Assembly: GCA_037176885.1 (NCBI GenBank) | Contig: JAWWNJ010000284.1 | Span: 34,413-98,412, forward strand | Source: Favolaschia claudopus | Taxonomy: Eukaryota; Basidiomycota; Agaricomycetes; Agaricales; Mycenaceae | Direction: 5' to 3' | Length of the DNA: 64,000 bases | In this document: in pieces, positions 1 to 64,000 of the stretch | Layout of the letters: each line of letters begins with the position of its first letter | Numbering within the stretch: the first letter of the stretch is position 1 | Notes under the pieces: model-generated | The model's database searches: none | What the model was told of the DNA's origin: nothing | The model's input: the letters and a program-made list of their open reading frames with translations, nothing else | Translations under genes and position numbers: made by a program

Positions 1-56
1 TAGAACTCTTAGAAATTGCTTAAAAATTCCCTTGGATTTTTTCTCTCCATAGAAGT

Positions 57-165
57 ACTAAAGCGGATTTTTGATTTTTGTCCTCCTCGTGCCGAGATGG
101 TTGATGATTCCCATAAATAGTGTATTACACTCTGTCAAGGCCAAAAATCGAAAATCCGCTTTAGT
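57..165. repeat. 109-bp foldback, possible MITE
   Basis: Positions 57-80 and 142-165 are 24-bp inverted repeats with a single mismatch. They begin ACTAAAGCGG and end CCGCTTTAGT, and enclose about 60 bp of unrelated sequence. The size and symmetry fit a small non-autonomous inverted-repeat element just upstream of the adenylate cyclase gene. No clear target-site duplication was seen. Bases 166-577 hold no gene I can support, apart from a possible upstream exon or intron of the cyclase. Confidence 0.55.
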
Positions 166-577
166 AGCCCTATTGTTTTGCCAAATTCACTATGACTTCT
201 ACTTTGGTGCGAGAACGAAATGTTGAAGACGGAGATGGTATTAAGTTGACAAAATCGGAACCAAGGGCCCCAGCGAACCAAACAAAGACAAAGCTGCCGC
301 GGCGATCATAGGCGATGCCCGTTCCCACACTGATGTCAAACAATTTTAATCTGACCAAGTGGGGAAGGATTGACATGCAGAGGATGCGACGTCTTCATTG
401 GCGAAAGACGCGCTTAATCTCTGCCTCAACCACCATCGTCGCCCACCAGCTTCGGGGAGGTAAGTAGTCTTTAGGACTCGCTGCGACGTTATGGCCCTGT
501 GTGATGCAGACCTTCCAGCGCATGTCCCTCAAAAGTCCCCCGCGTGTGCCAGAAGATAGCGGTAGAAACTCGACCTA

Positions 578-3500
578 ATGCTTTCGGGAACGACATCCAA
601 GCGCGGGTCGCAAGAAAGCTCCAACTCACCGTATCTGGACTCGGAGCAAAAGCTACGAAAGTCAAAATCAACGGAGTTCCTACACCAGGTGCACAGGAAA
701 CTCTCCCTCAAAAGTCTTCGCCGTAACGGTCGCAATAGCACTGATGAATCGGTGCATCCTTCCTTGCGCACGGCTAGCTCATCCGTTGTCGGGTTCCAGC
801 CTCCCGTTCCGAAGCGCAGGTTCCTCCGCAGTCGGCCAAAGCGAAGTGCAGACGACGTACCTCCAATACCTCCACTTCCTGCGGATTTGGACGAGATGTA
901 CCTCGAAATTGATATGAAGCTCGACGACGAGGCCATGGCGGGCATCGTTGACCCCGGGGCTCTATATCCAGATACCACCGATGCAAGCTCCCCCGCCAGT
1001 GACCTATACTCCAGTTCGCAGTCGGGGCATTCCAGCTCAAGATATGGGCGACCAATTCTTCGGAATCCGTTCTCACAAGCACCTGTGTCGCCGCGTATAC
1101 GGAATCTGGATCCCATTGGTCCCACTGACCGAAGGTCCTTTCCTATTCCCGACAGCTGGGCAGTTACACCGGCACAGAATCCTTCACGGGAAGACGAGGA
1201 GGAGTCTATGTCGGACGACGGTCGATCTAGTAGCGCAGGGGATCTGCCTCGGTGGAAAATACGAATTTACGGACCGGACAACAACGATTATATTCTGCGA
1301 ATATCTGCAGACGATACAGTCCAGACGTTGACTCCCTACCTCGACGGAAAGCTTCCTGCTGGCGAGGAGCACGAGAAACACGAGCTTTATTTGAGAGAAC
1401 GTGGACGCGGTGAGTGTTTAGTTGGTGCCCTTTCTGTCTGATCTCACACCCTCAATAGAACGGATATTAAGCCCAAATGAGAGGCCTGCCAAGATCCTGA
1501 GGCGCTGTTTGCAGCATGCCGGATACGACGAGTCTGACGGGGATGCTGGGACCGGGAAAGGAGTCGGTCTCCCCGGCGTACCTTTCTTGCTTAAGTTCGT
1601 GTATCGCAGTCAATTTTTGGGTCCTGCAGTGAGTCCCGTATTTTCCGTCGATAGATGTTTTATTGATCTTAATTCTTCAGGACGACGATCTTTCTTTGAA
1701 CAACTTTGCCTATGTCAATCTCATCGCGCGCAGCCTAGTCACCATTCCCGTGGTCCTCCATCAACACGCCGACACCATCGTATCCCTCCGCTTGTCGCGG
1801 AATCCTCTCAATGACATCCCCAGCGACTTCATACAGTCGTGCACCGCACTCAGCGAACTCTATCTTTCGCATACATTCCTGAAGAAGGTTCCGCCCAGCA
1901 TTCGGCTTGGCGCAACTTTGACGTTACTTGACCTCTCGTCTAATCGTCTTGCGTCACTGAGTGACGCGGGCTTAGACGAACTCCCTCGTCTGGCGACATT
2001 GAATCTCCAGAATAATCGCCTCGAGAGGCTTCTGGACGTCTTTCCGCCGAGTTTGCTCAATCTCAATATCTCAAACAACAAATTCGACGTCTTCCCTCAT
2101 AGCATAACTAAACTGCCCAACCTCTCTCGATTGGACATCTCGTTCAACTCGATCAGGGAACTGCCGCAGGCAATCGGACGCTTGACTCGGCTCACCAAGC
2201 TCGTCATTGTGGGTAACCGGATCTCCGGTCTGCCGGACGAGTTTCGTAGTCTTGTAGCTCTCGACGAGCTGGACTGTAGACGAAACCAGATCACAGACCT
2301 CGAACCCGCCTGCCAGCTTCCAGAACTCACCGTCTTGTACGCCGATCACAATAATCTTCACACCCTTCCGCGGTCGGTAGGGCCGATGTTACACGGCCTG
2401 AACGTCTCGCACAACGATATCACGGAGCTCGTCGTTGGTTCTAGTTCGTACTCTTTTGCGCTCACCTGCTTGGATATCTCCAACGCCAAAATCTCTGTCT
2501 TGTCCGACGTCACGGTTTCTCGGCTTCCCCAGCTTCGAACATTGAAGCTCGATCGAAACTCGCTTCGTGGGCTTCCAGATGCAATGGGGGATCTCAAATG
2601 GCTCGAGACTCTCTCGTGCGCAGACAATTCGCTGAGCGGGATTCCCGAGACGCTCGGAAAGCTGCAGAAACTTGAATCTTTGGACTTACACAACAATAGT
2701 ATCACCGAACTTCCGCAGTCTTTATGGAACTGTGCATCGCTATCGCGAGCCAACTTCACATCAAACCTACTTGCTGTACTGCACGATCCTCCGTCTGATG
2801 TGGAAGATTCCCCGACGATTCCCGTGGCTAAATTGCCCAGTCCAACTTTCGCGCCTCGCCGACCTTCTGTTGTCCCCAGGCTCGACCTTCCTCCTCTGGC
2901 ACACTCCCTCGAGGTCTTGAACCTTGCGGAAAATTCTCTCACCGACGAGATGCTTCCCCCACTCATGATTTTCAAAGAGCTTCGGGTCCTCAATCTCTCT
3001 TTGAACGACATTCAGGAGCTTCCCTCCAATTTCTTCCACGATCTCACGCTGCTCGAGGAAATATATCTCAGCGGCAATCGTTTGACGCATTTCCCGGGCG
3101 AAGACTTGCCCAGACTCGAACGGCTTTCCACGCTATTTTTGAATGGCAATCATCTCCAACACCTTCCTCACGAGCTCGGACAGGTGAACAGTCTCAGCCT
3201 CCTCGACGTCGGCAACAACCTTCTCAAATATAATATCAATAATATCGACTACGATTGGAACTGGTCCGTTCGATTCCATTCTCCTGGCTAATCTCTTGAA
3301 CTGTATCATTTCTTTAGGAATTTCAACAAGAATCTCGTCTATTTGAATCTCTCCGGCAACAAACAGCTGCAGATTAAATCCGACATGACGAACTACGGCC
3401 GCCCGAGCGTTTCTTCTGCTGATCGACAGTCGTTCTCTGGCTTCTCGGCGCTTTCGCGCCTTCGCGTCTTGGGTCTGATGGACGTGACTATCACAAATAC

Positions 3501-5624
3501 GACTGGCTCAGACATTCCAGACGAAGGCGACGACCGTCGGATCCGAACCTCCTCATCGCTGGTCAATGGCCTGTCGTATGGGATCGCGGATACACTTGGG
3601 AAGAATCGCCAGCCCCTCATGATGGATCTTGTGCACGAGTTTCGAGGTTTTAAGAAGGACACTGTCTTTGCGATGGTGAGTTCGATGTTCAACAGCACTA
3701 CACTTAACTAAATTAGCTCGCTTTCAAGTTCGGGCGCTCCCATCCTGCCAATCAAGCCGCTGCCACGACGTCGAACCCGCTCGCCAAATATTTGAAAGAT
3801 AATTTCGTCCGCGTCTTTATCACCCAACTAAGCGCTCTCGACCGCCAGCGCGGCGAGGGCGTACCGGACGCATTACGTCGCTCCTTCCTCAAGCTTAACC
3901 AAGAGCACCACGACTCACTCTTTGGCTCTCTACGACGCACGTCAGGCGCAGGCGGCCTACCCATCGTCGATGCTTCACAAGTGTATAATGGCGCTTCCGG
4001 CGTCGTAGTCTACATCGATGTCGTCGACAAGCGGATGTACATCGCGAATGCGGGCAACGCACTTGCGATTGTTTCGCGCCGCGGAACCGCGATTCCTGTG
4101 TCTCGGAAGCATGAGCCCTGGGATCGAACCGAAACAGCCCGGATTCGTGCCGCCCAAGGCTGGATATCGCCCTCCGGCCTGGTCGGAGACGAGTTGGATA
4201 TTTCTCGCTCGTTTGGATTCTACCATTTGCTGCCTATGGTCAATGCCCGTCCGGATATCTTCCCATATGAGCTCACCAGCCTGGACGACATAGTTATCAT
4301 CGCGAATCGTGGGCTCTGGGATTTCGTCACGTATCAAACTGCTGTGGATCTGGTTCAGCATACGGAGCCGACGGCGGCAGCGCAGAAACTACGCGATGTC
4401 GCTATTAGCTATGGTGCGGAGGGGAGCACGATGGTTATGGTGGTGTCGCTGGCCAACCTTTTCCACGATAAAAGTGATGGGACACCGACTGATCGACGGA
4501 GGCGACGTGCCGTAGGAGTCGTGGACCGCATTCTTGACCGCTTGAAAGACGAGGTGCCGCCCCCGGTGGGTCATGTCGCTATTGTCTTCACGGACATCAA
4601 GGGCTCTACTCACTTGTGGGAGGCTACGCCATCGGGGATGATCACCGCTATCCATCTACACAACAATCTTCTCCGTCGATATCTGCGTATCTGTGGTGGA
4701 TACGAAGTTCGCACTGAGGGCGATAGCTTCATGTGCTCCTTCCCCACCGTTCTCGCCGCTGTATGGTGGTGTCTGACCGTGCAGGTCGAGCTCCTCAAGG
4801 TTTCTTGGCCGCAAGATATTCTCGATTGCCCTGACGGCAGGGAGATTTACGATGTCGATGGTCGCCTCATGTACCGTGGATTATCAATCCGCATAGGGAT
4901 TCATTGCGGTTCACCACTCTGCTTGACCGATCCAGTCACTAATCGTATGGACTACTTCGGAATATTGGTGACGCGGGCAGCTCGTATTGCGAGTGTGGCA
5001 GCTGGAGGGCAGATCATGTTCAGTGCGGATGTGCTGAACGAACTCAATGCTCGGATTTTTCAGAGCGATCCTGCCGTCGAATATCCCGAACCTCAACCGA
5101 AGGAGGCTATCGATGGCATTCGACATCTTGGGCCGTCGGTGTTTCGCGTTGGAGAAATGAAGCTCAAGGGGCTGGAAGTACCAGAGACGCTCTCCTTCGT
5201 GCTCCCTTCATCCCTCCTAGGACGCAGTACATACATTGAACCCATCGTCGTCAATCCTCCACCTCTTCCTAGCCCATCATTACGCAGTCCTCCGCCATCT
5301 AACCGGTTCGAGCTCACACAGGTTCGCGAGCTCGCTCGGCTCTGCGTGCGCTTGGAAATCGCCTGCGCAGATCCAGCGCTGTACTCACTTCCCGGCAAAC
5401 CCGACGCAGACGCGGACATCCTCCTCCCTGCAAACACGGACTTGACGGATTCAGAACTATCAGCGCTTCTCTACTCACTCACTATCAGGATCGAAAACAC
5501 GGAACTTGTTCTTCGCCACAAGCTCAATGCACATGCACTTACCAAGAATGCTATCGTATCTGCTCTCCGGGATTTAGATGAACGGACGTTGGAGGAATTA
5601 CGGACCATGCTACAAATTCGCTGA
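578..5624 (+). CDS. CYR1: Fungal adenylate cyclase (Ras-associated, LRR, PP2C-like, class III cyclase)
   Basis: Makes cAMP from ATP for the PKA pathway, normally as a peripheral membrane protein regulated by Ras and G-alpha. Five exons keep frame: 578-1413, 1458-1629, 1680-3263, 3318-3675 and 3717-5624, about 1618 residues. Order of domains: Ser-rich N terminus; Ras-association segment (WKIRIYGPDN) near residue 220-270; a long leucine-rich repeat array (about residues 340-900); a PP2C-like domain (GASGVVVYIDVVDKRMYIAN region); and the class III catalytic domain. The latter has the metal-binding FTDIKGST, a second acidic motif TEGDSF, IRIGIHCG and RMDYFG, all intact. An in-frame TAG at 563-565 precedes the ATG at 578. 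However, fungal cyclases are usually longer at the N terminus and carry a G-alpha-binding segment not seen here, so an upstream exon joined by an intron acceptor near 565 is possible. Family assignment is firm; the start is not. Confidence 0.93.
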
Positions 5625-5639
5625 TTTTTTTCGCTATTG

Positions 5640-6657
5640 AATCCTTTTTTTCCGTATGGGCATTTTATTAGTTCAGTTTTTCCTTCTATTGTACATTCGT
5701 AACTGCCTTGTTGTGCGGCCTACGCGCGCCGCCGTCGGGGGTTCGCCGCATCAGACGGTTACGAAAGTAACTTGTCAAATCTTACTTCGCCTGCCAAAAT
5801 GTACGTTACGTTACGTTTGGCTGGGAAAGCAAACTTTGAAAGTAAAAGTACAAGTAAAGTAAATTTAAGCAGCGTTAAGCAACTTCAAGTTACATAAAGT
5901 TACTTGAAGCAACACCAAGTAGCTTCGTATTTAGTCGTATTTGCGGCCTGTGCGGCGGGAATGGCTAAGAAATAGGCAAGAAATAGGTGTATTCTGCTGT
6001 AAAAGACGGCCGCCACGCGTCGGAGGAGCTGAGTTCTAGCCTTGATTTAAGCTAAGAATTTTTCTTCTCTACCCAGGAAGTGCAACGAGCAAACTAGCTT
6101 GAAGACTCGCCTCGCCGCCGCTCCGCGGTCACGTGAAATATAAACTTGTGACATCTGACCATCTCGTCTTCTCTTTCTTCTTCTCTGCATTCTCTTCGTC
6201 TCGCCCACACGCCAAAGGGTGGTCTATCCGTTATTCTTAAGGCTATATGGGGCTTCTTCCTCCCTCCTTTGCCGCCACAGGAGTCCACACCCCATCAACA
6301 ACCACGAAAATACCGAAAGAAATACCCGCGCACTTTAGAGTCTGAGTCATCCCATCTCCGCTCTCAGCGAGGGACGGGTACAACTAATAATATTAACTCA
6401 TACAGTCAGAACTATAGCCGTGGCTATCTTGAGCGCTACATTATCTTCCGCCTCTACAGCGAGCCCCCACCAAGTTCGAATGATCGTAGGATTCAGCCGA
6501 TAGGTTGAAGTTCGTAGGATTCCAATCTGGGCATGTATTCTTCGTAGGATTACACAAATAGACATCCATAACAGGACGCAGTGCAAAGACATGGATGGTT
6601 TGCTTGCCGGCGGCATAGGTACCTCATTGAACTTCCACCAAATACAGACAAATACAG
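5640..6657. other. Non-coding spacer with repeat remnants
   Basis: No gene supported. Around 5795-5930 there are short direct and inverted variants of AAAGTAC, AAGTAAAG and AAGTTAC like those seen again at 10.1-11.2 kb. From 6165 to 6210 there is a pyrimidine-rich tract. Open frames here are short and lack splice or domain support. Confidence 0.5.
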
Positions 6658-6668
6658 CTCCGTCTCAC

Positions 6669-7470
6669 AGCTTTTGACATTTCGCCCCAACCTGTCAAAC
6701 CAGATTAGGCAACTCGCGTGCTTTATTTGTTCCCATTGTCTCGAGCTGAACCAGCTCAACTCGACTCGGCTCCTGTGGCTTTGCACGTTGTTTGTGCCAC
6801 AATGTTTCTTTGCCCGCTACCACCACGACCTCCCTGCTCCGGTGTTGCTCCCGCCCTCTCCCTGTCGTCTCCTCGTCGTCCGACGGCCCCAATCTCCTTG
6901 CCGACCCGGAGGCCCCCACCATCTGACCATCAATGACCATCAGATGCAACGGAAAGAGAGTTCCGAAGCAACAGGGCTCGCGTTTAAGTACCAACTGCTG
7001 TGAGTTTTCTTGACTATCTGTCCTCCCCCGTGCGCCGTCCTGCCGCCTTCTCCTCGCGTCCGCGCCACCCACATGCACACGCCGACGGGTTGCTAAGGTG
7101 GCAAGCCGCAAACATTGCTCTTTAACTGCCTTTTAGCTACTTTCCTCGTAGTTACTTCTGTATTCTCTTCATAATACCACTCAAATACATCACTCTCCAC
7201 TATTTTCCGCCCCAGAATCGATCTCATTTAGGCTTGGAAAATCAATCATCATTTTCCTACAGACTGTGATGGAAAATGCCACCAAAATGAACACTCAGTT
7301 GGAAATTCCGAGTGGCTGACTAGACTTGTAAATATTGCCCTTTGCCACCTTGCCACTGAACTGAGCGAAACGAGCGGTTCGTCCACTTATTACTGAATTT
7401 AGGCATTGAGCAAACAAGGCACGCGAGTTGCCTAATCCGGTTTGACGTGTTTGGGGCGAAAAGTAGCCAA
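6669..7470. mobile_element. 802-bp TIR element flanked by an 11-bp direct repeat
   Basis: The left arm (6669-6732) and the reverse complement of the right arm (7407-7470) match over about 60 bp. The match includes CGCCCCAA, GTCAAACC, GATTAGGCAACTCGCGTG and TTGTT/TTGCTC stretches, with scattered differences. Immediately outside, CTCCGTCTCAC occurs at 6658-6668 and again at 7471-7481 in the same orientation, as expected for a target-site duplication, although 11 bp is long for common superfamilies. The interior has no transposase. It is most likely a non-autonomous DNA transposon of unassigned superfamily. Confidence 0.7.
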
Positions 7471-7481
7471 CTCCGTCTCAC

Positions 7482-10093
7482 CCACAAGAAAGAATTGATG
7501 GCTTCAGGTCAAGATTTTTTTATGTTTCCGAGGTATCTGAAGGTACATTACTATGCTTAAAAGCATCAGAAAGGCTTGCGCAGCCGCGCCGCGCAAGCTG
7601 TGAGCTGTTAAGTGACTTGAGTTCGAATTGCTACAGTTCGTTGAGTTCAACTTGATCTTGTGTGGAATATCAGTATCAGGCTAGTAGAGGTACTCCTCGA
7701 TAGTTCTGTCTATCCCCAAATCTATATCTACTTGTCATTGAATTGACTTTAGGATCTGTGAGGATAAGTAAGGTTTCAACTTTGGATTGGCGGACCGTCC
7801 AAGAAGACGAAACAAGTCAGGTCGAGGTGAAATGCAGAGAATTGAGTTAAACACATACCTTGGTTTGAGCGGAGTTGGGTGGGATACGGTCGAGTTAGAG
7901 TTGGCGCGACGAATGGAAACAAATTAGCTGTAAATGTAATTGAATTATTAGATGAAATGAACGCAAACGAAACAAATACTACTCACCTCCCGAATTCAGA
8001 TTCAACTCGCAAATTTGATTCAAGACGGCGTTGTATCGTACTTGTGGAATTGAACTAGATTGAATTGAAGTCTTCATCGTCGAAATAAGGCAGGTGCCTC
8101 ATCCACCCTAAGACTTATATGAGCGAAAGAATGAATGGGAAGAAACCGAACTCGACTCACCCACAAAGTACTTGAATTGAACAAGTTGAACTTGAATGAA
8201 TAAAGATTGAAGAGTTGGATACCACAAGATGTGACGACTCTTGCAAAAGGTTAAGGTCAGCCTCGAGTCGAGGCAATATGTAGTTGGTTAGTTAAGCAGT
8301 TGAATAGACTACTTAGAAGCAAGGATTCAAACATACCTTGCCAATTGAAACACGCGTGCGGATTGTCTCCTCTCGATTCTATAACTACTGTAATTTGAAC
8401 TCAGTCAGCATTACTATTCGAGTCAACCCAGCATTTGAAATTGAATTCAAACCCAGCAAACCTGCCTTGCATAATCTCGGCGGCGTTCAAACGGGAGTTG
8501 ACCTTGAAATCAAACGGGCGTAGGTGGTTCCGGCCTCTAGAGAGAGAGATCGAATGGTGAAGTCAGTATCAGTACTTTGCCTTCGCGGCAAATTATTGAA
8601 GTTGAATCGGAGTAAGTAACAATATGAACGCACCTGAGGGTGAGGTTAGTAAAGGAAGGAGTAAGGAAATTGAAGGTTTGAGTGCGCACTGGTAGAGTTT
8701 TCGGTATTGAATTGAAGTATAATGAACCAATGGAGCTAGAATTGTATAGTTAGCGTAATAGGATGTATAGGTAACGAGTTGCGCACCTAAACGAAGCGTA
8801 ATCGCACTAATTCAATCACAATCAACCCGTTTGACCAAAATTTGAAGCCAATTTGAATCTGAGCGCAGGGACACTTCAAAATCTTGAAGGAAAATTCAAA
8901 GCGACCAATAGAACATTATTCCAACTCAGTCGAGTCAGTGAACGAAGAAAGAATTGGAGAAACGCACTGCCCGAGAAGCCCGACATGCGAACTTAAAGCA
9001 AAGATTGAACTGAATACTGGAAGACAAGGTCAGATAACAAGTTATAGTTGAATAGGTGATGCCTTCAAGTAGGCTATCCTAGAAATCAGCTTGAAATCAA
9101 GAGAGGCAATGTTTGACTGGAGAGACTGACTTGCTTAGAGTATGGAACACTCTATGCGCAGTCGCTGTTCGTGAATCAACGTTAGACTCGCAGGGAGACT
9201 GAAAGTCAAATTCAACTTCAAATCACGGTTCCACCGTGGTGGACTTGTTGTCAGCTTGGGAGATGGCTTCGCGTGGCGATCAATATAGGCATCCATCCAG
9301 GAGACGAGTCCCTCATCAAACCGCACATCCAAGATCTTACCTTGACTCTATTCCCATATGATCCAGACTCGAAGACCCCTCACACGATGAACTCACGTCG
9401 CTGGTTTCAAACTGTTGCCCAGTACTTTTTCAACTCCTCATCTTACTCATTTATTTGGTGGCCAAGCAATGATACCCTGATATACTTCCCTCTCTTGTTG
9501 GTTTACCTCCGAAGAGCGGCGTGCTCTGCCCTTCAAGGACCCTCCCAGTGCAAAGGCTGGGAATATAGTTCGGAATATCACCACTCCTGAACTCGTTTTG
9601 AACACGCCCGCACACAAGCACCCGGGGAGAGTATTTCACATGATTCCACCGAGATGAAACTTTGCTTTTCAGTGTTCATGCTCTGCACAGGGTCATATTC
9701 CCTCCACCTTTGACTTGGCAAGTGCCTTCAATGGAAATGGCCATGAATATGTCTGACAATTGTCAGAATTACCCAGACTATATAGCTATTTGACCAGTTC
9801 ACCAACAAAGAAGTAGATACACACACATTCATTCAAGAATCAACCTAGACTACTCACTCTCCATTATAGAATGCATTCACTCTTCGTTTGAGCACTATAG
9901 TTCCAGCTTTTTAGCACTGAGAGTTATACATGACCGAAGTTGAACCGTGAGATAGCAAAAATTAAAGTCCGCACACTTTTGCCAAGGGAGTCAGGGAAGT
10001 ACTAGAAATGAATTAGTATGCAATAGAGTAGGCTCAGTCATGTATACGTACTAATTTCAATTCATTAATCACTGTTACTTGCTCAAATGGCGC
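7482..10093. other. AT-rich gene-free tract dense in TTGAA/GAATTGAA words
   Basis: From about 7.6 to 9.1 kb the words TTGAATTGAA, GAACTTGAA and close variants recur on one strand far more than elsewhere in the window. A GC-rich hairpin (GCTTGCGC at 7574-7581 pairing with GCGCAAGC at 7591-7598) lies at its start. ORFs at 8338, 9135(-) and 9273 have no start context, splice sites or recognisable domains and are not called. This is probably decayed repeat sequence. Confidence 0.45.
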
Positions 10094-10205
10094 ATTTACT
10101 TGCTTACTTGGCTGTAATTGATGCCATCTGATGGCAAAAGTTACTTTTGCCGGAGTACTTGGGCGGCAAGTAAAGCAAAGTACAAGTAAAGTATGGCAAA
10201 GTAAG
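10094..10205 (+). repeat. Dispersed repeat copy A (AGTAAAGTAC type)
   Basis: Matches the segment at 10431-10545 over more than 100 bp. Both have TTTACTTGC, TACTTGGC, GTAATTGATGCCATCTGATG and GGCAAAAGT followed by AAGTAAAG and AGTACAAGTAA. The ATGCCATCTGATGGCA core is itself a palindrome. Probably two copies of one small element or of one terminal region. Confidence 0.6.
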
Positions 10206-10430
10206 GTAGATACACTGCTTCTACCTTCAATTCAGCTACCCCCAGCTACTTCTCGACTGCAAACAGTGCTTCAAACGGTTGCACATCAGTGCATGAGCCT
10301 TGAGAAATACTTAGACATGCTTTGCTGCTGCCAGTAACGGTCACCGAAGCTATCAGAACAATACAAGAGACTATATAGCGTACTTAGCATGACTTCATAG
10401 TCAATTATGGCTGAGAAGTTACAGTTACTT

Positions 10431-10545
10431 GCATTTACTTGCGTACTTGGCGGTAATTGATGCCATCTGATGGCAAAAGTAACTTTGGCTGATGGACTTA
10501 GGCGGGTAAGTAAAGTAAAGTACAAGTAATCTGAAGTAAAGTAAC
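10431..10545 (+). repeat. Dispersed repeat copy B (AGTAAAGTAC type)
   Basis: Second copy of the repeat at 10094-10205, in the same orientation, with small substitutions and gaps. It ends in AAGTAAAGTAAAGTACAAG and AAGTAAAGTAAC. No coding capacity. Confidence 0.6.
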
Positions 10546-11099
10546 ACAAGTTAAAGCTACTTTGCGCTAATCCGTCGCATCAAAGTACCCCAAAGTACTA
10601 TTTAACTGTAAGAAGCACTTCAAAAGGCTGCGAAGTAATACTTGCCGCTGTTCGGATAGAAGTCAGCGCTGAAATGCCATACACATACGCACAGCAGATG
10701 CAGTAAGCTCAGAGTGTACTTGAGAGTAATATCTCAGAGCTTTATTGGCTCTTTAGCTTGCATCTTGTGTCTGAAACACGGTACCTGCGGGTCAAGGTTG
10801 AAGATTTCCGGATTTGGTAATTGACTGGTTGAACCCGTATGAGTTCAGATCGACACAAAAAGCGATCAAACGGGATAAATCAAAGTTCAATCACTTCTCA
10901 GAGGTAGATTCTTAGCTCCGATCCCACACATTAAGTCAAATACTCACCGCCAAGGTGGTCGAGGACAGGAGGATAGGTGTCGTAGTATTAGTCATAAAAA
11001 GTGAGCACAAAGTCGTGAAGACACATTATATTCCTCAATAGGAGCTACTAATACCTTATAACTGACCTATAATGTCTTTTTGTGCCTTCATATCATAAG

Positions 11100-11245
11100 C
11101 CTAGAAGTACAAGTAAGTTGAAGTAACTTTCGCCAAGCGTGGGAAAAGTACATCAAAGTAAAGTAAAGTAACGCAACGTACGCCCAGCCAAAATAAGCGG
11201 CCATCAAAGTACAAGTACGCACCTCAAAGTTACTTTTTGCGGTCT
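11100..11245 (+). repeat. Third AGTAAAGTAC-type repeat fragment
   Basis: Contains AAGTACAAGTAAGTTGAAG, AAAGTAAAGTAAAGTAACG and AAAGTACAAGTACG, the same word set as the repeats at 5.8, 10.1 and 10.4 kb, but lacks the ATGCCATCTGATGGCA core. A diverged copy of the same repeat family. The stretch 11250-11780 has no supported gene. Confidence 0.4.
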
Positions 11246-11819
11246 CGCCGCATCATGATGCGGAAGATGGGTTGCCGTAATGGGCGCTCTTTGCTTCCTG
11301 CTTCCATCATCAGAGGTGTACCACTGGCCTCCACTGACCTACCGATATCCCTCGACGGCAATGAACACCCATCTGTCCGCTAGCTCGCCCTCTACAGCCA
11401 AACCATGTGCTGGGACGAAATGTGAGTCACAACAACGTGCTATGCCTGACATTGCCTGCGAGAGCGGCTGTTGCCCGTCGTGAGGAGAGCTATTGTTTTC
11501 GCGAAGCGTTTCACACAGAAAACTCTCATAGAGGCGCCCACAGCTCCACTCATACGGTACTAGCTGTTCTGGCTTCTTGTATTGGCCTCTGGCGTCCATT
11601 CGCCGAATCGCCGCCGCCTCCCAACCGTCAAAATGATCTGGCGCCGCCCTTGAAAAAGCCGCAGCCCTGACTCCTGCCGTACTTACTTACTTACCTTTCA
11701 CTGGTTCTCTGTCTTTGCCTTCTTTCCCCCTTTTTTTCTTTCATTTCGTTCTTCTTCTTTCTCGTTGGCTTGCCGCTTTCTGGGCCGCTTTCTAGTCTCA
11801 GCAACACGTCGCCGGTCCA

Positions 11820-12461
11820 ATGAATCTGATTTTGGTGCTTGCGCCCGTTTTTCTCTTTTTATTCACGCGAGGTGCGTATGTGGCGCATGTACTGGATTTA
11901 GATATTCTTCCTTATCAATCTCCTTCCGCAGCGTCCGCATTGCTTATCCCTCGGGCTGATATCAACGGCACGCTCGTTCCTTCACCCTGCATTTCGACAT
12001 GTCAATCGACTATCTCTTTCCAATCTGTACGTTTCATTTGCTGGTAATTATTTCATGTGCTCTGAGCTCCCCGCTTGCAGAAATGTGGATCTGACCTGAA
12101 ATGTCGCTGCACTGACGCCAATGCGAAGAATTTTGCGGATTGCGTTGACTGTATTCTTGGCTTTAATTCTGGCAGCCTTGCTCAGAACGCCGCTCAATCT
12201 GTCTTGGATGGTGAGCTTTGTTTTCTCGTTGACTCATTTGATTCGAAATACAAGCCTGACTTGAATATTTCTCCCGTTGCAGAATACGTCGATGAATGCA
12301 GGAAGAACAATATCACAATTTCCTCTTTGACGCTCTCCCTGCCTGGTCCTACAGCTTCACCGACCGGGAGCTTGACGAGTGGTGCCCCGCGTCCTTCAAC
12401 CCGATTCTCGGTCCCATCGAGTATGCTGACTCTGCTTGTGGTGCTCTTATTCATGAGATGA
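11820..12461 (+). CDS. Small secreted eight-cysteine, GPI-anchor-like protein
   Basis: Exons 11820-11871, 11932-12026, 12081-12210 and 12283-12461 join in frame to about 151 residues. The first 20 residues (MNLILVLAPVFLFLFTRASA) form a signal peptide once the 60-nt first intron is removed. Eight cysteines follow in a CFEM-like order (C-x3-C, then single, C-x5-C-x-C, C-x2-C, C). The tail is Ser/Thr/Pro-rich and ends in a hydrophobic stretch (LTLLVVLLF) typical of a GPI-attachment signal. A cell-surface role is inferred; the spacing does not exactly match textbook CFEM, so the family is tentative. Confidence 0.75.
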
Positions 12462-12696
12462 GGATCTCCAGGCAGCCCAATCGTTGTATATTTTATCTTG
12501 TATCTTCATCGAATCATAATGATCCTTTCACCAGTTGAAAATTTCAGAAAATTGAGACTACAATTGTTACAGACGTTCCACAAACACAGCGATACAAAAA
12601 CGGAAGGGTACAAGACGAGGACGCATATCGGCATAGAGGCATAAATAAGCATGAGGCATGGATGGACACAGAAGAAATTCCCGACAAGCAAAGCAT

Positions 12697-13719
12697 TCAC
12701 CAATGACGCTCGACCCCACGCTCAAGAATCCCAGCAACCGCCAACGACCCCCGCATCTCATCTTCCTCGTACTTCCAAAACTGCCCAATCCCTCGCGCCA
12801 CATTGTAAGCTTCCATCCCCACCTCGTCGACCTCCGGCTCATCCACGTCGGCGATGGGGGGCAACATCATCTGCTGTGCCATGCTGGTAAACCCCGAGAA
12901 CGAACGGGAGCGGCGGACGCGCTTCGCGCGAGGGATGGCGAGGTGATCGACCACATCATGCGCGACGGGGCGTTTGGATTGAGATGCGGTGGTGGCTGCG
13001 CGTGCGCGTGTGCGGAGGGAGAATCCGGAGAAGGTGCGGCGCGGGCGGGAGGAGGGGGTGATGTGGATGATGTCGTCGTCGGATGAGGTGGGGGTGGCGA
13101 CGGAGCCCCAGGTGCTCGAGGTCGACACGTCGGAGGTGGAGTCGGAGGGTGTAGGAGGAGGGGCTGTGAGGGTCGTCGAGGAAGCGCGTTTTCGTTGGAA
13201 GATGCCTGAGACACGGCCGCGGAGACGTTCCATGGACGGCCAGGTGCGACGTTGGGGTGTTTTCGCCGCCGGTGAGGACGGTTGGGCGGGTGGCATCGAG
13301 TTTTCGGTGTCGGAGGCGTCGTCATCGTCGTCGGTGAATGCACGGCGGACCAGACGCATGGAGGGAGTGCTGCTGCGGGTGGAGGCGGCGGTTTTCGAGG
13401 TGCGCACAGTGGTGGTATCCTCCTCGCGGTATGAAGTGGCATTGGCGTGAAATGCCACCCGCGAAGGTGGAGCCGCGTGGATGAATGGGACGCGTAAGTC
13501 GCCCGTCATACCGAACTGCGCAAAGTCGACGCTCATTGAAGCAGCTTCTTCTTCAGATAACTGCATCGAGTTTGGACGAGAGCGAACGAAAACGCCTCGG
13601 ACTGAGCTCGTCGGGGAGGGACAGTCGACGTCGAAGTCCGGTTCGGCATCGTCAAAGTGGAAAGTGACTGGGCTTGGGAGGTCGAAGGCATTTTGGAGAG
13701 TGTGAACGGTGTAGGACAT
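12697..13719 (-). CDS. Low-complexity Ser/Thr/Pro-rich protein, unrecognised
   Basis: An uninterrupted frame with the ATG placed at 13719, giving 340 residues. This start is preferred over one 82 codons upstream because a TATATAAG box lies about 60 bp before it and the extra residues look non-coding. The product is rich in Ser, Thr, Pro and acidic runs. It has basic clusters (RRTWPSMERLRGRVSG, PRAKRVRRSRSFSG) that could be nuclear signals or phosphosites. No domain recognised. It is the only minus-strand gene I support in the window. Confidence 0.7.
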   Translation of the reverse strand: MSYTVHTLQNAFDLPSPVTFHFDDAEPDFDVDCPSPTSSVRGVFVRSRPNSMQLSEEEAASMSVDFAQFGMTGDLRVPFIHAAPPSRVAFHANATSYREEDTTTVRTSKTAASTRSSTPSMRLVRRAFTDDDDDASDTENSMPPAQPSSPAAKTPQRRTWPSMERLRGRVSGIFQRKRASSTTLTAPPPTPSDSTSDVSTSSTWGSVATPTSSDDDIIHITPSSRPRRTFSGFSLRTRARAATTASQSKRPVAHDVVDHLAIPRAKRVRRSRSFSGFTSMAQQMMLPPIADVDEPEVDEVGMEAYNVARGIGQFWKYEEDEMRGSLAVAGILERGVERHW

Positions 13720-13777
13720 GGTGGTTGATGAAAAGGGTTGGGTGGAACCTTGAAGGGCCGAAGAGAGGAACTGTTGC

Positions 13778-13786
13778 CTTATATAC
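13778..13786 (-). promoter_or_regulatory. TATA box of the minus-strand gene
   Basis: GTATATAAG read on the minus strand, about 60 bp upstream of the ATG at 13719. It supports that start. Confidence 0.6.
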
Positions 13787-14550
13787 GGTGGAGGTGGACT
13801 GTGGACCGTTGTTTGGTGGAACCTCAAAGCGTTGGGACAATGGGACGGTCGTTCGTATATTGCTCGATTAGGAAGGGGGATGTCCCATTGGAAATCGTGG
13901 CCTCGGAACCTTCGGTAGGCAGGTAGGACGAAGGTGTAGTGCCGCAGTGCCCTATGATCAAGCAATGTTTCGCTTCAGCGTCAAAGAAAATTTGTAGCTG
14001 AAATTTCAAAAATTTCTTGAAAATATTCAGGACTGCCGACGGTCAAGGTAACGATATCTATCCATCGGCATGTCCAGTCTCGTCCTATTTCTGATTTCAA
14101 TTGCTCCCCATAGTTGCGCCATTCATACAGTCGCCAGTCCGCATCGATTTTCTCCTGACCAGAAAAAAATTGGACAGACGCCGAACTTTGTGATTGGTGA
14201 TTTGAGCTCTTCGAAATTCAGGCTCGGTGGAGGCGAGAACTCACCTTAGTACTATCAGATATCGGAGTCCGATTGAGGTGAACGAAGGAACCTAGTATTG
14301 CTTACTCCCTCATCGAAGATCCAAGGAATCAAGCCCTCGGAGTCGCTGCCGGGTGAGCCCGGGCGTGTGAGGGCGGCCAAACGTTCATATAACTTGCGAG
14401 TCGTCAGGCCAGCCAGGGTCGAGTCGCGGTAATGTCGAAGCATCCACTGCTCTGGAGACTGGATGTGGGTTAGGCTCGTCCCCATCCTAGTCTCTCCTAG
14501 ACAGACGCTCTATGTACTTGAGCTCGGTGCCCTCGCTACATAGAGTCTGT

Positions 14551-15006
14551 TGTTTACCGCGGGGGTCTGATCGTGTACTGATGTTATTATCTAATATCAT
14601 GTAAGCCGGCAACTTCCGAACCTTGTCCTAGCGGTTCTCTCCTCCCAATACAAGCTTGATTACAACGTAGTATACTCTTATCAAGATTTAAGCAGTGCTC
14701 TGGCACACTTTTGAGATATCTACAGCCCGGTTTGAAGAAAAGCAGGTTCCGTGGTTGTTCTTGCGACGTCGGATCCGCTTCGGCCGAAAGCCCAACACCG
14801 AAAACGCGGGTATTGTGAACAAGATATCGCAACACCCTTTTCATCATTCTGAGGCAGCAGGATCGTAGTTTAGCTTATATAGAGTAGGTCCTCAACAAAA
14901 AATGTACAGAAATTGCGTTTTCGAGAGGTAATTTACGCGACTCGAACTCTGCTTACATGATATTACCTAATACTGCAGTTACACGATCAGACCCCCGCGG
15001 TAAACA
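14551..15006. mobile_element. 456-bp TIR element (MITE-like)
   Basis: The outer 27 bp (14551-14577 and 14980-15006) are perfect inverted repeats starting TGTTTACCGCGGGGG. The match continues imperfectly to 56 bp on each side, ending in a second perfect 15-bp block (TAATATCATGTAAGC at 14592-14606, reverse at 14951-14965). No direct repeat was found in the immediate flanks. A hairpin (GCTCTATGTA ... TACATAGAGT) lies just outside the left end. No transposase ORF, so non-autonomous. Confidence 0.75.
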
Positions 15007-15929
15007 CAAGACTATCCCCATCCGGTAATTCAGCACGTGCGCTTGCGGAACAAGCAACTTGAGGTAAGGACTCCGAGGACAACCATCCCGTATGGCTGTA
15101 ATAGTGTAACATTATTATTTGTTGCACTGCTATGGGGATTTTGGCACCCAAATACGCACCTAATGGAGGTTTTCCACAAATTGTGCACAGGTCAGCAAAA
15201 AAAATACACAACCTGTATTCCAGAGGGGAAAAATACACTGCAACACACGGTCCGTCAGAAAAATACACAGGTCTTTGGGATACCGGGATCTCGGCCCGTC
15301 AACGGTCATCAGTTGCCATCTGATTGAAAATCACGGAGAGGTTTTCCCTAGGGCCCTGACTTGTGCCTGTACCTATACCGCCCATATATCAAGCCCATTG
15401 TGTCCATGAATTCCCAAATTTAACCTCAAAAATTGTATTTCAGATTGCCAGAGCTCGCTGACTTCCTTGAGTGGTTCAATCGAATACATTACTGGAACTG
15501 CATTTTTTGTATCCAGTCTGATATTTTTGGAAAAAGGAAGATGACAGAAGGTAGAAAGATGCCCACTATCCTTAGTGGGTTTTGGGGTGCGCCTAATCAG
15601 TAAAATGGATCGCGCAGTTGATGCGGGGCTGCCTTTGTGATCCCTTCCCCTACACTTTTTGATGCGAATGATCCCATCGAGCCGCCGGCAACAGACAGCC
15701 AAAATTTCCTTTTCGGAGTGTTTTTTCTCATGCTTCGCGTTGACTTGTCCGCGGCGTGCTGCGACGCGGTCACGTTGCCTTGCTGTGGGCTGCGCCGCGC
15801 TGCGCGATGCTGTTCTCCATTCCCATCGAAACGCAGATCGACTCATGATGGGTGCGAGTCACAAGCGCTTGCTTGACTTAAAACCGCTGCGCGGTATGCA
15901 CGGGACTCCCATTTCCTCTCTTTCCGCAC
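15007..15929. other. Spacer before the Helitron gene
   Basis: No supported gene. At 15195-15275 the word AAAAATACAC recurs three times. A minus-strand open frame at 15373-15846 lacks domain or promoter support. The 5' end of the Helitron is expected somewhere here or further left, but no convincing TC-start terminus could be distinguished by eye. Confidence 0.4.
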
Positions 15930-18900
15930 ATGTCTGTCTCTATCAACGGATGTTCTCCCACTGTACTCGCTTTCACTGCGGAGCCTAAGACTACCCTCTC
16001 TCGTGCCTTTGCTCATCAGCTCTATCCTTCTGGTCGACTCCCCTCCTGGCTTCCTATCTCCTTGAATACTAGACAACATGGATCTTTTACGGTTCTCTTG
16101 CAGCCCGTCGTGGGGACTTCACAGTGCGCTCTCTCGCTCGGGCTGGACTGGAAGGCCTTCATGCGAGAGCTGCTGCTTTCTTCCGGCTGGAGCTTGAACT
16201 CGGACTTCGACCCAGTCAGCTATTTCTTGCCGGCTCGTATGTTTTTCCTAGCACGCGCTTTCCTGAGCTCAGCTGACACCGGAGCCTTTTTAGTGGTCAC
16301 CGTCTCTTCGGGGGCGGGTGGCCGCTTGTCTGTTCGCCCCGACGCTTACAGACAGGAGGCCCTTCCTCCCGGCTCGCACATTTCCCGTGTTGCGAGTTCC
16401 AGCGCAGGCGGAGCTGTTAATTCCCCAAGTGCCGGTGGCGCTTCCAGTGCAGGAGGAGCTGTTAATTCCCCAAGTGCCGGTGGCGCTTTCAGTGCAGGAG
16501 GAGCTGTTAATTCCCCAAGTGCCGGTGGCGCTTTAATGTTTAATGCTGTTGAATTTCCAAGTGCCGGTGGTGCTTTATCGTCTTCCAGTGCCGGTGGTGC
16601 TGTTGATCTCCCAAGTGCCGGTGGCGCTTTGTCTTCCAGTGCCGGTGGTGCTGTTGCGTCTTCTAGTCGTGTACGTGTTGTAGGGGCGCCTTCTGCTCGC
16701 TTGAATGGATGTAACCTCTTACGTGCTACGATTGTTGGCGGCGATGTAGCTTACAATGTTTTTCTTAATTCTGATACCACTTTTTTCGACCGAATGTCGG
16801 ACGCGCATGGCATTGTCAGCAATTTGTTTCAGTCTGTTGAACAATATCGAGCCGCCATATTGTCCCACCTTATGCTTGGAATGTGTTCTGGGCGCGCGAT
16901 GTCATGCCACGCTGGTTGTGCTGCTGTTGCCGCAGATTTTGCGACCCCTTTGGAACAAGCCTATTTTGCGATCTCCTCTTTGTTATCCACCCCTGATATC
17001 ACATTTTCGCAGCTGAGGCTTTGCGCGGGTTCAGTGGGGTTCGACGCTGCGCGAGGTTCTGGTGCGAGTGTCGATCAGTCGCTTGAAGCAGTGAGATCTT
17101 ATCTTTCAGAGAAGCGTCGGGCTCTCGTCTCTGACTACGCTGGTCTACACCCTGCTCACGTTTTCTTCCACGACGTCGAATACATGTCTACGTCTACCCT
17201 GGCGTCCGTCGCAAGCTTGCATCGCTTATCTTTTCATAATGCCACATCCGACGGCTTGCGGAACTCTTTGATCTCTCATATGGCGTCCGGACAGTGTGCA
17301 ATACAGGCCGAACCCCAGCATCCGCTTGGATGTGCCTCAGTTGTTGACCAGTTGTTTCCTGCGGGCCCGCCGTCATCGATGGCGGCTGACGATTTGAAGG
17401 GTGCAATGGAAATTCAGTTGTTGACGTATCTTTTGCCGCGCATGTCTAAGAAATTGTGCAGGCGTGTCCTTACTGTTCGTGGCGTCGAGTGGACTTCTTC
17501 GCAAGGCATAGCCAGCCTCAGGTCGACTGTGCGTAAGTATATAGGTCAGTTGAGCAAAGGGAAGGAGCTTGTATCAGATCGCGTGTTCGCTGAGAGGCAG
17601 GCCCGAAAAATGCAGATCGATTCTAATGCTGCAGTCCGAGCGCAGGCGTCCGATAAACTGAGGAGTGAGTGGCCTAAGTTGGCGAGTGCTGACAAGAAGA
17701 GGCGATTTAAAGACATATTCGAGAGTTACATTTCGAAGGCTACTCTGGAGACCTTCGTGTGTGGCAGTTGTGTAGAGCGTTGCAGGGTAGATAGGAGGAC
17801 CTTCATAGACTTCGATTCTATTGATTTCGATCTTTTGCGACGTCCGGACATGTTGGTCGACTTGCCTGACGATGATGTGGACGATCCCATGGACAGCGCT
17901 CCTTTCACGCCCCCGTTGAATCCGCGCGATGACGACGTTGCCATGCCTGGCGTCGATGAGGTGCTTGAGGGTCACGATAGAGTACTTCGGTCTGAGGAGA
18001 GAGACATTGGCGAGGACTTTGAAACGGAGGATCCGCCCTCCAGTACGACTTGGTTGGATCCGGACGTGATTCCTCCAGAGATGCCCGTGTCTTCTGGTGT
18101 ATATTCGTCTTTGCTCGTGGATCCGGATTGCATTGGGTTCGGCGAGGAGTCGGGCGCTGCACAGCTGACGGTTTGTCGTGAATGTCGTTCCGAGCTCGTG
18201 AGGGGAGTGGTGCCGCGTCGTTCAATGGCGAACAAAAACTTCTTGGGGAGTGTTCCTAAGGAGCTGAAGGATCTTAGCGTTGTAGAGGAAGCCATGATCG
18301 CCCGCTGCCGTGCCAAATGCTGGATTATCCAAATGCAGGAGCAGGAGGACAGAGGCTTCCCTAACGTGCAACGCGGGTTCAAAGGCCACATCATAGTCTA
18401 TCCGCAGAGACCTTCGGTCATTGTTTCTAGCTTGCCTCCGTCCATAGAGGATATTACTACCCCCATATGTGTATTGTTTATCGGCGCAAAGCCTCCGTCG
18501 GTCGAGTGGCTTCGGAATAACGCCAAGCCGTTGATTGTACGCAAGGAAAGGGTCATGAGGGCTCTTGAATGGCTGGTGGCCCACAATCCGTTGTATAAAA
18601 ATGTTACCATTAATCGCGAAGTTTTTCGCGGTCACGGAGATGTTGTCGATATTCCTTTTCACGTTGAGCATGTTATTCCATCTGACGGCACTGACGCCAC
18701 TACTTCTTCTTACGCCCCCGCTTCCGCACCTCTCCCTAGTTCTAATGCTAGTATTCCGGATGCATCAGGCTTCGCAGAGCCTGTAGCGAATCCCAGTGTC
18801 GCGTTCGACAGACTGCAAGACATGGTTTTGCCGGCTGAACCAGACCCTGTGGCCTTTGAAAGTGTAGTAGTAACCGATGTCACGGGCCACGAACCGTCAA

Positions 18901-21900
18901 ACGTTTTGCGCAAAGCGGCGTCGAACCATCTCCAGAAACAGGGAGCGAACTATCTTGGTATTCCGCATGACCCGAGTCCTGTCAACGAGTTTAACAATCC
19001 GGATTTGTTGCCTCTGATATACCCTACGTTGTTTCCGTATGGCATTGGCGGGCCAGAGAACCCGACGAGGCGGACCTCTTTTGGTTTTGAAGCGCATATT
19101 CGACATTTCTTTAATTTGGCTGACAGGCGGTTTCAGGAGCATTACTCTTTCTTATTTACAGTGTTCAACATGCTGCAGCGACGACGTCTTCTGCAGCGCA
19201 CGAGCTTCAAAGTGAAGCGCAAGAATTTTGATACAGTGGCCGCTCGATTTGCCGCGGTATCCCCCCTTGCCATACACACAGTGTCTGAGAGAGTAAGCAA
19301 AGGCGATTTGAGCACAGTCAACAGCGACGACGAGCGTCAGGTGCTTGCATTGATGAAAGAGGTGAATCTGATCAACGCGAGCGTATACGGTTCCCCTCAA
19401 TCGAAGTTAGTTATGAGGAACGAGATACGTGGCCTGATGCTCGAGAAAGGTTTACCCAGCTTTTACATCACAATAAATCCGGCAGATGTGCACAACCCCT
19501 TGGTTAGGTTTCTCGCAGGCGAGGAGATAGACATTGACAGACTCACTCCAGGAGATATGAAAAATCGCCCCGATCAAGGCATATTAATTGCCAAAAATCC
19601 GTCTGTCGCCGCGGAATTTTTCAATCTTTACATTAAAGCGTTTATCGCAGCGCTCGAATATGATCCTTCTCACAAAGACGTGGAGGGGGGTATTCTGGGA
19701 GTAGTGAGTGCATACTATGGCTGCGTCGAGGCTCAGGGAAGAGGAACGTTACATTGTCACATGCTCGTCTGGGTCGAGGGAGGCCTGAATCCCAACGAGA
19801 TCAAACGGAAAGCGCTCGAGAATGGAGGTAATGTAGAGTTTCAGCAGAGGTTGATTGCCTTTTTGGAGGATACCATTTCGACTTCCATTCCTTCCGACGC
19901 TGCTCAACCGGTTTCGCACCCGCTTTCTCAGTATCATCCCAGTGCCACTCGGGGACCCTCCAAGGCTTCCTTGTCTCCAGAAGAGTTCAGTGTTGCTCGT
20001 GACAGCGATTTTCGCGAATTAGCGCGAGTTTGCCAATATCACAAGCATCAGCGCACCTGCTATAAATATTGGAAAGGACCTGGTTACGAGAAGGAGTGTC
20101 GGTTCGACCTTGACGAGTCCAATGTTAGGCCCATCAGCGTTTTTGACCCTGAGACAGGCTCCCTGGAGCTCCGTTGCCTCGATGGCATGGTTAATCAGTT
20201 CAATGCTACAATGCTGGAGAGTTTGCGATGCAATATGGACATTAAATTTATTTCCTCTGGTAAGGCTGCCAAGGCGGTTATGCATTATATCACAGATTAT
20301 ATTACCAAAACGCAGCTGAAAGCGCATGTAGCTTACGCGGCACTCGAATTGGCGGCTAGTCGTTTGGGTGAATTTGATCCTGAAATAGACGAGTTCACGT
20401 TGCGTGCCAAGAAACTTTTGCAGAAGTGTGCTCACTCGATGATAGCACAGCAAGAGCTCAGCGCTCAGCAGGTGGTGTCCTATCTCATGGGATTTGAAGA
20501 TCATTTCACGAGCCATGAATACGTCAACTTATATTGGCCTTCGTTGGAACAGTTTATAGAATCAGAGCGCCCGAGTCCTGAGTGCTATACGGCTAAGCCC
20601 CGAGTCGCCGACGAATGGGATCTCGATCCTCCCACAGACCCAGTTCACGAGGACTCTATCGACGTCCATGTTCCTGACGATGCGTCTCGACAGCCTCCCT
20701 TTGCTCTAAATGAAGACGAGTCTGCTGATGGGGAGCCCATTCTCATGGACGACGAGATCGCGTTGCAGATTGGGAAGGACGGTAAATTTACGCCCACCGC
20801 TAACCAGGCTAGAGACTATCAATGTAGAGGAGCGGCTCTCGAGGACGTCAGCGTATGGGACTTCGTAGCGCAGGTAGATAAAACTCGCATAGTCAAATCG
20901 CGGCGCGATCATAACGGCAAAGAGCGCACCAACGAATCCGAAATTCCAGAACGCATTGACATAGACGAGTATGCAGCCGGTCAGCGGTGGGATGTGGATC
21001 GGGATGGGCCTATCTTGCGATGGACCGGAAAGCGGCGGCCTAGAATACACTTGTTAGAAGAGCACTTGGAAGATAAGACTCATTTCCTTCGCGTTTTGTC
21101 GCCGCAAGGGCGCAAAGTTCCGGTTCCCATAGGCCCGTCTTTACCTCGTAGAGATCGAGAGGAGTCTGGTCCGAAGTATGCTCGATTAATGCTTATCTTG
21201 TTCAAACCTTGGCGACATTACACGGACCTTATCAAGGATGGTCAGTCGTGGCTGGACGCCTTCAAAGAGTTTGTGGAGACTTGCTCTTCGCGGACTTTGG
21301 ACGTGATGGACAACATGCAACTTATACACGAGTGTAAAGATAGTCGGGACGATCATTTTGCTAGCCGTGCTGCCCGAAAGGTCGGGGACGGAGTTCCTAC
21401 AAGAGTGATGAATGCCGACGGAAACCTGGGGGATTACGACGAGTCTGATGTTATCGCCCACATGGATGCAGTGGATGCCTGCTATTCGAATAGAAGAGAA
21501 CAATGCGACCAGCGAATTAAGGAGGCGATCCGAACGCTGACTCGTAGTGGCATGTTCTCCGACGATACAGGCGATACCTCTGGGCACCATGATGGCGCAG
21601 AACAGTCGTCTGGACACGATCTCGTCCGTGAGCGACAGCCCGCGTTAGAGCAGCGATGGGAGAAAAATTACGAAGATCGCAAGGATGCTTGGAAGAAGGT
21701 GGCGACTGCTCCTGTAGCAACAGATGTGCCCGTGCATCAGGATTCGCGCGCGTTAGGAGCTTCAGTGCAAGACGGTTCTGTATTCCGCAAAGGAGGGCGT
21801 GTTCTCGCCGGAGAGTTTGAGGGAGTCGGAGTTCAGCGTGGCCCCGTCCCGGACGAACAGGAACCTTCTACACCTAGAGACGCTGAAGCACTGATCGCCG

Positions 21901-23855
21901 AGATAGCCGCTGACTTTACTTTGAACACAGAACAGACGCGAGCTTTTGAGATCGTCGCACGTCACAGCCTTGATCGCTCCGCAGACCCGTTGAGGATGTA
22001 TCTTGGTGGGCCTGGCGGAACCGGGAAATCACGCGTGATTGACGCTTTGAAGGCGTTTTTTGACGCTCGCACAGAGTCAAGGCGTTTCAGGTTGTCGTCC
22101 TACACTGGAGTGGCCGCTCGCAACATCTCTGGCATGACGCTTCACGCAGCGCTGGGTATGGGTCAAGGGTCGGCTCGCGCGTCAAGGTCTGGAAAGGGCT
22201 TGAGAGATCTTATGTCAATGTGGGATGGCGTTGATTACCTGTTCATCGACGAGATCTCGATGGTGGGGTGTGCCCTTCTGTATGACATTAGCGAGGCTTT
22301 ATGTGCGGCGAAGGGTGACCCGTCCTTGGCGTTTGGCGGAGTGAATATGATTTTTGCTGGGGACTTCTATCAGCTGCCTCCTGTCAGGCAACAGAGGCTA
22401 TATGCCCACCTAGAGCTTGAATCTGCTCACAAAAAGCGAAAATCTTCGGGAATAAAAACTTCTACCGCTTCTACGGAGATGGGTCAGAAAAACATATGCG
22501 GCAAACTTCTTTGGTTGAGTGTCAAGACAGTGGTCCTGTTGACGGAGAACAAGAGACAGTCAGGGGCGGAGAACGCGCGCTTTCAGCAGCTGCTGGATCG
22601 ACTCAGATACGGCAGGTGTACTGTCGACGATTTCGAGCTTCTGAACACCCGTTTACTGGACAATGTTGATATCGATTGGACGACAGAACCGTGGTGCAAT
22701 ACTCCGTTGATTGTGAATGAGAATGAAATGAAGGATCGCTTGAACTACAAGGCAACGGTCGAGTTCGCTAAGAGATCGAAGCGTCCTCTTCGTTGGTATT
22801 ACACTGACGATGTGATCGAGAAGCAAGCAGTCTCACCTGGCGACCTTGCCGAGCGTTTGGCCCGTTTAGATACAGGCAAGACGAACCAGAGGATGGGCAA
22901 GATTCCGCTTGTCATTGGCATGCCCGTAACGATAACCCAGAATTTTGACGTTCCAGGCGGCGTTGTGAACGGGTCATTCGGGACTCTGCAGAGTGTGCGG
23001 TATACGTTGGACGATGACGGAAATAGGCACGCCATATCCTGTGTCATCGAATGCAAGGACACCAGCGATCACATCGTGCCAGGTCTTCCCAATCATCACG
23101 TAGTGGCCCTTCGTGACACGACCTATTTTAAAATCGAGCATCCGTATACGCATAAAAAATGCTCGGTCCGTCGAACTCAACTCCCAGTGCAACCGGGGTT
23201 TGTTATGACCGCATACAAGTCCCAAGGCAAGACTCTTGCTGCCAGCGCCGTTAACATCAGTGACTCCAAAGGAACAGAGTCGCCTTATGTTATGATATCG
23301 AGAGTGACATCCCTTGAAGGTTTGCTCATAGTAAGTCCTTTTTCTCACGCCAGAATAACCTGTCGCACGTCTGAGGACCTGAGGCGAGAGACTAAGAGAC
23401 TGGAGTTCTTATCGCTCCGCACTAAAATGAAGTATGGGACGGAAGTTGAAGGCTTGGCGGCAAAGGCAGAGATCAAAGCTCGATTTCCGGCTGATGCGAT
23501 GGGTGACAGCGACTCAGAGTCTGAAGACGAGAATGTCGTCCCCGAGCACCCTTGGAATCGGTTGAAAAGCAAACAAACGGCGAATGTCAAGCTGACTAGA
23601 TTTATTGCAGTCCCCGCTAAGCGCGAGGTGAACAGGCGAGATCTCAGTCGTTCTTTGACACGGGTTCGCCCTGCGTTTGCTTATACCCTGGGACTGCCCA
23701 TGGGCCCGACCTCGGGGTCGGGGCATGTCCCAGCCTCTCTCGAGGACAGCGGGTCATTGCCCGGAAGCGCCCCTGCGCGTAAACGGCGCAGAAAGAATCT
23801 TGATGAAGCGGTGAGTACTGCGGCAGCCGATTTGTACCGGCATTCGTGGAATTAA
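15930..23855 (+). CDS. Helitron Rep/helicase (RepHel)
   Basis: A single intronless 2641-aa frame, an autonomous rolling-circle transposition protein. Residues 1-750 are a variable extension containing SAGGA repeats (about 157-245) and an acidic stretch. A DUF6570-like segment (NFLGSVPKELKDLS) lies near 770. The Helitron_like_N region starts about 1045. The HUH nuclease motif HCH is at 1275-1277 within GRGTLHCHMLVW. A Cys/His-rich segment (CQYHKHQRTCYKYW) follows. The two-tyrosine motif YITDYITK is near 1453-1460. The C-terminal PIF1-type helicase has Walker A GGPGGTGKS (Lys 2033), Walker B DE at 2107-2108, GDFYQLPPV, TENKRQ, TAYKSQGKTL and ISRVTSLEGL. All key residues are present, so the protein looks functional. 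The tail is basic and disordered. Confidence 0.95.
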   Translation: MSVSINGCSPTVLAFTAEPKTTLSRAFAHQLYPSGRLPSWLPISLNTRQHGSFTVLLQPVVGTSQCALSLGLDWKAFMRELLLSSGWSLNSDFDPVSYFLPARMFFLARAFLSSADTGAFLVVTVSSGAGGRLSVRPDAYRQEALPPGSHISRVASSSAGGAVNSPSAGGASSAGGAVNSPSAGGAFSAGGAVNSPSAGGALMFNAVEFPSAGGALSSSSAGGAVDLPSAGGALSSSAGGAVASSSRVRVVGAPSARLNGCNLLRATIVGGDVAYNVFLNSDTTFFDRMSDAHGIVSNLFQSVEQYRAAILSHLMLGMCSGRAMSCHAGCAAVAADFATPLEQAYFAISSLLSTPDITFSQLRLCAGSVGFDAARGSGASVDQSLEAVRSYLSEKRRALVSDYAGLHPAHVFFHDVEYMSTSTLASVASLHRLSFHNATSDGLRNSLISHMASGQCAIQAEPQHPLGCASVVDQLFPAGPPSSMAADDLKGAMEIQLLTYLLPRMSKKLCRRVLTVRGVEWTSSQGIASLRSTVRKYIGQLSKGKELVSDRVFAERQARKMQIDSNAAVRAQASDKLRSEWPKLASADKKRRFKDIFESYISKATLETFVCGSCVERCRVDRRTFIDFDSIDFDLLRRPDMLVDLPDDDVDDPMDSAPFTPPLNPRDDDVAMPGVDEVLEGHDRVLRSEERDIGEDFETEDPPSSTTWLDPDVIPPEMPVSSGVYSSLLVDPDCIGFGEESGAAQLTVCRECRSELVRGVVPRRSMANKNFLGSVPKELKDLSVVEEAMIARCRAKCWIIQMQEQEDRGFPNVQRGFKGHIIVYPQRPSVIVSSLPPSIEDITTPICVLFIGAKPPSVEWLRNNAKPLIVRKERVMRALEWLVAHNPLYKNVTINREVFRGHGDVVDIPFHVEHVIPSDGTDATTSSYAPASAPLPSSNASIPDASGFAEPVANPSVAFDRLQDMVLPAEPDPVAFESVVVTDVTGHEPSNVLRKAASNHLQKQGANYLGIPHDPSPVNEFNNPDLLPLIYPTLFPYGIGGPENPTRRTSFGFEAHIRHFFNLADRRFQEHYSFLFTVFNMLQRRRLLQRTSFKVKRKNFDTVAARFAAVSPLAIHTVSERVSKGDLSTVNSDDERQVLALMKEVNLINASVYGSPQSKLVMRNEIRGLMLEKGLPSFYITINPADVHNPLVRFLAGEEIDIDRLTPGDMKNRPDQGILIAKNPSVAAEFFNLYIKAFIAALEYDPSHKDVEGGILGVVSAYYGCVEAQGRGTLHCHMLVWVEGGLNPNEIKRKALENGGNVEFQQRLIAFLEDTISTSIPSDAAQPVSHPLSQYHPSATRGPSKASLSPEEFSVARDSDFRELARVCQYHKHQRTCYKYWKGPGYEKECRFDLDESNVRPISVFDPETGSLELRCLDGMVNQFNATMLESLRCNMDIKFISSGKAAKAVMHYITDYITKTQLKAHVAYAALELAASRLGEFDPEIDEFTLRAKKLLQKCAHSMIAQQELSAQQVVSYLMGFEDHFTSHEYVNLYWPSLEQFIESERPSPECYTAKPRVADEWDLDPPTDPVHEDSIDVHVPDDASRQPPFALNEDESADGEPILMDDEIALQIGKDGKFTPTANQARDYQCRGAALEDVSVWDFVAQVDKTRIVKSRRDHNGKERTNESEIPERIDIDEYAAGQRWDVDRDGPILRWTGKRRPRIHLLEEHLEDKTHFLRVLSPQGRKVPVPIGPSLPRRDREESGPKYARLMLILFKPWRHYTDLIKDGQSWLDAFKEFVETCSSRTLDVMDNMQLIHECKDSRDDHFASRAARKVGDGVPTRVMNADGNLGDYDESDVIAHMDAVDACYSNRREQCDQRIKEAIRTLTRSGMFSDDTGDTSGHHDGAEQSSGHDLVRERQPALEQRWEKNYEDRKDAWKKVATAPVATDVPVHQDSRALGASVQDGSVFRKGGRVLAGEFEGVGVQRGPVPDEQEPSTPRDAEALIAEIAADFTLNTEQTRAFEIVARHSLDRSADPLRMYLGGPGGTGKSRVIDALKAFFDARTESRRFRLSSYTGVAARNISGMTLHAALGMGQGSARASRSGKGLRDLMSMWDGVDYLFIDEISMVGCALLYDISEALCAAKGDPSLAFGGVNMIFAGDFYQLPPVRQQRLYAHLELESAHKKRKSSGIKTSTASTEMGQKNICGKLLWLSVKTVVLLTENKRQSGAENARFQQLLDRLRYGRCTVDDFELLNTRLLDNVDIDWTTEPWCNTPLIVNENEMKDRLNYKATVEFAKRSKRPLRWYYTDDVIEKQAVSPGDLAERLARLDTGKTNQRMGKIPLVIGMPVTITQNFDVPGGVVNGSFGTLQSVRYTLDDDGNRHAISCVIECKDTSDHIVPGLPNHHVVALRDTTYFKIEHPYTHKKCSVRRTQLPVQPGFVMTAYKSQGKTLAASAVNISDSKGTESPYVMISRVTSLEGLLIVSPFSHARITCRTSEDLRRETKRLEFLSLRTKMKYGTEVEGLAAKAEIKARFPADAMGDSDSESEDENVVPEHPWNRLKSKQTANVKLTRFIAVPAKREVNRRDLSRSLTRVRPAFAYTLGLPMGPTSGSGHVPASLEDSGSLPGSAPARKRRRKNLDEAVSTAAADLYRHSWN
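16397..16668 (+). repeat. In-frame 45-bp repeats coding SAGGA motifs
   Basis: Three near-identical 45-bp units start at about 16401, 16446 and 16491. Diverged half-units run on to 16668. Together they encode about ten copies of SAGGA separated by V/N/S/P residues inside the RepHel N terminus. The flexible linker appears to have expanded by replication slippage or unequal exchange. Confidence 0.85.
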
Positions 23856-23966
23856 TGCTATCACGCAGGTGGAGACGAGTCAGATGACGTGACGCTCGCT
23901 GCAGTTTGACGAGGACGGGGGTGCTAGGTACCTTCCTTCCTTTTCTTGCTTCTCGCTTGCTGAAAA

Positions 23967-24230
23967 ATGTTGTCTGTAGCCATGTGCATCACAGACCGTT
24001 TGAAGTCGCTTTGTCACGCGATGAGCCACAGTCAAGAGGCCTATTCCCCGGGTCCGGTGTGTGCTGCGGTGTCAGTCTCTTGTCGTGTATGCAGAGTATT
24101 CGAACTTACTTCTTTTGTCTCAGGATACTACTCCGACATCCACTGCCTCACCATAGCACCGCCCTCGAAAGTCATTGTTAATCTGACTCGAGAACTGCGA
24201 TTTGATCAATTCTTCGAAAATCTCGATTGA
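23967..24230 (+). CDS. Possible small spliced ORF downstream of RepHel
   Basis: An open frame of 87 codons whose second half (CLTIAPPSKVIVNLTRELRF) looks protein-like. A consensus intron (donor near 24061-24072, acceptor at 24123) would change the reading frame, and no arrangement was clearly best. No TATA box or domain. It may be an independent small gene, a relic, or chance. Confidence 0.2.
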   Translation: MLSVAMCITDRLKSLCHAMSHSQEAYSPGPVCAAVSVSCRVCRVFELTSFVSGYYSDIHCLTIAPPSKVIVNLTRELRFDQFFENLD

Positions 24231-24388
24231 TTGTTTCACTTTACATTCATCATTGTGTTTCCCACGCTACGCGTTATTGTCGCGCAGCTGTTCCATTTCA
24301 CGTTAGACCTTGGCCTGCGATCACGTTAGCACGCAGTTCCGCTCTTTCAGTCGATCGAGATATGTATTTCTGTCTCCACCCCCCATGC

Positions 24389-24396
24389 TATAAATA
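24389..24396 (+). promoter_or_regulatory. TATA box
   Basis: TATAAATA, 53 bp before the ATG at 24442. Confidence 0.6.
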
Positions 24397-24441
24397 CGGG
24401 TCAAATATGTTATGTTGAACAAGCGAACTACCTGAGTGCTA

Positions 24442-26135
24442 ATGGCCGAGGTTTCTGACGACGATACTCTGCTTTCTGGTATGTCTTGGACCTTGGTTCC
24501 CCGTGCCCCGTGGTGACCGGGTTCAGTTTTTGACCAGAGGAACGAGTGTGGCTTGTATGACGAGTTGGCCAATAGTTTAGAGGCTATGGGCAAAGGAGCT
24601 TTAGGCAACGTCGATTGCCCTGAGGACTTTGCCCGTTATCAGCCTGCTTATGGCTCCAATATCGAGTTCCGCACCCCTGACGGGTTCGAGTTTCGCACCG
24701 TGATCATGGGGGAAATCGCGTCCCCTTCTGAGGGTACTGTGATGCGAGCCACCGGTAATTATTATGTCGGAAATAAAGTCAGTTTTTCGTCCTCCAGTCT
24801 GGTTTTGCGGCGCTCACCTGCTCGCAGTTTCAGCCCATAGACGACACGAAGAAAACAGTTAAAGACGTTCTGGCGCTCGTCATGCCCACCGCTTCTTCAG
24901 TTCGCCTCGCCAATTTTTTCAGCAACCAAACTGTCCCGCTGAGAGACGCGATCGATCATGAAGAGGAAATGGACGAGCGCGCGGTACCTTATCAGGTAGG
25001 CACTGTTCTACCCTCGTGGCTCGACTTACGCCCAGGAACAGGAGTATCTAAGCCGACCGTGGATGCGGTCTGTGAGCCAAGACAGCACCCAGGACGATAT
25101 CATAGTCGTTCATATGATGCCGAAATACGGGGTGCGTGCCTATACAATCATTTCGTATTTGTCCGCAGACGGTAACGCAAAACGACACAGATACCAGCGG
25201 CCACCGGCACAGTTGCACCCGTTGCACGACGAGCCAAGCGCAAGTTGGATGACGTGACTGGCCCCGTCGTGGACGCTGTACCGGCGCGATCAACTCCAAG
25301 CAGCGTGGTCTCGTTGCCTCGCGGTGAGTCGGTGAATTGGGATTGATGAATACCTCTAAGGTGATGTTCCTTAGAGTCGGACATTAAGTTGGGGGCGTTC
25401 TATGATCCTCGCTTACTTGAAGATTACGGGGGCGACTATTTCCGCCACGTCAAAGCGAAGCTGCTCCAACTCGACGTTCGAGATGCTACTGTCAAGAGGA
25501 AGCCGCGCGAAAAAGAAGATGTGCTCGTGCCTCCCTGGGAGTTTTACAGTAAACTTCGCCCCGGAACTCTGGTTCTCGTCAACGCCACACTTCACATATT
25601 CGTTATGAACGACATTGATTCGAAAGGCATCACTCGCCCAAGGAAGAGAAAGGTGATTGCTTGGCAGTTTATCGGTCTCGGATCGCTTACTCGCTTGTTT
25701 CTTGAGATTTATCAAATCAACGCGCACAGCATCAAGATACTCAGCCATTCCGACTTGCCTGTCGAAAAGCGATCTATCTTGGTCCCCCCTGGTCTCGAAG
25801 GCTCTCCTTCGAACGCTGTCCCTCCTCCTCCTGCTTTCAGCTCGTTCACGTTGAAGTCCAAGCTCCCGCAAACTGAACCCCCTGCTCCCCGTGCCCTCGA
25901 CGAGCTCATGGATCAGGATGAAGACGCTGTGAGTTGGCCGCCAAGCCTTCCTGGTCAGTATGTCTGCTGCGTTTCGTGTCATCGACTTACCTGACTGTTC
26001 TTAGCGTCTCCCACTGAAAGTCATGCGCTGGCTTTCGAAGAGGAAACTTTCGACGATCCTATCCTGCCCATAGTCGACGAGGAACCACCTCCGCCGGAGC
26101 AGCCCAAGAAGCGGAAGAAGCGGGGAGCGAACTGA
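24442..26135 (+). CDS. Unrecognised nuclear-type protein with C-terminal NLS
   Basis: Seven exons join in frame (24442-24478, 24527-24777, 24828-24995, 25036-25131, 25191-25331, 25389-25953, 26005-26135) to 462 residues. The start is supported by a TATA box. The middle has a basic patch (ARRAKRKLDD) and a conserved-looking region (LVPPWEFYSKLRPGTLVLVN, then KRKVIAWQFIGLGSL). The tail is acidic and proline-rich and ends in PKKRKKRGAN, a near-perfect SV40-type nuclear localisation signal. It is the first cargo gene after RepHel. No family recognised; nuclear location is inferred from the NLS. Confidence 0.7.
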
Positions 26136-26586
26136 TGTCGTGTCGAGCTGCCGCTTCTTGATAAACGCTAGGCGTGTTGTCGCTGCGTTATCTGGCTATT
26201 CAACTTGGCCTCCAGGGGCGCGTGCGGGGGTTTACTGCGATTAGCTATTAAACCTGCCGTCCAGTGGGATACCTTCAACGGCTCGCTGTGTAGAGTGTCG
26301 ACTGTAAATAGGTTCTGTTTCTACTGCGATGTGATTAGTGTACTATAACTCGGCGATTCGACGCACTGGCAGCACATGAGTGTTCGTGTGAGAGTGAGAA
26401 AGGTCTCCCACGCTATTGTTCCCACGTTGAAATGGCCGCTGGCGGCATCATGCAATCGGCAGAAGCCCGGCATCTTGTTTACTTGCTCCTCCTCGTCGAG
26501 CTCGGTATCTTACTTTGTCTACCACCAGCTATCCGAGTTGCAGTGATTCGTGTTTGCTGGCGACCTCCGCGTGACTTGTTTGTGAT
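26136..26586. other. Intergenic spacer
   Basis: No gene seen. It carries the 3' region of the preceding gene and the promoter region of the SET gene, without a clear TATA box. Confidence 0.4.
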
Positions 26587-27663
26587 ATGGCTGCGCTGAC
26601 GTCCCATGAATGGGCAAAGTTTCTATCTCAAAGCCGTGCATTGACCGCGTCAGACGCAATTCGCTGTGACGATGCAGTGGCTTACGCGTTGTTTGGCCAA
26701 CGGAACGAGAGGCCTTTTCCAAGGGCTCACACTCTTGCTCGCTTGAGTGCAAGACCTGAGGATGTTGTCAGTCGCGAGTTTGCAGATGAGCTGCAAAGTG
26801 CGTTCGAGCGAAACAAAGCCGAGGTTTTCGTGGAATGTCGTTCTGCGGCTGAGTTCTGTAATCGCATATCGAGGTTGATCGACATGTCCGACTGGGCGCG
26901 CCGTGCGATGCCTTCGACCAGAAATCGACAATCATCTCGGGCGCTCACTTGGTTCAACCCATTGATTTGTGTATTCGTTGTGTTTACGTTTAATGTAGGT
27001 GTTTTCAGGCCCATCTCGTCCTACTCGATCCTTCCGCGCCTATAAAGCTCAAGTTGATAAAATTCGGCGAACTGGAATCCAATCAGTTCGGCGTAGTTGC
27101 CAAGCGGTATATCCAGCGGGATGCGGCAATCCCTCAGCTCATCGGTCAACTGTCGATCGACAACGTCGACGGTCTCGCGAAGGACAAGACAACCCAGCTC
27201 AGTGAAATCAAGGCTCGGGATGGTACGGCGCGAACGTTGTATGGCCCCATTCGGTTTGTGAATCATCATTGTCATCCTAATGCTGTGGTAAGTCTCTCTT
27301 CCGTCTCTGTGTCCCTCTTCTCTGTATCCCGCCATTTTGATCTGCGCTGAAAGTATGTGTGTGCGTCAGTTCGAGGAAATCAGACGAGGGTGTCACAACA
27401 CCATTATCATCAAAACTGTGCGGGACATCGAAGAGGGGGAGGAAGTCACTGTTGATTACGGAGGTGATTTCTTCGCCGAACGCGGGGACTGTCGATGTCA
27501 GCAGTGCTGTCCGTCAGTGGCGAAGATGGGCGGGACGGCGAAGGTTTCTGGAATGCGCGTGATTGACGGAGAGAAGAAACAGCAAGCGCTAAATAGGAGG
27601 AATAAAAAGCGTCGAGAGGCGCGTGCCGCGAAATTTGGTGGAGGGGGCGGACGCGCGGTGTGA
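26587..27663 (+). CDS. SET-domain protein lysine methyltransferase
   Basis: Transfers methyl groups from SAM to lysine, most often on histones. Exons 26587-26970, 27009-27287 and 27370-27663 join in frame to 318 residues. A 128-residue N terminus of unknown type is followed by SET: FGVVAKRYIQRD (start of the fold), RFVNHHCHPNA (the NHxxxPN SAM-binding motif), then GEEVTVDYGGDFF (the GEE-x-x-x-DY motif). A short post-SET CRCQQC and a basic tail (NRRNKKRREARAAKF) follow. Lys specificity cannot be judged. It lies immediately upstream of a JmjC-type gene, so writer and potential eraser of methyl marks are neighbours. Confidence 0.88.
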
Positions 27664-27904
27664 ATTTCAGGTTTGCTTGTATGATCGTCGCAACTGTGTT
27701 TGAATGGCATTTGCCAATCAAAATTCGTTTTTTTTTTTTGTAATAGTACATAGAGCTGCACGATTAGTATAATAAAGCGTTGGATCCAGGGTTTAGAGAG
27801 CGGTTTCGTGGTCTTGTATGCCTTAGCTTGTTGAGCGTGACAAAGGTCGGCCATTGATGTTATGTACTTCGCGCGATAGCGGTCACATCATCACTGTCAC
27901 GGAC

Positions 27905-30900
27905 ATGAGTCACACGTCTCTCTTTCTTCTCGGTATCATGTCCCCATCCCTATTTAGCATCGATGGCCCGTGGAACCACGCGCTGTGCGCTAAAGCTTCT
28001 AAACAACTCTTCGACGGAAGGGATGTTACTGCAGTTCTCGAGGTATCTCCTGCTGTAGCCTGTTGTCGACAGACAGTCTTAATTTAGCGTCGGTACCAGG
28101 GCTTCGGTTTCCCTGCCGATTTTGTTGGCCCGCTGGCTCACGAGATAGTGTCTTGGAGCACTCGACCCTTCGATGACCTTGACAGCGAATTCCGCCAGAC
28201 CGCTCTGCGCTTCCTTCGTCTCTCGACGGAAGGCAACGGAGTGATGAACCGATACGTTTCGCCAGCGATTCGCCACGGTATTTTGCCGATTATTACCCTG
28301 GATCTTCTGTTGTACTCTGCGGACCCGGCTCAGACAGCTCCGCCCAGAATGCGCCAACTTACCCGTCCGTTCTCGTCGACCAAACACAAAAATGTGCGTT
28401 TGCTACGTGGCGTCCCGATTCTCGCGGTCTTATTTGCAATTCAGCATTTCCTCAAAGCTAATGACTGGTACCAAGTTTTGTCTGACGCGTCGGAGGCTCA
28501 TCGCGAGCGTAAGAAGATCTCGAAACGACCCCGAACCAATTTGGCAGCCATCGCTGACGGAAGGAAGAAAAGTTGCCTCCGCAATTTGTCTCTCTTGAAC
28601 AGCACCTCGAAGCCGGGCGATGTTGCCATATACAACCTGACTCAGGCTGCGTTCATGCTGAGAGCCATGAGACACGTAGGTCTCTTGCTGCTCGAATTCT
28701 GGCATTACTGACTGTTTCCAGGGAAAGATGGTCCTGACGTTGGAGTCCTTCATTGACTTGGGTCTACTGTAAGATCTCGTAGTCTCTCTTGGTACATTCA
28801 CTCACATATAACAGTCAGGCGCGCGAGGAAGACCCTTCTGTCACGCGAGAGGAAGTAGAAGGAGTGCTTGTCAACCCTAATGTTGAGGGCATTCCTGCCA
28901 CTCTTGCAGTGGCTGCCAGTATATCTCCTGTCTATCTTCTGTCCGGCCAAAACTATGCCAGCGGGACGTATAACCCTAGTACTTCCGTTTATGACGTGAG
29001 TGAATTCCTTTGTCCTTCCTTTCGTTGATCGAGCAAATCGACAGTATTGGTCTGCTTCGGGGAACATGCAACGCGTCGACTTGGAGCATCCGCTGGGAAA
29101 AGTCGAGCGTGTTTGCTGGATCGCGTTGCTTCGATTGGCTGCACGCGTCATTTCGGCTGAAGAAGCGATGGACAACATCTTCGATTCGGCAGTCGTTCAA
29201 TCGGTTCTCAATAACGAGCCCTCCGAGCCTCAACTCCAGGTGCTGAGTAAGTGTGTCGTGCGCGTAACCAGTGAATGGCTCATCTGTTGTAGGCTTTCCC
29301 GATGACACGGACTTGCACACTATGAAGGATATGGATCCAGATGATGACTACGAGGTGGAAATGGCCCGACGAATCAAATCTGAACGAGAGAGGGAGGAAA
29401 AGGAGAAGGCGGACAAGGAGGAGGCGGAAAGGCAGTTGGCAGAGAATGAGAGGTTGGAGAAGGAGAAGGCGGAAAAGGAGCAGAAGGACAAGGAGGAAAG
29501 AGAGAAGAAGGAGGCAGAGAAAAAGCGTAGGGCAGAGGAGAAACGCGCTGATAATTTGGAGGCGCCTCCGACCGAGCGCAGGATGACTCGCTCACAGGAC
29601 CCAGCCACAGCGGCGAAAGCGAAAGTTGTACAGGACCAGGTATCCTCCCCTCCCGCGCGTGCGCCGAGATCGAGAGGCTCCGCGGCAGTGGGGGTTTCCA
29701 AACCGTCAGTGCGCGTTCCCAAAAACGCGTATATCCACGTGATAGACGACGTGGTCTCCGACGAAAGGGAGCAGGTTTCTTTGGATTCGTTGGAGCCACT
29801 CGATTTTGCGGAGTCTCGCCCAGTGGGTGGCCTGTTCGCAATACGCTGATCGTACTTACATGCTTCAGATGCACCCGGAGCCTATGCACATTACTATCTA
29901 CGCGCCTGGTAGCGCGCCGGGGCAATCCGTCGAAAGGACGTTCGAATATCGAATGTTCAAGAAATTCGTGAGTTCCTTACCAAATGGTATGAGTGTCACG
30001 CACTAAATTTCCGAGGCCCGGGATCGCAACATGATTGAGGCGATGTTACAGAGCGAGCCTACCCCGACACCGCTTTTCCTACAAGACAGCGCTCGCAATC
30101 CCGATCCCCTCCTTCAAGCGTCCGAGTCCCAGAGCGTTTTGTTCGTATCCACGCAGAAAGATTACGCGAAATTGTCGCGCAGCGTTAAGTTCGAAATCCA
30201 TCGACGTCGTTGTGTCCTCATCGTCGATGTCACTGGCGACGACGAGGCTCCACCTCCCTTCGATTGGGATACGATGCAAGCTTTTCGAAACCCGGAAATG
30301 CCTTGTCACATACAAGGTAAATATGGTTGTTCGCGACGCTGCTCTTGCTTATCAGATGTGTATAGATATGGGCGTTGCCAAGGATTCGGGTGACGCATGT
30401 CTGAGGGCGGGTCCGTTACGCGATCTGTTGCCTAAGGAAGGAAGGCCCGTGTTGAACGCTATTCATCATCCCCTTTCTTCTCATCAAATGCCTTCGCCTC
30501 CGGGGTTTTCGTGCGTGTCACATTTAGCCGTCTTTGTATACTTTCCTGAGACGACGACAGTCATTTTTGTTCACTCGGGAGAGCTATGATGTCCTTGAAC
30601 GGCCACAGGCACCTTCCGACAGTCGCTCATCCTTGGGGTGATCTACGCTGGGGCTTGTGCGCTACTGCCCTAGCGCGAACAGGCACTCACCAGGACATTG
30701 CCGCAACAGAGATGACGGTCTTGGTCGGAGAGAAGATGATCATCCTCGGCGTGCCCAGGGTAGAAAGATTCGAGAGCAGCGAATATAGGGCTGACCTAGG
30801 CTCTCGCTTTTCTTTCCTGAACTGGGAGGCCGTGCAGGAGGACGCGCAAACTGATATTTATAGGTGGGAAGCCTTTTGTTTGCGTCCTAACATGGCTTTG

Positions 30901-32032
30901 TGCGTGTCCCGGCATTTTGATTGATGCGAGGCTGACTATTGCGGTGCAGCTATATGAGACCCGGTACACCTCATTTTGTCATATCGCTGGAGGACACGAT
31001 CGCGTATGGATCACATACCATCAACGCCGCCCAAATCCAGGCTGCGGTGTTCAGTGTGCTGCACAACTTCGTAACAGAAGGTTTCCACGCCAATGCAGAA
31101 CATCGAGTGCTCCAGTGGCTGCTCGTTCGCATGTCTGTATTTTGGTCCGAGCTGATACCGCTGGGTGCGTACTTTCTCTGGTCTAGTGAGATGACCGCTA
31201 AATACAGCAGAGAGGCCCGCGCCATGTGTCCATTATCCTAACATCGGCACTCCTGACGGACTCTTAGACCTCTTGACGCTGCACTGCTATCTGATTCTCT
31301 ACCCCGCGCTACTGATCGAGTCTTACCAAGGCATGAGCTCGGTCCCAGGGACGTTCGGAGCGGCGCCTTCGATGTGTTCAACGCGGTACCAAGAATACGA
31401 CTATGCGTTATACGCTGCCGCGTGTCTTGAAAACTGGATAGATACGCACAAGTTTGTGAACGACCGGACCCCAGGGAAACACCCTAAGCGCGGGCGTGAG
31501 CACACCTACACCACTTTGCTGCATGTGAGTTTATTCTTATTGACGTCCGTTGCTGCACTCAACCGTTCGATGACAGACATCCGTCGTGAACATGGCATGC
31601 TGTCTGGTACGCTATCGCACCGAATGGATCGAGAGGCAGCGAGCGAACGGCGGGTCTGTCACGGCGGGTTTCACTGTTACCGCGTTCAAACAGCAGCTGC
31701 ATCGAGCCATGGCCGCTTATGAGCATTGCTCTGGGGGCCGTTTGGGTGGTTTGTCGGATTTTTCGCCGCAGAATATAAGCCTGAAGGAAGGGAGATTGGC
31801 GGAGCTCTTTGATGGGGAAATGGAATCCTCTGAGGGGACGGATGACTCTGCGCCGATGGAAGAGGGTTCGGGAGAATCGAGTCACACTCACTTCATGCCA
31901 TGGGACTTGTACTCCAGGCCGTTTGCTTGCCACATGCGAACAATGGTTAGAGCTGTGATGCAGCCGTCCAACTCTTCCAAGCGTCTTGGCGACGATGTCG
32001 ACGAGCCTCGCAGAAAACGTCGAAGGGTGTAG
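27905..32032 (+). CDS. JmjC-like (cupin) oxygenase with long charged-helix N terminus
   Basis: About 14 exons can be joined without breaking frame to roughly 1150 residues. The N-terminal half is unrecognised. Near residues 395-450 it contains a long Glu/Lys helix (29371-29560). The C-terminal third matches the JmjC-like family common in Agaricomycetes: PVLNAIHHPL, then WGLCATALARTGTHQD with the HxD Fe(II) motif (His-Gln-Asp, about residue 770), and RPGTPHFV with the distal His (about 845). The 2-oxoglutarate-dependent demethylase or hydroxylase chemistry is inferred from these residues. The tail ends in a basic EPRRKRRRV, a probable NLS. Two separate genes cannot be excluded, but every junction from 28.0 to 31.6 kb gave a consistent phase. 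Some donors are weak. Confidence 0.75.
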
Positions 32033-32804
32033 GCATTTGTTGGCTCGCTGCGCCTCGTCTCTTTTTTTGCCGCTCTATCTGTATGGTTTCACTCAAGTTG
32101 TATGTAACGCGTTGCAGGCTGCAAATGTACATTTTTTTTCACGGGTCACCGATGGATTTTCCAGTGTCTCAACAAAGGTCCCGAAATGGCCGAAAATCGA
32201 CGAAAGAAGAAAACAGATTTTTGTGGCGCGCTGCTTTGGGCCACATCCTTCGATGTGAGTGAGTTTCTTGTTCAATGTTCTCGATTTCGCACCTGAATCA
32301 GTGTTTCCGACTGATTGCAAGCCTAAAACAACCAGAAACAGTCCGTAAAATAGTTGAACGGTTCTTGTGCACCTTTCTGTTGAACTTTGTGGATATCCAG
32401 GTCCAACAAGTCGTTTGAAAGTATCCGTGGTGTTCACCCATCAGAACCGCCGTTTAAGAACCCAAAAAAAACCCCTCGAACGCGTGTTACCGTCCACAAC
32501 TTTCCTGCTTGAATTCAGGACTTCTACTCCGCCGGTCGCAGGTCACAGCGAGGGAGAAATGGCCGATCCTATACAGTATCATGCGTGTCCACTGTCTTCT
32601 CTTGCGAAGGAGCCGATTTATTTCATGTTTTGATGGCAGCGAGAAATGCTGAACACAAGTCCTTCGCTGCTTGTGAGTACGACGCGCAACAACAAGCCTC
32701 GTCACGCGGGCGCGTCTCCGATGGCATGATGCGAACTCCGGCATTACGGATTTTCCCTCGTTCTCGCCGCGGCCGGCGTTGCACGAGGCGTCATCACCAC
32801 CGTC
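32033..32804. other. Intergenic spacer before the duplicated block
   Basis: No gene supported. Short ORFs at 32367 and 32585 show no domain, TATA box or splice logic. The left breakpoint of the tandem duplication is at its right end. Confidence 0.4.
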
Positions 32805-32968
32805 TTCCGACGTTAAATCAGATAAGCGCTGCAAACTTTAATTCCATTGTCGCCGTCTATTGAGCTTCGAACTCCGCAGTGACTCGCGGTGATTGAATCT
32901 TTTTCGGTGACGCCTGGAACCGAATCCCATCAAACACCGAAACTCCTCTTTTCCTCTCGCTCGCCACC

Positions 32969-34350
32969 ATGCAAGCCTTTCCTCCCGAAGTCGTGTGCAT
33001 GATATTCAAGTCAGTACTCGGGGACGTGACTCGTCGGGAACAAGGATCGAAAGCTAGAGGAAAATTGGCCAGAGTCTGCAAAAAGTGGAGGCTCATATTG
33101 TACGAAACCGGTACGAAGCCATGTTCACACAATGGAATAGTTGACCTACGATATATAGGAGAGCTCTGGAATGTGTCGTTCGTGCATTTTCGCATGGATA
33201 TAAAACACATTCAGCTCGTATGCCGTTTGGCTGTTGGAACAGGCGAGCGCGCGCGCGCCCATCTGCCTATTCTCCACGTATCGACGGAGGATGAGGACGA
33301 GCCAGACGCGGCCACATTAAAAGAGTGTGGCTCGCCCGAAGCGCTGGCCGAATGGCTCGCGGCGGTCGCAGGATTTTTGGCGCCAGTAGTTGCGCACGCG
33401 AAGTCCCTTACAATCGACTCCACCACGCCTCTCGGAGTGTCCGCGATCTTGACCAGTATCGGGGTGCAGCAAGCGTCGAATCTCGAGCAGCTGACATGCT
33501 ACTCTTATGATCGCCACTCCGACAACGTCGACTACCTTCAATCTGTTGTTTCTCGCCAGCTTCAGTCCTTGTCGATAACGAGAATTAATCCCATCGGTCT
33601 CGCTCCATGCCTCGAAAACCAATCCCCCAATCTCTTGCACAACGTCACGGCACTGCACTTGTATATGCTTACCAACCTTACCTGGGACCAGATGAAGATG
33701 ATACTCAGGAGCCCTGTCGCGCTCCAGGAGCTCGACGTGTGGGAGGTCGAATGTAGCGGAGACCCTGGCACCGAGGTTGTCCACCTCCCCCAGCTTCGAA
33801 GTCTCGCCATGGATGATTTGGAAAGCGGGGGCCTTCAATTAGCAGCGTTTCTCTCGATGCCAGCCATCGAAAATCTCACGGTTAACGCAGCGGGTGGCGG
33901 TGATGGGGGCTGGGGACGTCTGTTGGACTTCGAGGACGTCATACACCGGGTCAAGACGTGTCGTATTGGGTCGTGGTATTGTAATCCCGCGATGAAGGCA
34001 TTCATAGGCAAGTCTTGGCTAATTCCCTTATTCGCGATCCTGACACTGGTGTAGGCAAACTGACCTCCGCTCGACTAATCGACTTAAGCTCGTGCGCTGA
34101 TACCTTCCTCGCCGAATTTCTCCGAACTCGCGGGCTTGAACGCCCTAGGCTTGAAAACGTTAAGCGCTGGATAGTTCGGGATGACATTACACGCCCACAA
34201 GCGAAGGTGCTTCTTACGTGGCCAGGTTCAGCCGTAGAAGCAATCTATGCTAAGCCGATGGACGAGGAGGGTGACTGGTTCTACCGGTGGCTGCTCACCC
34301 CACACGGTTGCACGATTCAGCGCGTTGATGACCGGCCTTATGATCAATGA
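32969..34350 (+). CDS. F-box protein (unit 1)
   Basis: A two-exon gene (32969-34007 and 34055-34350), 444 residues. It starts with an F-box (PPEVVCMIFKSVL ... LARVCKKWRLIL) that would bind Skp1 in an SCF ubiquitin ligase. Leucine-rich, LRR-like segments follow (LQELDVWEVE, LRSLAMDD, IENLTVNAAG) for substrate binding. The intron is a GC-AG type (AG|GCAAGT donor) and restores frame past the stop at 34052-34054. Substrate unknown. An identical copy lies 5858 bp downstream. Confidence 0.82.
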
Positions 34351-34494
34351 TGTACTTGTGGTAGCCTACAGTCGAGTCGTAGCAGTCTGTCAATGGACAT
34401 AGCGCGCGAAAGCACTCCGTATGAATGCGCACTGCACCAATTCCGGGTACCATTCGCTGAGTGGGTATTCAAAATAAGTACTTTACGATGGAAT

Positions 34495-34573
34495 GATGTG
34501 ACATCACGGTAGGATTCGATGTGATGATGTGACATCGCGGTACCAAGAGCTGACAACGATGTGACATCACGGT
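34495..34573. promoter_or_regulatory. Three phased GATGTGACATCRCGGT repeats (unit 1)
   Basis: The 16-bp sequence occurs at 34495-34510, 34526-34541 (one change) and 34558-34573, spaced 31-32 bp, about three helical turns. Its TGACATCA core is close to a CRE/bZIP site. The last copy ends 85 bp before the ATG at 34659, so it is a probable activator-binding cluster for that gene. Confidence 0.6.
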
Positions 34574-34658
34574 TCGAAGACCTGATAACGGCTTGTGACT
34601 GTCACTGTGACCCCCGTTACATCTCTCCGTCACCTGCTTGCACTTCGTTCCTCGAGAA

Positions 34659-36477
34659 ATGTCTTCCTCCGGCTCTGCCTCTCGCCCGCTCTTGGCACGT
34701 CCAAACTCTAGGAAGGTAAACATTGCTCCAGCTGCTTCCACGGGTCTGGCGTCCGCCTCGCTTTCTCTGTATGACGATGTCGCTTCCGCCGGTCGACTGG
34801 CTGAGCAGGAGGCGCTTTCCTCCTCCTCCGGACACTCCTACGGACAGGGCAATCGAATATCTGATCACTCTTCGTCTGTTGCTCCAGATGTCTCGTCGCA
34901 GCTACATTCCGAGATTCCAGACCACCCCTTTCCTGTCCATGTACCCTCTCGGTGTTTGGATAACGACTTCGGCCCTTCGTATGTCGTAGTGCCAATTGAA
35001 GGGTCCGATCGTGGGTGGTTTCAGCCGCCCGAGTGGTCGAACAGCCCCCCACAGAAAAAAATGGTCAATTTCGCCCTCTCCGATTATTATGGCTTGCTGG
35101 TTTGGAAGCAGACATCTAAAGTGGGCTCCGCTTTCAGGGCGTATGATCGAGAGCTCTGTCGCGTACTGTGCTTTAATGGAGCACATGCGGATGTATTCGC
35201 AGGGGTTATCGAGCCAGAAAAAAACGGAATGCCTGTTCCGGCTTTTCCTTTTCTGACCAGTCAAGGAAACTGGTGTACCCCCCAAAAGGCTTCTTCTTGG
35301 ATGCACCTCCGAGAGAAGGGTGGACCAGTACCTTATCACCCGCCAAGCGTTCCCTCTGCCGACGCCCTGCGAACTCCACCCCCCAATCCTTTTCAGGCCA
35401 TAGTGCAAAACTATGGTGACGATAGTGAAGATGAGGAGGCGGGATCCGAAGCCGACGAAGATCTCCATCTACGGAACCCGTTTCCCCACGAGATATCTAC
35501 CAACGTTCTATCTTTGCACGGGAAGCTCCATCGCCTTCCTCAGCCTCTAAGCCTTATCGCCCGCGATATAAGCAGCGATATACACGAGATTGCTTATCGC
35601 GAGGTACGCCCGCTGGCGATGGCCAGGAACTCAGAGTCTTTGTCGGTCATGTTCGCTACGACTACAGATGCTCTGTACGCGTTGGGAGTGTTTGATCGAT
35701 ATCTGGATCCCCTGGCCACTGTTAGATTCGAGTCTCCCGACAGTTTCGCCGAATCGTTCAACGCTGGAGAAAGATGGAAGGATCCTGGTCTGGATTGGTC
35801 CCCGCTACAGTCTGCCGTGGTGGTTTGCGCGGAAGAAGTCTCTTTCTGCACTAATGAGTCTGGAACTTCAGCAGCTATGCCGCCACCCTTGATCGTCAGC
35901 GAACGCCATACTCCCAGTGTGCCTATAGCACGGCTCGAAGACTCGGCGGAGCAATCCGGTGGGCACGAAGCAAGCGATAGTGCAACAGATGATTTATCGC
36001 AAAACCCTGCTTCGTCCTCGGTTTCTCCACCTTGGATACTCACACCGATCCCACCGCCTCATGATGCTATATCATACGATCAATCTCTTGGCCGTGACGA
36101 AGTTCAGCCCAGGGGGCAGGATAACCCGATGATTACTACATCCTCTCCACCTCTGAGACCTCGGTCGTCTCCCGTGGTGCAAGAGTCTGTCCTTCCGCTC
36201 GATGCCCTCGAGCTCCCTTCGTCAACCGTATCGTCGCCGTTGTCGAGTATTGACTCAGAGTCCGAGCACGAAAGTTCGCCCACTTCTGGTTAGAACCTCT
36301 TCTTGTCGTGCACGCCCGTTGATTCCTTATGGTGTTACAGGTCCTCGGATGTTGCCCCAAAAGCGCACACTGGCATCTGAGGAGACTGCAGAGCCACCGA
36401 GGGTTAAGCGAGTCAAGCTCGTGGTTCCCCAGCGTCGCCAGCTGCAGGTGGACCCTTACTTTGGGAAGTCAGGCTAG
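34659..36477 (+). CDS. Unrecognised disordered protein with C-terminal PCNA-box-like motif (unit 1)
   Basis: Exons 34659-36288 and 36341-36477, 588 residues. The ATG at 34659 is the first in frame. The N terminus is Ser-rich. The middle has an ordered-looking segment (KKMVNFALSDYYGLLVWKQT) with many aromatic residues. The rest is acidic and Ser/Pro-rich. The second exon gives a c-Myc-like basic signal (RVKRVKLV), then QLQVDPYFGKSG at the very end. QxxVxxYF fits the PIP-box pattern for binding the sliding clamp PCNA. Function unknown; clamp binding is inferred from eight residues only. Confidence 0.68.
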
Positions 36478-36597
36478 TCGAACAGATCCCTTGCTCCCAA
36501 GTTGCCACTCAGATTTTTTACTACAGACACTCACGAAGTTCTCTTCACGAACGGAGAGTCGTGGGACGCGGGTCCGAGTTATTTTTCGTTTCGCTTC

Positions 36598-36605
36598 TAT
36601 AAACG
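36598..36605 (+). promoter_or_regulatory. TATA box (unit 1)
   Basis: TATAAACG, 49 bp before the ATG at 36647. The same box is at 42456-42463 in unit 2. Confidence 0.5.
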
Positions 36606-36646
36606 AGAGTTGAATAGTTAACCAGTGTATCACGCTGCTTTTCAAT

Positions 36647-37145
36647 ATGGGAGCGAAAGGAGTGACCGGTACGTCCGCCCAGTGAAGTCCACAGGCAAAC
36701 CAACTATCCTTCGTCGTTTAGATTTGCTCTGGCGCAGATTTTGCGAGAAAAGGAGACTGGTATCTGTTCCATCCACGGGCGGTACGGGCTCCTCGACACT
36801 GCAGGGTATATTGAAGAATATGTGTGTATTCTGGCGTTGTATCCGCGATGCCTCATTCTCGTATTTTCGCGTCAACCTTAGGCTCCTTGCACTGAAGATG
36901 TGGCGATTGCTAACTTCAAAGAGGAATATCTCCAATATACGGGACATTCCTGGGACGATCAATACAGACGCTCGGGTCCTCCGGGCAACATACGTCGGCC
37001 ATGGGGACAGTATTTTTGGGTCGGTGAGTGTGGTGTCAGGTATTGCTGTCCTGTTTCTCACGAGCAGGTTGCCGTGTGTTCAGGGCATAGTGATGACGTT
37101 GGCGTGCAAATATATCCTGTAGATTACGATGAGCGTGGACGTTAG
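36647..37145 (+). CDS. Small spliced ORFan (unit 1)
   Basis: Exons 36647-36668, 36722-37023 and 37068-37145 join in phase to 133 residues, starting MGAKGVTD and ending VQIYPVDYDERGR. A TATA box supports the start. No domain recognised. An alternative frame in the second exon (IANFKEEYLQYTGHSWDDQY) also looks protein-like, so the splice pattern could be different or the locus could encode two products. Confidence 0.4.
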
Positions 37146-37935
37146 GGCAATATCTCTCAATTTGGATTCCCGGTGGGACGTAGTTCTATTTTGCCGTTTC
37201 TTCCTACGAGAATGCTATTCTATGGTCTCCGCCCATTTAAGAGAGGCCGACGGGTTAAAACCCTGTGGGGACGCGCTTCAGTTGCCCCTCCACGCGCCAA
37301 AAATCCCCCGCAACCGAGACCCTATGTACTTAAATCGAAGGATTCTATGTGATTCTAAGGCGGTATAGGTTCAAGGAAGTGGAAGTGATATGCGGCTGGA
37401 GTGCGGGCGGTGCTGCGAGCATTACTGTGCTTGATATATATGTCGACAATTTTGAACCTGACATATTCGAATCAGCTAACAATCCGCGTAAAGTGAGTGA
37501 ATTGCCCGAGAAATTCGTTATTTGTCTCTTTCAGAGACTTTCTATAAAGGTGAGCTACAGTCTCGCTGGTTGGCCCGTCAGGGCGAGAGCCGCGTCCTGC
37601 ACCGACATCTCTTTCTCGGTTTCGTGCGCATCACGTCTCGGACTTGGTAGTTTCGCTTTTTCGAGCAGCGGGTATATCAGTTTCGCGCGTTGACCGGTCA
37701 TGGCGAAGCACGCGTCCTGCAATACTAGTTGCTCGTAGTCTGCAAGAGAGCCGCAGTTCGATGCACAGTTCGTTATTTGCTTGGCCGTGTTTCGTTGATG
37801 TATCATTGATTGCCAGCTGGCCGTCTCGGTGACCAGTTGGTCATCTTCATCATGATGGCTTGATACGCACGTGACCTTTTTCAAACTCGTTCTCGTACTC
37901 TCCTGTCCACATAGCGCATTCATCTTCCTGCTTCT
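37146..37935. other. Unresolved coding-like stretch (unit 1)
   Basis: Protein-like open segments occur at about 37146-37350 (GNISQFGFPVGRSS, then basic GLRPFKRGRRVKTLWG) and 37370-37490 (FKEVEVICGWSAGG, then a good donor). I could not join them in phase with each other or with neighbours. This is either an unrecognised small gene or a decayed one. The same sequence is at 43004-43793 in unit 2. Confidence 0.3.
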
Positions 37936-38721
37936 ATGGCTGATCTCTACGTCCCCGGATCTGGTGTAAAAGTGAATGCCGACCCAGACTTCTATCGCCT
38001 ATGCAGTGTGCTCACTTTATCAATAGTCTGCGAAGCGAAGGAGGGTGTCTTCGGTGGCAGATTTTTTGGATCTTGCTGCTGAAGAGGATCGAGGAGAAGA
38101 GGATGAAGACTCTGAGGATGAGGATGGTGAGGTTTCTCGCTGATCAGAATTTTCGTCTTTAACGTGAATAGCAGCATTCGCCCTATCTTCATTTCTAGAC
38201 CCGTCCGACGACGAAGACACGGGGGCCCCTGAAACACTCCCTCCACGTCTGACAACTTCCGCTCTGCCGCAAGAGGATGCAGAAGAACTTGCGAGGAAGA
38301 TAAAGGATCGATATTCGCGTCGCCGGATGTCTGAATGTGGTGCCGTACCTCAGGGAGGTGAGGACGAGGGGTCCTCGCGCTCTATATTTCGCTGGATGCA
38401 CACGGTGGAACATACCACGAACACTACAAAGACTCCTATTTGGACTGTTAAAGCAACGGTATGTAGTCCTGCTGCGTGTCATTTGTCTATTTTCTGAATT
38501 TATGGTGTCAGAGAGGTCGAGAGTGGGATGTTGTCTGTACAATCTTCAAAATCGCCGCATGCTTTCCTGCCGACGGCAAAATTCTCTCAGTGTCTGCCAG
38601 TCCCGCCTCTCCCGGACACGTATATATCGAGTGTGTGTCACCAGTCATTGTGGGGAATTTGTTTCCGACGTTAAATCAGATAAGCGCTGCAAACTTTAAT
38701 TCCATTGTCGCCGTCTATTGA
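37936..38721 (+). pseudogene. Truncated Spt5-like gene at the duplication junction
   Basis: Contains the first exons of the gene intact at 43794-46813: 37936-37963, 38061-38126, 38199-38458 and the start of the fourth. It is cut at 38662 inside the NGN domain, where unit 2 begins. The frame runs on for about 19 codons of junction sequence to a stop at 38719. It lacks all KOW domains and cannot act as Spt5. A short NGN-fragment product is possible. Confidence 0.85.
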
Positions 38722-38826
38722 GCTTCGAACTCCGCAGTGACTCGCGGTGATTGAATCTTTTTCGGTGACGCCTGGAACCGAATCCCATCAAACACCGAAA
38801 CTCCTCTTTTCCTCTCGCTCGCCACC

Positions 38827-40208
38827 ATGCAAGCCTTTCCTCCCGAAGTCGTGTGCATGATATTCAAGTCAGTACTCGGGGACGTGACTCGTCGGGAACA
38901 AGGATCGAAAGCTAGAGGAAAATTGGCCAGAGTCTGCAAAAAGTGGAGGCTCATATTGTACGAAACCGGTACGAAGCCATGTTCACACAATGGAATAGTT
39001 GACCTACGATATATAGGAGAGCTCTGGAATGTGTCGTTCGTGCATTTTCGCATGGATATAAAACACATTCAGCTCGTATGCCGTTTGGCTGTTGGAACAG
39101 GCGAGCGCGCGCGCGCCCATCTGCCTATTCTCCACGTATCGACGGAGGATGAGGACGAGCCAGACGCGGCCACATTAAAAGAGTGTGGCTCGCCCGAAGC
39201 GCTGGCCGAATGGCTCGCGGCGGTCGCAGGATTTTTGGCGCCAGTAGTTGCGCACGCGAAGTCCCTTACAATCGACTCCACCACGCCTCTCGGAGTGTCC
39301 GCGATCTTGACCAGTATCGGGGTGCAGCAAGCGTCGAATCTCGAGCAGCTGACATGCTACTCTTATGATCGCCACTCCGACAACGTCGACTACCTTCAAT
39401 CTGTTGTTTCTCGCCAGCTTCAGTCCTTGTCGATAACGAGAATTAATCCCATCGGTCTCGCTCCATGCCTCGAAAACCAATCCCCCAATCTCTTGCACAA
39501 CGTCACGGCACTGCACTTGTATATGCTTACCAACCTTACCTGGGACCAGATGAAGATGATACTCAGGAGCCCTGTCGCGCTCCAGGAGCTCGACGTGTGG
39601 GAGGTCGAATGTAGCGGAGACCCTGGCACCGAGGTTGTCCACCTCCCCCAGCTTCGAAGTCTCGCCATGGATGATTTGGAAAGCGGGGGCCTTCAATTAG
39701 CAGCGTTTCTCTCGATGCCAGCCATCGAAAATCTCACGGTTAACGCAGCGGGTGGCGGTGATGGGGGCTGGGGACGTCTGTTGGACTTCGAGGACGTCAT
39801 ACACCGGGTCAAGACGTGTCGTATTGGGTCGTGGTATTGTAATCCCGCGATGAAGGCATTCATAGGCAAGTCTTGGCTAATTCCCTTATTCGCGATCCTG
39901 ACACTGGTGTAGGCAAACTGACCTCCGCTCGACTAATCGACTTAAGCTCGTGCGCTGATACCTTCCTCGCCGAATTTCTCCGAACTCGCGGGCTTGAACG
40001 CCCTAGGCTTGAAAACGTTAAGCGCTGGATAGTTCGGGATGACATTACACGCCCACAAGCGAAGGTGCTTCTTACGTGGCCAGGTTCAGCCGTAGAAGCA
40101 ATCTATGCTAAGCCGATGGACGAGGAGGGTGACTGGTTCTACCGGTGGCTGCTCACCCCACACGGTTGCACGATTCAGCGCGTTGATGACCGGCCTTATG
40201 ATCAATGA
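38827..40208 (+). CDS. F-box protein (unit 2)
   Basis: Same product as the gene at 32969-34350, with exons 38827-39865 and 39913-40208 and the same GC-AG intron. As the two proteins are identical, any difference in dosage or regulation would have to come from the left flank, which differs only upstream of 32805/38663. Confidence 0.82.
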
Positions 40209-40352
40209 TGTACTTGTGGTAGCCTACAGTCGAGTCGTAGCAGTCTGTCAATGGACATAGCGCGCGAAAGCACTCCGTATGAATGCGCACTGCACCAATT
40301 CCGGGTACCATTCGCTGAGTGGGTATTCAAAATAAGTACTTTACGATGGAAT

Positions 40353-40431
40353 GATGTGACATCACGGTAGGATTCGATGTGATGATGTGACATCGCGGTA
40401 CCAAGAGCTGACAACGATGTGACATCACGGT
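40353..40431. promoter_or_regulatory. Three phased GATGTGACATCRCGGT repeats (unit 2)
   Basis: Same cluster as at 34495-34573, here upstream of the ATG at 40517. Confidence 0.6.
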
Positions 40432-40516
40432 TCGAAGACCTGATAACGGCTTGTGACTGTCACTGTGACCCCCGTTACATCTCTCCGTCACCTGCTTGCA
40501 CTTCGTTCCTCGAGAA

Positions 40517-42335
40517 ATGTCTTCCTCCGGCTCTGCCTCTCGCCCGCTCTTGGCACGTCCAAACTCTAGGAAGGTAAACATTGCTCCAGCTGCTTCCACG
40601 GGTCTGGCGTCCGCCTCGCTTTCTCTGTATGACGATGTCGCTTCCGCCGGTCGACTGGCTGAGCAGGAGGCGCTTTCCTCCTCCTCCGGACACTCCTACG
40701 GACAGGGCAATCGAATATCTGATCACTCTTCGTCTGTTGCTCCAGATGTCTCGTCGCAGCTACATTCCGAGATTCCAGACCACCCCTTTCCTGTCCATGT
40801 ACCCTCTCGGTGTTTGGATAACGACTTCGGCCCTTCGTATGTCGTAGTGCCAATTGAAGGGTCCGATCGTGGGTGGTTTCAGCCGCCCGAGTGGTCGAAC
40901 AGCCCCCCACAGAAAAAAATGGTCAATTTCGCCCTCTCCGATTATTATGGCTTGCTGGTTTGGAAGCAGACATCTAAAGTGGGCTCCGCTTTCAGGGCGT
41001 ATGATCGAGAGCTCTGTCGCGTACTGTGCTTTAATGGAGCACATGCGGATGTATTCGCAGGGGTTATCGAGCCAGAAAAAAACGGAATGCCTGTTCCGGC
41101 TTTTCCTTTTCTGACCAGTCAAGGAAACTGGTGTACCCCCCAAAAGGCTTCTTCTTGGATGCACCTCCGAGAGAAGGGTGGACCAGTACCTTATCACCCG
41201 CCAAGCGTTCCCTCTGCCGACGCCCTGCGAACTCCACCCCCCAATCCTTTTCAGGCCATAGTGCAAAACTATGGTGACGATAGTGAAGATGAGGAGGCGG
41301 GATCCGAAGCCGACGAAGATCTCCATCTACGGAACCCGTTTCCCCACGAGATATCTACCAACGTTCTATCTTTGCACGGGAAGCTCCATCGCCTTCCTCA
41401 GCCTCTAAGCCTTATCGCCCGCGATATAAGCAGCGATATACACGAGATTGCTTATCGCGAGGTACGCCCGCTGGCGATGGCCAGGAACTCAGAGTCTTTG
41501 TCGGTCATGTTCGCTACGACTACAGATGCTCTGTACGCGTTGGGAGTGTTTGATCGATATCTGGATCCCCTGGCCACTGTTAGATTCGAGTCTCCCGACA
41601 GTTTCGCCGAATCGTTCAACGCTGGAGAAAGATGGAAGGATCCTGGTCTGGATTGGTCCCCGCTACAGTCTGCCGTGGTGGTTTGCGCGGAAGAAGTCTC
41701 TTTCTGCACTAATGAGTCTGGAACTTCAGCAGCTATGCCGCCACCCTTGATCGTCAGCGAACGCCATACTCCCAGTGTGCCTATAGCACGGCTCGAAGAC
41801 TCGGCGGAGCAATCCGGTGGGCACGAAGCAAGCGATAGTGCAACAGATGATTTATCGCAAAACCCTGCTTCGTCCTCGGTTTCTCCACCTTGGATACTCA
41901 CACCGATCCCACCGCCTCATGATGCTATATCATACGATCAATCTCTTGGCCGTGACGAAGTTCAGCCCAGGGGGCAGGATAACCCGATGATTACTACATC
42001 CTCTCCACCTCTGAGACCTCGGTCGTCTCCCGTGGTGCAAGAGTCTGTCCTTCCGCTCGATGCCCTCGAGCTCCCTTCGTCAACCGTATCGTCGCCGTTG
42101 TCGAGTATTGACTCAGAGTCCGAGCACGAAAGTTCGCCCACTTCTGGTTAGAACCTCTTCTTGTCGTGCACGCCCGTTGATTCCTTATGGTGTTACAGGT
42201 CCTCGGATGTTGCCCCAAAAGCGCACACTGGCATCTGAGGAGACTGCAGAGCCACCGAGGGTTAAGCGAGTCAAGCTCGTGGTTCCCCAGCGTCGCCAGC
42301 TGCAGGTGGACCCTTACTTTGGGAAGTCAGGCTAG
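40517..42335 (+). CDS. Unrecognised disordered protein with C-terminal PCNA-box-like motif (unit 2)
   Basis: Identical to the product of 34659-36477. Exons 40517-42146 and 42199-42335. Confidence 0.68.
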
Positions 42336-42455
42336 TCGAACAGATCCCTTGCTCCCAAGTTGCCACTCAGATTTTTTACTACAGACACTCACGAAGTTCT
42401 CTTCACGAACGGAGAGTCGTGGGACGCGGGTCCGAGTTATTTTTCGTTTCGCTTC

Positions 42456-42463
42456 TATAAACG
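42456..42463 (+). promoter_or_regulatory. TATA box (unit 2)
   Basis: TATAAACG, 49 bp before the ATG at 42505. Confidence 0.5.
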
Positions 42464-42504
42464 AGAGTTGAATAGTTAACCAGTGTATCACGCTGCTTTT
42501 CAAT

Positions 42505-43003
42505 ATGGGAGCGAAAGGAGTGACCGGTACGTCCGCCCAGTGAAGTCCACAGGCAAACCAACTATCCTTCGTCGTTTAGATTTGCTCTGGCGCAGATTTT
42601 GCGAGAAAAGGAGACTGGTATCTGTTCCATCCACGGGCGGTACGGGCTCCTCGACACTGCAGGGTATATTGAAGAATATGTGTGTATTCTGGCGTTGTAT
42701 CCGCGATGCCTCATTCTCGTATTTTCGCGTCAACCTTAGGCTCCTTGCACTGAAGATGTGGCGATTGCTAACTTCAAAGAGGAATATCTCCAATATACGG
42801 GACATTCCTGGGACGATCAATACAGACGCTCGGGTCCTCCGGGCAACATACGTCGGCCATGGGGACAGTATTTTTGGGTCGGTGAGTGTGGTGTCAGGTA
42901 TTGCTGTCCTGTTTCTCACGAGCAGGTTGCCGTGTGTTCAGGGCATAGTGATGACGTTGGCGTGCAAATATATCCTGTAGATTACGATGAGCGTGGACGT
43001 TAG
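42505..43003 (+). CDS. Small spliced ORFan (unit 2)
   Basis: Identical to 36647-37145. Exons 42505-42526, 42580-42881 and 42926-43003. Confidence 0.4.
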
Positions 43004-43793
43004 GGCAATATCTCTCAATTTGGATTCCCGGTGGGACGTAGTTCTATTTTGCCGTTTCTTCCTACGAGAATGCTATTCTATGGTCTCCGCCCATTTAAGA
43101 GAGGCCGACGGGTTAAAACCCTGTGGGGACGCGCTTCAGTTGCCCCTCCACGCGCCAAAAATCCCCCGCAACCGAGACCCTATGTACTTAAATCGAAGGA
43201 TTCTATGTGATTCTAAGGCGGTATAGGTTCAAGGAAGTGGAAGTGATATGCGGCTGGAGTGCGGGCGGTGCTGCGAGCATTACTGTGCTTGATATATATG
43301 TCGACAATTTTGAACCTGACATATTCGAATCAGCTAACAATCCGCGTAAAGTGAGTGAATTGCCCGAGAAATTCGTTATTTGTCTCTTTCAGAGACTTTC
43401 TATAAAGGTGAGCTACAGTCTCGCTGGTTGGCCCGTCAGGGCGAGAGCCGCGTCCTGCACCGACATCTCTTTCTCGGTTTCGTGCGCATCACGTCTCGGA
43501 CTTGGTAGTTTCGCTTTTTCGAGCAGCGGGTATATCAGTTTCGCGCGTTGACCGGTCATGGCGAAGCACGCGTCCTGCAATACTAGTTGCTCGTAGTCTG
43601 CAAGAGAGCCGCAGTTCGATGCACAGTTCGTTATTTGCTTGGCCGTGTTTCGTTGATGTATCATTGATTGCCAGCTGGCCGTCTCGGTGACCAGTTGGTC
43701 ATCTTCATCATGATGGCTTGATACGCACGTGACCTTTTTCAAACTCGTTCTCGTACTCTCCTGTCCACATAGCGCATTCATCTTCCTGCTTCT
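43004..43793. other. Unresolved coding-like stretch (unit 2)
   Basis: Same content as 37146-37935, with protein-like segments that could not be joined into a model. Confidence 0.3.
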
Positions 43794-46700
43794 ATGGCTG
43801 ATCTCTACGTCCCCGGATCTGGTGTAAAAGTGAATGCCGACCCAGACTTCTATCGCCTATGCAGTGTGCTCACTTTATCAATAGTCTGCGAAGCGAAGGA
43901 GGGTGTCTTCGGTGGCAGATTTTTTGGATCTTGCTGCTGAAGAGGATCGAGGAGAAGAGGATGAAGACTCTGAGGATGAGGATGGTGAGGTTTCTCGCTG
44001 ATCAGAATTTTCGTCTTTAACGTGAATAGCAGCATTCGCCCTATCTTCATTTCTAGACCCGTCCGACGACGAAGACACGGGGGCCCCTGAAACACTCCCT
44101 CCACGTCTGACAACTTCCGCTCTGCCGCAAGAGGATGCAGAAGAACTTGCGAGGAAGATAAAGGATCGATATTCGCGTCGCCGGATGTCTGAATGTGGTG
44201 CCGTACCTCAGGGAGGTGAGGACGAGGGGTCCTCGCGCTCTATATTTCGCTGGATGCACACGGTGGAACATACCACGAACACTACAAAGACTCCTATTTG
44301 GACTGTTAAAGCAACGGTATGTAGTCCTGCTGCGTGTCATTTGTCTATTTTCTGAATTTATGGTGTCAGAGAGGTCGAGAGTGGGATGTTGTCTGTACAA
44401 TCTTCAAAATCGCCGCATGCTTTCCTGCCGACGGCAAAATTCTCTCAGTGTCTGCCAGTCCCGCCTCTCCCGGACACGTATATATCGAGTGTGTGTCACC
44501 AGTCATTGTGGGGAATTTGTTGCGTCGAGTCGCGTTTACGCGACGGACCGTTCTTCCGAGGTCGATCACTGCTCTCGATCTGAAGTCGGTCCTAGTCTTG
44601 CCTGCTCCTACCATGAAGCCGGGCACTTGGGTTCGTGTGCGTTCGAATAACGTGTATCACCTTGACCTCGCATGGGTTTACGATTATAATCCGGTCACGT
44701 CCGATGCCTTGATTTATCTCGTGCCGCGCTGGTCTGGCAAGCAACGCCGCCACCGCTCCCCGCTCAGGCTGGTCGCTGGCGAGATCTTGGAGTCAGACGT
44801 TTCCTGCGAGAACGAACCGCGTCAGTCTTCCCTCGGTGTGAGGCAAGATATCAAGCGAAGTCGAGCCGATACAAGAACGGGCACTCGCCAAGCTCTGCTC
44901 TCTGAGCATGTGGACGGCACTCTTGACGCGACGTGTCCATACGAGCTCGACGGGTCTTTATACCGCTTTGGCTTTCTCGTTCGGCGAGAGCCTTTCATAG
45001 ACCTCATTGTTCATCGTGTGCAGCCTGCCGAACAAGAGCTTGCTCTGTGGATGCAGAGTCCCGTGTATAATTTTGTCAAGAAATGTGCCGATCTCGAGCA
45101 AGTAGATCTTGAGGTCGTAAACATGAGCGAGCTCCTTACTAGCAGCTGTGATATGCAAAGATCTCTTCGGTGGAATCGTCTGGCGCTTAGAATTGGGGAT
45201 CGTGTCAGATTGCCAGAGGGCGATGATTTGGGTCCCGTGGGTTGGGTCACTTCGGTGACCGCGGAGCATGTGCAAGTCGAGATGTATGATGACGCGCGAG
45301 AGGGGACCTTCATCTCCGCCAGCTGGCCTACAGAAGCAGTTGTTGGTGACTTCCGCGTTGGAGATTATGTTGAGGTGATCACAGGACGATGGGTTGGTTT
45401 GAGGGCGTGGATTGTTCAAGTTGAATGGAGTCGGCGCGAGATTCAGTTGATGAACCAAACTTACGTCGAGGAAGGTGTTCGCTTGCTAGACGACGGGCAG
45501 GTAACTATTCCATTTAACTCGGTCTTTATTCAATCTCATCTTCTTGGGATGTTCAACAGTCAGATATTCCATATGCCGATGTTCTTGGTGCGGTAGGCGA
45601 CGAAGGGACCGCAGGTTCTATCGCTTCTCTTGTTCGCGTTAGTCTGTTCAATCTGGCTTTACTCATACTCGACGTTGACCGCCAATCAGAAAGGTGATCT
45701 AAAAGTCGTCGTTCGGCCCGCGCTCGCCGAAGTGAGGGTATTCTTCGAGGTCTCGTTTAAATACAAGTACTGACATGCCGATAGCTTATTTTACCATGGT
45801 CTTTTGTTCGCGTGGCGTCGTCAGAAACCGGGCTTTCGTCGACAGGCGGGCTTTCTGCGCAAAAAAACCCCGCTCCGCCTGCCGCTGAAGGGCCGCGAAG
45901 ACACGTCGTTCCAGATCCTTTCTCTCAGATGGAAGTGCAAGCGTTTGAACGAAATATCGGGACTTTCTATGGCATGGTCGTCGGGACCAGTGCTGATCGT
46001 AAAAAGGTGTCAATTAGAACGGAGGGGAGAGCTGTCAACACCGTCGAGCTGATATCTGTCTGCGATGTAAAGGAACGTCAGTGAGTCATGGCTCTATTAT
46101 CCACTGGTTATTTGTGCTGTGCTCACAGAGTCCAAAGCACGGGGTTGTCTTTGACTGATTACCGCAATGCGTCCGCAGAACAGATCAGGGAGTTGCGAAC
46201 CGCGCAAGATAAATCTCGGTTGATCGCAGCTGCTGTGTCCGAGGGCCCAGAATTCTCGCCGGAAGATCTTCCCGGAGCAGCGGACGCGTGGCCAGAGGCG
46301 TTTGGAGGGGCTGTTCACGCAGCATCTCAATCGCTTGCGCCCGCGGCTTCTTCGCAGTCCTCGTCTGAACCGCCTTCCAATTGGCTTCTGCAGACTGCTC
46401 TGGAGAACAGCTGTCTAGACGTTGTGGTGAGAGGAGCAAGCACCTCGTCTACTAAGCCTTATAACGATGTGGTCGGGGTCATCCGAAGCATGCCCAAAGT
46501 AAAGCGGAACGATCGCGGCTCTGTCAAAGTTCGATTTGGGCGTGTGATTTGCACCGACAAATGGATTCCCGTGAAAAACCTTTTTCCTCTCACAACCACC
46601 GAGTTCGAGGGAGTGACATCTCGTGCGTTGGCTAGGCCTATCCTGGATGTGATAGGCGTTAATGTCGTAGTCATCGGCCCCGACACGGAAGGGCGGTGCG

Positions 46701-46813
46701 ACTTTGTGGGGAGCACTGGGATCACGTCGTCGCACGGCAAGGTGAACATTGATGGTGCTCTGATCCTGTTTCCGGTTACCTCGCTTTGTCGCTCTGATCC
46801 GATTGCAAGATAG
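43794..46813 (+). CDS. Spt5-like transcription elongation factor (NGN and KOW domains)
   Basis: Eight exons join in phase (43794-43821, 43919-43984, 44057-44316, 44370-45500, 45560-45637, 45690-45749, 45785-46080, 46129-46813) to 867 residues. Layout matches Spt5: short acidic N terminus (DFLDLAAEEDRGEEDEDSE); NGN domain starting IWTVKATRGREWDVVC (about 112-195); a first KOW at about 203 (GTWVRVRSNNVYHLDLAWVY ending LIYLVPRW, compare the Spt5 LIPRID); KOW-like segments LRIGDRVRLPEGDDL (about 391) and FRVGDYVEVITGRWVGL (about 446); and weaker KOW-like segments near the end. Spt5 pairs with Spt4 and clamps RNA polymerase II. No CTR phospho-repeats were seen. It is probably a diverged captured paralog rather than the housekeeping gene. 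Confidence 0.82.
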
Positions 46814-46927
46814 TCGCGTGCTCATGTACGATTTACTTCCGTAATTCGAAGAATACATTGCTAGATCCCCTTTTGTGTGATTCGGACTAGCGCGTCCCTG
46901 TAACGTTTGGACTCCGCATCGGCGTCT

Positions 46928-46933
46928 TATAAG
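46928..46933 (+). promoter_or_regulatory. TATA box
   Basis: TATAAG within CTTATAAGCA, 36 bp before the ATG at 46964. Confidence 0.5.
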
Positions 46934-46963
46934 CAGGAGTCGCAGATTTGCCTACGCGCTGAC

Positions 46964-49273
46964 ATGGCTGATGATCTCCACTTCCGTTATACTAGCTTGT
47001 CTCCCAGTGATTTCTTCCCTCCCCCTCCACCCCCGTCTCCAGGTAAGTCGTTTTTCCTTTCTTTAACATGCCGCTCCATTGCTGACTTTGATATTTTTCT
47101 TGTCCTCAGATTATTGCTCAGCATGCATTCGTTCTGTGCATAACGACTTCGCTCTCGAAGATAACGAGCCGCATTCCTTTTTCAGTTCCGATGGCCGAAG
47201 TACGCAGGATTCCCTTTTCTTTCGCGGTGTTGACGTCGTCCACGCTCCTAGTTTTGCGATGCAACGGTCCCCGCGATTTCGGGGAAATTGAGTTGGAAGA
47301 CGGAAGTCCGGGCTTACAAGGTGTGCAACGTCTGTCCATGCGTCTGTAACGACCCTGCATTCGTCATTTACGCCTTGTCCGAGTCAGGCGTTTTGCCGGC
47401 AGAGAAGCCCCGCCTAAGTACGTGCTGTCTTCCTTGCTGTGACTTGATGTCTCAGTACTCCGTTCATTTAGTTCACTCTCCGCTGCCCGTTCCTTCTTTC
47501 GAGCACACTGTCCCTCCTGCATTGAGCGACATGTTGGTAGAAGATGTAGATGGCAACTGTGTTCATCCCAACGAGCTGCAGCTTTCATTTGACGGCAGTG
47601 CGCTATTCCGATTCTATATCCATTCCGTCGTGTTTACTTTGTCGATCAACAGAATGCTTCTCTTCTGCTCATGTCGCGCATGACAGTGCCCCAGAGCGCT
47701 CTCCTGTCGGGTCCGAATTGACAACCCGCAGCAGTACCTCCAGTCTATTCGGATCTGAAGACGATACGAGGGAACGCGAGACGCTTGATGAAGGTTTGCA
47801 TTCATGTTTGTTGCTCCACTGCATACCTGTAGCTCGACGCGCAGATCTCGTCCATAACCCTGAAACTCGATATACTGCGTGCATATTGCATCGCATGCGA
47901 GTCGGAAACGCGGATATCGTAAGCATCGATCCCATGCGTGAGTGGCGTCTCTCGCAGTTCCTTCGCCCGCTCAAGTCCAAACAGTCCCCGATCGGTTCAC
48001 GTCGGAACTTAGAAATCGCATTATTTCGGCTTTTCAGTTTGGCGGCGTGCCTGACTACGACACGTTCAAAGCCATCCTTTACGCTCCGATCATCGTGCAG
48101 GCTTTTTTTCCTGTTGAGAGCTCCGGGGTGAGCAGTGGTGAGTACACTGTCTGTCACGAGGGAGAGCGAATTTCACTCTGGTCTGTTCCCTGCAGTTTTG
48201 GCCACGGACAATCTAGAGCTCGGTCACGTCGAAGAGCAAGAGCAGGTTCACTCGTCGAACGGTGAGTTTTTTGAAGTTGTGGTGGATGGTTTTTTTTTTG
48301 ATCCGGGACTGGTACCTCAGAGCGGGATTTCATGTCCGACATAGTCCTTGACGGCGACTTTGAGGCAAACACGCAGGTGGAGGGGGGCGGGGGCACAGCT
48401 GTCAGTGTAACATCTGACTCTCTGGATCGACCTGTTGTATATTATGGTGAATAGTGATTATATAGTGGAGAATCTGTGTTGACTTTACGCAGAAGATTAT
48501 GGTGAGGACCTGCTTTCCCGAAGGATGGATACAGGTGAAAGATCGATACGAGTTCTGTTTTCCTCGAGATCTTTCTTATTCTTTTCCTTAGCCTCGCCGC
48601 GGGCCTCGCGAAAGACGAAGAAATCTGGTCCCGCAAAAGATGGAAAGATTACCAGTTTTTTCGGTCGTGTTCGTCAGCGGCGTGCAAGGGTTGCATTGGT
48701 CCGGCGCCTTCGAAACCCGGCCCGTTCCTCCCCTCTGTCCGGCCCACCGGGGTCCTCCCTCGCCTCTGCTAGTAGCTACGATCCACGCGTCCATCGACCC
48801 GAGGTCATGCCTATGGTCGTCCCTCGCGTACCACGTGTCCCGGGGTCCAAAAGCTATTCCGCCGGCAACCGAATCGCGCGCGCATCGACGGTTACGCGTT
48901 GAGGATCTTTACGTTGGATACGTGAGAAGTGCACCTGTTGTCGCTCCTCGTCGAGCTAGTGATCAGTGCCCTGTGTGTAGACAGTTAATTTCCCATCCAG
49001 TGCGGTAGGATTTCTCTTTTCTGTACATCCCGCGACAGACGTTCAACATTTCTGTGTAGACTCTGCTGTGGACACGAGACATGCTACGTCTGTATTCGGG
49101 TGCATTTCGAGCATAAATGGGAATGCCCGTCTGTCGAACAACCGTTCACGAACCTCCTGTTTCAGCGGTATCTCATGAACGGGCAATTCGCGTCGAGTAT
49201 GGGCAATTGGGACCTTACGAGGGTGAACTTTAGCTGGGTGGGATTGGAATGGCCTGTGCAGACGTCGACTTAG
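46964..49273 (+). CDS. RING-like zinc-finger protein, multi-exon
   Basis: Starts MADDLHFRYTSL with a proline run. Many short exons then follow; the joins at 47041, 48138-48195, 48262-48319, 48431-48490 and 48532-48596 are clean, but those at about 47650-47960 and 48790-48900 are not resolved, so the exact protein is uncertain. A basic segment (RKTKKSGPAKDGKITSFFGR) carries a PCNA-box-like ITSFF lacking the usual Gln. The last exons encode a RING-type finger: CPVC, then CCGHETCYVC, then WECPSV. The eighth ligand expected in CPxC is Val. Ubiquitin E3 activity is possible but needs that ligand elsewhere. A two-gene arrangement is possible. Confidence 0.5.
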
Positions 49274-49471
49274 AACTTGGATGAGTTGAACTTAGTGTTT
49301 TTTTCTTTCTTTTTGTTTCGTACCGCAATCAAATGATTGCGTTATTTATACCGAGATCTCGACGTGGTCCTTGTCCCATTCGCTGGGCGCTTTACTGTCG
49401 AATATGGACGAGCAATGTGGGAGACAGAGGCTGTACAAACTTCGATTATATAATAATGATGGGCAGTTATC

Positions 49472-49479
49472 TATAAAAG
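49472..49479 (+). promoter_or_regulatory. TATA box
   Basis: TATAAAAG, 58 bp before the ATG at 49530. Confidence 0.6.
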
Positions 49480-49529
49480 ACGATTTCCTGATGGTGTAGG
49501 TATATAGCGAACCTCTCACTCTTCCACTC

Positions 49530-50690
49530 ATGTTACCCAGAATCGTTTCCAGAGCCAAGAAACTTTTGACTGGTCAGCAGCTCGTACAACCAAGCCAGGC
49601 TGTTCCGCACCTCATGGCGGAGGTCGAGGACTTCTCTGTCGAGCTTGTGAGCCGTAAGGTAAGTGCAGTCTGCTATTTTGTTCTGGTCGTCGTTGGCTCA
49701 TTGTTCTTTCCTCTCTTCTCCTTTGACGGTGTAGGGATACGAAGCGAAAGTCGACGGATGCTTCTTCGCCACCGATGTCCATCTTCCCATTCTTGTGCCT
49801 ACCCCGTTCAATGTCGGGACCGACTTCGCTCACGCGACCATATACGATCTCTACGTGAACGCGTTTGTCGCGTATGCTGGGCTCGCTCATGCCGTCGACA
49901 TGTCCCGTGGAATGCGTACCGTGGAAGGCTACCGTGGCCTCGTCCTCGACAACCCTTACACGATCTTCTTCACCCCCCAGAACGTCGATGAGCCTCTCAA
50001 TATGAGCGTCGCCACCGACAAAGGCAGAACGGTCTGGCGCGGGCAACATTCTTGTAGTCAAGCACGAAGCAGACACAGACAAGCCTTTGAACATTACACA
50101 GGACGAGGCCGCCAGAATTACGCTTATTGTTCGAAAGTCGGTTTCTTTCACTTGTTATCTTCGCTATCTCTGACTAAATCGTGTTCTTTACAGGCAGTTG
50201 GATCATGGGTGGTTAGTTTAGATGTTAGTGGAATAAGGGGCTTGTATTTACTACTTGACAAATTGTGTTCTCGTTTCCAAGCTGTGGACGACAAGCTCGC
50301 CATTTTTTTTTTGTCGCTTTGCTTTTCTCTCTTCTTTACTCCCTGCACTGAATCAATCACAAGTCGTCACCCCTCACAATTTGGACCCTGCACCGGCGTC
50401 CTATACTCATGTCGGTTACACTGCGTCGGTGTTAGCCGCCGGTCATACGTGCCTTGGCGCTGCCTGTGCGGTTCTCGGTGCGGCGCAGCGTGGACATCAG
50501 TTTGATCTTTTCCATCAGTTTGAGGTCTGATATATATTCATTTCACTGCTTCAGACTTTGCCCGTTGACTGTGCAACAAGAACCTGATGTAGTGCCGTTC
50601 GGCTGGGGTCAAGCACATGCACGTACCTACATGGGGTTTTCCACGGTATGCTTGTCCTGTTTCGTGACCGTTCGCTTACCATATTTTGGT
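49530..50690 (+). CDS. Unrecognised multi-exon protein, possibly frameshifted
   Basis: The TATA box and ATG at 49530 give MLPRIVSRAKKLLTG. An intron at 49659-49734 leads to a well-formed exon (YEAKVDGCFFATDVHLPILV ... DLYVNAFVAYAGLA). Near 50035 the protein-like frame shifts by one base to GNILVVKHEADTDKPLNITQ, with no workable intron, which suggests a 1-nt indel. Further coding-like sequence (50340-50520, HVGYTASVLAAGHTCLGAAC; 50555-50650, DVVPFGWGQAHARTYMGF) probably belongs to the same gene, but its joins were not resolved. No family recognised. Confidence 0.45.
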
Positions 50691-50699
50691 TAGTTCTAG

Positions 50700-51490
50700 T
50701 TAGGGCGCTATTTTTTTTGGGTTGGCTTGTGAATTTCGTTGGTGTCTTTCATGTCGATGGGATGTGACATGTAAGCGATAATGCATGTAACCCTTTTCTC
50801 TGTTTTTACCCTCGTAGCGGTATCATCGTATCCTCTCGCTGGATTCGATGGCCCTATTTCCTCCCTTTTTGTGGTGGTGCCTGCACTCTATAGCGCAGCG
50901 CCTAAGTGTGGTGTTTGGGCAGAATTCTGAGTTCTCGTCCGTGTGGCTGAAATCAGTCACGCTCTACGGCGACGAGTTGGGGCGGTCGGTAGCTTTAGCG
51001 AGCAGGCTCGGCGTGTGATTCTTCCCCTGCAGGGTCCAAATATTAGCCGCGCGAGGACGGCGGAATTCGATTGAATGTGTACTTGGCCTAAGGGGGGCTG
51101 TCGGTGGAAACGAGGAGTCGGATGTTGTGTTGCGGCCCGCATGTCTGACGCTTCGCGCCATCTTTCCGGTTGCGAACTAATTGGAGTGTGTCCTATCTCA
51201 TTGCGTGCGTGTAGGGTCGCGGTGCACCCGAACCTCGGTCGCCGATCTTTCGGGAGCCGGGACTTCGCGACTGTGACTCGCGTCTGATTCATTGCCCCGC
51301 GTCTTCGTTTTGATTGAGTTTCGCGTCGAATACATCGCTGCGCAAGTTGCCTTCTATGAGTCGGATACATCCGGGAAAAAAAATGTATAATCTGATTCGT
51401 GCCCAGAATGCACAGTCTTGACATCTGGTTTGTCGACTTATGGCTTTCGGAATTTTTGTTTACGGTGTTTATTCTTACTGGTGCGATGCC
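50700..51490. other. Intergenic spacer
   Basis: No gene supported on the plus strand. A 155-codon minus frame (50957-51424) is compositionally a shadow and has no TATA box or splice sites. Confidence 0.45.
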
Positions 51491-51496
51491 GCGCCC

Positions 51497-51504
51497 TATA
51501 AAAG
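51497..51504 (+). promoter_or_regulatory. TATA box
   Basis: TATAAAAG, 30 bp before the ATG at 51527. It is the best-formed promoter in the window. Confidence 0.65.
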
Positions 51505-51526
51505 GGGAAACAATAACTAATCAAGC

Positions 51527-52874
51527 ATGTCTTTCGCAGGCTTCAAACGCCGTCGCAACCGCAAAAAAACCAACAAATCTTCTGCCTCGACTCATTCTGT
51601 TATGTCATCGGATTCCTCTAGCCTCTCGTCGCCTCCACCTTCTAAGCATTCGCGATCTGAGGATCTTGCGGTCCAGCAATCCGTCGCTCGGCGTTCGACT
51701 TTCGCTGCCATGTTCCCCGCTCTTTTCACCCTGCTCAACTGCTTCAACGTGATGGAGACCATACTCGGTTACGTCGATTTTCAGGATATGCTGGCATTTG
51801 GACAGTCGTAAGTCTGCCTTTCGAATATGATCAACGATGTAACCATGTTTATGCCCACTCCCGTTCAGAAATAAGGCTTTCCAGGAAATTAGTCGTCGTT
51901 TTTTTCGGACTCGTGTCGATCGTCAGATTTCGACTTTCTTGTCCAGCGCGCCCCTGAACAGCTCCGAGTTCAGTATTGCGCTTCAGCGGTTCTGGGACCT
52001 CATGGATCGATCGCATTCCGCCGTTCATGGTTCACTCCTCCTCTATCTGGAGCGCTGCGAGGAAGCGGTCAAGCCATGGATCCCCGCCAACCTGAATATC
52101 GCGATCCCAGGCGGCGCCCTCTTCCCGTGGATCCGATACCTGCATAATTTGAGTGCAGGCGATATGGGGTTCCGAGAGCTAGAAGTCGATGCGTGTCTGC
52201 AGGTGCATATCGCGTCCAGGTATCGGTTTGAGCTTGTTCCCGTGAGTACATTTCGTTCTGTGTTTTTCTGGTCTGTGTCGACCTTTTCTTCTGTTAGGGG
52301 CGCCATATAATCCTCACTCAGACTCAAGGACCTAGCATCGCTGAAGCCATTGTCGTCTCGCCCCATACTGCTAATATCCAGTTCCTTACCAGAGACTTTT
52401 TGGTCATGTATTACCCGAGAAAGGCTTTTGACGGGAGTGCCATCGATAGTTGGTATTATCCGCCAATCCAGGCGAGTCAGGATCTAGAGCGTCGAGGAAT
52501 TCGCAAATCTATAGACAACAGCAGCTGGCTTACCGGGTGTGGAGCCGCTTGTCCTATTCTTTGGAGACACTTCTCGCGTGATCGTGATTCGCTGGTCCTG
52601 CGCGTTGGATCCGACTCAGCTGTCCTCGACCCCGTTATCATGTCTTCGAAGATGAAATGGCGACTCGGTGACACTTGCTATAACAGCGAATGCAAGAATT
52701 ATGCAACTCATTACTATCCGTTCATGCCTGTGCGTTTTGTTGTTGTTCCTTGTTCTTGCTGAGTCAACGCTAACTCGGTGTTTGTAGCGAATTCGGCGTC
52801 GTGCTGCCTTCCACATAATGGCGAGTGTCGACAGCTTATTATTTTGCCCTCTGACTCCTTTTTACTCTCAGTAA
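51527..52874 (+). CDS. F-box-like protein with nucleotidyltransferase-fold-like domain
   Basis: Exons 51527-51807, 51869-52241, 52298-52729 and 52788-52874 join in phase to 390 residues. A basic, Ser-rich leader (KRRRNRKKTNKSS) is followed by an F-box-like segment (LNCFNVMETILGYVDFQDML then FGQSNKAFQEISRRFF). The next part has SAVHGSLLLYLERC ... WIPANLNIAIP. This resembles the GS ... DLD core of nucleotidyltransferase-like proteins abundant in Agaricomycetes, but here both acidic positions are Asn, so catalysis is unlikely. The Cys-containing end (CYNSECKNYATHYY) may bind metal. Related in architecture to the genes at 54.9 and 56.6 kb. Confidence 0.65.
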
Positions 52875-52939
52875 ACGGAACGGGTCTTGTTCTGAGGCGC
52901 TTGACACGTTGATGTCGGCAGTTACATTGATCGAGCGGG

Positions 52940-52942
<3 letters not shown>

Positions 52943-52970
<28 letters not shown>
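52943..52970 (+). repeat. 28-nt poly-G tract
   Basis: An unbroken run of 28 G, preceded by GGGGGA, 68 bp after the stop of the F-box-like gene. Such runs form G-quadruplexes and are prone to length error in sequencing. Confidence 0.9.
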
Positions 52971-53380
52971 TTTGGTTTTTGGTTTCCTTGTTCTTACCCC
53001 GATGCTACTCTGTCTTTCTACGACTTTTTTTTTCGGACTCGCGTGTCGTCCTTGAAATATCTTAACTTGTGGTGCTGCATAATTGCGTGCTTGATTTATG
53101 CCATGACCTCCACTTATTGAACGTCCGTGAGGGCAATGGGTGTCACTGTTACAGCCGGCTCGCGAAGCCATGTCACATCAATGATGTATCACCAGTCACG
53201 TGATCGTGACTGCGGGCTCAGTCTTTAGTTTCCAACGAGCCACCATCCAACAACTGGGATGATCTGCTTTGAAACTGTATTTTGGCGATCATACTACTCT
53301 TTGGCCTGCGGAACATGAACTTGCGCAATGAGTCACATTGCCTCTCCCGAGTCATCATAACTGCGGGTATTGTTTTGGAT

Positions 53381-53388
53381 TTTAAATA
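53381..53388 (+). promoter_or_regulatory. TATA-like box
   Basis: TTTAAATA, 57 bp upstream of the ATG at 53445. Confidence 0.4.
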
Positions 53389-53444
53389 CGGCTCACGAGA
53401 AGTTAAGAGCTCGTTGTCTCTTCGACCGTACACCACTGTAACTC

Positions 53445-54633
53445 ATGGTTATTGAAGGTATTATGTGTCCGTCTTCTATTGTGCTGTGCTCATTCGCTAG
53501 TAGATCCCATATTGGCACCGAATCCCGGTCGCTTCTCGTTATTTCCCATCACTTATCCCCAGGTATGTCTTCTTGTTTGTGTTCCCCGCCGTTAATGTGC
53601 ACTCATGCGTCTGGTCGTAGATATGGATGATGTAATAAGAAAGCTGTTGCCTGTTTTTGGACCGCGGAAGAGTTAGATCTGGCGCACGATCTTGTTCATT
53701 GGAAGTCGAGCCTGTCCGACAATGAGCGGCACTTCATCACCACTGTTCTGGCGTTTTTCGCGACGGCGGGACGGGTGTAGTGAACGAGAATCTGGTTCAG
53801 CGTTTCGCCGATGAGGTGCAAATCCCAGAAGCACGCTGTTTCTACGGATTCCAGATTATGATAGAGAATATCCACTCGGAGACGTACTCGCTGCTAATCG
53901 ACGACTATATCGACGACCCCGAGCAGAAAGACCGTCTGTTTCGGTCGATCGAAACAGTCCCGTGCGTGCGTCAGAAAGCCAGCTGGATGATCAAATGGAT
54001 GGACGAAGAAAGGCCCTTTGCAGAACGCCTTGTAGCGTTCGCCGCCGTGGAGGGCATATTTTTTTCGGCTTCTTTCGCATCTATCTTTTGGCTCAAGAAG
54101 AGAGGGTTGATGCCAGGGCTCACTTTTTCGAACGAGCTTATTAGTCGGGACGAGGGCATGCACACCGATTTCGCGTGTCTGTTATTTTCGTTGTTGCAGA
54201 CGAAACCAGCCTCCGCAAGTGTAGAGGCTATCGTTCGGGAAGCAGTGTCTGTAGAGACCGATTTCGTCCACGGTACCTTGAATCGACTTTTTCTCCGTCG
54301 ACTTTCACTAACAATACACATGTAGAAGCGTTGCCCTTCCGACTCCTTGGCATCAATCCGGATTCTATGATTCAATACGTGCAATATGTGGCAGACAGGC
54401 TTCTGGATAGTTTCGGCGTGGCGAAAGTGTTCAATAGCGAAAATCCGTTTGACTTCATGGAATTGATCTCTTTGGAGGGGAAGACCAATTTCTTTGAAAA
54501 GCGGGTGTCGGAATACAGCAAAGTGCACATGCTCGGACGCGAGAACCGAGGGAACGTGTGAGTCCACTCCTCTCACTTACGAACCGAACGCCAATTGACA
54601 GCATCTGATAGAGTTTTGGATGCCGACTTCTGA
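53445..54633 (+). pseudogene. RNR2: Ribonucleotide reductase small subunit with two frameshift lesions
   Basis: Encodes the eukaryotic class Ia R2 subunit, which houses the diferric-tyrosyl cofactor for making deoxynucleotides. Exons 53445-53457, 53501-53572, 53621-54272, 54326-54559 and 54611-54633 follow clean introns. Recognisable blocks: WTAEELDL (Asp ligand), ENIHSETY (Glu, His and the radical Tyr), [28 protein letters not shown] (Glu, His) and a C-terminal VLDADF, the tail that docks on the large subunit. The third exon is broken twice: one extra base near 53634, and two extra bases within 53767-53780. The 45 codons between are out of frame. Either a recent pseudogene or base-calling errors; downstream of 53780 the frame is open and conserved. 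Confidence 0.85.
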
Positions 54634-54845
54634 CTGCGTAACTAGGGTCGTGCTGTAAGCGAATTAGTCGAGATCTCCATTAGAATCATGAGCGTTTCGG
54701 GTCTTGTACTAAAGGAGAGCATGCGGTCAATTGAGACGCGGTCGAGCTTCCGGGCGCAGCAGTATTCGCATATATTCCGTATTTTCTCTTGTGATATTCG
54801 GCCTGTGTCAAGCGTAGCAGATAGATCGGATCTGCGATCAGCTCC

Positions 54846-54853
54846 CATAAATA
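54846..54853 (+). promoter_or_regulatory. TATA-like box
   Basis: CATAAATA, 54 bp before the ATG at 54900. Confidence 0.45.
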
Positions 54854-54899
54854 TTTTCTACCTCTACTGCGACGATATACCTTCCTGAGACATCGAACT

Positions 54900-55992
54900 A
54901 TGAGCAGCCAGCCTCGCTTTGTGGAACCACTCGTCTTTATTGCTCGTCAGTTCTTATGCATTGCCCTCTCCTCTGATATTTCTGACCACTGGCCATCAAC
55001 TTGGGGCAGCTGTCCACGAACGTATGTCGCCTCTTAATAGACCTTGCCGATTATTGTGGTGCTGATTAGAGTGTACAGCTGCTGATATACAACTGGTCGC
55101 GGACGTCAATTCGGCTGTTAGTCCAAAGGCGGCTCTGAGCCTTTTCCTGTATCTTGAAAGCGTCGGCTTCTGCGCCCCTGTCGACGAAGCGTTGGCGCGC
55201 ATCAACTGTATGCAGATGTTCGACGCTGCCTTGCGTAGTACCGGGTTGGCGGCCAGCAATGTGCATAATTTTGTGGGCGTACATGTCGACGAACCCATCA
55301 TTCGCAGAGGTGCCTTTTGTTCTGCTTTGCAGACTCTATCGCTTTGCTCACTGTTCTATTATCAGCAGCTAAGTTGGTCGTTAGAGACGCTCTCGACAAA
55401 TATCGTACGTGTTGGCTACTACAGTGGACGAAATGTTTATAGTTTTCCAGGAAAGCGTACCTTTAACGGTCCCGTCCACAACCGCGTTTTGATGGCGGAA
55501 TTCATCTGCAGTTTGCTCAACAAAGGGGAGAAAGATCGCACTTTAGAGGACGACGTTATTCTTCCTTTGCTCCTCCAGTACAGCGTCAGCCGACTCCTCG
55601 AGCCTTTTGGACTTTATTTCGGAGACCTAGTACTCCTTCACTCCACGACCGGGACCGTCCTGTGCGGCGAGTTCATTGAAGCTTTGCTGGATTGTCGTCT
55701 TCGGCCTCGATGTCTCGATTTCTTTTGCGGGTATGGAGTGGAAAGCAGGGTCAGGTCGTACCTCATGAACGTGGGCAAGTTCAAGTTGCGGGGCGTCAAG
55801 ACCGAGGGCAACCCCCCCGGAGTCACTATGAGTGTAGGGCTCGAGAATGCGGATGGTATGAGGATACGCCTGTTTCAACTCGCTATGTTCTCGTCAATCC
55901 AAGCTGTTTTCCCGTCCCCTGCTGTGGCTGGAATGAGTGAGCATTCTATTCCCGCTTGGCTTATGCGAATTGCGGAGCTAATTTGCATGTAA
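54900..55992 (+). CDS. Nucleotidyltransferase-fold-like protein, degenerate active site
   Basis: The first exon starts MSSQPRFVEPLVFIA and is followed by an intron whose phase I could not settle. The main frame from about 55077 runs to the stop at 55990. The motif region reads LHSTTGTVLCGEFIEALL ... RPRCLDFFCG and aligns with LMQAATGALISGSFIAAL ... RPNDLDFFCG of the next gene. In this copy the GS of the nucleotide-binding loop is GE and the first catalytic Asp is Cys. Probably a non-catalytic paralog. The N-terminal part (EALARINCMQMFDAALRSTG ... FVGVHVDE) matches the next gene's MNTYQLFTTALRSRMGAMNV ... MAITVDE. Confidence 0.65.
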
Positions 55993-56510
55993 TGTAGGTG
56001 TTATTATCAGGCGCCCCGACAACTACTAATCGTTTCGGACAATTCCACCGTATGCTCGAGTGCTTCACCGACGTACCCTGCCCGCGTCAATTTTTGTGCC
56101 GTTCGCTGTAGTTTTACCGAGTCTGTCCTATCACGAGGTCGTGTTTGCCGTATCTGCCGGAGTGATGACTGCATAATCAATGGAATGGCATTTACGTAAC
56201 CACTGCCTTCTCTCTTTTTACCACCACGACTGTTGCGGCGTTGTTCTCAATTTTGGCGCTCAGTCAAGATCGAGATGTGATCTCCTGTCCGCATCTGTGG
56301 TCCTCTGTATGGAAGACGCGCGTGCTCTGATGACGTAAACGGTTAGAAGATCTCTGTGTTCCTGGATTCGATGGAGAGCCAGTCTTCGGCTTTTCGCCTT
56401 TCGGCGAGCAGAGACTAATATCGGGCTGTGTGCAGAGTCGGGCGACAGAAGCGTCTGCGTCGAGCACAGTCTGAAACGCTGATCGGACGATCATCAATGT
56501 TCACAATAAA

Positions 56511-56518
56511 TATAAATA
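56511..56518 (+). promoter_or_regulatory. TATA box
   Basis: TATAAATA within ATAAATATAAATATA, 43 bp before the ATG at 56554. Confidence 0.55.
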
Positions 56519-56553
56519 TACCTCCGAGTCAGTGCGTTACTCTCTTCGCGTCC

Positions 56554-58015
56554 ATGCCCTATATTGTGCGCCCCCCTCTTTCCTGTCAGTATCTGGATAA
56601 CTGTCCTTTGCGAGAGCTCTCACTTACGCTCGCCGCCTAGTCGATGTTCTCGCTAGACAGGATACGATTAAGCGTGTATTGTGGTGTGACTTGGCGGAAC
56701 GTTATCTGCACGAGATGAACACATATCAGTTGTTCACAACCGCTTTACGCAGTCGTATGGGCGCGATGAACGTTGCTAAATTCATGGCTATAACGGTCGA
56801 CGAGGTCTTGGATGAGAAACGTACGTTTGCGTGGCAGTTCTGTCCTCTTGTTAACACGTCGCTACAGTTCCAGAGCTAGAGGCAAAGGTCGCAGCGCACA
56901 GTGGGTCCTCTTTATCTCCCATATTGAGCGCTGAGCGTTCATGTGCGGGGCAGGCCTCAATACTAATCGGCAGCACGACCACCAGAGCTTTGTTGCCCTG
57001 TTCAGGCGACTTATTACAGTCTGCCGCGCGCGATTTGAAGCCAGAAGACGTCCGTTTGCGGTCTGATCTTCTGGAGTATATGACAGCACATCTTCTCTCG
57101 CAGTTCGAATTGCGTTACGGAGACGTGAAGCTCATGCAGGCGGCAACAGGCGCTTTGATTTCGGGCTCCTTCATTGCGGCTTTGGTTCACCGACATTTTC
57201 GACCTAACGATCTCGACTTTTTCTGCGGAAATGACAGGACAGACGACATCGTTAAATATTTCCAAAATCAGGTGGATGTCGAGTACGTTGTAGAGACGGG
57301 CGGCGATGAAGGTTACCAGAACGTGCGTGGCGTGCGGCCGGTAACCACACTCACCAGCCCCCGCGGTTGCGTGCTCAATATCGTGGAGGCCTATTCCGAG
57401 TCGCCACAGGAGATCATACTTAATTTCCATTCCGCTCCGACCCGGGGTGCGCTCGGCTGAGATGCGTTTGCTCACTACGAAGTCCATCGTGCTAGGAACG
57501 GCTTGGCTCTGGTTACTCCTCGCTCCTTGCCCGTCAACGCAGATGACCTCGATAGCCAGATCGAGGCTTGGAACATTCTGCACAAGTATATGCGCCGCGG
57601 CGTCACTTTTATTTTCGAATACAATGTGCCGCACGAATGTGGCAAGCACATAGACTGTCCCGCTACCCCCCGCACCACGGCTGACGACGGCTGTTTACGC
57701 TTCAGTCTCCCACCGATCAGCATACCGGACTTTGCGCCGTCGCCGGCTCAGGTTTTCACTTGGTCGTTGGGTCCTGTGGGCATGTGCTCCACTGGAACTG
57801 TGGGCGGAGTCAAATTGGAGCACACGAGGACTTTTCGTAATTTGCGTATTTTACAGGCATGCCATACGCTGACTCTTATAACAGAACATCTCGTCTTTCG
57901 AAAGCTAGTTGGCGCGCTCATACAACTTCACGACGTTCCAGACGAGCCAGTTCAGATTTATCCTTGGACCGAGAGCTGGAGTGCCGATAGAGTGGACGAT
58001 TCTGACTCTGAGTAG
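56554..58015 (+). CDS. Nucleotidyltransferase-fold protein with intact GS...DLD motif
   Basis: Exons 56554-56584 and 56641-56820 are followed by a long exon from 56868. The core ISGSFIAALVHRHF and RPNDLDFFC (about residues 168-190) has the GS loop and both Asp of the pol-beta-like nucleotidyltransferase motif. A Cys/His-rich end follows (HECGKHIDCPATPRT). An in-frame TGA at 57458-57460 interrupts the frame. It disappears if a 36-nt GT-AG segment (57447-57482) is spliced, which keeps phase and gives about 440 residues. That intron would be unusually short, so a nonsense mutation is the alternative. Substrate unknown. Tandem paralog of the preceding gene. Confidence 0.65.
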
Positions 58016-58381
58016 CGTGTTTTATTCTGACTCAGAGTAGCGTGTATTACACCTGATGTATTACCGACTCGAATTGCGTTTCTCACCTCCGCGTGACAGC
58101 CACGCGCCGCCAGGTCGCAATGTCAGGTCTCTCCTTCTTTGTTTGCCGACTCCGCAATTTTCCGCAGGTCTGGTGCGAAAGATTGTGACTCGGGTAGGTG
58201 TGCCCTGTGACTGATTCAGATGGTATCTGAAACTTTTGTTAGCGCGATGTTATCGCTCTAGAGCGATCGGCGTATTGGAGCGGAAAGTGGAAATGTGTGT
58301 GGCGCTCCAATCGCAGCACCCGCGACATCCCGCCAATACGGAAGTCTACCCACGGTTGCTCGCAGGTAGTTCGTTTCACCT

Positions 58382-59283
58382 ATGACGACTTTTGCCAGCA
58401 CTCGACTATTGGGACCTCGGAACGAAATGCGACCGGTTCTCGCCACGGACGTCGCCCGTGAACATTTTTTCGTCACTCGCGATAAGGGAATGTTGGACGT
58501 TGAGGGATACATGCATCGATATAGCTACAAGTGGGAGGGTCGCGACCTGGGCGCCACTCTCGGGGCCGCTTTCCGCGTGAGGTTGGCCAAGTACCGCACG
58601 AGCATAATCGCCAGAGTCGTCGAATGCGAGTACGAGTTCCTGCTGAACCCGTTGGGCATGGAGGTGGGTTTCCATCCTTCGTTTGGCGATATGTTTATAT
58701 CCTGCCTGCAAGGGATGTCCTCGAGAGAGTTCTCGGCTCACGTTGGGCTGTCCTCCGGGCATAGATCTGACGACGGGCGAATTTTATGACCGCCAGATTC
58801 AGACCCTGAACGAAGTCGTCGCCGCCGATGCCCAGGATAAAGTGAGTGTCTGACTCTGATTCTTTCCCCGGCCCTTTTCTCGATGTGCTTATCGGTCTAT
58901 AGCCAGGGGTAGTGGATAGAAATTGGACAAAGCAGGGAAAAGATGGGGCGATGTTAATCGAGGTCTGTCCTGCTTTTGTCGGTCCTTCCCGTGGACTGAA
59001 ATTGGTGGTCTTCGAGGTTGTCGTCGGCGTGCCGCCTGACCGCTTGTGTGCAGAATTACCTGTAGGTAGAGACGTGGAGATTACGCTCAATCTTTCCAAG
59101 GACGAATATTTGCATGCTGACGGGATACTGCATAAGGTCCGTGTCCAAGGAAACTCGTACCCATCGCGACCTGACGAATCGTTCACAGAAATTTGTATTG
59201 TGGCTCAGGGATTACAGGCAGTTACACGACTCCGAATTGGGACGATCTTGAGATCTCAGTTACACAATCACCGAGATCAATGA
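58382..59283 (+). CDS. Tandem orphan family, copy 1
   Basis: Exons 58382-58667, 58765-58841 and 58903-59283 join in phase to about 230-247 residues, depending on whether a 54-nt in-frame GT-AG segment in the last exon is removed. Family signature seen in all four copies: xTRDKxMxDVxGYxxRYSYK at the N-terminal end. A short coiled segment (YDRQIQTLNEVVAADAQDK) comes next. An exon beginning PG follows, and a C-terminal DVEITLNLSKDEYLHADGIL. No TATA box. No domain recognised. This is the best-preserved member. Confidence 0.6.
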
Positions 59284-59321
59284 TCGATTTACTTAGCCCG
59301 AGCTTTTCCTGTCCGTGTACC

Positions 59322-59330
59322 TATATAAAG
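59322..59330 (+). promoter_or_regulatory. TATA box
   Basis: TATATAAAG, 39 bp before the ATG at 59361. Confidence 0.55.
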
Positions 59331-59360
59331 TGTGGTAGCCTTTGACTAACCGTGGTCTTC

Positions 59361-60287
59361 ATGTCGGATACCTCCATAGCTGGCAGGCTTTTGCACGCCG
59401 AGCGCAGCTTGACCCACCCCACTGCTCGGTACCGACGTCTTGAATCAGCATTACGCCTCCACGCGGGATACCAGCCTCATCGACATCGCCGGTTGCTGTT
59501 CGCGTTACACCTACAAGTCCTTGATTCCTCAAGCTCCCACTGCTGGTGCTCCTGTATTCGTAGAGCGCTCTCGCAGGGATTACGCGAAGTACCGATCCTT
59601 GCTCATAGTAGAGGTGCACGAGGTCAACGTGGTATACAAGGATAATCCGCTTGGGAAAGAGGTGCCGTCGTTTCTGTCGCCTCTTGTCCCATTATCTGAT
59701 GATCCAAAAGCGTAGCGGGCGTCGGTGCACTCGCATCACCACTAGATGTCCTAGCGGGGCCGACGAAGATACTGTCAAGTTATTTCATTTGCAAGCGGCC
59801 AAGTTACAGACAATCATCGACGAAGACTTGAAGGAGACGGTAAGATATATGAGTTCTATCGACTGGCTTCGGTAACCCGCGTTTTTGTAGCCAGGAGAGG
59901 TGACCACTAGTTGGTTGAAGAAGACTGCTAACGGCTCCCCGCTTATCGACGTCATGGTGCGTCGACTTGGCTTCCCTTTCATTCGGCTTTCGTCTCCTTT
60001 TTCCTTTTTTTTACTTTTTATCTTATTTCTCGAGACTCTGTCCTGAAATACTTTCGCAGATTATGGGTACGCCTCGAGACTTGGCCATGCGAATGAATTT
60101 GGTGCCCGGTACCGACTTGGAGTTAACGGTGTCACTGTGTAAGGATGAGCGCTTGGATGCAGATGGGGCACGTTTCAAGGTCGGTTTCGCCGACCACAAG
60201 GTTTTTTTTTTCGGTGCTCAACCAGCCCCAGGAGTTCTCTGCGTGGATCCGATGGTGGCGACCGATCTCTGCTGCCGAAATAGGTAG
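59361..60287 (+). CDS. Tandem orphan family, copy 2
   Basis: The start MSDTSIAGRLLHAERS is supported by a TATA box, but its join to the next coding frame (about 59440) is unclear. The rest parallels copy 1: STRDTSLIDIAGCCSRYTYK, then GADEDTVKLFHLQAAKLQT, an exon starting PGEVTTSWLKK after an intron at 59840-59891, and after another intron TDLELTVSLCKDERLDADGA. The shared intron positions show descent from a common spliced gene. Confidence 0.55.
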
Positions 60288-60443
60288 ACTGTGAGGCTGT
60301 GGTCGCGCGCCTCTAAAGTACATTGTTAATTAAGTCGAATCATTTATTTACGAGAGTCATTGACTTTACCGCGATCAGCGGTCGTTTTGATGCAACACAG
60401 ATCTGAAGCTGTGCCGTAACTGGAGTTGTCAGCTACCACGACA

Positions 60444-61245
60444 ATGGAAAAAGATGAAGAAACGCTGCGTCAGGTTACACGCATAGCAGGTATGCTACGA
60501 GCAAGAACTCTCGACGACGACGTGTGTGACTTGGACTATGGGGCCATCCGCCATTCCTCTCTGGGAGAAAACGCGCAGCGCTTCTTATATGTCGATTTTC
60601 GGAGGATGGAATCGATCCACTCCCTCGAGGGGAAGCGAGGGCACAGTGTTTGGTCGTGGTATCGACCTTTGATTGCAGGACGGGTACTCAGAGCAGAACA
60701 GCAACTCGTCGCACACCCGCTTCTGGAATCGGCGAGTTCTTGTTCTGTTTTTTCCTCCGACCACTTATTTATTGTCTTCGTTATGTTTAGAAACAGGCAA
60801 AAATATGTACCGTTCTACATCTGGTCGAGTTCACACCCTCCTCTGGACATTTCTCGAAGCAACTAGCGGCTCTGAAACAGCTGATTCATGACGAGAACAT
60901 GTTACCAGTGAGAGTCTGCTTGAATACTGTTAACACGGACCACTCAGTAATACTCAGTTTGTCAAAACGATCGTCAGTTGGGTCGACGTAGCGGATCACG
61001 TAGCTAAGGTTAGAGCCCTTGACCACCTTCGATTTTCTCTCTTACTTTGCGTGCAGGTCATCGTCTGTGACGAGAGCGAACATTCGAGAGTCCGAGTGGG
61101 AGATTGCGTCATATTGTTAGTCTATCTGACTCGAGACGAGTCATTGACTCGCTGCGGAGAACTGAAACGAGTGCGCTTTGCTTTCTGCGCACATGTCTGC
61201 GGGTGCTTACCTCAACATAGGAATATAGCATCTGGGCCGATGTGA
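60444..61245 (+). CDS. Tandem orphan family, copy 3
   Basis: The ATG at 60444 (MEKDEETLRQVTRIAGMLR) begins a first exon with a diverged signature (VDFRRMESIHSLEGKRGHSV). The second exon ends KQLAALKQLIHDENMLP before a donor at 60910. The exon FVKTIVSWVDVADHVAK follows, and after the intron at 61009-61057 VRVGDCVILLVYLTRDESLT, parallel to the C-terminal exon of copies 1 and 2. Most diverged member. The intron between 60.74 and 60.79 kb is not fully resolved. Confidence 0.5.
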
Positions 61246-61275
61246 TGTCTCATGTACGTTATTCGTAGCCCGCGA

Positions 61276-61283
61276 ATATAAAC
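61276..61283 (+). promoter_or_regulatory. TATA-like box
   Basis: ATATAAAC, 35 bp before the ATG at 61311. Confidence 0.45.
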
Positions 61284-61310
61284 AGTGCTGCAATGTTCTG
61301 TTCTGCCATA

Positions 61311-61620
61311 ATGTCACGCCTGAGCATCTATTCTTTCTTGGAAGATGTCGAGCAAAATCGCGTTCTGGCGGACGAGGTCTACCCTGTAGACCTTGGCATG
61401 ACGCGGGATAAGACCATGGAAGTACAGGGGGGGCACATTCACTGCTTTTCCTGTAAGAATGCGGCGCATAGCATCCGCAACGCGTCAAGCACCTTGGCTA
61501 GAGTGAGAAAGCCGTTGCCAGCCGTGTATATAGGCTGGGTGGAAGGACAGATTCATCAGATCCGCGCGGAATTTGGTTTTCGATATATTAACGGGAAAGG
61601 AGAGGTAAGCAGTTTCTGAG
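61311..61620 (+). pseudogene. Tandem orphan family, copy 4, missing its 3' exons
   Basis: The first exon is intact (MSRLSIYSFLEDVEQN; then MTRDKTMEVQGGHIHCFSCK) and ends near 61603 at a good donor (GAG|GTAAGC). No homolog of the second to fourth exons follows. Within about 60 bp the sequence changes to AT-rich DNA. The gene is cut off there, so this point is a candidate right boundary of the island. Confidence 0.6.
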
Positions 61621-62093
61621 AATCAAGATTCGGTTCTATCCTTTCCTCTGGCTCTGACAGCGGCACCACCTATACTGCCCACATAACCCCAGTAATAAGT
61701 GTGGTACAACATAGCTCATCTACAACACTAATTAGTGGCGAAACCGTGGCGCAGGGCTCCTGTTGATATCTTTTGGAGATCTTTTCAATAACTTTCTGCA
61801 AAGACATATATTGAGGAGAAGTCCAGCTCAGCTCAATAACTTTGCATATCTTCCAATAACTTTGGAACTTGTAAATGTTCCACAGGCATCTACTGCCCAA
61901 AAAGGAAATGTATTCGTAAAATACCCGTAAAATACATGAAAATTCAGCGAAAAAAAATAGCAAAAAAAAATCAGGTGATTGTTTGATGGCACGAGGGCTG
62001 CTGAAGCCGTTGCGGCTTGTTGGGAGGAGTTTGAATTCTGAGTCAAATAAATTGAATTTATTACTAAAATACAGAACATATGCGATTCGAAAG

Positions 62094-62154
62094 GTTAAGC
62101 ACTCCAGCGCCTAACGAGGAACTCACGGAAACAGTAAGCACCCCAGCGCTTAAC
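62094..62154. repeat. Two imperfect palindromes GTTAAGC...GCGCYTAAC
   Basis: 62094-62115 and 62133-62154 share the plan (G/A)TTAAGCACYCCAGCGCYTAAC and each can fold on itself. They may be hairpin ends or remnants of a small element. Confidence 0.45.
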
Positions 62155-63646
62155 AACGAAAGCACCTAAAATCATAAACACGGCACTTTTGTTGTTAAGC
62201 AGTGGTCAAAGGTGCTGGAACCATCAAATATGATGTCCCCGGGAGTTCGGCACATATATGGGGCCATCAATTCACCTATAAATTCATCATTTTAGCATGC
62301 AGTTTATTTTAGCCTCGGAAATATTCATATATTCCCTCCAAATGAACAATATTTGTCCATTGTTTATAGCTTTGATATTGATCTGGTTTGGAGGCGAGTT
62401 TGCCATCAAAACATGCCCATATGTTTCAAAACCGCCGGGATTTCGGAATTGTTTTGCATTTTGCGGGCCAACCAGGACTCGGATCAAAAAATGTTGGGTG
62501 TAGACATGATAGCCCTCAGTGAGCTCTACCTGATGCATGTCGACATCAGACACTTTGTTCCGACATTTCCTCTTTCGGCCACTAACACCTAGCATCTCAA
62601 AAAGGAAATTTCTGTGATTCTTGCACCCTTTGGTTCACCTGATATTATACACTATTCTATAGTCAATCATGATACTTTATGAATGCTCTAAGGCAGATTT
62701 CAATGGTCAACTCATAGAATACCCGGCTATAAAACAGATCAAAAGCGAAATTAGTGGGGATTGATTGATTTGATTTCACTGGGGGAATTTTATTCATTCT
62801 GAGACCACTATATGGTTTCAATCATCTCCCTGAGCAATCTGAATCATCCTATCTCATGCATAACTCTGTTTTGAGGATCACATCAAATATTGATCTGGAG
62901 AGTTTCTGATCTTCATGGATCGGTACCCTTGATTCATCCCAAGTAAGCTCACTCTATAAACATACTCAAGCTCGTTGCATACAATAACTGCATTTATATT
63001 CACTTCTTTGCCTTGCTTTTACCCTCTGATAGCAGGTTGAAGGATTCCATGTTTTCACTCTTCCTTAACATACATACAGTAACTTGGGTAACAGAAACCT
63101 CCATCAACAGTTCATATAACCTGAAATATGAGCTCTATCACTGCATATAAGCATACAATCAACCCAACCAGAAATCTACAATTTCCCATCAATTTGTTAA
63201 TAGACTATGAAGTAGACAGAATATGGTCTTGTTAATTTCACATTTGAATTCAGGGCATAAAATCAGTTCATTTTAGTCATTTACTTGTCTGGTTTTGCCC
63301 TATTTTGACGAAGTTGCATCTCCGAGCATCTTGGTTCAAAACTAGTTTGCACTAACAAATGCTATCAGGAGCACTAGTATAACCATTTAAACTTGCAAAT
63401 GATTGGATACTTTCATGTAGAAAATATCAAGACATGAAATGTATCCTTGTGTGGTCGATGTATATGTGGGAGAAGTGTGTTCAGTCACCAGTGAGTCGCA
63501 AGAGTGAACAACTCACACATATTTCATCCTCATGGTATCTCTTGCATGAAATTCTGTTTCAGTACCATTGGGCTATCTCTAACAAGCTTCAGTAAATTTC
63601 TTTAGATTTTTTGTGGCTTGTAGAATGTCAGAACAACCACTCTCAC

Positions 63647-63686
63647 AAAAGCGTGTTCTCGATTACAAAAAGCGTGTTCTCGATTA
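63647..63686 (+). repeat. 19-bp direct repeat
   Basis: AAAAGCGTGTTCTCGATTA occurs at 63647-63665 and again at 63668-63686. Either a short tandem duplication or the duplicated target of an excised element. Confidence 0.7.
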
Positions 63687-64000
63687 ATGAATATAAAATG
63701 CTTTAGGCGCCCATAAGCGCCCGTTCGGATTGACTTCCTACCCAATAGGAGCAGGTGCGATGAGTCCAAATTGCCGTCCAAACACTACATCTGCTTCAAA
63801 GTCAACTCAATTTGAACAGTTTTTGGATAATATGTCATTGAATAATGTAAGGACGACACAGAGTACATGTAGATTAGAGGTAAATATGTGCAGAAACGGT
63901 GGAGAGGGTTGGACAATAGAACAACATGAGAGGATGAGGTAGGGTAGAGGGAGTGCAGTCAGGGAGAACGCAGAGATGGGTGATAGAGGAATGAGGATGG

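Follow-up and report, generated by a model that had tools for sequence, protein, structure and literature searches.

A giant Helitron-type rolling-circle element of about 48 kb in Favolaschia claudopus

The final 64 kb of the 98412-base contig C284 in the 264.6-Mb, 460-contig assembly of Favolaschia claudopus, hereafter the window, raise the question of whether a transposon gene and the long run of genes downstream of it on the same strand form a single mobile unit. A reading of the sequence alone had proposed an exceptionally large rolling-circle element here, headed by a complete RepHel gene (Rep plus PIF1-type helicase) and carrying about twenty genes. The head is indeed complete: one plus-strand open frame at 15882–23855 (first ATG at 15930, giving a gene at 15930–23855 and 2657 aa) has the Pfam domains DUF6570, Helitron_like_N and PIF1 and contains HCH (residue 1291), YITDY (1469) and GGPGGTGKS (2042), which we take to be the HUH, two-tyrosine and Walker A motifs. 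RepHel frames of 2290–2675 codons are present in four of five other copies, and the RepHel of the C159 copy is broken, with a longest open frame of 982 codons.

Ends, junctions and empty sites

We asked where the element begins and ends by comparing its copies within the genome. As our whole-genome DNA and protein searches score the best candidates only (39 of 833, 40 of 98, 33 of 95 and 53 of 139), the copy numbers drawn from them are lower bounds, while counts of terminus patterns are whole. The left end lies at window position 15560, a base common to at least six copies with differing flanks among the best 39 of 833 candidates of the left-part search; the further copies starting there number at least five (C134, C175, C159, C34 and C133). 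On the right, at least nine other copies match the window up to 61666 among the best 40 of 98 candidates of the right-part search (C159, C113, C131, the left end of C284, C108, C175, C134, C133 and C34). A plus-strand gene start (61293–61666) is cut off at that point, and the sequence to the right has 39.4% GC. The abrupt stop that had been noticed is therefore real, but it is the edge of a nested TIR DNA transposon (61667–64000, running off the contig end) and not the end of the element: eight of the nine other copies continue past 61666 as element, and C159 alone shares the break. By its coordinates, C159 has a TIR transposon of ~3.6 kb with 433-bp TIRs separating its two halves, and another such transposon beyond. 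We traced the copy that precedes the window's on C284 to its end at C284:17404, which placed the right end 7.92 kb past 61666, and seven copies share that end (C284, C108, C131, C113, C34, C133 and C159). The island first drawn at 15930–61620 is thus too short on both sides, and the window copy's own 3' end lies outside the contig, since the window stops where C284 does. The typical size is ~48 kb; the window copy reaches ~54 kb with a private duplication, plus the nested transposon. A DNA search with 44000–61660, in which 3 of 62 candidates were scored, was uninformative.

All 13 of 13 junctions have AT, with flanks that differ between copies, and two empty sites place the insertion point at A^T without target duplication, a result that a 2-bp AT duplication would mimic exactly. 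The 5' terminus, A^TGCCCACTATCCTTAGTGGG (15560–15579, plus strand), is defined by six left ends with differing flanks, by the empty sites and by pattern hits. It forms a terminal hairpin, and the 11 nt GCCCACTATCC at this end are the 5' arm of an asymmetric terminal inverted repeat that recurs inverted, with all 11 nt matching, as GGATAGTGGGC before the 3' hairpin. The 3' terminus is GGATAGTGGGCTTTGCCGCGCTTGCGCGGGCCTACTGCGATTA^T, and the terminal letters bounding the element are TGCCCACT on the 5' side and GCGATTA on the 3' side. A search for a 3' hairpin and a CTRR end right of 61.6 kb had been proposed as a check; a hairpin end does lie a few kilobases of element sequence further on, identical in seven right ends (its fold was judged without a shuffled control), but it reads CTACTGCGATTA^T and not CTRR.

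Clean empty sites between A and T, likewise proposed as a check, were found twice within this genome, each without the whole unit. At the first, the left flank of the C134 copy and the right flank of the C284 copy are contiguous in C174 and C10 at 90–95% identity, a level at which these sites would be alleles or paralogues. At the second, the window's left flank runs straight into the right flank of the C108 copy in a repeat copy at C167 (94% and 91%), which indicates that the window's site is completed by C108 or its allele.

Searching the whole genome with the terminus patterns at up to 3 mismatches returned 47 5' ends and 36 3' ends, and reversed patterns gave 0 matches. A same-strand 5' end lies upstream within 100 kb of 24 of the 36 3' ends, compared with 3 in a strand-flipped and 3 in a wrong-order control. 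Seventeen pairs are 1.6–7.3 kb apart, below the 8.0-kb RepHel frame, and were counted from their ends as short derivatives; seven are giant (C70, 36.1 kb; C5, 36.2; C161, 39.3; C34, 48.0; C133, 48.2; C8, 60.5; C159, 76.7), and none of the 24 falls between 7.3 and 36.1 kb. A RepHel match lies inside all seven giant pairs. Further copies with both ends, such as C34, C133 and C159, are thus present, as the earlier proposal expected, and four of the 12 unpaired 3' ends (C108, C113, C131 and C284) sit on contigs that break inside the element. Together, the shared ends, differing flanks and empty sites bear out the claim of an exceptionally large element and support the conclusion that the 48-kb unit is one giant rolling-circle element that has spread as one unit.

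Within the giant Helitron there are two positions at which five contigs (C113, C108, C284, C134 and C175) break, and C284 both begins and ends within copies of it.

Genes carried by the window copy

We modelled genes across 15.5–64 kb with a simple splice-aware gene finder using a codon table. The plus strand scored 756 (14 models, RepHel included) and the minus strand 20 (6 short models), a contrast inflated by the training of the codon table on plus-strand frames; in the Pfam scan, which covered the plus frames of the span, there was no minus-strand gene. Within these limits the co-directional arrangement first proposed holds. The figure of about twenty genes compares with 14 models, one of which, with 18 exons, is probably several genes, so that ~20 is plausible.

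Immediately downstream of RepHel, gene 1 (24442–26135, plus strand, 7-exon model) is predicted to encode a single-stranded DNA (ssDNA)-binding protein. The prediction comes from the modelled fold of a relative, P0243, which has the OB-fold core of the gp2.5/CP312R group and scores low against CP312R (TM-score 0.27 by query, 0.46 by target). This fold resembles the ssDNA-binding proteins (SSBs) of large DNA viruses and phages, one library compared being of viral proteins only. Sequence searches of Pfam, PDB sequences and PHROGs gave nothing significant for gene 1; at least 38 protein matches come from Favolaschia, Mycena, Termitomyces, Arthromyces and one unnamed protein.

The remaining cargo, all on the plus strand, begins with the 18-exon model that is probably several genes (26432–32032), with a SET domain in its first part (~27087–27462; 51.5 bits, cutoff 22.4). 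A JmjC domain suspected by eye in its 30–31.5-kb part was dropped when Pfam gave no match. An exact tandem duplication follows (32805–44521; period 5858 bp, no mismatch), holding an F-box-like gene, whose match falls below the cutoff, and a 588-aa gene of unknown function, each twice. The KOW gene (43794–48591, 18-exon model) encodes an Spt5-NGN/KOW protein (NGN, 28.8 bits; cutoff 22.4) and is followed by a model of unknown function with no Pfam match (51408–53120). RNR, the ribonucleotide reductase small subunit (R2; 53500–54633), is sister to basidiomycete R2s. NT1 (55066–55992) is nucleotidyltransferase-like, with a degenerate signature, and NT2 (56497–58015) is a modelled NT1 paralogue with a G-S-x12-D-L-D signature; the predicted NT2 fold, at pLDDT 31 from 5 sequences, was of no use for assignment. 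A model of unknown function (58427–60287) precedes the truncated gene start. Most of the cargo models gave no match. We considered C109/C39 as an intronless retrocopy that would prove splicing and rejected this reading: the gap edges are not GT-AG, and an element open frame spans the first three gaps.

Some features of the window copy are its own. Judged from their lengths, the C133, C34, C134 and C175 copies have no 5858-bp duplication, which is possibly an assembly artefact. The window's RNR is put out of frame by a 2-bp difference near 53771 that is private to this copy; at that spot seven of nine other copies are in frame and two (C113 and C134) have an extra T, C113 also having a 1-base deletion in the next exon. 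The right flank belonging to the window's site is found on C108, yet C108 has no nested transposon, and the window matches C159 at 99.97% identity in its right part. Given these two observations and the exact duplication, assembly error may have affected the interior of the window copy, and its right part may be either such an error or allelic; the results at family level are independent of that interior.

The conserved core

We next asked whether the cargo belongs to the family or to this copy. At least eight more RepHel loci (C46, C79, C161, C90, C8, C42, C70 and C5) are 66–76% identical to the window's by piece. Downstream of RepHel on the same strand, KOW and both NT genes are present in all eight (NT2 as weaker, 31–37% matches of the NT1 query), gene 1 in seven (not seen at C8) and RNR in seven (not at C79). 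KOW-RNR-NT1-NT2 is also present at six loci (C45, C115, C247, C43, C333 and C69) where a DNA search detected no RepHel. Retention of the downstream genes in a second strain where RepHel is absent had been named as a finding against a single element, and it is partly seen here; these blocks are either decayed elements or a second family, with RepHel lost or too diverged. The order RepHel, gene 1, KOW, RNR, NT1, NT2 is kept at all 15 of the loci picked by hand; RepHel was detected at nine of them, counting the window, and not at the other six. Among 29 listed RNR loci, near-identical copies left out, 19 are followed on the same strand by an NT gene no more than 6 kb downstream; the R2 gene of the host itself is expected in the remaining 10. 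RNR and gene 1 are probably linked in Mycena leptocephala and M. galericulata, where the contigs carrying them are equal in size (71291 and 777902), and Mycena is absent among the best 120 of 438 RepHel protein matches. These data support a cargo core that is the gene set common to the giant-element family and not a recent capture by the window copy.

The window and C133 copies are 92% alike, and between them dN/dS is well below 1 in four cargo genes: 0.146 for RNR (246 codons), 0.219 for NT1 (298 codons, with 5 stops in C133 on the modelled exon), 0.241 for NT2 (56497–58015, 1 stop) and 0.165 for 58427–60287 (no stop).

Taken together, we lean slightly toward a distinct kind of replicon in eukaryotes, a rolling-circle transposon of giant size that has long retained a virus-like, self-serving core (initiator-helicase, viral-type SSB, Spt5-like factor, reductase small subunit and nucleotidyltransferase pair) and has spread through the Mycenaceae, with short non-autonomous elements living off it. 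A less likely but serious alternative is that the cargo is a passenger, picked up once and of no benefit, its low dN/dS dating from life in the host or at another locus. Broken genes in several copies, the basidiomycete kinship of RNR and the position of the SET and F-box-like genes outside the conserved core as tested are all consistent with this; core order and strand are nonetheless kept between elements whose RepHel is ~72% alike, dN/dS is low between two element subfamilies, and the core functions suit DNA replication. A proviral nature, with RepHel serving a DNA virus or a virus-like replicon as its means of entering the genome, is improbable. The predicted gene 1 fold would fit, as would RNR, which is common in large DNA viruses, but no capsid or packaging gene was found in 40 sequences scanned with Pfam, the gene models have introns, and RNR groups with basidiomycete R2s. 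A search of viral contigs with RepHel patterns gave no match. More improbable still is an ordinary ~10-kb Helitron beside a host gene cluster that was itself duplicated: the fungal Helitrons in the available text of published accounts measure 4–14 kb (PMC6431247, PMC5148889, PMC4289320) and related regions exist, C174, C10 and C80 resembling the window's left flank, but the copies begin and end at the same bases with different flanks, both empty sites lack the whole unit, and a 3' end paired with a RepHel-bearing copy is never closer than 36 kb.

NT1 (55081–55989) has a dS of 0.49 against the C133 copy where its neighbours have 0.07–0.15, which points to recombination between elements. RNR small-subunit genes occur as inverted pairs ~2 kb apart at C2:1172039/1174001, C31:1855773/1857717 and C262:27579/29523.

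Relation to known elements and a proposed mechanism

The fusion of Rep (HUH, two tyrosines) to a PIF1-type helicase places the element in the Helitron superfamily. Its ends are TG...TA and not the 5'-TC and 3'-CTRR of canonical Helitron1, the asymmetric terminal inverted repeat is that of Helitron2, and no Pfam match to a Helentron endonuclease lies in the 2657-aa RepHel frame. A giant non-canonical Helitron of ~48 kb is very probably the best explanation of this stretch; the argument is drawn from sequence, and R2 is the one reductase subunit found.

Starships are giant cargo-bearing fungal elements with a mobility gene, a tyrosine recombinase, at the 5' end. Cargo size and 5' mobility gene are alike here, but that gene is RepHel (a subset of frames was scanned for a tyrosine recombinase). 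Among the closest Helitrons are the Helitron2-type FoHeli elements of Fusarium oxysporum, described in the accessible part of the source as ~5–11 kb with an asymmetric terminal inverted repeat and a 5' hairpin; they share these features and an endonuclease-free RepHel with our element, and FoHeli3-5 likewise begin TGCC, whereas ours measures 36–77 kb, has a conserved multi-gene cargo and inserts at A^T (PMC5148889). HELPO1 of Pleurotus ostreatus is likewise a basidiomycete Helitron with extra genes downstream of RepHel, and capB, which adjoins RepHel in several basidiomycetes, is the nearest, small precedent for conserved cargo; as far as the text available to us goes, HELPO1 elements have one to four cap genes and reach 13.7 kb (PMC4289320). 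In the portion of a review that we could draw on, Helitrons reach 14 kb in fungi and 39 kb in maize, and capture of full-length host genes is exceptionally rare (PMC6431247). Large maize Helitrons are, like ours, enlarged by captured sequence, but they hold gene fragments where ours holds whole genes in conserved order; RPA-carrying Helitrons of plants, cnidarians and fish likewise have an ssDNA-binding protein, but of eukaryotic RPA type and not of the gp2.5/CP312R-type fold predicted here (PMC6431247, same portion). A 36–77-kb Helitron family with conserved whole genes would pass the size and gene-capture limits of that review (PMC6431247). In the open PMC literature we found no work on this family, no paper on Favolaschia claudopus with transposable elements or on a "giant Helitron", and none joining Helitron, ssDNA-binding protein and ribonucleotide reductase.

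By analogy with the Helitron family, RepHel would cut at the A^T termini, and one long strand would be displaced, replicated and integrated at a further A^T. The anatomy suggests that the core genes serve the element itself. An SSB beside RepHel and an R2 fit this scheme, as a displaced strand of 48 kb has to be coated and demands a large dNTP supply: gene 1 would cover this long stretch of ssDNA, and the reductase small subunit, which limits dNTP synthesis, would increase that supply. The Spt5-like protein may help to transcribe the element, NT1 and NT2 may act as a nucleotidyltransferase pair, and the SET and F-box-like genes would be accessories. The family makes testable how a rolling-circle transposon handles a single strand of such length, whether transposons in eukaryotes provide dNTPs for themselves and where the boundary with DNA viruses lies.

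Upstream of the element, the window carries an adenylate cyclase gene with LRR, PP2C and cyclase domains (1633–5624; related loci at C174, C10 and C80) and a 5.5-kb repeat, by its look an LTR retrotransposon (5754–11247), which is recent, given eight copies elsewhere at 100% (rounded) identity. Just left of the Helitron lies a 0.5-kb element with inverted ends (14487–15014), present in at least 17 copies at 87–90% identity.
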